The position numbers were made by a program, and so were the translations under genes. This document shows, piece by piece, positions 1 through 52,939 of a stretch of 52,939 nucleotides of DNA. Within the stretch, counting starts at the first letter, position 1, and each line of letters starts with the position of its first letter. The notes below the pieces were generated by a model. It did not search any database, was not told the DNA's origin, and worked only from the letters and a program-made list of their open reading frames with translations. The stretch is from an uncultured Bacteroidales bacterium (GTDB taxonomy: Bacteria; Bacteroidota; Bacteroidia; Bacteroidales; Paludibacteraceae): NCBI GenBank assembly GCA_900319995.1, contig ONQO01000006.1, forward strand, positions 1-52,939. Reading direction: 5' to 3'.

Positions 1-1
1 C

Positions 2-967
2 ACCATTCAGATGGAGCAGAAAATGGTAGGAGGAACGGGCAAATGGACTTATAAGCAGAATGCGGCCAAGGACGAGGCATCCTGTGACGCCCAAAACCCC
101 GAAGAGGAAGGTACAGCTTGCTGGCAGATAACTGTTACTAACGGTTTCCAGAGCATGGTTTGGTACATCTGGGACACCGAAGACGGTGCTCAAAGAGCTA
201 TCCAAGCGTATGAGAAAACAGGCTGGAGAGGTACGTACAAGAAAGCCGATGCAGCCGACAAAGACGCTTGTGACAAATTGGAGGAGAATCCTCAGAACCC
301 CGACCAGCCGACCGATTCGACTGACTATTCCCAGTACGACAATACGGTTGAGAAATGCTGGGAGGTAACTACGACGGCATTTGGAATGTCAGTGACCGAG
401 TACGTGTGGATGACCGAACGTGTCCTGGTTCAGTCGATGGACGTTACGGGTGTCGCTTACAGTTACAAACTTGCTGATGCCTCGGACGAACACTCTTGTG
501 CCTCGCTGAACCACGAAGATGATCCCACTGATCCCACTGATCCCGATGATCCGGATCCTGTGCAGCCACAGGAAAAAGCTTGCTGGCTCATCACAACGAC
601 CGTAGGCGAACAAACGATCTCTGTCTATCATTGGATGACAGAAGAGGAGGCGAAAGTGGCCGCCGAAGCCTCCAAAGGAACTTATGAGAAAGCGGAGGCT
701 GACGACGAAGACGCTTGTCATCAACTCAATGCGGATAACCCGATGTTGCAAGGAGAGAAGTCCTGTTGGGAAATAACCATAAACCTTGATGCTATGGGGC
801 AATCCTCAAGCTTCTTCCTATGGGGAACAGAGGATATGGTTAAACTTGCTATCACAGCGGCAGAAGAAAAATACAAAGACTCTGAAGCGTTTGGACTCCG
901 GGTTTCCTACAAACCGGCTGAGGCTGACGACGAAGACGCTTGTAACAGTTTGAATACGATAAAATAA
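2..967 (+). CDS. Cys-Trp repeat protein of unknown function, 5' end outside the window
   Basis: The reading frame is open to the window edge, so the ATG at 11 is probably internal and the N-terminus, with any signal peptide, is missing. Counting from that Met, the protein holds four complete copies and one partial copy of a 45-60 residue unit. Each complete unit opens with Cys-Trp (37, 116, 191, 252), has a central aromatic strand ending in W.TE or WMTE, and closes with an acidic D-E-x-x-C (87, 163, 236, 311). The two cysteines per unit could form one disulfide, which would suit an exported protein. A Pro-Asp linker (171-183, DPTDPTDPDDPDP) separates units. I do not recognise the family. Composition is very acidic. 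A terminator follows directly. Confidence 0.8.
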   Translation, partial: TIQMEQKMVGGTGKWTYKQNAAKDEASCDAQNPEEEGTACWQITVTNGFQSMVWYIWDTEDGAQRAIQAYEKTGWRGTYKKADAADKDACDKLEENPQNPDQPTDSTDYSQYDNTVEKCWEVTTTAFGMSVTEYVWMTERVLVQSMDVTGVAYSYKLADASDEHSCASLNHEDDPTDPTDPDDPDPVQPQEKACWLITTTVGEQTISVYHWMTEEEAKVAAEASKGTYEKAEADDEDACHQLNADNPMLQGEKSCWEITINLDAMGQSSSFFLWGTEDMVKLAITAAEEKYKDSEAFGLRVSYKPAEADDEDACNSLNTIK

Positions 968-972
968 AAGTT

Positions 973-1000
973 AAAAAAACGCTCAAAGGGGCGTTTTTTT
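973..1000 (+). terminator. Rho-independent terminator after the repeat protein
   Basis: A-run, stem ACGCTC/GGGCGT (979-984 with 989-994), AAAG loop and a T-run. It lies just after the stop codon at 967. The A/T symmetry means it could work on both strands. Confidence 0.85.
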
Positions 1001-1012
1001 AGCATCAAATCC

Positions 1013-1043
1013 TTGTATATTCCAAATATTTGTTGTACCTTTG
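1013..1043 (+). promoter_or_regulatory. Bacteroidota promoter of the glucosaminidase operon
   Basis: The -33 element TTG is at 1013-1015, followed by a 20-bp spacer and the -7 element TACCTTTG at 1036-1043. It starts the run from the glucosaminidase through mutS2. Confidence 0.75.
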
Positions 1044-1098
1044 CAGCGAATTTATGAAAACAGCTAGCGCTGAGCAGCCGAAACTAAAAACAAAGCAT

Positions 1099-2139
1099 AT
1101 GAAAAAACAGATTCTTTTGATAGCCGCAATGGCAACGACGTTGTATGTGTGCGCCCAGAAACAAAACCAGGTTTATCTCGACTATATCTCCCAATGGCAG
1201 AGTGTAGCCATTCAGAATCAAGCCGATTACGGTGTTCCGGCGTCTATCATCATGGCGCAAGCGTTGTTGGAGTCTGGTGCCGGGCAGAGTGAGTTGGCGA
1301 AAAATGCGAACAATCATTTCGGCATCAAGTGTACGAGCGATTGGTTCGGAGGTGTCTATTATTACGATGACGAGCGCAAAGGCGATTGTTTCCGAAAGTA
1401 TAAAAACGCCGCGGAGAGTTTCAAAGACCATGCTGTCTTCCTCCAGAGACCCCGCTATTCCACTTGTTTTGAGATAGCGATAGAGGACTATGAGGGATGG
1501 GCACATCGCCTCAAAGCATGTGGCTATGCCACCGACAAACAGTATGCGCCGAAACTGATTAAAATCATTGAGGACTACCATCTGGATGAACTGGCGAAAG
1601 GCAAACCCGTAGGCACTCGTAAGCCGGAGACGGAGGGCAAGTCTTCCTCCTCCACGGGAACCAAACCTACCAAGGCGACTGTCGTACATGCTACCGAACC
1701 GATTGCTACCTTTCATCATGACCCCGAACCTCCTTATGTAGAGCCTCTGACCGCCAAGCAAGAACGCGATAATTTCTTCATTGAACACACCAAAAAGAAA
1801 TGCAACGGGGTCAGTTATGTCATTGCGCGTGAGGGAGATACCTATGCCAATGTCGCTTTCCGTTTGAATATGAAAGAGCGCGACCTGCGTGAGCATAACG
1901 ATGCGCTCGGACGGAATATGGAGCCCGGAGACCGTGTTTATCTGTCTGCAAAGAAAAAGAAAGGATTCAATACCTATGTGTGGACACATCCCGGTCAATC
2001 CTTATGGCTATTATGCCAGGACGAATGTATCCGCATGAAGACAGTGCAAGAACTGAACGGTCTTGATCCGTCGATCCGTACTTTTACTATCCGTCAGAAG
2101 ATTTACTTGAAAAAAGTAAAAGACGACGATGTCCGCTAA
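1099..2139 (+). CDS. Secreted N-acetylmuramidase/glucosaminidase with two LysM domains
   Basis: Predicted cell-wall hydrolase that cleaves the peptidoglycan glycan chain. The ATG at 1099 is chosen because it begins a signal peptide (MKKQILLIAAMATTLYVCAQ) and lies about 55 bases after the -7 box; the upstream in-frame starts at 1030 and 1054 would lie on or next to the promoter. Residues about 28-150 match the glucosaminidase (PF01832) fold, with the probable catalytic Glu in ALLESGAGQSELA and the conserved HFGIKC. A Ser/Thr/Pro linker follows. Two LysM-like modules then occur: one at VSYVIAREGDTYANVAFRLN, and a weaker one near the C-terminus (NTYVWTHPGQSLW). The stop overlaps the next gene by 11 bases, so the two are probably translationally coupled. 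Confidence 0.9.
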   Translation: MKKQILLIAAMATTLYVCAQKQNQVYLDYISQWQSVAIQNQADYGVPASIIMAQALLESGAGQSELAKNANNHFGIKCTSDWFGGVYYYDDERKGDCFRKYKNAAESFKDHAVFLQRPRYSTCFEIAIEDYEGWAHRLKACGYATDKQYAPKLIKIIEDYHLDELAKGKPVGTRKPETEGKSSSSTGTKPTKATVVHATEPIATFHHDPEPPYVEPLTAKQERDNFFIEHTKKKCNGVSYVIAREGDTYANVAFRLNMKERDLREHNDALGRNMEPGDRVYLSAKKKKGFNTYVWTHPGQSLWLLCQDECIRMKTVQELNGLDPSIRTFTIRQKIYLKKVKDDDVR

Positions 2140-2419
2140 CTCCCTGTCCATCACAGACGCGCTTGTGGATTTTCTCCGCGAGAGCGGTTTGGAACAGTCT
2201 GTACTCGATGTGCAGATAGAAGAAGCATGGCCCAAAGTGATGGGGGCTACCGTCGCCAAACTGACGCGAAGCGTTGAAATGAAAGATGGAATGCTCTATG
2301 TGCGCGTTAGTTCAGCCGCGCTCAAAGCACAACTCTTTGAGAACCGTTTCCAACTGGTGAGCAAACTAAACGAAGCAGTCGGTGCGCCGGCTATCAAAGA
2401 CTGTCGAATCTTAGGATAA
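2129..2419 (+). CDS. DUF721 (DciA-like) protein
   Basis: 96-residue protein of the DUF721 family. Features are an N-terminal helix, the conserved WPKVMGATVAKLT segment, and a strand-rich second half (GMLYVRVSSAALKAQLF) ending in a short helix. Family members related to DciA load the replicative helicase DnaB in bacteria that lack DnaC. In Bacteroidota a single short DUF721 protein is usual, and its role there is inferred rather than shown. It overlaps the glucosaminidase stop by 11 bases and sits 8 bases before mutS2, so it belongs to that operon. Confidence 0.85.
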   Translation: MSANSLSITDALVDFLRESGLEQSVLDVQIEEAWPKVMGATVAKLTRSVEMKDGMLYVRVSSAALKAQLFENRFQLVSKLNEAVGAPAIKDCRILG

Positions 2420-2427
2420 CAAAAAAA

Positions 2428-4803
2428 GTGAATTACTATCCCGAAAACATAGAGCAGAAAATCGACTTTACGGAGATTCGCGAGGAACTGCGTCGCCGTT
2501 GTTCCTCTCCTTTGGGGCGCGAGCGTGTGGATGCCATGCAGATGGAGACGGACTACGGTACAGTCTTTCGCTTGTTGTCCCTTACCGACCAGATGTTAAA
2601 GGCGCAGACGGATCCAATGCTTTCTTTTCCGCGCGGAGACATCCATGACATGCGTGAAGCGGTTTCGCGAATCCGTATAGAGGGCCTGTTCCTTGATGAG
2701 GCGGAGTTGGACGCGCTTCGCAAAACGCTCTCTTTTGCCGCGGAATTAGAGACCTTTTTCTCCGCTCTCGACCCGCAACGATACCCGCTTCTAATAGAAC
2801 TGCCGAATAGTAACCATACTCCGACAGAGCCGACTCAGCAGACTCTCAAAGCAATCGTGGAAACGATCAACCGCGTGTTGGACCGCTACGGCAAACTGGC
2901 AGATAATGCCTCGCCGGAACTGCAACGTATAAGGCGCGAACTGGTGAACCTCCAAGGTTCGGTGGGCAAGACATTGGCTTCTATTCTTCGGCAGGCGAAA
3001 GCGGACGGATTAGTCGATGCCGACGCTGCTCCCACTCTGCGTGAAGGGAGACTTGTTATTCCTGTTCCACCCGGATACAAACGCAAAATAGGCGGTATCG
3101 TACACGACGAATCGGCAACGGGCAAGACGGTTTATATAGAGCCGCAACAAGTTGTTGAAGCCAATAATCATATACGTGAGTTGGAAGGAGCCGAACGGCG
3201 TGAGCGTATCCGTATCCTTCATGACGTCACCGACCGATTACGCCCCAATACAGGGTTGATTATCGATAGTCAGCGTCTATTGGCTGAGGTGGATTTTCTT
3301 TCCGCCAAAGTGTCGCTTGCTCAGACCCTACATGCCATTCGTCCGGAGCTGGTGGACACGCCGCAATTGGACTGGGTTGACGCACGACACCCCGTTCTTT
3401 GGCTGCATTATCATCCTCAGAACAAACCCGTTATTCCCCTCTCTGTTCGTCTGAGAGCGGAGGAAAACCGTATGCTCGTTATTTCCGGTCCCAATGCCGG
3501 CGGCAAATCGGTTTGTCTCAAAACAGTAGCTCTGCTCCAATATATGCTCCAAAGCGGCTTGTTGGTTCCGGTGGGAGAGCAGAGTAGAGCAGGGCTCTTT
3601 TCGCAACTAATGATTGACATAGGTGACGAGCAGTCCATTCAGGACGAGTTGTCCACCTATTCCTCTCATTTGCGCAACATGCGCTCTTTTTTGCGTTCCG
3701 CGGATGACCACACACTCATCCTCATAGACGAGATGGGAACAGGAACAGAGCCGCTCATAGGAGGAGCAATAGCAGAAGCCATTCTGCACGAACTGGTGGA
3801 GAAACGCGTTTTTGGCGTCATTACTACCCATTATACCAATATCAAACATTTCGCCGAGCAGACTAAAGGCGTCGTCAATGGCGCTATGCTATACGACAGG
3901 GGAGCAATGAAACCGCTCTTCCAACTCTCTATCGGGCAAGCAGGTAGCAGTTTCGCCATCGAGATAGCACGACAAACAGGTCTCGGAGAGAAAATCATCC
4001 AATACGCTTCGGATCTGGTGGGAGAAGAACATATCGAATATGACAAACAATTGCAGGACATAGCCCGCGATAAACGATATTGGGAGAACAAACGTCAATC
4101 CATCCGCCAAAAAGAGAAAGAACTGGAGTCGCGTATCGCCCAATACGACGAGCAGATGAGCGGTATCAAGCAGAAAAAGAAAGAGGTCTTGGAGGAAGCA
4201 CGGCAGCAAGCCGAACAATTGCTCAAACAGTCGAACGCCGCTATCGAACGTACTATCCGGGAAATAAAGGAAGCCAAAGCCGATAAGGAGAAAACCAAAG
4301 TAGCGCGGCAACGGGTGGAAAACCTCAAAGAGAAAGTCGAAAGTCAAAAGTCGAAGGTCCAAAGTCAAAACGGGACAGAGCCTTCCGAAAGTCGAAAGCA
4401 AAAAGTGCTGAAAGATTTCCGTGACCTCAAACTGCTCAAAGGAGAAGTCTCAATTCTCAATTCTCAATTCTCAACTCTCAATTCTCCATTAAGCAACGCT
4501 ACCGTCCGCTCTACGGTTCGTCAGCGTACCTTGGCTTTCGAACGCACACTGGATTTGCGTGGACTACGAGCGGATGAAGCTCTGGAGAAACTGATTGCGT
4601 ACATGGACGATGCCTTGATGGTTGGAGCCGGAGAAGTGACTATTCTGCATGGCACAGGTACCGGCGCGCTCAAACAGCTTACGCGTGACTACCTCGATGA
4701 TATCAACCGTCAGCGCCGAAAAAGAGGACAAATAACGCTCGATTTTGGAGATGGAGACGTCAACCACGGAGGTGCCGGCTTAACGGTTGTGACGTTGGGA
4801 TAG
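2428..4803 (+). CDS. mutS2: MutS2 family ATPase/endonuclease with Smr domain
   Basis: 791-residue MutS2. The start is GTG at 2428; no better ATG fits the conserved N-terminus (YYPENIEQKIDFTEIREELR). The core and lever region is followed by the ATPase with Walker A GPNAGGKS (about residues 355-362), Walker B LILIDEMGTGTEP and a TTHYTNIKHFA segment. A long charged coiled coil follows, then a C-terminal Smr nuclease domain with the LDLRGLRADEAL and HGTGTGALK motifs. MutS2 suppresses recombination and rescues collided ribosomes in other bacteria. Unusually, the linker before Smr contains two 35-bp arrays of 7-bp repeats (4332-4366 and 4450-4484), translated as KVESQKSKVQSQ and SILNSQFSTLNS. These residues look like inserted spacer rather than conserved family sequence. 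Confidence 0.95.
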   Translation: MNYYPENIEQKIDFTEIREELRRRCSSPLGRERVDAMQMETDYGTVFRLLSLTDQMLKAQTDPMLSFPRGDIHDMREAVSRIRIEGLFLDEAELDALRKTLSFAAELETFFSALDPQRYPLLIELPNSNHTPTEPTQQTLKAIVETINRVLDRYGKLADNASPELQRIRRELVNLQGSVGKTLASILRQAKADGLVDADAAPTLREGRLVIPVPPGYKRKIGGIVHDESATGKTVYIEPQQVVEANNHIRELEGAERRERIRILHDVTDRLRPNTGLIIDSQRLLAEVDFLSAKVSLAQTLHAIRPELVDTPQLDWVDARHPVLWLHYHPQNKPVIPLSVRLRAEENRMLVISGPNAGGKSVCLKTVALLQYMLQSGLLVPVGEQSRAGLFSQLMIDIGDEQSIQDELSTYSSHLRNMRSFLRSADDHTLILIDEMGTGTEPLIGGAIAEAILHELVEKRVFGVITTHYTNIKHFAEQTKGVVNGAMLYDRGAMKPLFQLSIGQAGSSFAIEIARQTGLGEKIIQYASDLVGEEHIEYDKQLQDIARDKRYWENKRQSIRQKEKELESRIAQYDEQMSGIKQKKKEVLEEARQQAEQLLKQSNAAIERTIREIKEAKADKEKTKVARQRVENLKEKVESQKSKVQSQNGTEPSESRKQKVLKDFRDLKLLKGEVSILNSQFSTLNSPLSNATVRSTVRQRTLAFERTLDLRGLRADEALEKLIAYMDDALMVGAGEVTILHGTGTGALKQLTRDYLDDINRQRRKRGQITLDFGDGDVNHGGAGLTVVTLG
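4332..4366 (+). repeat. 7-bp tandem array, five units, inside mutS2
   Basis: Five consecutive 7-mers related to GAAAGTC (variants AAAAGTC, GAAGGTC, CAAAGTC). They lie in frame in the coiled-coil linker of MutS2 and encode residues near 636-647. Confidence 0.9.
4450..4484 (+). repeat. 7-bp tandem array, five units, inside mutS2
   Basis: Five copies of TCAATTC, one with a single change (TCAACTC). The unit is the exact reverse complement of the GAATTGA unit in recQ, so on both coding strands the array reads SILNSQFS. It encodes the linker just before the Smr domain. Confidence 0.95.
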
Positions 4804-4807
4804 GGAA

Positions 4808-4887
4808 AAATTGAAAGTTGAAAGTGTCGTTATCACGTTATTACGTTATCACGAAAAATCTGAATACTGAATGCTGAATACTGAATT
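4808..4887 (+). repeat. Three adjacent short tandem arrays filling the gap before the barrel protein
   Basis: The 87-base gap holds TTGAAAG twice, then an 8-bp unit CGTTATCA three times with one change (4829-4852), then CTGAATA four times with last-base changes (4860-4887). The last array ends three bases before the ATG at 4891. I see no promoter or terminator here. Confidence 0.85.
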
Positions 4888-4890
4888 AAT

Positions 4891-5601
4891 ATGAAGAAAG
4901 GAATCCTTTTTTTGACTCTCTTGTGTCCTTTGTTGCTCTTCGCCGGAAACCCCGGTTTCGGGGAACGACATTATTCGCTGTCAGCGATGGCGGAGTACAG
5001 TTACAACACCACTTGGGGACATCACGGCAATTTCGATGTGCAGGCATTGATGCCCTTTAACCCTCATTTCGAGATGGAGGCAAAACTGCAGTTCTCAACC
5101 GCAAACGTGCATACGATGGCTTTGCAGTTCAGACCTAAGTTTGAGTTGCCCGTCGGAGAAATGTTCCTCGAAACAGATGTGCTCTACCGGGCTGTCGCAC
5201 GTAACCGTATCCATGATTTCACCGCCGCACTCGGGGTCGGCTATCGCATGGACCATGTGTCGGTGACGCTTGGCGTTTTCTGTCGCGTAATGGATGATTG
5301 GGACCGCGATTGGCACGCTAACGAAACGTATGTGGTCGAACCCTTCAACCTCCTCTATCGCATTGAGGTTTTCTGCCGGCCGCAGAACAATCCCTGGAAT
5401 CTGTCATTCATGTTCAGTAATGTCGATGACTACCAATTGGAGCGAATGTGGCAGCCGCTTTTCTCTCTCGGCGCTTGGTATGACGTCAACAATCATTGGC
5501 GTCTCAACTTCGCTGCACAATGCAAACCGACCGGAATGTTCCATCTTGACGCCTCTTTCTACGGAGCTACACTTCGTGCCGGATTTAGTTACAGATTCTA
5601 A
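4891..5601 (+). CDS. Predicted outer-membrane beta-barrel protein
   Basis: 236 residues. A signal peptide (MKKGILFLTLLCPLLLFAG) is followed by alternating amphipathic strands rich in Tyr, Trp and Phe, and the protein ends in YRF. The terminal Phe is the usual recognition signal for BAM-dependent barrel insertion. The length suits a barrel of about 8-12 strands. No enzyme motif is visible, so it could be a porin-like or structural protein. It is followed after 15 bases by a phosphoesterase lipoprotein and is probably co-transcribed with it. Confidence 0.7.
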   Translation: MKKGILFLTLLCPLLLFAGNPGFGERHYSLSAMAEYSYNTTWGHHGNFDVQALMPFNPHFEMEAKLQFSTANVHTMALQFRPKFELPVGEMFLETDVLYRAVARNRIHDFTAALGVGYRMDHVSVTLGVFCRVMDDWDRDWHANETYVVEPFNLLYRIEVFCRPQNNPWNLSFMFSNVDDYQLERMWQPLFSLGAWYDVNNHWRLNFAAQCKPTGMFHLDASFYGATLRAGFSYRF

Positions 5602-5616
5602 CGAAAGGAGATCATC

Positions 5617-6492
5617 ATGAAAAAATTATCTATACTTGTATGGGTTGGCATCATGGCGCTTTCCTGTGCCAACGAAGAGGCTACTTTGGACATAGCCGGT
5701 ATGTTCTCGTCCAACGGCGAACCGGTCAATACACGCTTTGAGCAATCGCTCGCTTACAACGACTCCGTTGGAGAAATACATCTGGACATGAAAGCCGATA
5801 ACTATACGGTTTTTGTCTGCTCGGACAGCCATATAACTCGAAAGGAGCACAAGAACCTTGATTATTTCGTAGCGCAGTTCAATGATGCCGCAACGCCCAA
5901 ATTAGCAATTCATCTCGGCGACCTCATTGACGCGCAAAATAACTTCCCTTGCGCTGACAGCGTCCTCCGGACGGGCGGAAGATCCATTAATGATACCCTT
6001 TTCATTACACCCGGAAACCATGACGTCTATTTCAAACAGTGGCCTGTTTACCGCTCCTTTTTCAAAACCGGCACCTATTGGTTTGATACCAATAACGGAA
6101 CGAAAAAACTGGACTTGTTCATCTGCCTCGACAGCGCCGATGGTACCTTGGGAAGAAAGCAGATGAAATGGCTCAAAGAACTTCTCGAACGCAAATCGAA
6201 GGAGGGATACAGGAGAATCATTGTCTTTACCCATACGCATTTATGGAAGCTGGACGGCTCGCAGGGACATACCTCCAATATGGCATTGGAAGATACCTAT
6301 GAGTTGACCGCTCTTCTTGCCAAATACGGGGTGGAGTACATGTGGAGCGGACACCAGCATGCACGGCAGTCGGTTATCTTTAAGAATGTCTGCTATCTGG
6401 TGCTGGATGCCACCAAGGATAACGAACGGGGTCAGGCATACATGACCGTTGATTTAGGCGATGATGCCATCTATCATTATCACAATTATTGA
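5617..6492 (+). CDS. Lipoprotein metallophosphoesterase
   Basis: 291-residue calcineurin-like phosphoesterase. The N-terminus has a lipobox (MALSCANEE), so it is probably anchored to a membrane and faces the periplasm or the cell surface. The metal-binding motifs appear in the family order: SDSHITRKEH, HLGDLID, GNHDVYF, FTHTHLW and SGHQHAR, giving a complete dimetal site. The substrate cannot be read from the sequence. It has an AAAGGAG ribosome-binding sequence 7 bases before the ATG, which is unusual for this phylum. It forms a pair with the upstream barrel protein and is closed by a strong terminator. Confidence 0.88.
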   Translation: MKKLSILVWVGIMALSCANEEATLDIAGMFSSNGEPVNTRFEQSLAYNDSVGEIHLDMKADNYTVFVCSDSHITRKEHKNLDYFVAQFNDAATPKLAIHLGDLIDAQNNFPCADSVLRTGGRSINDTLFITPGNHDVYFKQWPVYRSFFKTGTYWFDTNNGTKKLDLFICLDSADGTLGRKQMKWLKELLERKSKEGYRRIIVFTHTHLWKLDGSQGHTSNMALEDTYELTALLAKYGVEYMWSGHQHARQSVIFKNVCYLVLDATKDNERGQAYMTVDLGDDAIYHYHNY

Positions 6493-6507
6493 AACTCCCA
6501 CCCGGAT

Positions 6508-6538
6508 AAAAAACGCCCACGTTGGGCGTTTTTTTTTT
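6508..6538 (+). terminator. Rho-independent terminator after the phosphoesterase
   Basis: Stem AACGCCCA/TTGGGCGTT around CG, flanked by an A-run and a T-run of ten. Confidence 0.9.
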
Positions 6539-6541
6539 ACT

Positions 6542-6576
6542 TTGGCTGTTGGCTGTTGGCTGTTGGCTATTTCCCA
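6542..6576 (+). repeat. 7-bp tandem array (TTGGCTG)
   Basis: Three TTGGCTG, one TTGGCTA and a degenerate fifth unit, placed directly after the terminator in the intergenic gap. The reverse complement matches the CAACAGC-type units near rpsB and in the CobW gene. Confidence 0.85.
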
Positions 6577-6593
6577 CGCGCATTATGGTGATG

Positions 6594-6640
6594 CTATTCT
6601 GTAATAGCGACAAAAGCGGGCCCGTTTTTGCGGGCCTGCA
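6594..6640 (-). terminator. Hairpin with a shared tail downstream of the TonB-C lipoprotein gene
   Basis: On the minus strand a stem GGCCCG/CGGGCC with a CAAAAA loop is followed by a tail running CGCTTTTGTCGCTATTACAG and on into AATAgC. The same tail, with one difference, occurs at 8385-8420 after the DUF6249 gene. The position after a stop codon suggests a terminator or a 3'-end element. Confidence 0.5.
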
Positions 6641-6723
6641 TACACCGTTTCACATATGTGGTTGTATAACAAACGGTATAAATAGATTCCTACTGTGTTT
6701 TCGCGAAACGGTGTTTGTGATTA

Positions 6724-7332
6724 TTATTTCAGTTTGAAGACCACAGGAATAGTATAGTGAACATTTACCGGTTCGCCGTTTTCTTTACCCGGTTTCCAGT
6801 CCGGCATGTTATTCACAACTCGCAAGGCTTCATTATCCAGACTTTCCGTGCCGCTGGACTTGACTACATGTACATCCGTCACCTTCCCTTCTTTCGTAAT
6901 TACAAACGAGCAAGCGACCCGTCCTTCTTTCTTATCCTTTTTTGCGTCTGCCGGATACTTTACATTATCCATCAAATACGTCATCATTGCAGACATACCG
7001 CCAGGGAATTCCGGCATGCTGTCCGGCGCCAAAACCGGCAGTTCGGTAACGATGGTGGTCTTGCCGTTGCTGCTGACTACCATGCCAACGTTCTTGTTTC
7101 CTTTGGAGGATTTATCAATAGTCACATTGGTCACCTTCTCCTTACCACTAATGGTAACGGTATTGACTTTGACAATAGTGCCGTCTTCTTTTTTTATAAC
7201 GGTATTTTTCGTCTCTGTTTTTACACCGTTTTCTGTAGAGACACTGGAACTCGTAGAGACATGTTTGGACTGTGCGCAGGCGCTCAAGACGAAGAGCAGA
7301 CCCAGTGCAGTTATACAAATTCTGGTTTTCAT
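6724..7332 (-). CDS. Lipoprotein with TonB C-terminal domain
   Basis: 202 residues. A lipobox (LSACAQ) ends the signal peptide. Residues about 25-95 are a Thr/Val/Lys-rich low-complexity region, and the C-terminal 95 residues form a TonB_C domain: EFPGGMSAMMTYLMDNVKYP, then GRVACSFVITKEGKVTDV and LDNEALRVVNNMPDWKPG. Unlike true energy-transducing TonB, it is a lipoprotein without the N-terminal transmembrane anchor and proline-rich spacer that would reach ExbBD. Such orphan TonB_C proteins are frequent in Bacteroidota and their role is unclear. The start overlaps the stop of the upstream regulator gene by four bases (ATGA). Confidence 0.85.
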   Translation of the reverse strand: MKTRICITALGLLFVLSACAQSKHVSTSSSVSTENGVKTETKNTVIKKEDGTIVKVNTVTISGKEKVTNVTIDKSSKGNKNVGMVVSSNGKTTIVTELPVLAPDSMPEFPGGMSAMMTYLMDNVKYPADAKKDKKEGRVACSFVITKEGKVTDVHVVKSSGTESLDNEALRVVNNMPDWKPGKENGEPVNVHYTIPVVFKLK

Positions 7333-8228
7333 TGTTTTGTTGTTTTGAGGGTTATACTTATTAATTTTTCGCGCAAGTCCGCAGCAATGGTACCAAGTTT
7401 CTGCGCTGTGCGTGTTTTTTTATTGCTTATACTGTTTTGCGACAACATCATAATATCTGCTATTTCCTTAGCCGACAAATCCAATAGAACCAGTACGCAA
7501 AAGCGAATGTCTTGTTCCGAGAGTTCCGGCTGTGCAGCCTGCAGTTTGTCCACTGCATCATAGAGATACGCGTTAGCCGTCGTGCAGAATTGTTTGTAAT
7601 CGTCCCAATGGAGCGCCACCTGGATTTTTCCCTGTGACAACACCAAGGCGATATTACGCTCCAAATCCTCGCGTTTGACGGACTGGGAGGAACTTTTCCT
7701 GTTGCGATAAACGGCATATACTGCTATTCCTGCCCCGACCAACACTATGGTCAGTAATAGAATCAGGACATTATGCTTGCGCGTGTTCGCGGTCTTCGTT
7801 TGTATCACTTCACGATGGATGGTGCGGGTGGCCTGTAACATGGTGGCATCGCCTTCCTCGCGATATCTGCGCTCGGCTATCAGGCTCAGTTCAATCACGG
7901 AAAGCGGGTAGTAAACGGAATCGCTCAGATAGAGGAACTCGTTTGCCGCCTGACTGAAACAATCGAAGGCCAGCGAATCCTGTTGCCCGGCCAGATACGC
8001 CTTGCCGAGATGATAAATCACTTTTGCCTCTTTGGCTGTCTGTCCTTTGGTGCGGAATGTTTCTGCCGCATCCTGTAATGCAGGTATATCCGCGTACGTC
8101 TGTAGCGCGTTTTCCAAGGAGTCAGCAGTCCGAAGAGTGGCATCGGCTACCTGTTCGCTCTTCCTATCGTGCATCGCACACGCAGACAGCGCACAGAAGA
8201 TAATAATGTATGAGACAATTTTTCGCAT
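7329..8228 (-). CDS. Membrane-anchored LuxR-like regulator with TPR-like sensor part
   Basis: 299 residues. A signal sequence with a lipobox-like LSACAMH precedes a helical, TPR-like region (about 25-135), a single transmembrane helix (about 156-178, VLILLLTIVLVGAGIAVYAV) and a cytoplasmic part. The end has a LuxR-like helix-turn-helix (LSEQDIRFCVLVLLDLSAKE, then IADIMMLSQNSISNKKTRTA). The architecture is common in Bacteroidota and suggests a one-piece sensor-regulator. It overlaps the TonB_C lipoprotein by four bases, so the two form an operon and may act together. Confidence 0.8.
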   Translation of the reverse strand: MRKIVSYIIIFCALSACAMHDRKSEQVADATLRTADSLENALQTYADIPALQDAAETFRTKGQTAKEAKVIYHLGKAYLAGQQDSLAFDCFSQAANEFLYLSDSVYYPLSVIELSLIAERRYREEGDATMLQATRTIHREVIQTKTANTRKHNVLILLLTIVLVGAGIAVYAVYRNRKSSSQSVKREDLERNIALVLSQGKIQVALHWDDYKQFCTTANAYLYDAVDKLQAAQPELSEQDIRFCVLVLLDLSAKEIADIMMLSQNSISNKKTRTAQKLGTIAADLREKLISITLKTTKQ

Positions 8229-8285
8229 AATACGTATAGTTTTCAGTCACTTTTTTTGCAACAAATTCTGTTCCAAAATCCACTG

Positions 8286-8317
8286 CAAAGGTACTACAAT
8301 TTTCAAAGCCATCCAAA
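8286..8317 (-). promoter_or_regulatory. Bacteroidota promoter of the LuxR-like regulator operon
   Basis: On the minus strand, -33 TTTG (8317-8314), a 20-bp spacer, and -7 TACCTTTG (8293-8286), about 58 bases before the start codon. Confidence 0.8.
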
Positions 8318-8384
8318 TTTTACTATGCGACAAATGATTTTGTAAAGTGCTGATATATAGCAATAATGCAAAAATAATTAGCGA

Positions 8385-8445
8385 CATGTTATTCTGTAAT
8401 AGCGACAAAAGCGAGCCGTAGCCCGCTTTTGTCGTATAACAACCA
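8385..8445 (-). terminator. Hairpin with a shared tail downstream of the DUF6249 gene
   Basis: A long inverted repeat pairs CGACAAAAGCGAGC with GCCCGCTTTTGTCG. Its tail, including the CTATTACAGAATAACA segment on the minus strand, is almost the same as that at 6594. It lies 20 bases after the stop codon of the DUF6249 gene and looks like a terminator, possibly from an expanded repeat family. Confidence 0.55.
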
Positions 8446-8464
8446 AAGTATGAAGATTTGGACG

Positions 8465-8884
8465 TTATTCTTCTTTCCAGTTATCCTCGGTCGGGTGTTG
8501 TTTCTTTGCAAGGCGCAATTCTACGAGGAATGAACATAACATTCCTATACCGACGCCAAAGGCAACTATCAGCCAAAAATAGATGCTTTTTGTACTAACA
8601 TCAGCCAGCCAGTCAATACCTGCTCCGAGACCTACCCCGAGCAACATGCAAGCGAAGCGAAGGTTACCGACATCAATCGTGCCGGGCTTTGGCGCTTTCT
8701 TCGGTTCGTCGATGAGCAACTTGGCCGTTTCCGGATCCGTCTTGTTCTCAATGATGAGTTGGCGGATTTCTTTCTCCAGCTGATTCTTTTTCATCTTTTT
8801 GAGAAAAACCATAACAACGACTACTATCGGTAAACCGAAACTAAAAATTATGGCTACTAAACCAAGGAAATTATCAGGTATCAT
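8465..8884 (-). CDS. DUF6249 membrane protein
   Basis: 139 residues. One transmembrane helix at the N-terminus (FLGLVAIIFSFGLPIVVVVM) is followed by a charged cytoplasmic segment with TDPETAKLLIDEPKK, then two hydrophobic helices (about 75-125) and a charged tail. This layout matches the DUF6249 proteins that accompany ECF sigma factors in Bacteroidales. It is the last gene of the operon sigma factor, small membrane protein, DUF6249. The association suggests a role in the same envelope response, but no biochemical function is known to me. Confidence 0.8.
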   Translation of the reverse strand: MIPDNFLGLVAIIFSFGLPIVVVVMVFLKKMKKNQLEKEIRQLIIENKTDPETAKLLIDEPKKAPKPGTIDVGNLRFACMLLGVGLGAGIDWLADVSTKSIYFWLIVAFGVGIGMLCSFLVELRLAKKQHPTEDNWKEE

Positions 8885-8975
8885 AATACTAAAAATTTTA
8901 ATTGTTTAACAATGTTTGTTTGGGGAGTTGACTAGTATGCTCCTCTATTTGTATGATACGCGGAGTGCGAAAAGG

Positions 8976-9226
8976 TTACACTTCCGGCGAGAAATAATGT
9001 AAACGTTGCGCAGCCAGAATAAGGATGGTGGCAATCGGCAGGGCGATACTCAGAACCCGTAATGGTTCCGGCATCTCTGGCATCCTAAAAGCTTTGCCCA
9101 TTTGCGCAAGGTCTTGAGGCGCAAGTCACGACGCACGGTGCGCATGACGGTAGCGTTGATATCTGCTATCGGCTGTTGGCGCTTGGCGCTCTCGCTTAAT
9201 AGTATGTCTAATTCTTGATCGGTCAT
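8976..9226 (-). pseudogene. Small single-pass membrane protein gene of the sigma factor operon, frameshifted
   Basis: The ATG at 9226 overlaps the sigma factor stop by four bases (ATGA), which argues for a real gene. It encodes a charged N-terminus (MTDQELDILLSESAKRQQPI) running to RKWAK, but that frame then continues LLGCQRCRNHYGF and stops at 9050. A different frame, one base out of step, continues AFRMPEMPEPLRVLSIALPI as a clear transmembrane helix, ILILAAQRLHYFSPEV, to a stop at 8976. Joined, the product is about 83 residues: a basic cytoplasmic part and one membrane helix, the form expected between an ECF sigma factor and DUF6249. The shift falls near 9085-9100. It may be a true mutation, a sequencing error, or programmed shifting. 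Alternatively the second part starts separately at an ATG (9101) as a 41-residue peptide. Confidence 0.6.
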
Positions 9227-9753
9227 GATTGCATTTTCCTTTTTATTCGTTCGCGTATGCGGAACATACGCACTTTAATATTGTTTTCCGTCTGTCCGAG
9301 ACGTTGTGCGATAGTTTGCAGGGAGATGGATTCGTAATAATGCCATTGGATGATTTGCCGGTCGGTATCGGGCAGTTGGGTGATTGCTTTTTCCAATGCT
9401 TGTAACTGCAGCTCTCTCTGCTCGTTGTATTCTTCATTCGGAGGGTCTATGTTCTCATCCAGCGGATCTGTCTGCCGTCGTTTCTCTTTCTCCATTAGCC
9501 GTAATGCAATATGATTGGCAATGATGGTCACCCATGCTCCGAAGTTCTCGCCCCGCCAATTATCCAATTGCCGAAACGCCTGAATAAAAGCCATTTGTGT
9601 TACTTCTTGGGCATTTTCATCGTCTTTCATGAGGCGCAAAGCCGCTCCATAGACCTGCGAAGTGTACCGCTTCATCAGCGTCTCGAAAGCACGTGCGTTG
9701 CTATCATGCAACACCTCGCGTATTAGTTCTATGTCAGTCGGACGAAAAGCCAT
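9223..9753 (-). CDS. RNA polymerase sigma factor, sigma-70 family (ECF type)
   Basis: 176 residues. Region 2 spans about 18-88, with the core-binding segment LMKDDENAQEVTQMAFIQAF and the -10-binding part GAWVTIIANHIALRLMEKEK. A short acidic linker follows, then region 4 (about 120-170) with the helix-turn-helix SLQTIAQRLGQTENNIKVRM. It lacks regions 1 and 3, as ECF factors do. The stop overlaps the next small gene by four bases. The product of that gene and DUF6249 are the likely membrane partners, and no classical anti-sigma domain is present. Confidence 0.93.
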   Translation of the reverse strand: MAFRPTDIELIREVLHDSNARAFETLMKRYTSQVYGAALRLMKDDENAQEVTQMAFIQAFRQLDNWRGENFGAWVTIIANHIALRLMEKEKRRQTDPLDENIDPPNEEYNEQRELQLQALEKAITQLPDTDRQIIQWHYYESISLQTIAQRLGQTENNIKVRMFRIRERIKRKMQS

Positions 9754-9821
9754 GTCTATCTATATGATTCGGAAATTGCCCAAAGGTTACAGCATTTAAT
9801 GCGTTTTTTCAAAAATTTGTG

Positions 9822-9853
9822 CAAAGATATAGCTTTTTATGGAAATATGCAAA
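9822..9853 (-). promoter_or_regulatory. Bacteroidota promoter of the ECF sigma operon
   Basis: Minus-strand -33 TTTG (9853-9850), a 20-bp spacer, and -7 TATCTTTG (9829-9822), about 70 bases before the sigma factor start. No second, ECF-type autoregulatory promoter was recognised. Confidence 0.75.
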
Positions 9854-9920
9854 TCAATTGTTGATTTTTTATCTATAGTTGGAACAATGTTGGAAAGGAG
9901 ACGGGAATACACTGGTGTCC

Positions 9921-10077
9921 TTTTTATCGACCATGATGGTCGATGCTCTCAATAAAAGACACAAGCTAAGCTCGAAAAAATGACACAAGTTATGTGCCTT
10001 TTTTATCGACCATATATGGTCGATGCTCTCAATAAAAGACACAAGCTAAGCTCGAAAAAAGACACAAGCTAAGCTCG
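9921..10077. repeat. 60-bp direct repeat with an inner palindrome, two full copies and a partial third
   Basis: Copies at 9921-9980 and 10000-10060 share a palindrome with arms ATCGACCAT/ATGGTCGAT (centre G in copy one, AT in copy two), then GCTCTCAATAAAAGACAC, then AAGCTAAGCTCG and an A-run. The last part, GACACAAGCTAAGCTCG, appears a third time at 10061-10077. The palindromes are not followed by T-runs, so they are not ordinary terminators. Confidence 0.85.
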
Positions 10078-10555
10078 CACGCCTAACGAGCAAAAAGGAG
10101 AAGAAATTATTCGCTTGCGGAACTGGCGAACACAGGACACCGAGGGGCGGTTTGGGGAAGGGTAAGCATGCCGAGAGTTGAAGGGAATGGATGCTACAAT
10201 GGGATTTCGGACGCATGGAAAGATGAAGCAAGAATCTTTTTTTTGTGCCCAATAGGGATGAAAAGTATATTATATATAAATATATAATATAGTATAAGAG
10301 TAACGAAAAAGTGCTCAAACTATAGTCTGAGAGTACGGCGACATACCTCTGAGAGTACGGCAACGTACCTTATATGGTCTAGGTATGGTATAGATATGGT
10401 CTAGGTATGGTCTAGTATTGGCAGGTACGAGTCTTGTGGTAGGTGTGGTAAAAGTTAGTGATTCGTTTATGTGCGTGTTTTTAAAAGGCAAAATAGTGCA
10501 TAAGCGGACAAAATCTACCAAATAACGTGTTTTTTTTATTTTTCTTGCAAAAAAA
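10078..10555. other. Gene-free interval with tandem repeats before rplM
   Basis: No open frame here has coding character; the longest minus-strand frame (10046-10363) crosses the repeats and matches nothing I know. A 22-bp unit beginning CTGAGAGTACGGC occurs twice at 10327-10370. An 11-bp unit TATGGTCTAGG occurs four times with small changes at 10373-10416. An AT-only stretch lies near 10266-10291. Confidence 0.7.
10327..10416. repeat. 22-bp x2 followed by 11-bp x4 tandem repeats
   Basis: Two 22-bp units (10327-10348, 10349-10370) and four 11-bp units (10373, 10384, 10395, 10406) lie side by side. Both periods are multiples of 11. Confidence 0.9.
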
Positions 10556-10587
10556 TTTGGTCATGTCAAAAAAAAGTAGTAATTTTG
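10556..10587 (+). promoter_or_regulatory. Strong promoter of the rplM-rpsI ribosomal protein genes
   Basis: -33 TTTG (10556-10559), 20-bp spacer, -7 TAATTTTG (10580-10587). The block TTTGGTCATGTCAAAAA around the -33 element recurs almost exactly at both tRNA promoters in the window. A leader of about 145 bases follows, with a GTGTG/CACAC hairpin near 10607-10619 and an 8-bp repeat (AGTAACAA) at 10675-10695. It could be an autoregulated r-protein leader. Confidence 0.85.
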
Positions 10588-10743
10588 CAGGCTTTTTCGC
10601 GTGAATGTGTGTAACACACGCTTAAAAGCATAAGAAATAATAATTATTAATCGCCGGACTGGGCAGTGAGTTGAAGTAACAAAGTAACAAAGTACGGAAA
10701 CCGTAAAGATGTCTGTCGGTTCGGTCTAAAACAAACAACATTA

Positions 10744-11199
10744 ATGGAATTTAACAGTTACAAAACAGCATCGGTAAACAAAACGACTGCGAAGAAAGAG
10801 TGGGTCGTAATTGATGCTGAGGGCCAGATTCTTGGTCGTATGTGCACGAAGGTAGCCAAGCTCCTCCGTGGTAAGTACAAACCGTCGTTCACGCCAAATG
10901 TGGATTGTGGAGACAATGTAATCATCGTGAATGCCGACAAAGTTCAATTGACCGGCAACAAATGGAACGACCGCGTATATGTACGCTACACAGGTTTCCC
11001 CGGTGGTCAACGTGAGTTTACTCCGGCTGATTTGATGGCCAAAGGAGCAGACAAACTCGTTCGCAAAGTAGTAAAAGGCATGCTGCCGAAGAACCGCCTT
11101 GGCGCTCGTCAGATCAACAATCTGTACATCTTCGCCGGTGCAGAGCACAATATGCAAGCACAACAACCGAAAGTAATTGATATTAACACCCTGAAATAA
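10744..11199 (+). CDS. rplM: 50S ribosomal protein L13
   Basis: 151 residues, full length. Conserved L13 features are visible: WVVIDAEGQILGRMCTKVAK, NVDCGDNVIIVNADKVQLTG, the RVYVRYTGFPGG segment and GMLPKNRLGARQINNLYIFA. L13 binds 23S rRNA early in assembly of the large subunit. It is followed after 8 bases by rpsI, the usual pairing in bacteria. A long leader upstream suggests control at RNA level. Confidence 0.98.
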   Translation: MEFNSYKTASVNKTTAKKEWVVIDAEGQILGRMCTKVAKLLRGKYKPSFTPNVDCGDNVIIVNADKVQLTGNKWNDRVYVRYTGFPGGQREFTPADLMAKGADKLVRKVVKGMLPKNRLGARQINNLYIFAGAEHNMQAQQPKVIDINTLK

Positions 11200-11207
11200 T
11201 AGAAGAT

Positions 11208-11594
11208 ATGGAAACAGTTAATGCATTAGGACGTCGTAAAGAGGCAGTAGCCCGCGTTTACGTAAATGAAGGTGCCGGCAAAATCGTTATCAACGGTCGC
11301 GACATCGAGACTTATTTCCCGTCTTCTATTCTGCGCTACATCGTACTCCAGCCGCTCAACAAGCTCGGCGTTGCAGAGAAATACGATATCAAGGTAACGC
11401 TTGACGGTGGTGGATTCAAAGGTCAGGCAGAGGCATTGCGTTTGGCAATCGCCCGTGCTTTGGTAAAGATTAATCCGGAAGACAAGGCTGCCTTGAAGGC
11501 AGAAGGCTTCATGACTCGTGACGCTCGTGAGGTAGAGCGTAAGAAACCCGGTCAACCGAAGGCTCGTAAGCACTTCCAGTTCAGCAAACGTTAA
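11208..11594 (+). CDS. rpsI: 30S ribosomal protein S9
   Basis: 128 residues. It starts METVNALGRRKEAVARVYVN and ends with the basic tail KKPGQPKARKHFQFSKR, whose terminal Lys-Arg reaches the P-site tRNA in the ribosome. The conserved GGGFKGQAEALRLAIARALV segment is intact. It is co-transcribed with rplM. The gap of 262 bases to rpsB contains a strong hairpin. Confidence 0.98.
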   Translation: METVNALGRRKEAVARVYVNEGAGKIVINGRDIETYFPSSILRYIVLQPLNKLGVAEKYDIKVTLDGGGFKGQAEALRLAIARALVKINPEDKAALKAEGFMTRDAREVERKKPGQPKARKHFQFSKR

Positions 11595-11614
11595 GCGAAC
11601 GAGGAACAAATCCA

Positions 11615-11654
11615 AACTGTGTGGACTTTTCATAATGAAAATTACCACACAGTT
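11615..11654 (+). promoter_or_regulatory. Strong hairpin between rpsI and rpsB
   Basis: A two-part stem: AACTGTGTGG (11615-11624) with CCACACAGTT (11645-11654), enclosing TTTTCA/TGAAAA around TAA. CGAGGAACAAA and TTTGTTCG outside it may extend the stem. No T-run follows, so it is more likely an RNA structure (processing or r-protein binding) than a terminator. Confidence 0.55.
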
Positions 11655-11664
11655 GTCTTTGTTC

Positions 11665-11690
11665 GTTAAATGGTTAAATAGTTAAAATGG
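11665..11690 (+). repeat. 8-bp tandem array upstream of rpsB
   Basis: Three units related to GTTAAATG. Further on, at 11819-11846, CTAACAG, CCAACAG and CTAATAG form a 7-bp array that ends just before the rpsB start codon. Confidence 0.65.
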
Positions 11691-11856
11691 TTTTCTTTTC
11701 AAGAAAACGTTAAACGGTTAGCCATGCGTGCGTATTATTTAAGGAACGTGCGTGTACGCGAGCAGAGATGAACGGAAATTAACTTTATATTTAACAATTA
11801 ATTAATCGGGCAAAAAAGCTAACAGCCAACAGCTAATAGCCCAAAAACAAAAAACA

Positions 11857-12714
11857 ATGAGAACAAATTTTGATCAATTGTTGGAGGCCGGCGCACATTT
11901 TGGCCACCTCAAACGCAAATGGAATCCCGCCATGGCTCCTTACATCTACATGGAGCGTAATGGTATTCACATCATCGACCTGAACAAGACAGCCCTCAAA
12001 ATCGAAGAGGCAGCAGAGGCGCTCAAGAATCTTGCACGTAGTGGTCGCAAAGTGCTGTTTGTAGGCACGAAGAAACAAGCTCAAGAAGTAGTAGCAGCAC
12101 GTGCACAGGAAGTGGGCATGCCTTATATTACCGAGCGTTGGGCTGGTGGTATGCTTACCAACTTCCCCACCATTCGTAAGGCAGTCAAGAAAATGAGTCA
12201 GATAGACAAGATGACGAGCGACGGTACGTTGGATAACGTGTCCAAACGCGAGAAACTGCAAATTGCCCGTCAGCGTGAGAAACTGGAGAAGAACCTCGGT
12301 TCTATCGCCGACATGACTCGTCTTCCGAGCGCCGTATTCGTAGTGGACGTCATCAAAGAGAAAATAGCCGTAGCAGAGGCAAACCGTCTCGGAATCCCTG
12401 TATTCGGAATCGTTGATACGAACTCCAACCCGAACAATATTGACTTTGTAATCCCCGCCAATGACGATGCGACCAAGGCTATTGACGTTATCCTCGGCGC
12501 AGTATGCGATGCCATCAAAGAGGGTCTTGAGGAGCGTAAAGTAGAGAAGGCTGACGAGAATGCGGCAGAAGCCCAAGCAGCAGAGGAAGCACCGGCTCCC
12601 AAAGAGCGCCGTCAGCGTATCCGCAAAGCCGCTCCCAAAGCAGAGGCAGAGAAAGTAGCAGAGGCGAAAGCTCCTGAAGCTAAAGAAGAGCCGAAAGCAG
12701 AGGAGGCAGAGTAA
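11857..12714 (+). CDS. rpsB: 30S ribosomal protein S2
   Basis: 285 residues. The S2 core is complete: LLEAGAHFGHLKRKWNPAMA, the FVGTKKQAQEVV segment, ERWAGGMLTNFPTIRKAVKK and the IPVFGIVDTNSNPNNIDFVI region. The last 50 or so residues are an Ala/Glu/Lys-rich extension, common in Bacteroidota S2 and probably disordered. It precedes tsf, the conserved order. The stop codon TAA is itself part of the 7-bp array that fills the gap to tsf. Confidence 0.98.
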   Translation: MRTNFDQLLEAGAHFGHLKRKWNPAMAPYIYMERNGIHIIDLNKTALKIEEAAEALKNLARSGRKVLFVGTKKQAQEVVAARAQEVGMPYITERWAGGMLTNFPTIRKAVKKMSQIDKMTSDGTLDNVSKREKLQIARQREKLEKNLGSIADMTRLPSAVFVVDVIKEKIAVAEANRLGIPVFGIVDTNSNPNNIDFVIPANDDATKAIDVILGAVCDAIKEGLEERKVEKADENAAEAQAAEEAPAPKERRQRIRKAAPKAEAEKVAEAKAPEAKEEPKAEEAE

Positions 12715-12747
12715 TTGATAATTGATAATTGATAATTGAGAATTGAT
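12713..12747 (+). repeat. 7-bp tandem array, five units, forming the whole rpsB-tsf spacer
   Basis: Five AATTGAT units (the fourth is AATTGAG), beginning within the rpsB stop codon and ending one base before the tsf ATG at 12749. Confidence 0.95.
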
Positions 12748-12748
12748 T

Positions 12749-13741
12749 ATGGCTGTAACATTAGCAGATATAAAGAAATTGCGTGACATCACCGGTGCCG
12801 GTATGATGGACGTAAAGAAAGCCCTTGAAGAAGCAAACGGCGATTTCGAAGTAGCCAAAGATCTTCTCCGCAAACGCGGTCAGGCTATCGCAGCAAAGCG
12901 TAGCGACCGTGAGGCCTCGGAAGGTTGCGTACTGGCTAAAGTGAAAGACGGTTTCGGCGCCATCGTTGGCGTTAAGTGCGAAACCGACTTCGTTGCCAAG
13001 AACGAAGACTTCGTTGGCATGGTTAAACTCATTTTGGATGCTGCTTTGGATAACAAAGTACGTACTCAGGAAGAGCTTAAGAATCTCAAAATCGGTAACT
13101 TTACCGTGGCAGAGATTATCACCGAGCGTTCCGGCGTAACGGGTGAGAAGATGGAGTTGGCAGACTATGCATGCCTTGAGGCACCCGTCGTAGATGCGTA
13201 CAACCACCTTGGCAACAAGCTGAGTTCGCTCGTAGCGGCAGAGGCTGGTGCAGACCAAGAGACCGTTCACGGCATCAGCATGCAAGTAGCCGCAATGAGC
13301 CCGATTGCTCTTGACGCAGATCACGTATCCGAGGACGTTAAGAAACATGAGCTCGAAGTAGCTATCGAGAAGACCAAACAGGACGAGATCACCAAGGCTA
13401 TTGAGAACGCATTGCGTAAAGCCGGTTTGAATCCTGCTCATTGCGATAGCGACGATCACATTGCGTCCAACACCACAAAGGGCTGGTTGACCGAGGAACA
13501 AGCACAAATTGCTCGCGATATACGTGTGAACGTAGCGAAAGAGGCAGAGGCTAACCTCGCTAATCAAGCTAAGAAGATTGAGATGATTGCGCAAGGACGT
13601 CTTGGCAAATTCCTGAAAGAAAATACTCTCGTTGAGCAACAGTATATTATGAGCGAGTCCAAAGAACTTGTGAAGGATGTACTCAAAGCCAAAGGCGTAG
13701 TAATCACCGACTTCCGCCGCATCACCCTCGCCGCAGAGTAA
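12749..13741 (+). CDS. tsf: Translation elongation factor Ts
   Basis: 330 residues, the longer form usual in Bacteroidota. The ATG at 12749 fits the family start MAVTLADIKKLRDITGAGMM; an in-frame TTG six bases earlier lies inside the repeat array. The N-terminal UBA-like domain, DVKKALEEANGDFEVAKDLL and KCETDFVAKNEDF are conserved. EF-Ts exchanges GDP for GTP on EF-Tu. There is no Shine-Dalgarno sequence, because the repeat occupies that place. The stop overlaps the next gene by one base (TAATG). Confidence 0.97.
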   Translation: MAVTLADIKKLRDITGAGMMDVKKALEEANGDFEVAKDLLRKRGQAIAAKRSDREASEGCVLAKVKDGFGAIVGVKCETDFVAKNEDFVGMVKLILDAALDNKVRTQEELKNLKIGNFTVAEIITERSGVTGEKMELADYACLEAPVVDAYNHLGNKLSSLVAAEAGADQETVHGISMQVAAMSPIALDADHVSEDVKKHELEVAIEKTKQDEITKAIENALRKAGLNPAHCDSDDHIASNTTKGWLTEEQAQIARDIRVNVAKEAEANLANQAKKIEMIAQGRLGKFLKENTLVEQQYIMSESKELVKDVLKAKGVVITDFRRITLAAE

Positions 13742-15279
13742 TGGAAAAAGCAAGCAAAATAAAAATTGCGAAATGTTTAGGATGGGGAGCGCTAATTATA
13801 GTGCTCCTCTTCACTTTGGTATTGTTAATCGCGTCTCCGATAGCTCGTCATTTGGTTAATACCAAGGGCATGGACTGGGTTGGACGCGAGTTGCATGTGG
13901 AAAGCGTCCTCATTAATCCTTTCTCAGGAGGAGTGACATTAAAAGGTTTCTCATGCAAGGAGCAGGACGGAGAGACGGACTTTATCGCTTTTGACCAACT
14001 CCATGTCCGTGTGGCATATCCGCTGTTGTTGGCTAAAGACGTGAAAATAAGGACGATACGATTGGATGGATTTGACGGTCAAGTCCTCAAGTATGACAGT
14101 TGTCTGAATTTCTCGGACATCGTCAATCGTTTTACAGAACCGGCAGATACAACGGAGAAAGACAGTACGGCCAGTGGATGGAAGGTAGGCATCGGAGATA
14201 TCCGCATCAGCAACAGTACTGTCCGTTATCACGATATAGAGAAGAACAAACAATGGCAGATAGAAGATATATCACTCAATATCCCGGGTTTGTATTTCGA
14301 CAACAAGAAAACCAAAGCCGGTCTTGAGTTCGGCCTTGCCTCCGGCGGACAAGTAGGCGTCAAAGCAGGTTACCGTATGAAATCAGGGCTGTATGATGTT
14401 GAATTGGCTCTTCAAGACGTACATACGGATGTGCTGATGCCTCTATTGGAAGATTATCTGAAAGACAAAGAGATAGCTGCGATAGTGAATGGAAACTTGC
14501 AAGTAGCCGGCGATTTGGCAAATATCCAAGATATCCGTTATGGTGGTAATCTCACATTGAGTGACGTGCAGTTCGTTGACAAATCCGGAACACACGAATG
14601 GCGTTACAATCTGAAGAGTGTGCAAGTCTCCGGCAGTAATCTGACAACTGACGGTATTACTCGTCTTTCTTTGGATGCCGTAACGGAGACAGGCGGAACG
14701 TTGAGTGGTTCGCTGACCGGAGATTTGGATTTGGCAAAGCGGGACACGAAAATCAGTATGCAAATGCGCGGAATCAATATAGCGGAATTCGATGCTTTAT
14801 GCCGTAACTACACCGGCTATCCGATTGAGCAAGGAATGCTTCTGTTGGACAGTAAGATAGATGTCATATCCGGTCAGATGAAGGGTAATAACCGAATAGA
14901 GATAGACCATCCCCGCATCGGCAAAAAAGAGCGCGGAACGAAAGCTCCGTACAGAAATGTGCCGGTACGTATGGGTTTCATGACACTAACGTCCTCGAAA
15001 GATATGATATTGCTGGACGTTCCCGTTACCGGAGATGCGAACAATCCTAAATTCAGTTTCCGCAAGGTAGTAAGTCGCGCATTGCTGAAAGTGTTCTTCG
15101 GACCTCTGATGGGACTCAAAGACCGTGACAAGTCCATCACAGAAGAGGAACTTCGTGAGATGCAGAAGTTGTTGGGAGAAGATTCGGAGTTATTCGGTCA
15201 GGACTCTGTGCATGAGGTCTCTGCAAACATCGCACCGTCCGCAAACGGGAGCGTCGTTCTCCCCGAAATAAGCAAGTAG
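13741..15279 (+). CDS. AsmA-like / DUF748 inner-membrane protein
   Basis: 512 residues. One N-terminal transmembrane helix (about 13-33) is followed by a large periplasmic beta-rich part typical of DUF748/AsmA proteins, bridge-like proteins implicated in lipid transport across the envelope in other bacteria. Recognisable segments are GRELHVESVLINPFSGGVTL, then LDAVTETGGTLSGSLTGDLD and MTLTSSKDMILLDVPVTGDA, followed by PKFSFRKVVSRALLKVFFGP. The start shares one base with the tsf stop, so translation may be coupled. Its last 90 bases overlap recQ on the other strand, a tail-to-tail coding overlap. Confidence 0.8.
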   Translation: MEKASKIKIAKCLGWGALIIVLLFTLVLLIASPIARHLVNTKGMDWVGRELHVESVLINPFSGGVTLKGFSCKEQDGETDFIAFDQLHVRVAYPLLLAKDVKIRTIRLDGFDGQVLKYDSCLNFSDIVNRFTEPADTTEKDSTASGWKVGIGDIRISNSTVRYHDIEKNKQWQIEDISLNIPGLYFDNKKTKAGLEFGLASGGQVGVKAGYRMKSGLYDVELALQDVHTDVLMPLLEDYLKDKEIAAIVNGNLQVAGDLANIQDIRYGGNLTLSDVQFVDKSGTHEWRYNLKSVQVSGSNLTTDGITRLSLDAVTETGGTLSGSLTGDLDLAKRDTKISMQMRGINIAEFDALCRNYTGYPIEQGMLLLDSKIDVISGQMKGNNRIEIDHPRIGKKERGTKAPYRNVPVRMGFMTLTSSKDMILLDVPVTGDANNPKFSFRKVVSRALLKVFFGPLMGLKDRDKSITEEELREMQKLLGEDSELFGQDSVHEVSANIAPSANGSVVLPEISK

Positions 15280-16905
15280 AATCTGCTCGCGACAGAATTG
15301 GTTTTGGTCGGCATATTCGACCATCGCATTCATTTTTGCAACAAAGCGCACTTGGCGTTGTTCGAAGATAGCTGGCGACAGATAGATTTCCGTCTGTCGC
15401 TCGTTTGTCATAGTAAGGCAACATCCCACCGAACGCGGAATATAGGTTATGATGCCCCGTTGAGCAAGCGAAACAAGCAAATCGTGAGTGGTTTTTGTGT
15501 CAGCTTCGCGGACGTATTGTAGTTCCGTATAAATGCCTGTATAACTGCGCATGAGCAAGTCCAATAGTTCTGCCTGTTCGCGCGAGAGGTTATATTCGCC
15601 GAGTTGGTACCTGGGAATGTGGATTTGTACACGCGGTTGCGTCTCATGTTCTTCCTCAAAGTCAATGTATCCCGCTTGCGTCAGGATATGCAGCGCAGAG
15701 TAGGTTTGTATTACCGGTAGTTTCATTATGTGGCACAACTGGTCCATGTGTACAGTGAACCGGTGTCCTAAACCGCTTCCAGCACCTATCTGCAAGAAGT
15801 CCATCGTTTTGTGATAGACTTGTTCGATGAACTCTTTGGGAGGGTAATTATCCGTGATTCGCTTGCGTGCTTTGGCTTTGTCCTCTGATTCGTTGTAGAG
15901 CAACACGGCGTAAGCGGTTTTTCCGTCTCGTCCCGCGCGGCCCGCTTCCTGATAATAGGACTCCAGGTTGGAAGGTAAGTCATAATGAATGACGATTCGC
16001 ACGTCGGGTTTGTCAATGCCCATGCCAAACGCATTGGTGGCTACGATGACACGTGTCTCGCCTCGTGTCCACGCTTCTTGCCGTTCGTTGCGTTCTTGGG
16101 TTGTAAGACCGGCGTGATAGAATTGAGAATTGAGAATTGAGAATTGAGAATTGAGCCATTCGGATAGTTCTTGGGCACGTTTGCGGTTGCGGACATAGAC
16201 GATGGCTGAACCGGGTACACGAGAGAGGATATGTGCAACCTGTTCTTCTTTTTTCTCTGTGCGGCGTACTACGTAAATGAGGTTTTCCCGGTGAAACGAT
16301 TTCCGTAATACGTTCTTTTCTTGGAACGCTAATTTGTCCTGTATGTCATCTATCGTTTCCGGTGTAGCGGTTGCCGTTAATGCCAGAACAGGCACATCGG
16401 GCAGCAGTTTGCGTACTTCCGCTATATTCAGATAGGACGGACGGAAATCATATCCCCATTGTGAGATACAATGAGCTTCATCCACAGCGATCAGTCCGAC
16501 CGGTAAATCTGCCAAACGTTTTCTAAATTCCTCACTCTCAAGTCTTTCCGGCGAGCAATAGAGAAAATGGTAAGGGCCATAGAGACAATTGTCCAGCGCT
16601 ACTCGCTGCTTGTCATAACTCATTCCGGAATAAACGGCTGCTGCGTGAATACCTTTTTCCTGAAGGTTCGTCACTTGGTCACGCATCAACGCTATCAGCG
16701 GAGTGACTACAATACATAAACGCTTCTCCGGGTTGTCGTGTGCCATGACAAGCGTCGGCACCTGAAAACAGATACTCTTCCCTCCGCCCGTAGGCATCAG
16801 CGCCAGCGTGTCTTTGCCCGACAACACCGAATCGATGATTTCCGCCTGTAATGGACGGAAATCATCGTATCCGAAATAGGTATGTAATGCTTCGCGCGGA
16901 GTCAT
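15190..16905 (-). CDS. recQ: RecQ-family ATP-dependent DNA helicase
   Basis: 571 residues. Helicase motifs are in order: LMPTGGGKSICFQVP (Walker A, about 37-50), VDEAHCISQWGYDFRP, LTATAT, and YYQEAGRAGRDGK. The C-terminus has the zinc-binding cysteines (FCREQILLAYF, then CGRCDVC), and no HRDC domain follows, as in the shorter Bacteroidota RecQ type. At residues about 251-262 the linker of the second RecA lobe is made by a five-unit 7-bp array, giving LNSQFSILNSQF just before the conserved YHAGL. The gene starts 16 bases after gltX and overlaps the DUF748 gene end by 90 bases on the opposite strand. Confidence 0.93.
   Translation of the reverse strand: MTPREALHTYFGYDDFRPLQAEIIDSVLSGKDTLALMPTGGGKSICFQVPTLVMAHDNPEKRLCIVVTPLIALMRDQVTNLQEKGIHAAAVYSGMSYDKQRVALDNCLYGPYHFLYCSPERLESEEFRKRLADLPVGLIAVDEAHCISQWGYDFRPSYLNIAEVRKLLPDVPVLALTATATPETIDDIQDKLAFQEKNVLRKSFHRENLIYVVRRTEKKEEQVAHILSRVPGSAIVYVRNRKRAQELSEWLNSQFSILNSQFYHAGLTTQERNERQEAWTRGETRVIVATNAFGMGIDKPDVRIVIHYDLPSNLESYYQEAGRAGRDGKTAYAVLLYNESEDKAKARKRITDNYPPKEFIEQVYHKTMDFLQIGAGSGLGHRFTVHMDQLCHIMKLPVIQTYSALHILTQAGYIDFEEEHETQPRVQIHIPRYQLGEYNLSREQAELLDLLMRSYTGIYTELQYVREADTKTTHDLLVSLAQRGIITYIPRSVGCCLTMTNERQTEIYLSPAIFEQRQVRFVAKMNAMVEYADQNQFCREQILLAYFGENDAPVCGRCDVCRDLMHRVLTE
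16120..16154 (-). repeat. 7-bp tandem array, five units, inside recQ
   Basis: Five perfect GAATTGA units on the plus strand. On the coding strand this is TCAATTC, the same unit as the second mutS2 array. Confidence 0.95.
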
Positions 16906-16921
16906 GAGTGACGGATAGATG

Positions 16922-18544
16922 TTATCCTATTTTTTCTATGGCGAAGCGGACACGGCGGAGGGTTTCTTCTTTGCCGAGGATGTTGGTTATTTCCCAAATA
17001 TGCGGACCACGTGCAGCCCCAACGAGGCAGATACGGAAAGCATTCATCACAATGCCAACACCGTACTCTTTTTCAGCAATCCACGGCATGACTACATCGT
17101 CCAAAAGCCAGCGTGTAACGGCATTTCCGTCATCATTTGTAGTCTCATAGGACTTGTGCCAATCTTCTTCACTAACGGTTTCAAGGAGTGCGACTAATTC
17201 CTGCATATGACGCGGCGAGTCTTCCTTCCAGCGTTTTTTGAGTGATTTCTCATCATACTCTGTTGGGGCTACGAAGAAGAAGTTTGTCTGCTCCCATAGT
17301 TCCGGAACAAAATTAACGCGATCCTTTGTCAAGCCGATGATTTTGGCGATCATCGTTTTGTCATTTGCCATTTGACATTTGTCATTTGACATTTTTTCTT
17401 CCAGAACCGGGATGAACATCTCTGCAAGTTCTTCATTGCTGCGGAGTTGGAGGTATTGGTGGTTGAACCATTTTCCTTTCTCGTAGTCGAATTTAGCACC
17501 GGATTTGGACACACGGTCAAGGGAGAACTCTTTGATTAACTCATCCATTGTGTACAGTTCCTGGTCCCCCGATCCATGCCATCCGAGTAACGCCAAGAAA
17601 TTAATAACCGCCTCGGGCAGGTATCCGCTTTCGCGGTAGCCGGATGAAACGGTTCCGTCTTTCTCATTGTGGAACTCAAGAGGAAAGACAGGGAATCCAA
17701 GTCGGTCACCATCGCGTTTGGACAGTTTGCCGTTTCCGTCCGGTTTGAGGAGCAACGGCAGGTGTGCGAACTGAGGCATCGTATCTTGCCAGCCGAACGC
17801 GCGATAGAGTAAAACATGTAGTGGGGCAGAAGGTAGCCATTCCTCTCCCCGGATGACATGGCTGACCTCCATCAAATGGTCATCCACGATATTGGCGAGG
17901 TGATAGGTAGGAAGGTCATCTGCGGATTTATAGAGCACTTTGTCATCAAGGATATTGGAGTTGATAACCACTTCTCCGCGAATGAGGTCATGCACATGTA
18001 CATCCTCGTCCGGCTCCACTTTGAACCGGACTACGTATTTCTCGCCTTTGTCCAATAGTGCCTGTACTTCCTCTGCCGGCATGGTCAAAGAGTTGCGCAT
18101 TTGCATACGCGTGCGTGCATCGTATTGGAAATTAGGAATCTCCGCACGTTTGGCTTCCAGTTCTTCCGGCGTGTCAAAAGCAATATACGCATGGCCGCTA
18201 TCCAACAGTTGTTTTACATACTGATGGTAGATTTCGCGTCGCTCGGACTGACGATAAGGGCCATGAGAGCCGACAGCTTCAATTTGTAATTTGCCATTTG
18301 TACTTTGTGATTTAGCTGCGCGAAGCCCTTCATCAATCTCAATGCCAAGCCAATCCAAGGCTTCAAGAATATACTCTTCTGCTCCGGGCACAAAGCGTGT
18401 GCTGTCCGTATCTTCGATTCGCAGCAACATGTCACCGCCGTGCTGACGTGCGAACAGATAGTTGTACAACGCGGTACGTACACCGCCAATGTGTAATGCA
18501 CCTGTAGGACTTGGCGCAAAACGAACTCTTACTTTTCTTTCCAT
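16922..18544 (-). CDS. gltX: Glutamate-tRNA ligase
   Basis: 540 residues from the ATG at 18544, the start that gives the family N-terminus [20 protein letters not shown], with the HIGH-type motif. An in-frame start 30 bases upstream would overlap the aminotransferase gene. The KMSKS-type motif is [11 protein letters not shown]. The enzyme charges tRNA-Glu. Two 7-bp arrays are translated within it: residues about 74-92, in the loop before [12 protein letters not shown], and about 383-395 ([12 protein letters not shown]), in the anticodon-binding half. Both are extra, low-complexity residues. The start codon comes one base after the aminotransferase stop, so gltX appears to be transcribed with the polysaccharide locus. 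Confidence 0.96.
17361..17395 (-). repeat. 7-bp tandem array, five units, inside gltX
   Basis: Units TCATTTG, CCATTTG, ACATTTG, TCATTTG and ACATTTT on the plus strand, in frame in the C-terminal half of gltX. Confidence 0.93.
18280..18314 (-). repeat. 7-bp tandem array, five units, inside gltX
   Basis: Units CAATTTG, TAATTTG, CCATTTG, TACTTTG and TGATTTA on the plus strand. The array is more diverged than the others but keeps a strict 7-bp period over 35 bp. Confidence 0.85.
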
Positions 18545-18545
18545 A

Positions 18546-19796
18546 TTATTGTATAGCATTTTTAATCTGTTCAACGATATAATCGATATCTTCGTCGGTT
18601 ACCATAGGTCCCGCAGGCAGACACATACCTATTTTGAAGATAGCTTCACTAACCCCATTCACGTAAGCAGGACAGTTGGCATAGACAGGCTGTTTATGCA
18701 TAGGTTTCCATACTGGACGCGCCTCAATCTTACGCTCGAGCATATACATCCGCAGTGCTTCTACATTGTCATTTGGCTGGCAGTCAGTTGTGGGTGAATC
18801 GACTTGATGGATAACACCAGCCGCACCGCCTACAGCCGATTTGACGGTCTCTTTATATGCGTTCTCTTGGCCTTTAATACGGACCTCCGGATCAATCGTG
18901 ATGGTACAGAGCCAATAGTTGGCATCATAGTCAGCGTTTGGTGCTTCATGCAGATGAATACCCGGAATGTCCTTTAGTAAATCCGCATAACGTGCCTGCA
19001 CGTGCTTGTGGTGGGCAATATGATCATTAACGATGGTCATTTGTCCGCGACCGATACCGGCGCATATATTGGACATACGGTAGTTATATCCAATCTCTTC
19101 GTGTTGGTAGTACGGATAGGCCTCACGCGCTTGTGTGGCGTACCACATAATTTTGTTTTTCTGTTCTTCGTCAGCGCAGATGAGTGCTCCACCACCGGAA
19201 GTGGTGATCATCTTATTGCCGTTGAAACTCAGTACACCATACTTACCGAATGTACCCAGCACTTGTCCTTTGAAGCGGCTGCCAAATCCCTCTGCCGCGT
19301 CTTCGATGACTGGAATACCATACTTATTGCTGATATCCATAATACGGCGACAGTCGTATGGCATGCCGTAGAGTGCTACCGGTACAATGGCTTTCGGGAA
19401 CTTGCCTGTTTTGGCTTTGCGATCCAGAATTGCTTGTTCGAGCAGTTCAGGATCCATGTTCCATGTTTCTTTCTCGGAATCGATGAACACGGGGGTTGCT
19501 CCAAGATACTTGATTGGGTGCGAGCTGGCGCAGAAAGTGAAGGATTGCACGCAAACTTCGTCTCCGGGACCGACGTCACATCCGATAAGCGCAAGATGTA
19601 CCGCCGCTGTTCCGGCGGACAATGCAACGGCGCGTTTGTCCATGCCTATAAATTGCTCCAAGTCGTGTTCAAACGCGTTGACATTGGGTCCAAGGGGTAC
19701 TACCCAGTTGGTGTCGAAAGCCTCTTTAATGTACTTTTGCTCCAAGCCTTTTTCAGACATATGAGCCAGACATAAAAATATTGTTTTACGATCCAT
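18546..19796 (-). CDS. DegT/DnrJ/EryC1/StrS sugar aminotransferase
   Basis: 416 residues, PLP-dependent fold type I. Visible are [40 protein letters not shown], the [16 protein letters not shown] segment with the PLP-binding Asp, and [16 protein letters not shown] with the Lys that forms the Schiff base. These enzymes transfer an amino group to a keto-sugar nucleotide and are typical of surface polysaccharide loci. No partner 4,6-dehydratase lies in the window, so the keto-sugar must come from elsewhere. It begins four bases after the sugar transferase gene and is the last clear polysaccharide gene before gltX. Confidence 0.92.
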
Positions 19797-19800
19797 ATGT

Positions 19801-20412
19801 TTATATTATTTCGTGGTTGTATATCATATGTTTTCCTAATACGGTGCAAAAAATCATTTTCAGGTCATCCATAAATGAATAGTGCTCCGCATAATAGCGG
19901 TTGATGCGCACTTTGTCTGGATAAATCACTTCATTATTATATTGGACAGGGTTCTCGACGGTTGCCAATAATTCTTCCTCGTTGCGGTATTTGAGTGTTG
20001 CCGGACCGGTTATACCAGGGCGGAGAGAAAGGATAATACGGTCTTCTCCTTGCAGTTGATCCGCGTAACCGGGTACATCTGGTCGTGGTCCGACGAAAGA
20101 CATATTACCGATAAGCACGTCCCATAGTTCCGGCAATTCATCCAATTTGTATTTTCGCAATTTGGCACCCAATTGGGTGATACGCGCTTCACCGGCTACA
20201 CTAACGCTGCTTCCTCCGTGAATAGTTGTCATAGAGCGGAACTTATGGCAGTTGAACAGCACACCATTTCGCCCAACTCGCTGCTGAACGAATAGCACTG
20301 GACCGGGCATGCGGATTTTGATGAGCAGGGCAACGACAAGCAATACCGGCCATAAAAAGAGCAATCCTATGAGTGCCATTGTGCGGTCAAATATGTATTT
20401 GAGAAGTTTCAT
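19801..20412 (-). CDS. Initiating phosphosugar transferase (bacterial sugar transferase, PglC/EpsL type)
   Basis: 203 residues. One N-terminal hydrophobic segment (about 9-31) is followed by the catalytic core with PGPVLFVQQRVGRNG, FNCHKFRSMTT, KYKLDELPELWDVLIGNMSF and VGPRPDVPGY. This is the short, PglC-like form of the polyprenyl-phosphate phosphosugar transferase family. It places the first sugar phosphate on undecaprenyl phosphate at the cytoplasmic face of the inner membrane, so it probably starts the repeat unit built by this locus. The aminotransferase next to it suggests that the first sugar may be an amino sugar, which is an inference. Confidence 0.92.
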   Translation of the reverse strand: MKLLKYIFDRTMALIGLLFLWPVLLVVALLIKIRMPGPVLFVQQRVGRNGVLFNCHKFRSMTTIHGGSSVSVAGEARITQLGAKLRKYKLDELPELWDVLIGNMSFVGPRPDVPGYADQLQGEDRIILSLRPGITGPATLKYRNEEELLATVENPVQYNNEVIYPDKVRINRYYAEHYSFMDDLKMIFCTVLGKHMIYNHEII

Positions 20413-20415
20413 ACA

Positions 20416-21240
20416 TTATAATATTTTATAGGCGAGGCGGATTATCCAACTTGGTGATATACGGAACATGAACAATAGGTATGCATACAGCGTGGCTTTC
20501 CATCCGTAGTGCAGTTCTTGGTTAATCGTTTTCCGTTCCTTGAGTAGCCCTTTTGCATATGTCCATCCGTTGCGGCGTTTGATGAAAAACTCTCCGTTGA
20601 CCCGGAAATTCAGTACTATATCCTGTATGTTGGCTATCTGGGCTCCTTTTTTCAATCCGTCAAACCACAGCATGGTGTCCTGGTTTTGGCGGAATTCGGG
20701 ACGATATAGACATCCCGCTTTGTCAAAGAATGATTGTTTGATGATGACGCTTGGATGAGCAACCGGATTCCGCTTGGCAAAATACCGGTAGCATGCATCC
20801 GGAGTAAGCGGATAGTGGTTGATTTTATGGCGGTCGTTACCGTTTTCGTCTATCTCGTTGGTAGCCCCGCCTACTACATCGATATCCGGATGTGCTAACA
20901 GGAAATCCATCTGTTTTTCAATACGTTCCGGTAGCGATATATCGTCGGCATCCATTCGCGCAAAGTACGTATAGCCTTGTGTCTGAGCCCAACGAATCAT
21001 ATCGTTGAGCAGAGCTGCGAGGCCGCGGTTTTCCTCAAACGGCAGAATCGTTATGCGCTCTTGACGCGCGTATGATTGTATCGTATCTGCCAGTTCGCCT
21101 TCAATGGAACCATCTATGCCGATGAGGATATGAAGCGGCTTGTAAGTCTGCGCCAACATACTATCCACGGACAAGCGCAGATAGACCGGCGAATCTTTCC
21201 TGTAAACGGGCAGCAATACTATGACTTTCGGGTTGTTCAT
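20416..21240 (-). CDS. Glycosyltransferase family 2
   Basis: 274 residues with the GT-A fold: VIVLLPVYRKDSPVYLRLSV at the start, an IGIDGS motif, FARMDADDISLPERI with the metal-binding DxD-like residues, and NPVAHPSVIIKQ. A hydrophobic C-terminal segment may lie on the membrane. It adds one sugar to the lipid-linked unit; donor and acceptor cannot be read from sequence. The start overlaps the neighbouring glycosyltransferase stop by four bases, and the stop is three bases before the sugar transferase. Confidence 0.9.
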   Translation of the reverse strand: MNNPKVIVLLPVYRKDSPVYLRLSVDSMLAQTYKPLHILIGIDGSIEGELADTIQSYARQERITILPFEENRGLAALLNDMIRWAQTQGYTYFARMDADDISLPERIEKQMDFLLAHPDIDVVGGATNEIDENGNDRHKINHYPLTPDACYRYFAKRNPVAHPSVIIKQSFFDKAGCLYRPEFRQNQDTMLWFDGLKKGAQIANIQDIVLNFRVNGEFFIKRRNGWTYAKGLLKERKTINQELHYGWKATLYAYLLFMFRISPSWIIRLAYKIL

Positions 21241-22319
21241 TTGGTGTAATTGATGTGTAAACTATTCATCCATATTTCGCAAGTTGTGTTTTTATCAAAC
21301 AACTCTATCTGCTTGTGTGTGTGTAGGACAAGTTCGTCTTTGCAGTCTGTAACCTGTTGGAATCCTTTCACTATATCATTGATATCCAGCGGATTGACTT
21401 TTATTCCGGCATCTCCGACTACTTCCGGAAGGCTCGTCGCATTTGCCACCAATGCCGGTTTCCCATAGAGAAAACCCTCCAAAGGTGGAATGCCGAATCC
21501 TTCGCATAGACTCACCAGAACAACGGCTTCTGTATGGCGGTAAAGCCACGCTATTTCTTTGTCGGAGCGGTATCCTAAATAACATACGTCCGGCTTTCCG
21601 GAGAGGTGCGAAAGGATGGTTTCTGCTGCGTGCAGAGGCTTCCCGACGATAATCAGTTGGTATTTTCCATCCGTGTTGAATTGTTCAAAAGCGTCCACCA
21701 TACGGATAATATTCTTGGAGGGTTGGATACTGCCGACAAAAAGGAAATACGGTTTATCCGGAATATCCGTTTTCTGTTCTTCTATCGCGTGCGCGGGAAG
21801 AATATTATAGGTCAGACGTATTTTGTTTCGGGATACAGGAATAAAAGTTTCGATCTGTTTCATGCTGTACTTGGACACGGTCAGTATCTCGTGGGCACGC
21901 TTTGCATAGAGCTGCGTTATGGCTTTCAGATAGGTGCGTTGGAGCCAGCCGTAACGTTCCGGGTTGGAGAGATAATAGACATCGTGTAGCGTGAACACAC
22001 GTTTGGCGTGAACAAGAAGCGGCATAGAGGTGCAATAACTGTAGAATACATCGCAGGCTTTGATGTACCGGTAGAAAAGTGTTTGCTCGAATACTATCCG
22101 TTTCCAACCGTTTCCCAGTGTCGGTACATCGACATATTCCACGTCCGCATTGGCTGGCATGCCTATGTACGCAGCGTGTATCTGACGTTGCTTATAGACG
22201 ATGAAATGTGTGTCATGGAGAGTGTATTCGCTCATGACGGAAAGCAGGTTGCGGATGTAATGGAAAGCTCCGGAACCTTGCTCATTCGGTAATGCTATGA
22301 AATTGAGTCCAACGACCAT
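21237..22319 (-). CDS. Glycosyltransferase family 4 (GT-B)
   Basis: 360 residues. The N-terminal half has a host-like MVVGLNFIALPNEQGSGAFH start and FTLHDVYYLSNPERY. The C-terminal nucleotide-binding half has YFLFVGSIQPSKNIIRMVDA, then ALVSLCEGFG-type motif VVLVSLCEGFGIPPLEGFLY with the catalytic Glu, and PALVANATSLPEVVGDAGI. It belongs with the mannosyltransferase-like GT4 enzymes of polysaccharide clusters. It lies in a tightly packed operon, seven bases after the acyltransferase. Confidence 0.9.
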   Translation of the reverse strand: MVVGLNFIALPNEQGSGAFHYIRNLLSVMSEYTLHDTHFIVYKQRQIHAAYIGMPANADVEYVDVPTLGNGWKRIVFEQTLFYRYIKACDVFYSYCTSMPLLVHAKRVFTLHDVYYLSNPERYGWLQRTYLKAITQLYAKRAHEILTVSKYSMKQIETFIPVSRNKIRLTYNILPAHAIEEQKTDIPDKPYFLFVGSIQPSKNIIRMVDAFEQFNTDGKYQLIIVGKPLHAAETILSHLSGKPDVCYLGYRSDKEIAWLYRHTEAVVLVSLCEGFGIPPLEGFLYGKPALVANATSLPEVVGDAGIKVNPLDINDIVKGFQQVTDCKDELVLHTHKQIELFDKNTTCEIWMNSLHINYTK

Positions 22320-22326
22320 GTTGTTT

Positions 22327-23298
22327 TTATTGACCTAAAAAGATTTTTGTTGTTTTTTTGTTCTTCCGTATCAAACGTGTTATTGTCAGAGAGGCGGTTA
22401 GCAGTACGATTGTGTACGGGATAAAACTGATATACGGAGAAAGCGTGAGTGACATAAACGGTTTTCTACTAACTTCTCGTATAATGAATTGGACCAGATA
22501 TATTCCCAAACTGTCTTCCGATAGCCATTGTGTCAGCCGGTGTATGCGATGTTTTTGGCATATGCGTCGGCATGTTTCTGTTATGAAAAGACACCCGAAT
22601 ACGTTGGCCACAAACCATACTGCAAAACTTAAATTGGAATCCACCGTTTGAAATTTCCACAACGATAGCACGATAAACAGCAGGTAAAACCCGCCTAAGG
22701 TGGCGTAACTTATGGTTTCTGTAAAATACCGTTGCGGGCGTATTTCCTGACAAAGCATTCCCAAAAGGATAAACAGATAATATCTGCGGAAAGAAGGAAT
22801 GCTTAACCAATAGGATATTTCTTGCGGCAGAAAGATGCTGAGCGCAAAGGCTATCACCCACGGCAATATCAATAGTACAGGATATAACCGTTTCGGTAGT
22901 GCAAAAACACTATGTATATAATGAATCAACCAAATGAGTGCCATTGCCGAGAACAGAGTATAAACAAACCAATATCCGCCTTTGGAGTCGGAACGGAACA
23001 TGTCGGATAGAGTTGTACCGATGAGTTCGCCTTTGCATAATGACAGAATTGGGATGTATAGGATGGTAAAGGCGACCAACGGCACTAACAAGCGTTTGGC
23101 TTTCTTTATAATCCATGCCTTGTCGGCTTCAGGACGCAGCAAAAGTCCCGAGAGATAGAAAAAGATGGAAAGGAAATAGGTGTTAATAACGGTGTTAAGT
23201 CCTTCTATCTCGTCTATATGCAGAAAGTGATAGGCAACAACGGATATTACCGCTATTGCACGTGTCAGATCAATATGTTCCCACCGCTTTGTTGTCAT
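22327..23298 (-). CDS. Acyltransferase family 3 membrane protein
   Basis: 323 residues with about ten predicted transmembrane helices. The N-terminus RWEHIDLTRAIAVISVVAYH, with the conserved His, and LSIFFYLSGLLLRPE are typical of the acyltransferase-3 (OafA/WecH-like) family. Members acetylate or otherwise acylate sugars of O-antigens, capsules and exopolysaccharides. It is probably responsible for decorating this polysaccharide. The start overlaps the stop of the upstream glycosyltransferase by four bases. Confidence 0.88.
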   Translation of the reverse strand: MTTKRWEHIDLTRAIAVISVVAYHFLHIDEIEGLNTVINTYFLSIFFYLSGLLLRPEADKAWIIKKAKRLLVPLVAFTILYIPILSLCKGELIGTTLSDMFRSDSKGGYWFVYTLFSAMALIWLIHYIHSVFALPKRLYPVLLILPWVIAFALSIFLPQEISYWLSIPSFRRYYLFILLGMLCQEIRPQRYFTETISYATLGGFYLLFIVLSLWKFQTVDSNLSFAVWFVANVFGCLFITETCRRICQKHRIHRLTQWLSEDSLGIYLVQFIIREVSRKPFMSLTLSPYISFIPYTIVLLTASLTITRLIRKNKKTTKIFLGQ

Positions 23299-24434
23299 TT
23301 CTGTTCTTGTATGATTTGCAGTATTCGTTTAGTTCGTTCGTCCAAGCGTAGCGTCTGTGCTTTGGCTTTTGCACCTTGAACGAGGCGATTCCGCAATCCC
23401 GTGTCCTCTTTTATTTTCCGGATAGCCTGCGCAATGGCGTCCACGTCGGATGGATGGACACGCAGGCTGTTTGTTTCATCCAATATATCGTCGTTGAACG
23501 GCAGGTCTGAAGAGATAATCGGCAAACCGCAACCCATCGCTTCGATGACAGAATTGGGACATCCTTCCGCCTTGCTCGGTAGCACAAAAACATCTGCAGC
23601 ATTCAGATAGTGGACTATTTCGTCGTGCGGAAGTTGCCCTTTGAATGCAATATGTGCATAATCCGGCTCTTCCTTGCAGTTGTCCATCGGGCTGCCGATA
23701 TAGATGGCTTTGATATGTGGGTCATTCAGTTGTTTAAGGGCGGCATCTACACGGAATACTCCTTTACGGTCATTCCAACGCCCACAGAACGCCACTACGA
23801 AATCGTTGGCTTCGATACCATATTTCCGACGCATAGCGTTTCCGTCTTCAGGATAGAACTCGCAAGCATTGTAAGCATTGGGTAAAACAAGACAATTACG
23901 AGACAATCCTAGACTTTTCTCGACACTTTCACGCATGTTCTTACTACTTACGCAGATGACTGCCTTTACATTTTCTCTCAGCCATTCTTTTGCGCGCGTA
24001 CTGATTTGTTCCGCAGGGATGACATCTTCTCCGGTTCCCACAATGAGAGGGATTTGCTTTGCCTGCACATACGGAATAGCCATTAATGCATTGAGCCAGA
24101 AATGGGCATAGATGGCATCCGGTGTTTTCAATCGTTTAGCCGTGCATGTTGTGACAATTTTGTTACACCACCGGGTAATAAATCCGAATCGTCCGTCGCC
24201 GGCAGTAATGGACCAGGGACGATAGACATGGATGGTCTTTCCGTTTGTTTCTTGAGTGAAATGTCTTGGGGCCAATGGCACATGCCGCAACCAGTGTTTG
24301 GTTAGTGATTGCGGAGCAATAACGGACACATTCATCCCTTGGCGCGTCATCTCTTGAGCAATATTGGCGATGAAAGCCGAGTAGGGCAAACCTTTACTCG
24401 GATAGCCGTCCGCTATGATTAATATATGTGTCAT
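23295..24434 (-). CDS. Glycosyltransferase family 4 (GT-B)
   Basis: 379 residues from the ATG at 24434, chosen because it gives an ATGA overlap with the previous gene and the family start MTHILIIADGYPSKGLPYSA. The C-terminal domain has VVAFCGRWNDRKGVFRVDAA, then VFVLPSKAEGCPNSVIEAMG with the E-x7-E-type signature, and CGLPIISSDLPFNDDIL. It is the second of three GT4 enzymes in the locus. Donor unknown. Confidence 0.92.
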   Translation of the reverse strand: MTHILIIADGYPSKGLPYSAFIANIAQEMTRQGMNVSVIAPQSLTKHWLRHVPLAPRHFTQETNGKTIHVYRPWSITAGDGRFGFITRWCNKIVTTCTAKRLKTPDAIYAHFWLNALMAIPYVQAKQIPLIVGTGEDVIPAEQISTRAKEWLRENVKAVICVSSKNMRESVEKSLGLSRNCLVLPNAYNACEFYPEDGNAMRRKYGIEANDFVVAFCGRWNDRKGVFRVDAALKQLNDPHIKAIYIGSPMDNCKEEPDYAHIAFKGQLPHDEIVHYLNAADVFVLPSKAEGCPNSVIEAMGCGLPIISSDLPFNDDILDETNSLRVHPSDVDAIAQAIRKIKEDTGLRNRLVQGAKAKAQTLRLDERTKRILQIIQEQK

Positions 24435-25483
24435 ACTCTGCATACTTCGTTACATATTTGTTCCCATGCATCAATAAACTGTTCTACCGAGAACCGGCGC
24501 ATTTCTTCACGTATCTTCTGCGAGAAAGACTTACGCAGGTCGGCATCGTCCATTAAACGGTTCAGTTGTACGGCAAATTCTTGTTCATCATCATCCGGTA
24601 CAATGATACCGCTCTTGCTGTTTTCGTATATTTCTTCTGTTACTTTCCCCAGTGCGAAGGCTATACAACAACATCCTTGAGAACCGGCTTCCAGCAGACT
24701 CATAGGAAAACCTTCCACGCGGCTTGGTAAAGCAAAGATGGCGGTTCGTTGATACAGCGTCGGCATGTCTTGTACTTCGCCTAAAAATGTCACTTGGGGA
24801 GGTAATCCTTCGTCTTGTTTGATCCCTGCAATAACCAACTGCCATTCAGGGTGTGAAGGGCAAATGGCTTTCCAGATACGAAGCATTCGGTCTATACCTT
24901 TTACCTCCCAGGCATCGTGTCTTCCTACACATAGTATAATCTTGTCCCTTTGAGTCTCTGTCTCGCAAATGGGGAAAGATAATGGGTTGTGTATTACTAT
25001 TTTTTGAGGGATGTGCTTTCCCAATATCGCTTCATCGGCGTGACTTAATATACTTACCTTGTTTGCCCACCGGTATGCCCGCCATCTAATCCAATGAGTG
25101 AACCAATGTTGTTTGCGGCGGTACGATGTATGATCGACTGCAATAACGGGAATACCAAGTCCGATACTCGCTAAACGCGCATATAGATACGGTTCCGGTT
25201 CTACTCCGATAATTACATGTGGCTGCTCTTTCCGGATGATTTGTTTATAGCGTCGTACTCGTTCTATCAGTAGGACTACGCCTGCCCAATGATTCTTCCC
25301 TCTGCGGAGTACGGTGTTATCAATTCGTCGCACATGCTCATGGAGAGCATATCGAGTATTCCGTTGACCGTTGTACGCCAATAAGACTTCGTATCCACGT
25401 TGTACTAGTCCGTTACACATCACAGAGGTAACTCTTGCTGCTCCTCCGCCTGCCATATGATCAATGAACACCAGTATTCTCAT
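24431..25483 (-). CDS. Glycosyltransferase family 4 (GT-B)
   Basis: 350 residues, starting MRILVFIDHMAGGGAARVTS, the glycine-rich loop of GT4 enzymes. Further on are IILCVGRHDAWEVKGIDRML, the IFALPSRVEGFPMSLLEAGS motif with the catalytic Glu pair, and GCCCIAFALGKVTEEIYENS. It overlaps the polymerase gene by 23 bases at its start and the next glycosyltransferase by four at its end. It probably adds one residue of the repeat unit. Confidence 0.92.
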   Translation of the reverse strand: MRILVFIDHMAGGGAARVTSVMCNGLVQRGYEVLLAYNGQRNTRYALHEHVRRIDNTVLRRGKNHWAGVVLLIERVRRYKQIIRKEQPHVIIGVEPEPYLYARLASIGLGIPVIAVDHTSYRRKQHWFTHWIRWRAYRWANKVSILSHADEAILGKHIPQKIVIHNPLSFPICETETQRDKIILCVGRHDAWEVKGIDRMLRIWKAICPSHPEWQLVIAGIKQDEGLPPQVTFLGEVQDMPTLYQRTAIFALPSRVEGFPMSLLEAGSQGCCCIAFALGKVTEEIYENSKSGIIVPDDDEQEFAVQLNRLMDDADLRKSFSQKIREEMRRFSVEQFIDAWEQICNEVCRV

Positions 25484-26900
25484 TGTCTTTGGATAGATGT
25501 TTGGCCATCAAGTGTATAATTAGAAATACACCGAGAATTGTTACACTGAAAAATATATTGAGGAAAGCTGCGGCTTGACCGCGCGGGGCATAGATAATAT
25601 CGGGGATGATGATTAATCCGAATGCGCATACCCATAGTCCTTTCCGTATCCATTGGTACAACTTCGCAAACAGAGCTCCGTACATAATATTCCATAATAG
25701 CAATCCGATATACCCGAAATCATGCCATACTTCTGCAATGTAGGATGTTCCCAAACCTACGCCAGAAAGGAAACTTTTGTATTTCGTGTAATAGGTTAGC
25801 GTATTAGCTAACGAGTGACCATATTGGGCCATTTCTTCCGTTTGCGGACGATACTCTACGGCCGTTCCCATGAGTTGGAACACGAAATTCTTATTGAAGT
25901 TGTCGATAATCTGCCCGAAGGAGAAAATACGTCCGTCATCAAGAATATCTTGCATTTGGTAGGTTAGGCCGATTACCTGACAACTTGTTCCCTGCTGGTA
26001 AAAAAAATTGACCAGTAAGTTGATAACACTTCCTTCTTCTTCCATCTCTTTGTCTGCGCGGATAAAATCAATAAGGAACATTCCGCTTAGCAGTAATGGA
26101 ACTGCGATGATGATAATAATAATGGCTTTACGAGACAACCACGGGTCTTCCGGTGATGTGAAATTGCGTAATACATAATAGAAGAATATAAAAACGAGCG
26201 ACAACATAAATATGGTACGTCCGCCGGTAGCGAGGGAACTGATGGCTACAACCATGTATAATAATATATGGAAACGGGCTTCCGATTTGGAGGGCAGCGT
26301 AGCGAGGAACAAGTATAACAGAGGCACATAAAGCGATGCTAATTTGTGTACTATGCCGGGTAGTTGACTGTCGAATTCCGCATACATGGCAAAGTAGCCG
26401 TTTTGGAATACAAACATGGCTTTTTCCGCGAGTAATGCGACATAGAAAACGGAGCATATAGCGGAGAGTATTTTACTCATTCTTCGTACACTTGCTATAT
26501 ATGGAGTCTGGTTATCGTACGTAGAGACATGAGTTTCCGTGTTTTCAGAGACCATGCTATACCCAAGGTATGAACCGATAATACTGATTACAAGCGTGGT
26601 ATATATGAAGCGCAATGTCTCTTTGTCGAACATCCTGACAACTCCGTCCGCATCGTTGGCTATATATCCGGTAGTGAACAGATCGGGCAATACCAATCGT
26701 GTCATGAGGAAGGTGAAGAGTGTGATTTCAAATAAAAGGAGCAACAGCCTCTCTTTGATCCGCCTTATGCAGAATACAACCACTGCTGCCCACATGGTCA
26801 GCGTTATCGGAGCCTGCCATTCCGGCAGAACGAAGAATAGCATCAATAATGCTACCAGCAACAGCGTTGTCGCAAATTTATCTTTGGCTATCGTGAACAT
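25461..26900 (-). CDS. Oligosaccharide repeat unit polymerase (Wzy-like)
   Basis: 479 residues, with about ten to twelve transmembrane helices predicted from the hydrophobic pattern. Features typical of O-antigen and capsule polymerases are the SLATGGRTIFMLSLVFIFFY segment with a conserved Arg, and a large loop (about 280-370) rich in charged residues ending near GLGTSYIAEVWHDFGYIGLL. Wzy proteins are poorly conserved, so the call relies on topology and on its place between Wzx and the glycosyltransferases. Its ends overlap both neighbours by 23 bases. Confidence 0.82.
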   Translation of the reverse strand: MFTIAKDKFATTLLLVALLMLFFVLPEWQAPITLTMWAAVVVFCIRRIKERLLLLLFEITLFTFLMTRLVLPDLFTTGYIANDADGVVRMFDKETLRFIYTTLVISIIGSYLGYSMVSENTETHVSTYDNQTPYIASVRRMSKILSAICSVFYVALLAEKAMFVFQNGYFAMYAEFDSQLPGIVHKLASLYVPLLYLFLATLPSKSEARFHILLYMVVAISSLATGGRTIFMLSLVFIFFYYVLRNFTSPEDPWLSRKAIIIIIIAVPLLLSGMFLIDFIRADKEMEEEGSVINLLVNFFYQQGTSCQVIGLTYQMQDILDDGRIFSFGQIIDNFNKNFVFQLMGTAVEYRPQTEEMAQYGHSLANTLTYYTKYKSFLSGVGLGTSYIAEVWHDFGYIGLLLWNIMYGALFAKLYQWIRKGLWVCAFGLIIIPDIIYAPRGQAAAFLNIFFSVTILGVFLIIHLMAKHLSKDNENTGVH

Positions 26901-28404
26901 GATAATTAGGTAATAATGACAAAATGTTAGTGCGTTCCTCTTTGGTCAATATAATCCACCACCACAAACCGGAACAAATCCCCATACTGATGACACTGAT
27001 GAGCACTTGTATCCAAATGGGTTGCAACTGTCTGACAATATACAGCATCCCCCCTGCGCACACAATGCATAGGAACGAAGGAAGAAGAATATGTCTTGCG
27101 TAGGATCGGCTGTTGAATCCCGCAATCTTGTGTGCAAGTATCAGCATGACAAACAGATTAACCAGTTCCATCGCTATACAGCACACAAAAACGCTTGCAT
27201 AGGGTGCACCGAATTTCAATACAATATATCCCAAAACTAAAGGCATCGCCAATATAATGCCTTCGGATATTTGGTAGTATTTCAATTCTCCTTTAGCTTT
27301 GAAGATGGTGTCTATAGGGCCGTGAACAGAGCGGATGAGTGAAATACACAAAGTCAGTTGCAGAAAGACAACCGCATATTCCGGCACTTGTCCCAACCAT
27401 AAACTGATGAGCCATTGTGTCAGATAAACCAAAGGAATAGTGAGCATCAGTTGCACGTAAAACAGTATTTTCGAGGAGATGAAAATAGCTTTTTGGAACT
27501 CTTCAAGACGCTCTCCTGCAAACGCTTTAATACTGTAAGGAGTCATCACCGTATTGACGTTTGTAAGGAATTGTTTCGTCATTTCGCTGACTTGGAAAGC
27601 GATTCCTCGTGCGGCATTGACAGCAGGGCCACCGAATACGTTCAGTAGCATATTCACTCCGTTTTGTGTGACGGCGTATGCTGTGTTTCCCAAGAAATTC
27701 CAACCTGCAAACTGTGTCATCTTCTTGAAGTATGTCTTGTCCCTCATCCGTTGGAACTTGACTTCGCTGAAATGGGTTTTGCAGTACAGGAAATTGATGA
27801 CCAGAATGACAATACATACGCCTAATTGCAGTAATCCGTAGAATGACAACCGGTCTATCGGTGCACGACTCAACAGATAAACAATGCCTAATTTCATCAA
27901 ACTTTCCGCAATGGCTATCACGGCGTAGAAATTCATGTGCTCGTGAGCAATAATTTCGGCGTCAAAGACAGAAGTGATGATGCTTATCGCCGCGATAGCA
28001 ACTGCGCATTGGAATACAACGAATGCCGGATGCATCCTGTCCGGCGCAATATTGATTTCATTGGCAAAAAACCACCAGCCTAATAGTTCTACGGCTATTA
28101 CAAACAGCGCGCCTATAATCAAATTGATGTGGATACTGAGGTTGAAAACAAGCCGCAGATTGTGCTCATTCCCTTGACCCATTTCGTAATTGAGGTAACG
28201 CTGTGTAGATGAAGCAAAGATAGTGCGGAGCGAGTTGAACATTGCTACTATGCTACCCACCAGATTATAAATGCCGTAGTCCTCGACCCCTAATTGGCGC
28301 AATACAATACGCGAGGTATAGAACGACACCACCATCAGTACAAACATCCGAATGTACATAAATGCCGTGTTCTTGGCTAACCGTTTTCCCGTTGTATTGC
28401 TCAT
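26878..28404 (-). CDS. Polysaccharide flippase (Wzx/MATE-like)
   Basis: 508 residues from the ATG at 28404. An upstream TTG at 28419 would overlap the nucleotidyltransferase stop by four bases and is possible. Twelve to fourteen transmembrane helices are predicted. The N-terminus (KRLAKNTAFMYIRMFVLMVV, then TSRIVLRQLGVEDYGIYNLV and FASSTQRYLNYEMGQGN) is characteristic of Bacteroidota Wzx proteins. It moves the lipid-linked repeat unit across the inner membrane for the Wzy polymerase encoded just downstream. Confidence 0.9.
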   Translation of the reverse strand: MSNTTGKRLAKNTAFMYIRMFVLMVVSFYTSRIVLRQLGVEDYGIYNLVGSIVAMFNSLRTIFASSTQRYLNYEMGQGNEHNLRLVFNLSIHINLIIGALFVIAVELLGWWFFANEINIAPDRMHPAFVVFQCAVAIAAISIITSVFDAEIIAHEHMNFYAVIAIAESLMKLGIVYLLSRAPIDRLSFYGLLQLGVCIVILVINFLYCKTHFSEVKFQRMRDKTYFKKMTQFAGWNFLGNTAYAVTQNGVNMLLNVFGGPAVNAARGIAFQVSEMTKQFLTNVNTVMTPYSIKAFAGERLEEFQKAIFISSKILFYVQLMLTIPLVYLTQWLISLWLGQVPEYAVVFLQLTLCISLIRSVHGPIDTIFKAKGELKYYQISEGIILAMPLVLGYIVLKFGAPYASVFVCCIAMELVNLFVMLILAHKIAGFNSRSYARHILLPSFLCIVCAGGMLYIVRQLQPIWIQVLISVISMGICSGLWWWIILTKEERTNILSLLPNYHVHDSQR

Positions 28405-28415
28405 GCTATATATTC

Positions 28416-29147
28416 TCAACCAAATTTCTCACATGCCTCATAATAAGTATCAAGGCTTCCGATATCAAACCGCTCCCCGTTCATTGGCCATGCATGCATT
28501 ATGGTGTGCTCCACCAAATAGTGTGCCAGATTACCGGGAGCATCATTACCGCAACCATTCTCCAGCGAATGGCGGATAAGACACAAATCCTTACGCATAT
28601 AGAGATAGAACGGAGGAACTGCATGATGCGTTTTCGGTAGCTGAGGCTTCTCTGCCATCTCTAACACACGGTTGTTGTCATCCAATACGACCACTCCTGT
28701 GCGTTGTAGTTTTTCGATGGATGGCTGCTCATGATACATGATGCAACTGGTGTTTTTTTCTTTTGCGAAGTCCACAAAGTCCTGAAAGTGAAAGAAGAGC
28801 AGATTGTCTGCAGCCACTACTAACAAGTCATCATCCTGTTTCAGTTGTTGCATCGCAAAAAGCAGATCGCCCACGGCTCCCAATCGTGTTTCGTTACTGC
28901 TGGTGCCATCGTCAATAATACGTATCGGTTTGACGTATTGTTGCTTGTGTGCCCAATCCTCAAAAACAGACGCGAAGCGGTGGTTGGTCACGATGATATG
29001 TTCGTCAATATCCTTTATTGGGTCAATATCGTCCAACAACCGACCCAAGATAGTGTTGTGCCCTATCTTCAGTAGCGGTTTTGGGAAGTTCTTCGTCAGT
29101 TCGCCCAAGCGCGTGGCATATCCTGCAGCTATGATTATTGTCTTCAT
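28416..29147 (-). CDS. Sugar-1-phosphate nucleotidyltransferase
   Basis: 243 residues. The start IIIAAGYATRLGELTKNFPK is the nucleotide-binding signature with the catalytic Arg and the PK-P motif, then DDLLVVAADNLLF (metal Asp), VVLDDNNRVLEMAEKP and RFDIGSLDTYYEA. The signature is slightly off the usual G-x-G-T-R form (GYATRL). It overlaps the GHMP kinase stop by four bases. The pair suggests a salvage route in which the kinase makes a sugar 1-phosphate and this enzyme makes the NDP-sugar. Sugar and nucleotide are not determined. Confidence 0.9.
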   Translation of the reverse strand: MKTIIIAAGYATRLGELTKNFPKPLLKIGHNTILGRLLDDIDPIKDIDEHIIVTNHRFASVFEDWAHKQQYVKPIRIIDDGTSSNETRLGAVGDLLFAMQQLKQDDDLLVVAADNLLFFHFQDFVDFAKEKNTSCIMYHEQPSIEKLQRTGVVVLDDNNRVLEMAEKPQLPKTHHAVPPFYLYMRKDLCLIRHSLENGCGNDAPGNLAHYLVEHTIMHAWPMNGERFDIGSLDTYYEACEKFG

Positions 29148-30292
29148 TCCTCTACAAAATGGGCTCCATCTGCCGAATGTACCCAGTATATTTTGAATGT
29201 CTTTTTATATTCGGGATATTGTGCCAGATACTTGTCTGTAATTGTTTTTTCCACAACTTCTTTTTGCTTCGGGTCAACCAGTGCAATAACGGCTCCTTTG
29301 AATCCTCCTCCGCTGAAACGTCCTCCATAGACTCCTTGCAAATCTTTCAAGCAATCATAGATGGCAATCAACTCCGGACTTCCGCATTCATAGTTGTGTA
29401 TTGAACTTTCGCAACTTTGGTTAATCAGTTGTCCGAATAGTTCCATGTCCCCGCTTTCCCAAGCTGTCACGCCTTTGCGAACTCGTCGGTATTCGGAGTA
29501 GAAGTGTGCAGCACGCCGTGCAAAACGGGCAGGCATCTTGTCCTTGGTGGACTCATAAGTCTCGAAGGGAACATCGCGCAGATAGGTTAGTTCCAGAGGT
29601 TTGATAGGTTGATCCTTGTAAGCCTGCATACACCAGGCAGCTGTCCTACATTCGCTTACTCGCAGATTATAATCGCTATTGACCAAGCTGCGTGTCAAGC
29701 CGGAGAAGATAATAGCGATTTCATACTCTGCCAGATCATCATCGGCTTCAACCAGGCGGTATTGCTCAGTAGCGGTATCCAGAAATAATAACTTGCCTTG
29801 TTCACCCAAGGTAATGCACGCCTGGTCCAAAATACCGTTATTCAAACCTATATACTCACGCTCCGCTTCAGAGGCGATCTTAATAATCTCCATTTGGGTC
29901 AGTGTGATGTTATTTGCTTTGGCAAACGCCATCACATATGCAATCAGAACAGCTGCGCTGCTGCTCAACCCCCCAATAGGCAGCGAACCTGCTATCTCGC
30001 CTTCGATGCCGTTCTTGAGCACGAACCGTTTACTTAGCGCATATTTAGCGCCGCGTACGTAATCGCCCCAGTTACCTTCTTTCACACGCGTCTTATCATC
30101 TATGCGTAACAAGACCTCGCCGGAGAAAGTATGGCTTTTCAACCGCACACTACCGTCCTCTGTAACGGAGAACCATAAATCGACTCCTTTGTCAATGGCA
30201 AAACCAGACACCAAACCATGCTGGTGATCCACATGTGCACCTAACGGACATACCCTGTACGGCGCAAAAATATGATATCTATACTTACTCAT
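29144..30292 (-). CDS. GHMP sugar kinase of the galactokinase group, galacturonokinase-like
   Basis: 382 residues from the ATG at 30292, which fits the conserved start MSKYRYHIFAPYRVCPLGAH. The GHMP ATP-loop is present (SLPIGGLSSSAAVLIAYVMA), as is the C-terminal GGRFSGGGFKGAVIALV motif. The galactokinase signature G-E-H-T-D-Y is replaced by GAHVDHQHG. From memory, this PYR-C-PLGAH-DHQ form is that of plant galacturonokinase rather than of ordinary galactokinase, so the substrate may be a uronic acid such as galacturonate. That is an inference. The product would be a sugar 1-phosphate for the adjacent nucleotidyltransferase. Confidence 0.85.
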   Translation of the reverse strand: MSKYRYHIFAPYRVCPLGAHVDHQHGLVSGFAIDKGVDLWFSVTEDGSVRLKSHTFSGEVLLRIDDKTRVKEGNWGDYVRGAKYALSKRFVLKNGIEGEIAGSLPIGGLSSSAAVLIAYVMAFAKANNITLTQMEIIKIASEAEREYIGLNNGILDQACITLGEQGKLLFLDTATEQYRLVEADDDLAEYEIAIIFSGLTRSLVNSDYNLRVSECRTAAWCMQAYKDQPIKPLELTYLRDVPFETYESTKDKMPARFARRAAHFYSEYRRVRKGVTAWESGDMELFGQLINQSCESSIHNYECGSPELIAIYDCLKDLQGVYGGRFSGGGFKGAVIALVDPKQKEVVEKTITDKYLAQYPEYKKTFKIYWVHSADGAHFVEE

Positions 30293-31649
30293 CCTCTTTT
30301 CCCCATAATTCATTAATCACAACGCTTGGCCATTTCCAGTTCTGATATGCTAACTGTGCTATGCCCGGCGCCAAAACCAAACCCCAAACACCCATATGCA
30401 ACGGGCATAGGAATACCCATAACAGAAGAACCGTTGCCGCTCCGCTCAGCAGAGAGGGGATAAAAAACGGAATCTTGTTGTCCGCCATGATAAATCCTGC
30501 GGAAACGGCATGGTTGTTTTCCAAGATATTGATAGCCAGCATCGCACACAGCATGGATGGCACTACAAAATGTGTCTTGCTGTGTATGATATCCAAAGCC
30601 CAGTTGCCGAATAATACCCATACAATACCTCCGACAATAAAAATAACCCATAAACTGCCGATGCACAACCGGTAATAACGTCTCAAACCATTCAAATCCT
30701 TTTCCGCCCTGCATTGCGCCAACTTCGGCAGATATGATTGATAGAACACTTTTCCGCAACCGGACAATACATCCATGACCTGCATGGTAATACCATAGCA
30801 TGCAATCTCCTCCAAACTCAAGAAAGCCGATCCGATCAACAACGAGGAATTGAGTACCAAAAAACCTCCCAATTGTGTCAAACCTATTTTGATGGCGTTG
30901 GGTGTGATGGCAGACAGAACCTCTTTCGGCTCGTTGGCCCGTGTCTCCGCAAGACAGGATTGCAACTCCTCCGTATAAAACACCCGGTACATCAAAACCC
31001 TGCGGATAATTATTGAGACTAACTGTGAAACCACAATAGCCGTCAATCCCAATCCCATGCAAATCAATCCAATTGCCAGCCCGATATAAACCGCTTGGCT
31101 GATTATATTGATTTGCTGACTCCGTTTGACATATCCTTTGCCCAAGAGTAGTGCATCGTAATAGAACGTGTACAGGTTATAGCAGTTGATGGCAATAAGT
31201 ATTACCCATGCAATCATTGCGTCCATGCGGTCCCCGGAGTATTTCTGCATGATGTAGCAGAAATAGGCAGTACCCGCGGTTGCCAACAGCGCAAACACAG
31301 CAATCGCCACTCTCCGGTAAAACCGACGCATCGCCTCCAAAGTGCCCTTCAGCAGCCCGTAATCCACCTCCGCGTTAATCCCGGCTTGCGACACTCCTTC
31401 TTTCTGTAGCGTTTTAACTCCTGAGAAAATATAACTGATATTACGTGCGAAGGAAGGTCGGAAACCGAAATCAAGGAGCAACACCAACGCCGTAATCGAA
31501 CGGAAGATATTCCATATACCGACAGTTTCCTGTGGCATCTTGTTCAATATGAAAGGCAGCAACAAGACACCAGCACCTATCATAAATGCTGTTCCGGCGT
31601 AACTCCACACAATGTCCTTCGTACCGATATGTTCTATTTTTTCCGCCAA
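30285..31649 (-). CDS. Second polysaccharide flippase-like membrane protein
   Basis: 454 residues, about twelve predicted transmembrane helices in the MATE/Wzx topology (AGTAFMIGAGVLLLPFILNK, TVGIWNIFRSITALVLLLDF, FRPSFARNISYIFSG). It is clearly different in sequence from the flippase at 26878, so the locus encodes two. It overlaps the start of the GHMP kinase by eight bases and begins 21 bases after the UDP-glucose dehydrogenase, forming a compact block with kinase and nucleotidyltransferase. Whether it exports a second lipid-linked glycan is unknown. Confidence 0.85.
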   Translation of the reverse strand: MAEKIEHIGTKDIVWSYAGTAFMIGAGVLLLPFILNKMPQETVGIWNIFRSITALVLLLDFGFRPSFARNISYIFSGVKTLQKEGVSQAGINAEVDYGLLKGTLEAMRRFYRRVAIAVFALLATAGTAYFCYIMQKYSGDRMDAMIAWVILIAINCYNLYTFYYDALLLGKGYVKRSQQINIISQAVYIGLAIGLICMGLGLTAIVVSQLVSIIIRRVLMYRVFYTEELQSCLAETRANEPKEVLSAITPNAIKIGLTQLGGFLVLNSSLLIGSAFLSLEEIACYGITMQVMDVLSGCGKVFYQSYLPKLAQCRAEKDLNGLRRYYRLCIGSLWVIFIVGGIVWVLFGNWALDIIHSKTHFVVPSMLCAMLAINILENNHAVSAGFIMADNKIPFFIPSLLSGAATVLLLWVFLCPLHMGVWGLVLAPGIAQLAYQNWKWPSVVINELWGKEDE

Positions 31650-31670
31650 ACCTTTGCTTACAGATGCGGA

Positions 31671-32909
31671 CTAATCCCTACGGAAAATATCCCTTGTATA
31701 TACCTTCTCTTTCACATCGTCCAAACATGCATCATAGCGGTTGGCGATAATAGCCTGACTCCGGCGTTTGAACCGCTCAAAGTCGTTAACCACCTCGCTA
31801 CCGAAGAACGTGCTACCGTCTTCCAGTGTCGGCTCATATATAATGACCTGCGCGCCTTTTGCTTTCACACGTTTCATAATCCCCTGAATACTCGATTGGC
31901 GGAAATTGTCGCTATTCGACTTCATCGTCAATCGATAGACCCCGATCACACAATCGTGCTCCTGTTTGGCATCATACTCCCCGCGTTGGTAGTAATCATA
32001 ATACCCCGCTTTCGCCAATACCCGGTCGGCGATAAAATCTTTGCGCGTGCGGTTGCTCTCCACTATAGCCCCAATCAGATTCTCCGGCACATCCCGATAG
32101 TTCGCTAATAACTGTTTCGTATCCTTCGGAAGGCAGTACCCCCCGTAACCGAATGAGGGGTTGTTATAGTGCGTACCGATACGCGGATCAAGACACACCC
32201 CGTCAATAATCGCCCGCGTGTCCAAACCCTTCATCTCCGCATAGGTGTCGAGTTCGTTGAAATAACTCACCCGCAACGCCAGATAGGTATTGGCAAACAG
32301 CTTGACCGCTTCCGCTTCGGTAAGGCCCATGATACGTGTCTCGATGTCCTCTTTGAGAGCACCTTGTCTGAGGAGCGCGGCAAAACGCTCCGCGGCCCGA
32401 GTGAGACGCTCGTCACCCATGACCGTACCGACGATGATGCGCGAAGGGTAGAGATTGTCATAGAGCGCTTTGGACTCCCGCAAGAACTCCGGCGAGAAGA
32501 GGATGTTGCCGCAGTTGTATTTGCGGCGGACGGACTCCGTGTAGCCGACAGGAATGGTGGATTTGATGATCATGAGTGCGGAGGGATTGACGCGCAGCAC
32601 GGTCTCAATCACATTCTCTACAGCCGAAGTGTCGAAATAGTTCCGCTGGCTGTCATAGTTGGTCGGAGCGGCTATCACGATGTATTCGGCATCCTTGTAG
32701 GCTGCCTCGGCATCGAGTGTCGCGGTGAGGTTGAGTTCCTTCTCCGCGAGGTATTTCTCGATGTACTCGTCCTGAATGGGCGACTTGCGTTGGTTAATCA
32801 TCTCCACTTTCCCGGGGATGATGTCCACCGCCATCACTTCGTTGTGCTGGGCGAGCAGGGTAGCGATGCTTAACCCCACATATCCTGTTCCTGCTACTGC
32901 TATCTTCAT
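31671..32909 (-). CDS. ugd: UDP-glucose 6-dehydrogenase
   Basis: 412 residues from the ATG at 32909, which gives the standard start [20 protein letters not shown] (NAD-binding GxGxxG). Other features are [43 protein letters not shown], the helical dimer region, and the catalytic Cys in [15 protein letters not shown]. The C-terminal UDP-binding domain is present ([19 protein letters not shown]). It oxidises UDP-glucose to UDP-glucuronate, supplying a uronic acid for the polysaccharide. About 20 residues are appended at both core ends compared with the shortest bacterial Ugd. Confidence 0.94.
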
Positions 32910-33053
32910 AAATTTTATTTCTTTTGCCATCTTTTCGATTCCGGCTCAGTCATTATGGAGCCCATAACTCCCTCACCGGAAATCAAAAATCTGTCTAAAT
33001 AAATTAAAAATGGTATTTCGTACTATTATGTACCTTAGCATTACCTATCTGTC

Positions 33054-33130
33054 CGTTATCGTGTCGTTATCGTGTCGTTTCCGTGTCGTTTTCGTGTCGT
33101 TTCCGTGTCGTTTCCGTGTCGTTGTCGTGT
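33054..33130. repeat. 11-bp tandem array, seven units, between the two dehydrogenase genes
   Basis: Units of the form CGTTNYCGTGT start at 33054, 33065, 33076, 33087, 33098, 33109 and 33120 with strict 11-bp spacing. An eighth degenerate unit begins at 33131. The array fills part of the 271-base gap inside an otherwise gapless operon; nothing else is recognisable in that gap. Confidence 0.95.
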
Positions 33131-33180
33131 TTGACAGGTGTTCGACGGGTTTTAGGCACGTGTTTGACAGATGTTTGGAT

Positions 33181-33936
33181 TTAGATGTGTTCCTCTACGC
33201 CGCGGAAATGCACGTTGAGTTCGTGGAGATGTTCGAGCAATGTGCCGAGCGATGTGCCTTTGGTCATTTCAGCGAAGGCGTTGACATCTTTCGGGAAGCA
33301 TTTGCCACCGTAGCCGTATTTGCCATCAGGCCCCGGGACATATGTGTGGGTGTCGTTGATGTAACCGGAGAGGAGAACGCCTGTGTGCACCTTGCGCCAG
33401 TCAGCTCCCATTTTCTCGCAGTATTCCTTGCACGCATTAAAATACGTTACTTTGTATGCTCCGAACACATTGTGCATGTATTTGGTCAACTCAGCCTCTA
33501 ATGGTGACATGACAGTAAATTTCTTGCCGACGAAGATTTTCGTGAGCAATTCGTGAGCGCCTGTAAAGACCATTGTTTGTTTATTAAAGTCCTCAATGAA
33601 CGTACGCTCGGTGAGGAACTCGGGCATGTAGTAAACATGATGTCCTGTTTCGCGCGAAAGTCGCTCGCTTGTGCCCGGGAGAATAGTTGTGCGAACAAAA
33701 ACCGGCACGTCCGGAAGGTTAGAAATCAATTCTGTCATCAGTCTCAAATCCTGCGTTCCGTCTTCTTCTGTCGGTACGTGAATCTGAAGAAAAGCGATGT
33801 CGATGTTGCTCAAGTCATCATTATACCCTTTGTATGGGTCACTAATGAACAACTTGCACTCCGGATTGTTGTTTTCCAACCAATTTTTCAGGGCTCCACC
33901 AACGAAGCCGCATCCAATAATTCCAACGTTAATCAT
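33181..33936 (-). CDS. Short UDP-glucose/GDP-mannose dehydrogenase family protein lacking the C-terminal domain
   Basis: 251 residues. The N-terminal Rossmann domain starts MINVGIIGCGFVGGALKNWL. HVPTEEDGTQDLRLM, TTILPGTSERLS and MPEFLTERTFIEDF follow the family order, and the central domain ends with KYGYGGKCFPKDVNAF, containing the catalytic Cys. The protein then stops about 30 residues later, so the usual C-terminal nucleotide-binding domain (about 100 residues) is absent. This could be a natural short form acting on another substrate or in a complex with Ugd, or a truncated gene. It is the first gene of the polysaccharide operon. Confidence 0.85.
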   Translation of the reverse strand: MINVGIIGCGFVGGALKNWLENNNPECKLFISDPYKGYNDDLSNIDIAFLQIHVPTEEDGTQDLRLMTELISNLPDVPVFVRTTILPGTSERLSRETGHHVYYMPEFLTERTFIEDFNKQTMVFTGAHELLTKIFVGKKFTVMSPLEAELTKYMHNVFGAYKVTYFNACKEYCEKMGADWRKVHTGVLLSGYINDTHTYVPGPDGKYGYGGKCFPKDVNAFAEMTKGTSLGTLLEHLHELNVHFRGVEEHI

Positions 33937-33988
33937 AATTAATATAGTTTTTTTTTGATATTTTTCTCAATTTTGGGTAAAAAGCCCG

Positions 33989-34019
33989 CAAAGATACAAC
34001 ATTTTTTTTATATACGCAA
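33989..34019 (-). promoter_or_regulatory. Promoter of the polysaccharide operon
   Basis: Minus-strand TTG (34019-34017), a 20-bp spacer, and -7 TATCTTTG (33996-33989), 53 bases before the first gene. It is the only good promoter I see for the minus-strand run that ends at 15190. Confidence 0.75.
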
Positions 34020-34169
34020 GTACGCGCGTATAATATTTTGAAAAAAGTGCTATTTTGTCAAAAAAAAGAAAATCTTTCTTGTTTTGATTTTCTACATTCA
34101 ACTTTTTTTTGTAATTTTGCATCGAATTTGGCTTACTATGCCCATAATGTTTAAAAAATAAATAATTGT

Positions 34170-37100
34170 ATGAAAAATTTCAAATTGTGGAATACGGTCT
34201 GCGGATGGTTTGTTTTTGCCATCGCGGCAGCCACGTATCTCCTTACGATGGAACCCACGGCATCCTTTTGGGATTGTGGCGAGTTCATCTCCAGCGCAGC
34301 AAAGCTTGACGTTGGCCATCCGCCCGGTGCACCATTCTTTATGCTCATGGGCCATTTCTTCAGCCTATTTGCTTCCGATGTGTCGCATGTGGCTATGTGC
34401 GTGAATGCGTTATCGGCATTGGCAAGTGCGTTCACTATCCTTTTCCTTTTTTGGACCATTACGGCGCTCGCCAAGAAACTGGTGGAGCCTGATTCGCTCT
34501 GGAAAGGAATAGGTTTGTTAGGCGCAGGAGCCGTAGGCGCATTGGCCTATACGTTTTCGGATACCTTCTGGTTCTCGGCTGTAGAGGGTGAAGTGTATGC
34601 ATCCTCGTCGTTCTTCACGGCGGTGGTGTTCTGGCTTATTCTCAAATGGGACGAGCACGCGGATGAGGCCGGGGCAGACCGATGGCTTATTGCAATCGCT
34701 TATCTGATGGGTCTGTCTATTGGTGTCCACTTGCTGAATCTGTTGACGATTCCGGCAATCGGGTTGGTTTATTATTTCCGCCGTTACCGTTTCACATGGA
34801 TGGGGTTCGTTTGGGCATTTCTGGCATCTTGCGCCGTGTTACTGGTTATCCTCTACGGTATTATTCCTGGCTTCCCGACCGTAGCCGGATGGTTTGAGCT
34901 GTTGTTTGTCAACGGTTTACATTGTCCGTACAATACCGGTTTGGCGGTATATATCGTGCTGACCGTATTGGCTCTTGCCTGGGCTGTGATTGAGACCTAT
35001 CTGGATGCGAACAGAGTACGAGTGATCGTGTCGTTTGTTTTGGCGTTTATGCTCTCCGGAGCTGCTTTCCTGTTTGAAAAATGGTGGATGGGTCTTATCC
35101 TTGGAATAGCCCTTGTGTTGTTGCTGACTTTCCGTCGCGACGCTATTCCTACTCGCGTGCTCAATACCACCATTTTGATGATTGCGGTTATTCTGGTGGG
35201 CTATAGTTCGTATGCAGCTATCGTCATCCGCTCGAATGCGCAAACGCCTATGGATCAGAACTCTCCGAGAAACGTGTTCGCTCTCAAGTATTATCTGAAC
35301 CGTGAGCAGTATGGTGACAGACCTCTCTTCTATGGTCAGACTTATAGCGCTCCTTTGAAACTGAACCGAACGCCGAGAGGCTATGAAGGATTGGAGTACA
35401 AAAACGGAGAGGCGCAATATGCACCTCGTCCTCATGTGGACGGCAAACCGGACGAGTATATTGTTACAGGTCACAAGATCGGCTACAAGTACCAGCCTGA
35501 ATTCTGTACGATATTCCCTCGAATGTATTCGTCGCAAGGCAGTCATATCAACGCGTACAAATCGTGGGCAGGTATCCGAGATGCCGATGATGCCAAGACG
35601 GCAAAAGAACGCAGGGAAATCAACAAAGAGAACAAGAAACGTCTCAAAACCATCAAGTCCGGGTATATAGGAAATGGCGGATGGGAGCAGAAAGCGGATT
35701 ATTGTCCCACCTTTGTTGACAATTTGCGATTCTTCTTCAATTACCAAGTACATTTTATGTACTGGCGCTATTTCATGTGGAATTTTGTTGGAAGACAGAA
35801 TGACCTGCTTTCTTATGGAGACATAACCAAAGGTCAGTGGATATCCGGCATCCCGAAGATTGATAATGCCCGATTGGGAGATCAATCTCTCCTGCCAACG
35901 GATTTGAAGGAAAACAAGGCGCATAATGTCTATTATTTCCTGCCATTACTCCTCGGTTTGATCGGTATATTCTGGCAGATAACCCGCCGTGGCAAAGACG
36001 GTTCTTCTGAGGGAGGCAAGAACTTCACACTCACATTCCTGCTCTTCTTCCTGACCGGTTTGGCAATTGTGATATACCTTAATCAAACGCCAGAGCAGCC
36101 TCGTGAGCGTGACTACGCGTACGCAGGTTCGTTCTATGCTTTCTGTATATGGATAGGATTGGGCGCGCTTGCACTCATAGATTGGATAAACAAAGCACTT
36201 AAATCGGAATCAGGCAAGGCGATTGTGGCAATATGTTTGTCTTTGTTGTGCCTGGGCGTACCTGCGCTTATGGCAAGTCAGAACTGGGATGACCATGACC
36301 GTTCCGACCGCTACGTATGTCGTGATTTCGGAGCTAATTATCTCAATTCGTGCGAAGCAGGAGGAATCCTTTTCTCTAACGGAGATAACGATACCTTCCC
36401 TCTGTGGTATAATCAGGAGGTTGAAGGTGTGGGTGATTCGCTCCGCGTATGTAATCTGTCCTATCTTAATACCGAATGGTATATCGACCAGATGAAGCGT
36501 CCGTACTACGGATCCGAAGGACTGCCAATTTCTTGGGAACAGAAAGATTACATGGCGGATGTTAATGCTTATGCTCAGGCAGAAGATTCCAAGAGAGAGA
36601 TGTCCGTCAAAGACGCATTTGCTTATCTGAGATCAAAGAAAGACAAGGTTCTTCCCACCAATCGAATGTATGTGTCCACACCTTCCGGAGACAAGATTTT
36701 CTTCTCCTCCAAACGTGGCTACAACCGTTCGGAGATGATGATTATGGAAATGTTGTCCACGAATAATTGGCAGAGACCGATGTATTTCTGCGCTTCTGTC
36801 GGAAACAGTTATTATCTTGGGCTTGAACCCTGGATGGAACTCACGGGATTGGCGTATCAGATTACTCCGGAGCGAAGCCGTGACGGACAACCACGTGTCA
36901 ATTCGCAGAAGATGTATGAGAACATGATTCATAAGTTCAAATACGGAAATGTCAATAAACCTGGCATTTATCTGGATGAGAATACGTTACGTATGTGCTA
37001 CACGCACAGGCAGATGTTGTCTCAACTGGCAGAGCAATTGTTCAGCGAACACCAAAATGAGAAAGCGATTGAGGTCTTGGATTTCTGTGAAGAACAACTT

Positions 37101-37379
37101 CCTGGATACAACATTCCGCATAATGAGTTCTCTTCTTATTTCATGGTTGCTCTTTATTTTGACCTGAAAGAGGACGAGAAAGCATTGGCAATCGCCGAGC
37201 AACTCGGAAAGACCTGTGCGGAGTATATGCGTTTTGCAGAGGAAATAGGCGAAGAAAGACGACAACTTTTGGACAACTATACCTTCGGTCGAAAAGAGGC
37301 AATCCTCTCTTATTTGGACAGAACATGTCGTAACGCCGGCTACAAAGATTTTGTAAGTAAAATAATAGAAGAATTATGA
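34170..37379 (+). CDS. GT117/DUF2723 membrane glycosyltransferase (protein O-mannosyltransferase-like)
   Basis: 1069 residues. The N-terminal third is a multi-pass membrane region with the DUF2723 signature PTASFWDCGEFISSAAKLDV, whose acidic residues are the likely catalytic site, and GHPPGAPFFMLMGHFFSLFA. A second group of membrane helices lies at about 590-700 with QTPEQPRERDYAYAGSFYAF, and the last 300 residues are soluble with TPR-like helices. The family is related to eukaryotic TMEM260 and is nearly universal in Bacteroidota, where it probably glycosylates exported proteins. A -7 box TAATTTTG lies at 34112-34119, with a weak -33. Its stop overlaps the CobW gene by four bases. Confidence 0.9.
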   Translation: MKNFKLWNTVCGWFVFAIAAATYLLTMEPTASFWDCGEFISSAAKLDVGHPPGAPFFMLMGHFFSLFASDVSHVAMCVNALSALASAFTILFLFWTITALAKKLVEPDSLWKGIGLLGAGAVGALAYTFSDTFWFSAVEGEVYASSSFFTAVVFWLILKWDEHADEAGADRWLIAIAYLMGLSIGVHLLNLLTIPAIGLVYYFRRYRFTWMGFVWAFLASCAVLLVILYGIIPGFPTVAGWFELLFVNGLHCPYNTGLAVYIVLTVLALAWAVIETYLDANRVRVIVSFVLAFMLSGAAFLFEKWWMGLILGIALVLLLTFRRDAIPTRVLNTTILMIAVILVGYSSYAAIVIRSNAQTPMDQNSPRNVFALKYYLNREQYGDRPLFYGQTYSAPLKLNRTPRGYEGLEYKNGEAQYAPRPHVDGKPDEYIVTGHKIGYKYQPEFCTIFPRMYSSQGSHINAYKSWAGIRDADDAKTAKERREINKENKKRLKTIKSGYIGNGGWEQKADYCPTFVDNLRFFFNYQVHFMYWRYFMWNFVGRQNDLLSYGDITKGQWISGIPKIDNARLGDQSLLPTDLKENKAHNVYYFLPLLLGLIGIFWQITRRGKDGSSEGGKNFTLTFLLFFLTGLAIVIYLNQTPEQPRERDYAYAGSFYAFCIWIGLGALALIDWINKALKSESGKAIVAICLSLLCLGVPALMASQNWDDHDRSDRYVCRDFGANYLNSCEAGGILFSNGDNDTFPLWYNQEVEGVGDSLRVCNLSYLNTEWYIDQMKRPYYGSEGLPISWEQKDYMADVNAYAQAEDSKREMSVKDAFAYLRSKKDKVLPTNRMYVSTPSGDKIFFSSKRGYNRSEMMIMEMLSTNNWQRPMYFCASVGNSYYLGLEPWMELTGLAYQITPERSRDGQPRVNSQKMYENMIHKFKYGNVNKPGIYLDENTLRMCYTHRQMLSQLAEQLFSEHQNEKAIEVLDFCEEQLPGYNIPHNEFSSYFMVALYFDLKEDEKALAIAEQLGKTCAEYMRFAEEIGEERRQLLDNYTFGRKEAILSYLDRTCRNAGYKDFVSKIIEEL

Positions 37380-38602
37380 TTCAGAAAATACCAGTCTTGC
37401 TGCTCACGGGATATCTTGGGAGCGGCAAGACAACGCTTCTCAATCGTATCCTGACGAATAACAAGGGGATACGCTTTGCTGTGATTGTCAATGACATAGG
37501 AGAGGTTAATATTGACGCATCCTTGATTCAGAAGGGTGGAGTAGTGTCTCAGAATGATGATTCGCTTGTGGCGCTCCAGAACGGTTGTATCTGTTGCTCC
37601 CTTAAAATGGATCTCATTCAGCAGTTGCACGACTTGGTAGCACAGAAAATAGCACCGGATAGCCAACAGCCAATGTTTGACTACATCGTCATAGAAGCAT
37701 CCGGTATCTGCGAGCCTGCTCCGATTGCGCAAACGCTATGTTCGTACGCGCAGATGGTTCCTCAGTTCGCCACCGACGGACTTCCCGTACTTGATTGCAT
37801 CTGCTCCGTTGTGGACGCTTTGCGCATCCGTGATGAGTTTATGGAGGACCTAATGACCAACAGCCAACAGCCAATTGCCAAAGAGGAAGATCTGGCGGCC
37901 TTGGTGATCGAGCAAATAGAGTTCAGTAATATTATCTTGCTGAACAAGGCATCCGAAGTAAGCCCCGACGAATTGGCACGCATCAAAGCAATAGTACAAG
38001 CGATACAACCTGTTGCTCAAATCATAGAGACCGATTATTGCGACGTGGATTTTGATAAGATTCTCAATACGCATCTCTTTGATTTTGACCGTACTGCCAC
38101 TTCTGCCAAATGGATACAAGAGGTTGAGGACGCTCACCATCATCACGACGATGATGATGACGACGACGATGACGATGCGGATGAACACCATCACCATCAT
38201 CACGACCATGACGATCATGATCACGACCACCTCGCTGAGTTCGGTATAGAGACCTATGTATATTACGCGCGTAGGCCATTCGACCTGGGTTTCTTTGATG
38301 AGTTTGTTGCGGCTCATTGGCCTAAGAATGTCATCCGCTGCAAAGGAATGTGCTATTTTGCGGAAGAATATGACATGTGTTATCTTTTTGAGCAAGCGGG
38401 AAAACAGTTCAATATCCGCAAGGCGGGAGAATGGTTCGCTACTATGCCCAAGGAGGAACTCATGCAACTCATGGCTGACGATCCTCAACTCCGTAAGGAT
38501 TGGGATGAACAATACGGCGACCGGATGCAGAAACTCGTTTTTATCGGTCAGCATCTGGACATCCCTGCCATCAAAGCTGCTTTGGATAACTGTTTGCAGT
38601 AA
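37376..38602 (+). CDS. CobW/ZNG1-type GTP-dependent metal chaperone
   Basis: 408 residues. The Walker A is TGYLGSGKTTLLNRIL (11-26), the metal-binding CxCC motif is GCICCSLKMDL (70-80), and VIEASGICEPAP and NKASE follow in the family order. A linker (about 255-285) is almost entirely His and Asp, and could buffer zinc or another divalent metal. The C-terminal CobW_C domain is present (RPFDLGFFDEFVAAHWPKNV, IRCKGMCYFAEEYD). These GTPases insert zinc into client enzymes. Two short CAACAGC-type repeats encode SQQP at about residues 97 and 163. It is translationally coupled to the GT117 gene. Confidence 0.92.
   Translation: MIQKIPVLLLTGYLGSGKTTLLNRILTNNKGIRFAVIVNDIGEVNIDASLIQKGGVVSQNDDSLVALQNGCICCSLKMDLIQQLHDLVAQKIAPDSQQPMFDYIVIEASGICEPAPIAQTLCSYAQMVPQFATDGLPVLDCICSVVDALRIRDEFMEDLMTNSQQPIAKEEDLAALVIEQIEFSNIILLNKASEVSPDELARIKAIVQAIQPVAQIIETDYCDVDFDKILNTHLFDFDRTATSAKWIQEVEDAHHHHDDDDDDDDDDADEHHHHHHDHDDHDHDHLAEFGIETYVYYARRPFDLGFFDEFVAAHWPKNVIRCKGMCYFAEEYDMCYLFEQAGKQFNIRKAGEWFATMPKEELMQLMADDPQLRKDWDEQYGDRMQKLVFIGQHLDIPAIKAALDNCLQ
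37857..37884 (+). repeat. 7-bp tandem array inside the CobW gene
   Basis: CCAACAG twice, then CCAATTG and a degenerate CCAAAGA. A two-unit copy of the same type lies at 37662-37675. Both encode a Ser-Gln-Gln-Pro peptide. Confidence 0.7.
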
Positions 38603-38638
38603 CTATGCTTTGTCCGTCTATCCTTTATGACAAAATTG

Positions 38639-38680
38639 CTTGGCGATGTTGGCGATATGGTCCACATCGCCAAGTTTTAT
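38639..38680 (+). terminator. Terminator after the CobW gene
   Basis: Stem CTTGGCGATG (38639-38648) with CATCGCCAAG (38665-38674), followed by TTTTATATT. Confidence 0.75.
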
Positions 38681-38816
38681 ATTCTGAAGTTACCTGATAT
38701 AATTTGCTTTAGACTTTTAAAGATTCCTAACCCTATTCCGAATACACGTATATGGTAAATGAATTTATATCAAATGAACTTTTTTCTATTCTGCCATTTT
38801 GTCAGTCATACCAGGT

Positions 38817-38846
38817 TTGGCATAAAAGTTGACACGCTTAAAGCGT
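38817..38846 (+). promoter_or_regulatory. Possible control region of groES-groEL
   Basis: TTGGCATAAAAGTTGACA (from 38817) resembles a sigma-54 promoter (GG, ten bases, then GA in place of GC). A perfect 13-bp palindrome ACGCTTAAAGCGT overlaps its end (38834-38846). No CIRCE element and no TAnnTTTG box with correct spacing were found in the 315-base gap. The rest of the gap is AT-rich without other recognisable signals. Confidence 0.35.
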
Positions 38847-38917
38847 CAGATTGTCAAATGACAAATAAATATTGTAAAGCTGTTAATTTTTAAAAATATT
38901 TTAAAAATATATACATT

Positions 38918-39193
38918 ATGAGCAAAATTCAACCCTTAGCTGACCGCGTGCTGATCAAGCCCGCAGCAGCAGAAGAAAAAACTGTCGGAGGTATCATCAT
39001 ACCTGACAGCGCCAAAGAAAAACCACTACGCGGTGAAGTCCTCGCCGTGGGTAACGGAACAAAAGATGAGGTTATGGTTTTGAAAGCCGGAGACCAAGTG
39101 CTTTACGGTAAATATGCCGGAACAGAACTGGAACTCGACGGAGAGAAATTTCTTATTATGCGTCAAAGTGACGTCCTCGCAATTGTAAAATAA
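38918..39193 (+). CDS. groES: Co-chaperonin GroES
   Basis: 91 residues. It begins [20 protein letters not shown], has the mobile loop [20 protein letters not shown], and [16 protein letters not shown] and [20 protein letters not shown] follow. It caps the GroEL ring and helps fold proteins in the cytoplasm. The groEL gene starts 33 bases later. The spacer is itself a degenerate 7-bp repeat (AATGGTA, AATGATT, AAATAGT). Confidence 0.97.
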
Positions 39194-39211
39194 CCAATGG
39201 TAAATGATTAA

Positions 39212-40855
<1,644 letters not shown>

Positions 40856-40880
40856 GTTAATAGATAAACTGTTGTTCATA

Positions 40881-40910
40881 AAAAAAACGTCCTTTGGGGC
40901 GTTTTTTTTT
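40881..40910 (+). terminator. Terminator after groEL
   Basis: A-run, stem ACGTCC/GGGCGT with a TTTG loop, and a T-run of nine. The T-run also forms part of the -33 element of the mutS promoter. Confidence 0.88.
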
Positions 40911-40939
40911 GCGTATATCAATTTTTTTTTGTAATTTTG
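40908..40939 (+). promoter_or_regulatory. Promoter of mutS
   Basis: -33 TTTG (40908-40911), 20-bp spacer, -7 TAATTTTG (40932-40939). The start codon is only 23 bases after the -7 box, so the leader is very short. Confidence 0.8.
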
Positions 40940-40961
40940 CAGCGCAAAATTGTATGCAGGA

Positions 40962-43622
40962 ATGGCAAACGACAAAATGACAAACGACATGACGCCGATG
41001 ATGAAGCAGTTTCGCGACATCAAAGCACAGTATCCGGACGCGATGCTGCTCTTTCGCTGCGGCGATTTCTATGAGACCTATGCGGAAGATGCCGTACGTG
41101 CATCGAAGATACTCAACATCACCTTGACGCATAGGTCCAACGGCGGCAGTTCATCAGCGCAAGCGCTGGAGATGGCGGGATTTCCCTTTCATGCCCTTGA
41201 TACCTATCTGCCCAAACTTGTGCGGGCTGGTTTGAGAGTGGCTATATGCGACCAACTCGAGGACCCCAAACTGACCAAGAAACTGGTCAAACGGGGAGTT
41301 ACCGAACTCGTCACTCCCGGCGTCAGTTATTCGGACACGACACTTACCCGGAAAGAAAACAACTGGGTGGCTTGTCTTCATTGGGGGGATTCCCGTACGC
41401 AACAATCCTCCTTGCGTGGGCAAATCGGTGTGGCGTTTCTTGATATCTCCACCGGTGAGTTCGTCGCCGGTCAAGGCAACAGCGATTATATAGACAAACT
41501 GCTGACTAACTTTGCGCCGAAAGAAGTGCTCTACGTCCGCGGTCGTAAAGCTGATATGGAGAACCTGTTCGGTACTAAGTACTTTACCTTTGAACTGGAG
41601 GACTGGATGCTGGTGGAGAGCACAGCTCGTGAGCGCTTGCAAAAACTATGGGGAGTCAGTTCGCTGAAAGGATTCGGGCTTGAAAAAATGCCCGCAGGCG
41701 TGACTGCCGCCGGTGGAATACTGATGTATCTGGATATGACACAACACCTGCAGACAGGTCATATCCAACACTTGAGCCGCATAGAGGAAGACAAATATGT
41801 ATGGCTGGACAGATTCACTATCAGAAACCTTGAACTGGCGCACGGCCAAACAGATGACAGTGTCACGCTCTATGACATCATTGACAGAACCATTACTCCT
41901 ATGGGAGGACGGTTACTGCACAGATGGATGGCATTCCCGCTTAAAGATGTGCGCCCTATCCGTAACCGTCAAACCGTAGTGGAGCATCTGTTCAAAACCC
42001 CCGACGCGCGAGAGACATTGCGCGAAGCCTTGGAGCAAGTGGGCGACCTCGAACGCATAGTCAGCAAAGTATCCACGGGACGCATAGGACCGCGGGAAAT
42101 GGTACAACTCGGGCGCGCTCTTAGGGCTGTGGCACCGGTTAAACGCATCTGCGAAGAAGCACAGGGCAATGCGTATCTCTCCCTTCTGGGCGAACAACTG
42201 GATCCATGTCCGGAAATGCGCACCCGCATAGAAAGAGAGATTGTGCCGGATCCTCCTTTGGCCCAAGGAAGACCCAATATCATTGCGCGAGGGGTGGATA
42301 CAGAACTGGATGAGCTGCGCGCTATTCAAACGGACGGCAAAGACTACCTCTTGCAAATTCAACAGCGAGAGATAGACCGCACAGGTATTCAAAGCCTCAA
42401 AATAGGCTATAACAACGTCTTCGGTTATTATCTGGAAGTGCGTAATACTTACAAAGATCAGGTTCCGCCTGACTGGATCCGTAAGCAAACTCTCGTCAAC
42501 GCAGAGCGATACATTACCGACGAACTGAAAACCTATGAGGAAAAAATCACCACCGCAGAAGAGAAAATACAAATCATCGAAAACCGGCTGTATCAGGAGT
42601 TAATGCTGGCGTTGAGTGAATGGGTTCCTCAGATGCAACTGGATGCCAACGTGCTGGCACAACTGGATTGTCTTCTCTCTTTCGCCACCGTGGCAGCAGA
42701 GCATCATTATATCTGTCCGGATGTCAACGACAGTCTCGTTATTGATATTCGCCAGGGACGCCATCCGGTCATAGAGCAGCAACTTCCGCCGGGAGAGCAG
42801 TATATAGCCAACGACGTGATGCTGGATAACAACAGTCAGCAAATCATCATCATTACCGGTCCTAATATGGCCGGTAAATCCGCGCTACTCCGCCAAACGG
42901 CGCTCATCGTATTAATGGCTCAAATGGGGTCTTTTGTGCCCGCCGAAAGTGCTTCCATCGGCATTGTGGACAAGATATTCACCCGTGTAGGCGCTTCTGA
43001 CAACATTTCCCTCGGTGAATCCACCTTCATGGTAGAGATGAATGAAGCGGCGTCAATCCTGAACAATCTCAGCGAGCGAAGCCTTGTTCTCTTTGACGAA
43101 CTCGGACGGGGCACAAGCACTTATGACGGCATCTCTATTGCATGGGCTATCGTGGAGTATATCCATGAGAACAAGGGACATGCCAAAACCCTTTTCGCGA
43201 CTCATTATCACGAGCTCAACGAGATGGAGAAGACCTTTGACCGCATACGCAACTACAACGTCTCCGTGCGCGAAGTGAACGGCAAAATCATCTTCCTTCG
43301 CAAACTGGTACGAGGAGGAAGTGAACATAGTTTCGGTATTCATGTTGCCAAGTTGGCGGGCATGCCTGCTTCCATAGTGGAGCGTGCCAACCATATCCTT
43401 GCAGACTTGGAGCGCGCTGCCAAAAACGGAGACATCGCCAAGCCAACGCAGCAAATAGGTGAAAGCAGGGAAGGACTGCAACTCAGTTTCTTCCAATTGG
43501 ACGACCCCGTACTGGAGCAAATCAGAGACGAGGTTAAAAGTCTGGATATCAACAACCTCACACCTCTTGAGGCGCTTAATAAACTATCGGAGATAAAGAA
43601 ACTGCTAGGCGCTAAAAACTGA
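40962..43622 (+). CDS. mutS: DNA mismatch repair protein MutS
   Basis: 886 residues from the ATG at 40962; an in-frame TTG at 40950 is less likely. The mismatch-binding domain begins [20 protein letters not shown] and has the [12 protein letters not shown] Phe-x-Glu motif. The ATPase has Walker [30 protein letters not shown] (Walker B) and FATHYHEL. The C-terminus ends [18 protein letters not shown]. The first 12 residues ([11 protein letters not shown]) come from a 7/8-bp repeat with CAAACGA units, and the same words appear in the gltX array. mltG follows after 18 bases. Confidence 0.97.
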
Positions 43623-43640
43623 TTAACGGATACGTAGATT

Positions 43641-44702
43641 ATGAGATTCAAAAAAAGATATTTTTGGCGAGGACTACTCATTATGATCAGCCTTGCTATC
43701 GTTGGCACCACCGCCTATGTGGCACACAGCTACATCTGGAGTCTTCAAGTGCAAAACTTCGCCTCCAAAGTGAACCACCGCAATAGTTATGCTATCTATG
43801 ATGGTACAACGATTGAGCAGGTGTTGGATATGATAGAGAAAGACTATGATATAGGCAGTCATATGTACTTCAGATTGCATGCCCGGCTGATGAACTTCCA
43901 TTATCCCGAACCCGGCTATTATACCTTCGACTCTATCATCAGCGACCGCGAAATAATACGGCGACTGAAGATAGGCGAGCAGACCCCTGTCAAAATAACT
44001 TGGAACAATGCTATCCGTACCCGCGAACAATTGGCAGCCAAAGTGACAGGAAACCTGAGAATAGATAGCGCAACGCTTCTGTCGTACCTCGAAAACGACA
44101 CTTTCCTTATACAATATGGCATGAACAAGGAAAACAGCCGCTGTCTCTTTATTCCGAATACCTACGAGGTTTTTTGGACTATCACACCGGAACAACTCTT
44201 CGCGCGTATGTATAACGAATATAATACGTTCTGGAACGCCGAACGCCGCGCAAAAGCGGAGAAATTAGGTCTTACACCGATACAGGTGGCAATTATCGCA
44301 TCTATCATAGAAGGAGAAAGTCGCAACAAAAACGAACTACCCCTCATCGCCAGTTTGTATCTCAACCGCGTGCGCAAAGGGATGCTCCTTCAAGCTTGTC
44401 CGACCGTCAAATACGCTGTCGGAGATTTCAAACTGAGAAGAATCCTTTACAGCCACCTGCAAACAGACTCTCCGTACAACACGTACAAAACACCGGGACT
44501 TCCTCCCGGTCCAATCAGTTGTCCAAATCCGCAATCCATTGATTATGTGCTGAATGCGCCGGAGACAGATTATCTCTTTATGTGTGCTAATCCGGCATTG
44601 GATGGTACGCACATCTTCTCCTCTTCTTACCGAAACCACGCTAACGCAGCAGCACAATATCATCATATGATGGACACACTGAACACCTCACAAAACAACT
44701 AA
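43641..44702 (+). CDS. mltG: Endolytic transglycosylase MltG (YceG family)
   Basis: 353 residues. An N-terminal transmembrane helix (about 10-30) is followed by a periplasmic LysM-like subdomain (TTIEQVLDMIEKDYDIGSHM) and the YceG catalytic domain: IIASIIEGESRNKNELPLIA with the probable catalytic Glu, LYLNRVRKGMLLQACPTVKY, and SPYNTYKTPGLPPGPISCPN. MltG cuts nascent glycan strands next to the inner membrane and limits their length. It follows mutS closely and precedes a universal-stress protein gene by 12 bases. Confidence 0.95.
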   Translation: MRFKKRYFWRGLLIMISLAIVGTTAYVAHSYIWSLQVQNFASKVNHRNSYAIYDGTTIEQVLDMIEKDYDIGSHMYFRLHARLMNFHYPEPGYYTFDSIISDREIIRRLKIGEQTPVKITWNNAIRTREQLAAKVTGNLRIDSATLLSYLENDTFLIQYGMNKENSRCLFIPNTYEVFWTITPEQLFARMYNEYNTFWNAERRAKAEKLGLTPIQVAIIASIIEGESRNKNELPLIASLYLNRVRKGMLLQACPTVKYAVGDFKLRRILYSHLQTDSPYNTYKTPGLPPGPISCPNPQSIDYVLNAPETDYLFMCANPALDGTHIFSSSYRNHANAAAQYHHMMDTLNTSQNN

Positions 44703-44714
44703 AGTACAATACTT

Positions 44715-45323
44715 ATGATATGGGATGACAATGAAGATATAGTGCGGATCGAATGTACTAATAGTGCACGCGTTATCCAACAGCATCTGAATGAACTACG
44801 GGAAGAACGACGCCCTTATGTATTCATTACCAACACAATGAATATCAAACCTTTGCGCCGCATCCTTGTTCCTGTTTCTATGCTGGAGGAGGAGACCTAT
44901 AAAGCCGAAATATGTACCTATCTCGCCCGTAAAACAGGAGCACATATTATTCTCCTGCAAGCCAATGACTACGGCTCGCACGCGCGTCAGAATGTCAACC
45001 GCATCGTCACACATATCAATGCCGTCAACGAAAAACTTCAGCACCTGTCTTCCAACAGTAATAACGCTCCAACTACCGACGTTGCCGGCACTCCTATTTC
45101 TTATGAAATAGTCCCTGCCCGCAAAAACTCTTTCAAACTGATGCAAGAAGCCGCTGAGCGCCAGCGTGATTTTCAGCATGACCTGCTGGTTATTACTGCA
45201 AGCCGTGACTATGGACTGGACGACCTGCTCTTTGGCCCTCCTGAGCGCAAGGCTATCCAGCACGCTTTAGTACCCGTTATGCTGGTTAATCCCCGCGAAG
45301 ATTTGTTTTCATTGTGTGATTGA
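44715..45323 (+). CDS. Universal stress protein-like protein
   Basis: 202 residues with a UspA-like fold starting near residue 46: LRRILVPVSMLEEETYKAEI, YLARKTGAHIILLQANDYGS, and a C-terminal DLLVITASRDYGLDDLLFGP and VPVMLVNPRED. The standard UspA ATP motif G-x2-G-x9-G(S/T) is not clear, so nucleotide binding is uncertain. An N-terminal extension of about 45 residues is not part of the usual fold. Probably co-transcribed with mltG. Confidence 0.7.
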   Translation: MIWDDNEDIVRIECTNSARVIQQHLNELREERRPYVFITNTMNIKPLRRILVPVSMLEEETYKAEICTYLARKTGAHIILLQANDYGSHARQNVNRIVTHINAVNEKLQHLSSNSNNAPTTDVAGTPISYEIVPARKNSFKLMQEAAERQRDFQHDLLVITASRDYGLDDLLFGPPERKAIQHALVPVMLVNPREDLFSLCD

Positions 45324-45397
45324 CATTTTGAAATCAAAACCGAATAATACCTGTCAAAACGAAAGTAATTTGTCAATTCTTGCAAAAATGTGCCATT

Positions 45398-45422
45398 TTG
45401 CTAACTCTATTTAGCAATTTTT
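45398..45422 (+). terminator. Probable terminator after the universal-stress protein gene
   Basis: TTGCTAA (45398-45404) pairs with TTAGCAA (45411-45417), followed by TTTTTAG. Confidence 0.55.
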
Positions 45423-45450
45423 AGTTTTTTGACACTTTTTTGCAAAAATA

Positions 45451-45482
45451 TTTGGTCATATCGTCAAAAAGCAGTACTTTTG
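45451..45482 (+). promoter_or_regulatory. Strong promoter with no protein gene behind it
   Basis: -33 TTTG (45451-45454), 20-bp spacer, -7 TACTTTTG (45475-45482), within the TTTGGTCATRTC block shared with rplM and tRNA-Lys. A terminator follows about 50 bases later. Confidence 0.8.
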
Positions 45483-45488
45483 CACCGT

Positions 45489-45559
45489 GTTTTTCATGGT
45501 ATTAGATTTAAGGTTAAATGAAAAGGTTGGGTTGTCGTGAGACAACCTTCTTTTTTTTC
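45489..45559 (+). ncRNA. Candidate short RNA between promoter and terminator
   Basis: A transcript from the promoter above would end at the hairpin GGTTGTC-GTGA-GACAACC (45530-45547) with a T-run of eight, giving about 70 bases. An alternative stem, AAGGTTG (45523-45529) with CAACCTT, competes with it. The unit may be an sRNA or an abortive leader for the tRNA promoter. A 14-codon frame (ATG at 45496) ends inside the hairpin. Confidence 0.45.
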
Positions 45560-45629
45560 TTTTGTCGGCAACTTGTTTGCACTCTCTTTTGCTCCTTTTT
45601 ACTTTTTTTTGCATTTTTTTGTCAAAATA

Positions 45630-45661
45630 TTTGCGTATGTCAGAAAAAAGCAGTACCTTTG
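45630..45661 (+). promoter_or_regulatory. Promoter of tRNA-Ser
   Basis: -33 TTTG (45630-45633), 20-bp spacer, -7 TACCTTTG (45654-45661), 61 bases before the tRNA. Confidence 0.82.
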
Positions 45662-45722
45662 CACCCGCTTTTCGAATTTAAGCAACGAATTGCCGTTTCT
45701 GCGCGCCGATTAGGCCGCACAA

Positions 45723-45789
<67 letters not shown>

Positions 45790-45809
<20 letters not shown>

Positions 45810-46096
45810 CAAAAAAGAATTAGGGATGTCCGATGGTCATCCCTAATTCTTTTTGTGAGAAGGCAGGGAGCCTTCTCACTCCCCGTTAGGGAGTTCTTAT
45901 CTCGCACTTTGTGCTCGCACGATTATTGCTGCGCAATTTTCGAATCCCCCTTTCTCCGCAAAGAATAAAAGTGACTTGTCTGTCTGAGTTTACTCAAGCA
46001 AGCAAGTCGCTTTTATTCTTTGAACAAGGTGCCAGCGGCAGCTTGTCGGGATTACGCAGAAATCCCCCTTTCTCCGCAGACACCGCGGTGTTTTTG
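45790..46096 (+). repeat. Three copies of the tRNA-Ser 3' end, each followed by a hairpin
   Basis: The sequence TTCGAATCCCCCTTTCTCCG plus CA is in the tRNA (45790-45811) and is repeated exactly at 45939-45960. Its last 18-19 bases recur at 46060-46078. Copy one is followed by a 13-bp stem terminator (45812-45855), copy two by a 20-bp stem (45959-45978 with 46003-46022), and copy three by ACACCGCGGTGT and a T-run (46080-46096). Further hairpins fill the spaces: GAGAAGGC/GCCTTCTC, ACTCCC/GGGAGT, GCAC/GTGC, TTGC/GCAA and ACAAG/CTTGT. This is all that the 301-base gap before the GH3 gene contains. Confidence 0.9.
45812..45855 (+). terminator. Terminator of tRNA-Ser
   Basis: AAAAAGAATTAGGGATG pairs perfectly with its complement ending in a T-run of five. 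Confidence 0.9.
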
Positions 46097-46110
46097 TGCT
46101 TTTATTGACT

Positions 46111-47805
46111 TTAGTTCACTATCAGTTTTTTGAATTTAGCGTGCCTCTTGTCGTCCTGCATGAGAAGGTTCATTTTGAATTGTCCGTCACGTGCGCCTTC
46201 CGCAATACATTGCGCCTTGAATGTTTCAAATGAATCTTTTTGCAGGCGATGCGCAATCGGAGGTTTGACGCGGAACGAATCCCGTTTGGCTTTGTACTCT
46301 ATGTTTTCTTCCGCCAGCACTTCGTCTACGCGTTTTGCGAAATCCTCCGCTTGCGCCTGAGTGGTAGAGAGGTCCTCAAATTCAAAGTAGAAATGGTAGG
46401 CAGAAATGGACAGATCTGCAAATCCGACAAAGAACTTCACGGGCATCTTCAAGTCTTTCTCCGCAGTGCGGACAGCCTCGATGAATTGGCGCTCGTGGAG
46501 TTTTTCTCCTGTCATGGTAACGATGCCGTTCACCTTTTGAATCATGTGTACGGTGGGTGTATTGACAAAGGACGGACCCACTTCGACGAGGTCATTCATG
46601 TTATAGCGGTACAATCCCGCAAAGGTGCTCACGAACGGGCAGTAGCGTTTACCCTGTTCCAGTTCGTGCAGTTGCAGGAATCGCGGATTAGGGTTCTCCA
46701 GGTCTTTTTCCTCTATAAACTCATAGTAGTGCATGTGTGGAAAGAGCACGGTATTATTGGTATCGTCCAGAACGAGACCAAAACGGCACTCTGAAGAGAA
46801 ATAGCCGAATTCCTGATGGAGCATTTGTTCGGGGAACGAGTCTTTGAACTTATCGAGATAGACCTTGGTGTTGCCGCATTTCCATGTATTGAGAATCTGC
46901 AAGTCGGGCCAATAATGTTTGGGCAGTACACGACCGTATTTTGCTTTTAGAGCCCGCAATTCGGCGGCACGTTCCGGATTGGGTTTGAGATAGGGTAGGA
47001 TAGCCGCCCGGATTTCAGGACTGATATTCAAATCGGCTTTTAGTGTACCATGCTCTATGTCGTCGCAGTAACTGTCAAAATATTCGTTCACATTATTCTG
47101 CATCTCAATGATGGTCGATGGATTGGCAGTGACGATGAGTGTGACATTCCGCTCGATACCCATCCTCATGATGGCGTAGTACCTTGCGGTGTAGTCGGCG
47201 ATAGAGAAAACAGCAGCGGGAGATGCGTACAGTTTTTTGACGAACTTAGGGCAGTCCCGTTGTGTTACTCCGCTGACGGATCCGAAAATAGTGCCGTCAG
47301 GAGCATAACCCTCAATGACTTTTCCGACGATGCTGACGATTTTGCCTTTATACACTTTCGGGCGGTTCTTGATAAAATTGAACAACCACACCTTGGTCAT
47401 CTTGCCATATACAGAATTCAGATACACATCGGTGATAGGAATCCATTTGGGTTCCTTGGTGGTACCGGAGGTAGTGGCATACATGATTGGTTTTCCGGGG
47501 AAGAGGATGTCCGCCTCGCCGTTTTTGTGGCGTTCAACGTACGGACGCAGGGATTCATACTCTTGTGCAGGGACGTATTTCTGATACAGGGAATATAACT
47601 CTGTGTCATCTTTGGCTTTGAGTATCTGTTCAAAATGGTGCTCCTTGCCATAGAGGGTGTCCTTGGCATAGGTCAGGATACCACGAAGTGTTTTCTCGCT
47701 CGTTTTACGGGGATCTCTGCTCGCTGATTTGAGTTTCAGATACTGAATACCTCCTGCTACACCGAGCAGGAAATTAGGTACAAAAGCATTACTGAGTTTT
47801 TCCAT
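46111..47805 (-). CDS. GH3 auxin-responsive promoter family protein (acyl-adenylating enzyme)
   Basis: 564 residues, close to the usual GH3 length. The phosphate-binding segment is YATTSGTTKEPKWIPITD, and FGSVSGVTQRDCPKF, HQEFGYFSSECRFGLVLDD and LYRYNMNDLVEVG follow in the family order. GH3 proteins adenylate carboxylic acids and join them to amino acids in plants; those of Bacteroidota have unknown substrates. It follows the prolyl-tRNA deacylase gene by 38 bases, and no separate promoter is visible. Confidence 0.92.
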   Translation of the reverse strand: MEKLSNAFVPNFLLGVAGGIQYLKLKSASRDPRKTSEKTLRGILTYAKDTLYGKEHHFEQILKAKDDTELYSLYQKYVPAQEYESLRPYVERHKNGEADILFPGKPIMYATTSGTTKEPKWIPITDVYLNSVYGKMTKVWLFNFIKNRPKVYKGKIVSIVGKVIEGYAPDGTIFGSVSGVTQRDCPKFVKKLYASPAAVFSIADYTARYYAIMRMGIERNVTLIVTANPSTIIEMQNNVNEYFDSYCDDIEHGTLKADLNISPEIRAAILPYLKPNPERAAELRALKAKYGRVLPKHYWPDLQILNTWKCGNTKVYLDKFKDSFPEQMLHQEFGYFSSECRFGLVLDDTNNTVLFPHMHYYEFIEEKDLENPNPRFLQLHELEQGKRYCPFVSTFAGLYRYNMNDLVEVGPSFVNTPTVHMIQKVNGIVTMTGEKLHERQFIEAVRTAEKDLKMPVKFFVGFADLSISAYHFYFEFEDLSTTQAQAEDFAKRVDEVLAEENIEYKAKRDSFRVKPPIAHRLQKDSFETFKAQCIAEGARDGQFKMNLLMQDDKRHAKFKKLIVN

Positions 47806-47843
47806 TATATATCTGTTTTATTAGTTGGTTTGAATGAATTCGT

Positions 47844-48389
47844 TTATCCATTAGTTTGGATGTATTGCACCGTGTTTCCTACGCAGGACAAATACTGCCG
47901 GAAGGCATCTTGGGTGATCACAACAGTCCCTCGGCAGTCGTTGGGGTGAAAACTCAGCGACGCTGCCTCTTTGAGATGACTGTCTAAAAAAAGGATAACA
48001 TGATTATCCGTGTCATTAATCAATCCGAAAGGACTGACGCTTCCTGGCTCCAAGCCCAGATAGAGCATCATCCGCTCCGGCGAAGCGAAAGAGAGTTTTC
48101 CCGGAGCTCTATGCCCCTGCGAGACGAGCACTTCCTTTAACCAATGCTCTATATCGTGTATTGCCAAATCATAATCGCAGGGGAAACAAATAAGATAGTG
48201 CTGGTCACCTTTATGGTTACGCATGAAGATATTTTTGCAATGTACGCTGCCATCATTACGCCACCAGCGCTTGGCTTCCTCAATCGTCTTCCCCTCGGGA
48301 TGATTGTACGTTGTGAACGGAATATTGTGGTCCTCCAGATAGCGTAGTACTTTTTCCTGACGAGGGGATATGATCTCATAATCTGCCAT
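47844..48389 (-). CDS. proX: Prolyl-tRNA deacylase (YbaK/ProX family)
   Basis: 181 residues. The YbaK/EbsC fold is visible as NIPFTTYNHPEGKTIEEAKR, HCKNIFMRNHKGDQHYLICF with the conserved Lys, LSFASPERMMLYLGLEPGSV and SPFGLINDTDNHVILFLDSH. ProX hydrolyses alanine mischarged on tRNA-Pro. The missing editing domain of Bacteroidota ProRS would fit this, but ProRS is not in the window. The gene has its own promoter, divergent from the UmuC-like gene. Confidence 0.9.
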   Translation of the reverse strand: MADYEIISPRQEKVLRYLEDHNIPFTTYNHPEGKTIEEAKRWWRNDGSVHCKNIFMRNHKGDQHYLICFPCDYDLAIHDIEHWLKEVLVSQGHRAPGKLSFASPERMMLYLGLEPGSVSPFGLINDTDNHVILFLDSHLKEAASLSFHPNDCRGTVVITQDAFRQYLSCVGNTVQYIQTNG

Positions 48390-48417
48390 TTTTTATGTGA
48401 ATTTCGATTTGCGGGTG

Positions 48418-48449
48418 CAAAGTTACAACAAAAAATCGACATATGCAAA
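48418..48449 (-). promoter_or_regulatory. Promoter of the proX-GH3 genes
   Basis: Minus-strand -33 TTTG (48449-48446), 20-bp spacer, -7 TAACTTTG (48425-48418), 29 bases before the start. Confidence 0.8.
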
Positions 48450-48476
48450 TGCAAATTCCACTTTTTGGTTTATTTA

Positions 48477-48508
48477 TTTGTATATATGTAAATTTATTCG
48501 TACCTTTG
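48477..48508 (+). promoter_or_regulatory. Promoter of the UmuC-like gene
   Basis: -33 TTTG (48477-48480), 20-bp spacer, -7 TACCTTTG (48501-48508). No LexA-type operator was recognised. The start codon lies 18 bases after the -7 box. Confidence 0.82.
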
Positions 48509-48525
48509 CAGCGGATTTTACGAAC

Positions 48526-49782
48526 ATGTATATTCATCTGGATTGCAATAATTTCTTCGTGAGTTGCGAGTTAGTCTCGCGGCCGGAATTGAAGGGTACG
48601 CCGGTTGTTGTGGCCAATAATAATGACAACAACGGCGGGATTATCCTTGCCCTAAACCAAGAGGCGAAAGCGGTTGGTCTAAAGAGAGGTAATCCTATTT
48701 TTCAGGTGACGAAAATCATTGAGCTAAATCATGTGACGGTCATTGATGTCCATCATCAACTCTATCACGATATCTCGCATCATATCATGGATGAAGTGCG
48801 GAAGACGGAAATGGTGCTCGGATTCGTGCAGTACAGTGTTGATGAGTTCTTCGGCGAGATGCCGGATGACGATTCTGTCCGTCTCCGAAGTTATCTACAG
48901 GAGCTCAAAGACCTGATTTTTCGCGAGACAGGTATTCCTGTCAGTTGTGGGGCCGGAATAACATACACGCTCGCCAAAACAGCCACATGGTTTGCCAAGC
49001 ATTATCCTGCATACAAAGGCATCTGTATCATGCCGGCAGACAAACGCGAATCAGCACTTGCACAAGTCCCCGTCAAAGATGTTTGGGGAATTGGAAGACG
49101 CAGCATCAAAACTATTGATTATCAAGGTGTCAAGACAGCGTTAGACTATACCCGCCTGCCCGAAGTGTGGATCAACAGGCAATTCGGAGTCACCGGCCTG
49201 CGTACATGGAAAGAGTTAAACGGCATTCCCGCCATCACTATTGCCGGTCACGAGTTGCAGAAATCCATCATGTACAGCCGCACGTTCGCGCATATGACAA
49301 GCAGCAAAATAGTGCTGCTGCGCGAACTGAGCAACTATGCCTCTTCTGCTACCCGTAAATTGCGTGAGCAGCAATCACTATGCCGTACCGTAACGCTATT
49401 CTTGGCAACAAACCGCCATCGGGAAGACTTGCCGCAGTATCATGTGGACGATACGATCAAACTGGGCACAGCAACGGATGACTCTGCGCTGATCATTCAC
49501 GCCGTGACACAATTGCTGGATAGATTATTCCGCGAGAACTACCAATATAAACAAGCGGGTGTAATCTTAGGGCAGTTGCAGCACTCCGATGCAGTACAGT
49601 TAGATCTCTTTGCACCGAACCAAGCACAAAAACAAGCGAAACGGAAACGCCTGATGCAAGCGATAGACGGCATCAACCAGCGATTTGGACGTAACCAGAT
49701 TCATTTTGCTGTACAAGGCACTGAAGCGGACACCTCCGAGCAACCGGCCGGCTTTATGAGACCGAAGAGAGTGGATGAATAG
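48526..49782 (+). CDS. umuC: Y-family DNA polymerase (UmuC/DinB type)
   Basis: 418 residues from the ATG at 48526; the longer open frame from 48397 would include the promoter. The catalytic palm is YIHLDCNNFFVSCELVSRPE (first Asp) and QYSVDEFFGEMP (Asp-Glu pair), GAGITYTLAKTATWFAKHYP follows, and the helix-hairpin-helix is DVWGIGRRSIKTIDYQGVKT. The C-terminal little-finger domain is complete. The form is that of UmuC, but no umuD is next to it; lone UmuC-like genes are known in the phylum. It is likely used in translesion synthesis. Confidence 0.93.
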   Translation: MYIHLDCNNFFVSCELVSRPELKGTPVVVANNNDNNGGIILALNQEAKAVGLKRGNPIFQVTKIIELNHVTVIDVHHQLYHDISHHIMDEVRKTEMVLGFVQYSVDEFFGEMPDDDSVRLRSYLQELKDLIFRETGIPVSCGAGITYTLAKTATWFAKHYPAYKGICIMPADKRESALAQVPVKDVWGIGRRSIKTIDYQGVKTALDYTRLPEVWINRQFGVTGLRTWKELNGIPAITIAGHELQKSIMYSRTFAHMTSSKIVLLRELSNYASSATRKLREQQSLCRTVTLFLATNRHREDLPQYHVDDTIKLGTATDDSALIIHAVTQLLDRLFRENYQYKQAGVILGQLQHSDAVQLDLFAPNQAQKQAKRKRLMQAIDGINQRFGRNQIHFAVQGTEADTSEQPAGFMRPKRVDE

Positions 49783-49810
49783 AAGTTAGCCTTTTTCATT
49801 ATTACGCCCT

Positions 49811-49870
49811 AATTAGCCTCTATTTAGCCTCTATTTAGCCTCCATTTCCGTTACCATCTCGTTACCATTA
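49811..49870. repeat. Two 11-bp tandem arrays after the UmuC-like gene
   Basis: ATTTAGCCTCT three times with small changes (49811-49843), then CGTTACCATCT twice with changes in the last two bases (49849-49870). Confidence 0.88.
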
Positions 49871-49911
49871 CGGACGTCACTGATGGATTTGTGACCTGTT
49901 TTAATCATCCG

Positions 49912-50262
49912 TCACTCCTTATCATATGCGGAGATATACTCGCGGGCGAGGCAACGGTTCCACTGGAAATAATTCCGCGTGCGTATTGCGTGGTTACCGA
50001 ACCGCGTTTGTGTGTTGACTACACTCCATGACACACGTCCGCGAGTCAACTGATTATGGTCAGGTTCGTCTAAGTTTATGACCTTAATCCCTTTATCTGC
50101 CGCATCCTCAACCATCTTGGGCGTCAGTTCTTTCTTGTATACACCGAAGAAATCATGCTACTCCGGATCATACCAAAAGATTCCGACAGCCGGCATCGGT
50201 TCGTCAAAAGACTTCATGTCCGCCATGATAGCCTCTTTTTCGCTTTTCGTTAAATTGGTCAT
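49912..50262 (-). pseudogene. Small unknown protein gene with one in-frame amber codon
   Basis: The ATG at 50262 starts MTNLTKSEKEAIMADMKSFD, then FWYDPE and TAG at 50160-50158. The same frame continues HDFFGVYKKELTPKMVEDAA and runs to a TGA at 49912, giving 116 codons in total. The downstream part is compositionally protein-like, with no further stops. A GAG or CAG to TAG change would explain it. Possibilities are a young pseudogene, a sequencing error or amber readthrough. I do not recognise the family. The last bases of its upstream region overlap the ispG end only by proximity (19 bases). Confidence 0.6.
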
Positions 50263-50281
50263 ATTCTTATGTTTAAATTTA

Positions 50282-51634
50282 TTAACCGTTTTTATCAGCC
50301 TCAATGAGGGCGAGGAGTTGAGAGACGGCTTCTTCCTGCGGGATGTTTTTGAGGACGCACTCTTTGCCGCGATAGAGGGAAATACGGTCACGACCGGCTC
50401 CTACATAGCCGTAATCGGCGTCCGCCATCTCACCCGGACCGTTGACAATACAGCCCATGACGGCGATTTTTAGACCCGTGAGGTGCGCCGTAGCTTTTTT
50501 GACCTCAGCAACGGTTTTCTGAAGATCGAACATCGTTCGTCCGCAACCCGGGCAGGAGATATACTCCGTTTTATAGATACGCACGCGCGCGGCTTGGAGG
50601 ATGTCCTTGCTCAGGAAATTGAGTTTGTTCTCTGAGAAATTCGGGTTGACGAGCGACAACTCGGTTGCCTTGTAATCCCACAATAGGCGTCCGCATTCGG
50701 CTGCGGCTTGGAGGCAGAACAGAGACCAGTCCTCTTCTAATGATGTATAACGGATTTCTGCATTGCCGCCGATGTTATCAAGCACTTCGGCTGTGATACT
50801 ACCGTCGTAACGCGTGCTGTCTTCGTCTGCAAAATAGTTCACCAAGTCTTGTGCCACAGGTATCTCATTCTCAGGCGCTTCGCTGAGGCTCACGCGAATG
50901 GTGTCTCCAATTCCGTCCGCCAAGAGTGCGCCAATACCCACTGCCGATTTGATGCGTCCGTCTTCGCCTTCTCCGGCTTCGGTCACGCCGAGATGGAGTG
51001 GGAAAGCCATGTGTTCGTGTTTCATGGTCTTGACGAGCAGACGTACGGTCTCGACCATGACGCGTGTGTTAGACGCCTTGACGGAGATGACGATATTCTG
51101 GAAATCGTGTGCGGCGGCGATGCGTAAGAACTCCATGACGGACGCAACCATGCCTTCGGGCGTGTCGCCGTACTGATCCATCATCCGTTCGGATAGCGAA
51201 CCGTGGTTGACGCCGATGCGGATCGCCGTCTCGTGCGCGCGACATATATCTAATAGCTGTACGAAACGCTCCTCTAATTTGGACGCATCCTTGCTGTAGT
51301 TTCCCGGGTTCACTCGAACCGCCTCAACTACTTGAGCCGCTGCGTCCGCCACTTCGGAGTTGAAATGTACATCTGCCACCAACGGCACTGCCGTCAATAC
51401 TTGTGCGTGGATCTCTTTGAGCGACTCCACTTCACGCAGACCTTGTGTCGTGAAACGCAACAACTCCGCTCCGGCTTCAATGCACCGACGTGCCTGGTCC
51501 ACCGAACCATCAATATCGTTGGTCGAAGTGTTCGCCATCGTCTGGATGCGAATAGGGTAGTCTGAGCCGATAAAAATGTTGCCAACTTGCACATTTATGG
51601 TCTTTCTTCGCTGATTTTCTAATTTAATTTGCAT
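50282..51634 (-). CDS. ispG: (E)-4-hydroxy-3-methylbut-2-enyl-diphosphate synthase (flavodoxin type)
   Basis: 450 residues. The N-terminal TIM barrel includes VGNIFIGSDYPIRIQTMANT, PLVADVHFNSEVADAAAQVV and IRIGVNHGSLSERMMDQYGD. The C-terminal part carries the 4Fe-4S ligands in SCPGCGRTMFDLQ and MGCIVNGPGEMADADYGYVG. It makes HMBPP in the MEP isoprenoid pathway. Bacteroidota IspG often carries a long insertion between barrel and iron-sulfur domain, to about 600 residues. Here the segment between the two is clearly shorter, though longer than in the E. coli enzyme. No convincing promoter lies just upstream. Confidence 0.95.
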   Translation of the reverse strand: MQIKLENQRRKTINVQVGNIFIGSDYPIRIQTMANTSTNDIDGSVDQARRCIEAGAELLRFTTQGLREVESLKEIHAQVLTAVPLVADVHFNSEVADAAAQVVEAVRVNPGNYSKDASKLEERFVQLLDICRAHETAIRIGVNHGSLSERMMDQYGDTPEGMVASVMEFLRIAAAHDFQNIVISVKASNTRVMVETVRLLVKTMKHEHMAFPLHLGVTEAGEGEDGRIKSAVGIGALLADGIGDTIRVSLSEAPENEIPVAQDLVNYFADEDSTRYDGSITAEVLDNIGGNAEIRYTSLEEDWSLFCLQAAAECGRLLWDYKATELSLVNPNFSENKLNFLSKDILQAARVRIYKTEYISCPGCGRTMFDLQKTVAEVKKATAHLTGLKIAVMGCIVNGPGEMADADYGYVGAGRDRISLYRGKECVLKNIPQEEAVSQLLALIEADKNG

Positions 51635-51680
51635 AAAAATGCCCTAAAATGCTATTTTTTGTTAAAAAAGTTCAAAAAAA

Positions 51681-51712
51681 TTTGGTCATGTCAAAAATTT
51701 GTAGTACCTTTG
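51681..51712 (+). promoter_or_regulatory. Promoter of tRNA-Lys
   Basis: -33 TTTG (51681-51684), 20-bp spacer, -7 TACCTTTG (51705-51712), in the shared TTTGGTCATGTCAAAAA block. A leader of about 135 bases separates it from the tRNA, with AAAAATTAG and CTAATTTTT able to pair. Confidence 0.85.
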
Positions 51713-51853
51713 CACCCGCTTTCAAAAATTAGGTTTTCAGAAACCCTCTGGGGTCCCCGAAAATTTCTAATTTTTGGGGAGAGCGAGAACACGGCGAAAA
51801 TTCATATGAGCAATTTCATTGCGAATCGTATTAAGCCGTAATTCGCGCGAGGA

Positions 51854-51926
51854 GAATCAGTAGCTCAGCAGGTAGAGCACATCCCTTTTAAGGATGGGGT
51901 CCTGGGTTCGAGCCCCAGCTGGTTCA
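51854..51926 (+). tRNA. tRNA-Lys(UUU)
   Basis: 73 bases. Acceptor GAATCAG/CTGGTTC, D-arm TAGCTCAGCAGGTAGAGCA, anticodon loop CTTTTAA (anticodon TTT), T-arm CTGGGTTCGAGCCCCAG. Discriminator A; CCA is not encoded. Confidence 0.97.
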
Positions 51927-51930
51927 CAAA

Positions 51931-51956
51931 GAAGAGAGTTTCGGCTCTCTTTTTTG
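51931..51956 (+). terminator. Terminator of tRNA-Lys
   Basis: AGAGAG/CTCTCT stem with a TTTCGG loop and a T-run of six. Confidence 0.85.
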
Positions 51957-52002
51957 TTTTCCTTTTCATTCTTTCAAATAGCGCGGTAACAATTTTGCGC
52001 TG

Positions 52003-52157
52003 CAAAATTACTACAAAAAATCCAAATGTGCAAATAAAATTCATTTTATTTTGCCATTTGCTGGATTTTGCGACCGTAATTTCGGGGGAAACGTAGTGGC
52101 GGAGTCCGAAATTACTACAAAAAATCCAAATGTGCAAATAAAATTCATTTTATTTTG
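52003..52157 (-). repeat. Duplicated 49-bp element holding a minus-strand promoter
   Basis: 52005-52053 and 52109-52157 are identical over 49 bp. On the minus strand the first copy has -33 TTTG (52034-52031), a 20-bp spacer and -7 TAATTTTG (52010-52003). In the second copy the -7 reads TAATTTCG. No gene on that strand begins before ispG, about 370 bases away and beyond the tRNA. Confidence 0.85.
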
Positions 52158-52313
52158 TAGTTTGCCGGATTATACTGCTTTTTTGTGGGTGCAAGCATTC
52201 AATCCCGCGACCACATCGAGACCACATCGCGACCTGTATGAAAGGTGTGAAGTTAATTTTACTTTGGCACGGAGTTTGTAATACTCTTTCTGCAAATTTT
52301 AATTTACGACACT
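52158..52313. other. Upstream region of the HtrA gene
   Basis: GACCACATCGA occurs twice with one change at 52209-52230 (11-bp unit). TACTTTGG near 52260 resembles a -7 box but differs at one base. No clear promoter. Confidence 0.45.
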
Positions 52314-52939
52314 ATGAAAAAGATATTTAGATTTTTAGGCATCGTGCTGCTCGTCGCAGCCGTCAGTGCCGGAACAACACTCGCTGTATTGAAATACAGC
52401 AATCCACAATTTCAAATCACCAATTACAAATCACAAATCACAAATGATTCCACCGGAATCCCTGCGGCATATAGCCGCTTCGCGTCTCTTCCGCAGGCAG
52501 GAGAGACGGATTTTACGCAGGCTGCCGAGCTGTCCGTCAATGCGGTTGTTCACGTCAAGACCACGTACCGCAACCAGGTCTCCTCGCAGCAGATGGACCT
52601 CTTTGAGTTCTTCTTCGGCCGTCCGGGACAGCAACGCGAGATGCCGGCGCAGCAGGCGTCCGGTTCGGGTGTCATCATCTCCGAGGACGGCTATATCGTC
52701 ACCAACAACCATGTCATCGACCGTGCGGACCAGATTCAGGTTGTCCTCAACGACAAACGCGAGTACACGGCTACGCTGGTCGGCACTGACCCGAACACGG
52801 ATATCGCGCTCCTGAAAATTGAAGAGACAGGCCTGCCGGTGATTCTCATGGGCAACTCTGACGACTTGCGCGTCGGCGAATGGGTGCTTGCTGTCGGCAA
52901 TCCGTTCAACCTGACTTCGACCGTCACGGCAGGCATCGT
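52314..52939 (+). CDS. HtrA/DegP-like serine protease, 3' end outside the window
   Basis: The first 208 codons are present. A hydrophobic N-terminal segment (about 6-26, FLGIVLLVAAVSAGTTLAVL) acts as signal or anchor. The trypsin-like domain has the catalytic His in GYIVTNNHVID and the Asp in DPNTDIALLK. The Ser (in a G-N-S-G-G motif) would lie beyond the window. A glycine-rich GSGVII strand and the LA-loop region with Phe-rich DLFEFFFGRP fit DegP/DegQ. Such periplasmic proteases degrade or hold misfolded proteins. A 7-bp array (52414-52448) encodes residues about 34-45 (ITNYKSQITND), just after the membrane segment. Confidence 0.93.
   Translation, partial: MKKIFRFLGIVLLVAAVSAGTTLAVLKYSNPQFQITNYKSQITNDSTGIPAAYSRFASLPQAGETDFTQAAELSVNAVVHVKTTYRNQVSSQQMDLFEFFFGRPGQQREMPAQQASGSGVIISEDGYIVTNNHVIDRADQIQVVLNDKREYTATLVGTDPNTDIALLKIEETGLPVILMGNSDDLRVGEWVLAVGNPFNLTSTVTAGI
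52414..52448 (+). repeat. 7-bp tandem array, five units, inside the HtrA gene
   Basis: AAATCAC, CAATTAC, AAATCAC, AAATCAC and AAATGAT in order, preceded by a degenerate sixth unit (CAATTTC). Confidence 0.9.

What the first reader, a model, noticed from the sequence alone, without database searches (positions are those of the whole stretch)
4332..52448. Dispersed family of 7-bp tandem arrays, often exactly five units, with many different unit sequences
At least eight sites carry a strict 7-bp period over 35 bp: 4332, 4450, 6542, 12713, 16120, 17361, 18280 and 52414. Shorter or degenerate arrays are at 4860, 11819, 37857 and 39196. Unit sequences differ (GAAAGTC, TCAATTC, TTGGCTG, AATTGAT, CATTTGN, AAATCAC, CTGAATA), so the arrays are not copies of one element, yet period and total length recur. 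Random slippage would not be expected to give the same unit length and copy number with unrelated units. Heptanucleotide STRR repeats of heterocystous cyanobacteria are the closest known analogue. A dedicated insertion or polymerase-based process is my inference.
Basis: partly seen in the sequence, partly recalled or inferred. Interest (0 to 1): 0.85.

Follow-up and report, generated by a model that had tools for sequence, protein, structure and literature searches.

The report
Seven-base repeat blocks in bacterial genes
This bacterium and its relatives, mostly known from animal guts, carry many short stretches, usually 16 to 40 letters long, that repeat a seven-letter word which differs from place to place, and comparisons of relatives suggest that at least some arrive as ready-made blocks between neighbouring genes.

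Summary
The window carries nine period-7 arrays (eight clear, one degenerate; TRF copies 3.9-6.1, not 'exactly five'), in mutS2, recQ and gltX, at the rpsB-tsf junction and near other gene ends.

In this Bacteroidales genus period 7 dominates, also in contigs picked blind. There is no excess of two-copy arrays (14-15 bp), an excess at 16-23 bp, the bulk at 24-39 bp (140 against 14.7 for control periods), and a fall beyond. Length is thus a broad band, not a fixed five.

Units recur within genomes (3.9% of pairs against 0.84% between). Arrays crowd the tightest gene junctions (about 25 per kb of leftover spacer, 1.4 or less elsewhere). At rpsB-tsf the spacer is 2 nt in 14 of 36 sequences and 28-45 nt, mostly array, in 20.

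Four clean differences between relatives (83-94% aligned identity) are blocks of 27, 30, 38 and 48 bp at gene junctions. In the three tested, the unit is absent from the empty allele. This favours non-local block insertion plus local turnover over purely local slippage, without excluding slippage for many arrays.

A Y-family polymerase lead failed its test. Heptamer arrays are known elsewhere; block-like gain and junction bias across many units are the new part.

The parts
4332..4370 (+). period-7 array, unit GAAAGTC, inside mutS2 (2428-4803), between the MutS_V and Smr domains
4448..4490 (+). period-7 array, unit TCTCAAT, inside mutS2, same stretch
   Evidence: same unit family at many places of the genome
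4807..4825 (.). short period-7 array, unit AAAGTTG, just after the mutS2 stop
4828..4853 (.). period-8 array, unit CGTTATCA, in the same spacer
4860..4886 (.). period-7 array, unit CTGAATA, ending 4 nt before the ATG of the ORF 4891-5601
6542..6568 (.). period-7 array, unit TTGGCTG, downstream of the ORF 5617-6492 and, by eye, of a terminator-like hairpin with a T run
12712..12747 (+). period-7 array, unit TAATTGA, filling the 34-nt spacer between the rpsB stop and the tsf start
16119..16155 (-). period-7 array, unit AGAATTG (five copies, perfect), inside recQ (15190-16905, minus strand)
17357..17394 (-). period-7 array inside gltX (16922-18574, minus strand), second variable loop; encodes [13 protein letters not shown]
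18281..18313 (-). degenerate period-7 array in gltX, first variable loop
   Evidence: below score 11
37857..37874 (+). short period-7 array, unit CCAACAG, inside the CobW-family ORF 37376-38602
52413..52445 (+). period-7 array, unit CAAATCA, running into the first ATG of the ORF 52444-52815
48397..49782 (+). UmuC-like Y-family DNA polymerase gene, tested as candidate machinery and not supported

Best explanation
At least some arrays begin as a block of roughly 27-48 bp that already has a 7-bp period and enters the chromosome in one step at a place that does not contain the unit. The most likely source is non-local: a short stretch copied from, or made on, another array of the same genome and captured at a break or gap with 0-3 nt of junction homology. 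Afterwards point mutation, 7-nt slippage and homogenisation change the unit and copy number in place. Inserts survive mainly where they separate two genes at a stop/start junction, or in frame in a protein loop.

Shown by comparison: the period, empty sites, absence of the unit from three empty alleles, recurrence of units within genomes, junction bias. Inferred: direction of change in most cases, the copying step, the repair pathway, and selection as the main cause of position. Why the step is 7 is not explained; a preferred slip length of a polymerase at the founding event is the best guess.
For: Period 7 far above other periods in 61 gltX loci (90 against 10, 7, 4 and 16 for periods 8-11) and in blind-picked contigs (37 against 11, 6, 2 and 12). 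No two-copy excess (14-15 bp: 95 against 89.3) and a bulk at 24-39 bp (140 against 14.7); in blind contigs 24-39 bp: 34 against 10, 2 and 1 for periods 8, 10 and 13. Clean presence/absence: 30 bp in G053, empty in G054, aligned DNA 94%; 38 bp in G052, empty in G051, 86%, with two further, more distant relatives lacking the array; 27 bp in G059, empty in G060, 84%; 48 bp in G052, empty in G051, 83%. Unit in the empty allele in the first three: best 4-5 of 7, no better than random places. Unit sharing 3.9% within a genome against 0.84% between, highest of 60 permutations 1.8%. Turnover: 12 of 16 pairwise comparisons at 93% identity or more keep the array, 15 of 21 at 88-93%, 60 of 127 at 83-88%, 100 of 253 at 78-83% (comparisons, not independent arrays).
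Against: Arrays of 16-20 bp are also in excess (77 against 32.0) and mostly stand alone (66 of 77), so 2.5-3 copy arrays exist as slippage would give. No donor is identified: the 38-bp insert's best other match in its genome is 92%, and the TTTAGGA insert of G053 has no other match in that assembly. Only four clean events were found, and outgroups bear on direction for one; precise loss is not excluded for the others. In 7 of 19 junction arrays, read by hand, the stop codon repeats in phase, and at rpsB-tsf the unit TAATTGA begins with the local TAATT, which fits a local origin for some arrays. Period-8 and period-11 arrays are not accounted for.
Confidence: 0.38

Rival explanations
1. Ordinary replication slippage with a preferred 7-nt step (the polymerase-footprint idea credited to Mrazek 2007). 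Chance near-duplicates grow to a band of about 2.5-5.5 copies.
For: Explains the strict period, the isolated 16-20 bp arrays, the 7-nt differences between sisters (L035/L036, L036/L038, G045/G046) and in-phase stop codons at some junctions (7 of 19, read by hand).
Against: No excess of two-copy arrays. Unit absent from three of three empty alleles tested. Units shared at distant places of one genome.
Confidence: 0.31
2. The arrays are selected for a function at gene junctions: spacing a stop from the next start, ending translation in all frames, or a leader ahead of the start codon. Gain is ordinary and selection fixes the place.
For: About 25 arrays per kb of residual spacer between ORFs 0-10 nt apart against 1.4 or less elsewhere. 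In spacers of 70 nt or more, 33 of 69 arrays lie within 8 nt of a gene end, about 8.7 expected. MacGregor suggested a role in translational regulation for TAACTGA (PMC4679880).
Against: 61 of 158 arrays are inside ORFs, and in GltX they sit in loops with many units. Stop triplets are not clearly favoured on the gene strand (38 of 48 against 33 of 48 on the other). Units differ at one junction between species. A stop within an array also moves the called gene end to the array.
Confidence: 0.2
3. A dedicated machine (retroelement, Y-family polymerase, end-joining system or transposase) writes the blocks.
For: Block-like gain and recurrence of units within genomes. At first the only array-poor genome seen (G011) lacked a Y-family polymerase.
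Against: Genomes without PF00817 can be array-rich (G098 25, G076 19.6, G069 17.5, G099 15 per 100 kb; all 12 lacking genomes together 8.8). Reverse transcriptase in 3 of 18, Ku in 0 of 13. No shared core sequence (120 canonical units in 277 arrays). Transposases were not searched for.
Confidence: 0.08
4. Assembly artefact of metagenome-assembled genomes.
For: Three stretches of array-rich genomes begin or end at a contig end inside an array (L131, L132, L137).
Against: Most arrays are shorter than a sequencing read; the same junction and loops carry arrays in many separate assemblies, in intact gltX ORFs.
Confidence: 0.02

Closest known systems
TAACTGA direct repeats of marine Beggiatoaceae, cyanobacteria and five Bacteroidetes incl. 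Paludibacter (MacGregor 2015, PMC4679880; abstract and sections 3, 7, 10 and 15 read)
   Same: 7-bp unit; most sets lie upstream of a start codon, the largest class ending 1 nt before it; some overlap the upstream stop; some lie in ORFs; the author considers mobility.
   Different: One unit sequence there; copy number falls from two (68 sets of 2, 40 of 3, 19 of 4, split sets apart). Here 120 canonical units among 277 arrays, no two-copy excess and a bulk at 24-39 bp.
Four- and five-heptamer elements of Geobacter metallireducens (PMC2700814; passages seen)
   Same: 49 elements with four tandem heptamers within and between genes; 15 of 16 sites of another class have five tandem heptamers. Dispersed and short.
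   Different: Two unit families read there as regulatory elements; no empty-site comparison in the passages seen.
GGGAATC heptamer repeats of Xanthomonas and GGGGA(C/T)T of Nostoc (PMC4692102; passages seen)
   Same: Heptamer arrays; in Xanthomonas most have four units; length and sequence vary between close species.
   Different: One G-rich family studied as G-quadruplexes; units here are A+T-rich and various.
Heptanucleotide long simple sequence repeats (Mrazek 2007, not held; seen only through PMC4679880 and PMC4692102) and cyanobacterial STRR (recalled; a search listing only)
   Same: Heptamers are the commonest long repeat class in many genomes; polymerase slippage proposed.
   Different: Slippage from a local unit does not fit the three empty alleles tested here.
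(GATAGRA)n heptamer satellites of Chloroflexus aurantiacus (PMC6749651; passages seen)
   Same: 22 satellites of one genome share one heptamer.
   Different: One unit, treated as satellites.

Membership tests
Heptanucleotide long simple sequence repeats | period 7 over-represented against other unit lengths | tested here: met
Heptanucleotide long simple sequence repeats | origin by slippage of a local unit | tested here: inconclusive
   unit absent from 3 of 3 empty alleles tested, but 16-20 bp arrays are in excess and some junction arrays repeat the local stop codon in phase
TAACTGA repeats | unit TAACTGA | tested here: not met
   no window array or 28 has that unit, nor has any G000 array listed
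TAACTGA repeats | location directly upstream of start codons or over stop codons | tested here: met
   for a large part of the arrays:
Cyanobacterial STRR | particular heptamer unit families of heterocystous cyanobacteria | not tested
   unit lists are recalled only; no STRR paper was read
MITE or other transposed element | shared core or terminal sequence | tested here: not met
   120 canonical units in 277 arrays
MITE or other transposed element | target-site duplication of fixed length | tested here: inconclusive
   in-phase continuation into the flanks 0-3 nt in three clean cases; too few cases
Contingency-locus repeats (phase variation) | copy-number change switching surface genes | not testable with these tools
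   several arrays lie in housekeeping genes; no population data

The most novel reading that the evidence does not exclude
A cellular process in these bacteria makes heptamer blocks of about 30-36 nt, with a unit set in trans (an RNA or donor array that differs between species), and inserts them preferentially where one gene's stop meets the next gene's start, thereby separating overlapping genes and adding new peptide loops to proteins: a standing source of new spacers and protein segments.
Probability: 0.12. Interest if true: 0.88.

Novelty: new variant of a known kind. Interest (0 to 1): 0.58.

Why it matters
Why seven is the favoured unit length of long bacterial repeats has been noted but not settled in the papers seen. 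This genus offers many close relatives with presence/absence differences, many unrelated units and the same period, so the question becomes testable by counting empty alleles and intermediates. It also shows a route by which operon spacers gain about 30 nt, and by which loops of housekeeping proteins such as GltX come to differ by roughly ten codons between relatives.

Tried and rejected
Y-family polymerase as the maker: G011 (1 array in 80 kb) lacks PF00817 while the 12 other genomes have it, and the window carries a umuC-like gene. A wider search found 17 of 72 genomes without it (16 of the 68 at least 90% complete and at most 5% contaminated). Stretches of 11 of those 17 other than G011 (contamination 6% in G085) plus G011 itself, 422 kb together, gave 37 period-7 arrays, 8.8 per 100 kb, with G098, G099, G069 and G076 rich and G068, G097 and G013 at zero (20, 40 and 10 kb). 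Rejected. Loci whose genomes lack it were not analysed further.

Reverse transcriptase (3 of 18) and Ku (0 of 13): not found in most or any, so not required.

All-frame stop device at junctions: stop triplets in 38 of 48 units on the gene strand against 33 of 48 on the other; not supported.

Common sequence grammar: TCAA, AATT and similar words over-represented and TA under-represented, but this may reflect genome composition; left open.

A sharp length hump: I first read as a hump at 24-39 bp alone. Recounting shows an excess also at 16-23 bp, mostly isolated and not fragments of longer arrays.

Tolerance alone as the cause of position: the first estimates used orthologous gltX loci that repeat the rpsB-tsf junction many times. 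One search leaves out the loci, though the window and two of its contigs (G060.C1, G054.C6) still hold that region. The excess remains: 19 arrays in 765 bp of 0-10 nt residual spacer (18 of the 19 run from a stop to an ATG) against 49 in 117.6 kb of larger ones. All neighbouring ORF pairs are counted there, whatever their direction.

Sampling bias: stretches of G018 and G019, five of 20 of G000 and C26 and C27 of G052 were chosen on contigs with known arrays, so their densities are too high; G011, G014 and one search were picked blind.

Rows dropped: of 8 rows passing, four (L033, L040, L054, L071 against L057) are gaps in neighbouring coding sequence and were dropped by eye. The 48-bp case is not among the 13 clean insertions, which needed stricter flanks; there 3 of 13 are period-7, 1 period-8, 1 a tandem duplication and 8 other, and the ORF caller put the 38-bp insert inside an ORF where I read a stop/start junction. 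The other-family density leaves out L104, G036 and G037, known to hold arrays. Gene calls are simple ORF calls (ATG starts, 90 aa or more), so starts are approximate.

Literature: eight searches ran. By titles and abstract starts listed there I saw no report of heptamer arrays in this genus or of empty-site evidence for block gain. Mrazek 2007 is not held. PMC4060949 was searched for heptamer terms without a hit.
Full report
What was checked. Tandem Repeats Finder lists nine period-7 arrays in the window (eight clear, one degenerate), with 3.9-6.1 copies and different units. Perfect period-7 runs stand out from most other periods; period 11 is also high. The claim 'often exactly five' is not right, and the site at 39196 is not listed. 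The window is contig C130 of a 2.61-Mb draft genome (G000). Its closest relatives by gltX are Bacteroidales metagenome assemblies, many from ruminants and several titled Paludibacteraceae.

Where the window arrays lie. Two are in mutS2, between the MutS_V domain (351-530) and the Smr domain (708-790). One is in recQ and two are in gltX. One fills the rpsB-tsf spacer, and others lie next to ORF ends. In the alignment of GltX from the window and 61 relatives, length varies in a few regions, two of which carry peptides encoded by heptamers. Period-7 arrays are found in 20 of 62 gltX genes, against 0-3 of 62 for seven control periods, with many units.

Genus-wide statistics. In 61 gltX loci (1.13 Mb), perfect runs by period are 7: 90; 8: 10; 9: 7; 10: 4; 11: 16. 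In 298 kb of G000, tolerant arrays are 7: 32; 8: 7; 9: 8; 10: 3; 11: 21. In 422 kb of blind-picked contigs of 12 genomes they are 7: 37; 8: 11; 9: 6; 10: 2; 11: 12; 13: 0. In a 1.42-Mb set without the loci, against the mean of periods 8, 10 and 13: 14-15 bp 95 against 89.3; 16-20 bp 77 against 32.0; 21-23 bp 28 against 8.3; 24-39 bp 140 against 14.7; 40 bp or more 27 against 1.7. Of the 77 arrays of 16-20 bp, 66 stand alone. So there is no two-copy excess, a broad band from 16 to 39 bp with its bulk at 24-39, and a fall beyond; (133 loci, 2.31 Mb, orthologs included) shows the same ends. Density is 7-15 per 100 kb in 11 of 12 genomes, partly on contigs chosen for arrays, and 1.2 in G011; blind genomes range from 0 to 25. 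In other Bacteroidales families, L104 and two genomes picked for a hit left out, it is 1.9 per 100 kb. One Prevotella locus from sheep abomasum is very rich (L104, 18 arrays in 20.8 kb).

Units. 277 arrays have 120 canonical units. Array pairs of one genome share the unit in 3.9% of cases against 0.84% between genomes; none of 60 label permutations exceeded 1.8%. The query from the 38-bp insert (ACATTAC-like) has 20 places in G052, its own counted, and none in its sister G051 at E of 1 or less; GGTTACN is common in G059 and G060; the TTTAGGA insert of G053 matches only itself there.

Gain and turnover. Clean differences between relatives: 30 bp in G053 against G054, 38 bp and 48 bp in G052 against G051, 27 bp in G059 against G060. 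As I read the sequences by eye, all four sit where a stop codon and the next start meet; the ORF caller put the 38-bp one inside an ORF. For the 30, 38 and 27 bp inserts, the best local match to the unit in the empty allele is 4-5 of 7, no better than random places; the 48-bp case was not tested. At the 38-bp place two further relatives also lack the array; at the 27-bp place two other species carry different inserts of 25 and 29 bp. Among 13 clean insertions of 18-60 bp between relatives at 83% or more, 3 are period-7. At 93% identity or more, 12 of 16 comparisons keep the array; at 83-88%, 60 of 127. Units are replaced in place, for example between G053 and G054.

Gene junctions. The rpsB-tsf spacer could be measured in 36 of 39 sequences: 2 nt in 14; 28-45 nt in 20, most with clear lag-7 identity (0.41-0.93) and several units; 95 and 106 nt in two. 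In the set, arrays number 19 in 765 bp of 0-10 nt residual spacer (24.8 per kb) and 0.28-1.43 per kb in longer ones; 61 of 158 arrays are inside ORFs. In spacers of 70 nt or more, 33 of 69 arrays lie within 8 nt of a gene end, where about 8.7 are expected (gltX orthologs included); in the set, 21 of 47. Part of the stop-side excess is built in, because a stop inside an array becomes the called gene end. Co-directional spacers of 25-44 nt show lag-7 identity of 0.51-0.56 against about 0.3 at most other lags in the gltX-centred set, 0.42 in other genus genomes (6 of 54 with an array) and 0.29 in other families (0 of 18).

Mechanism. The data favour one-step gain of a preformed heptamer block from a source outside the place for at least the clean cases, followed by local turnover; selection then leaves blocks at junctions and in loops. 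Slippage remains a serious rival for arrays in general. The donor, the enzyme and the reason for seven are not shown. A Y-family polymerase, suggested by G011, was tested in genomes lacking it and rejected; Ku and reverse transcriptase are not needed.

Known work. Heptamer arrays are known: TAACTGA at start codons in Beggiatoaceae, cyanobacteria and some Bacteroidetes (PMC4679880; abstract and sections 3, 7, 10, 15); four- and five-heptamer elements in Geobacter (PMC2700814, passages); mostly four-unit arrays in Xanthomonas (PMC4692102, passages); and heptamer satellites in Chloroflexus (PMC6749651, passages). What is new here, within the searches made, is empty alleles without the unit, the length band across more than a hundred units, and the measured junction bias.

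Noticed in passing
window 33046-33177, 10373-10415, 49809-49847: Period-11 arrays; period 11 is the second peak in this genome (21 arrays in 298 kb).
   Followed up: partly
window 48397-49782: UmuC-like Y-family polymerase; 17 of 72 genomes of the genus search lack any PF00817 match.
   Followed up: yes
   Followed up: no
L104: A Prevotella locus (sheep abomasum) with 18 period-7 arrays in 20.8 kb, several times denser than this genus.
   Followed up: partly
G000:C52:92470-92813: Overlapping matches suggest a heptamer tract of more than 300 bp.
   Followed up: no
window 9921-10077: About two copies of an 80-bp unit and a 23-bp repeat with AAAAGACACAAG words.
   Followed up: no
G052 counterpart of G051.C30:110691; L052 gltX: By eye, period-8 tracts with CGGTATCN-like units stand where relatives have period-7 arrays.
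   Followed up: no
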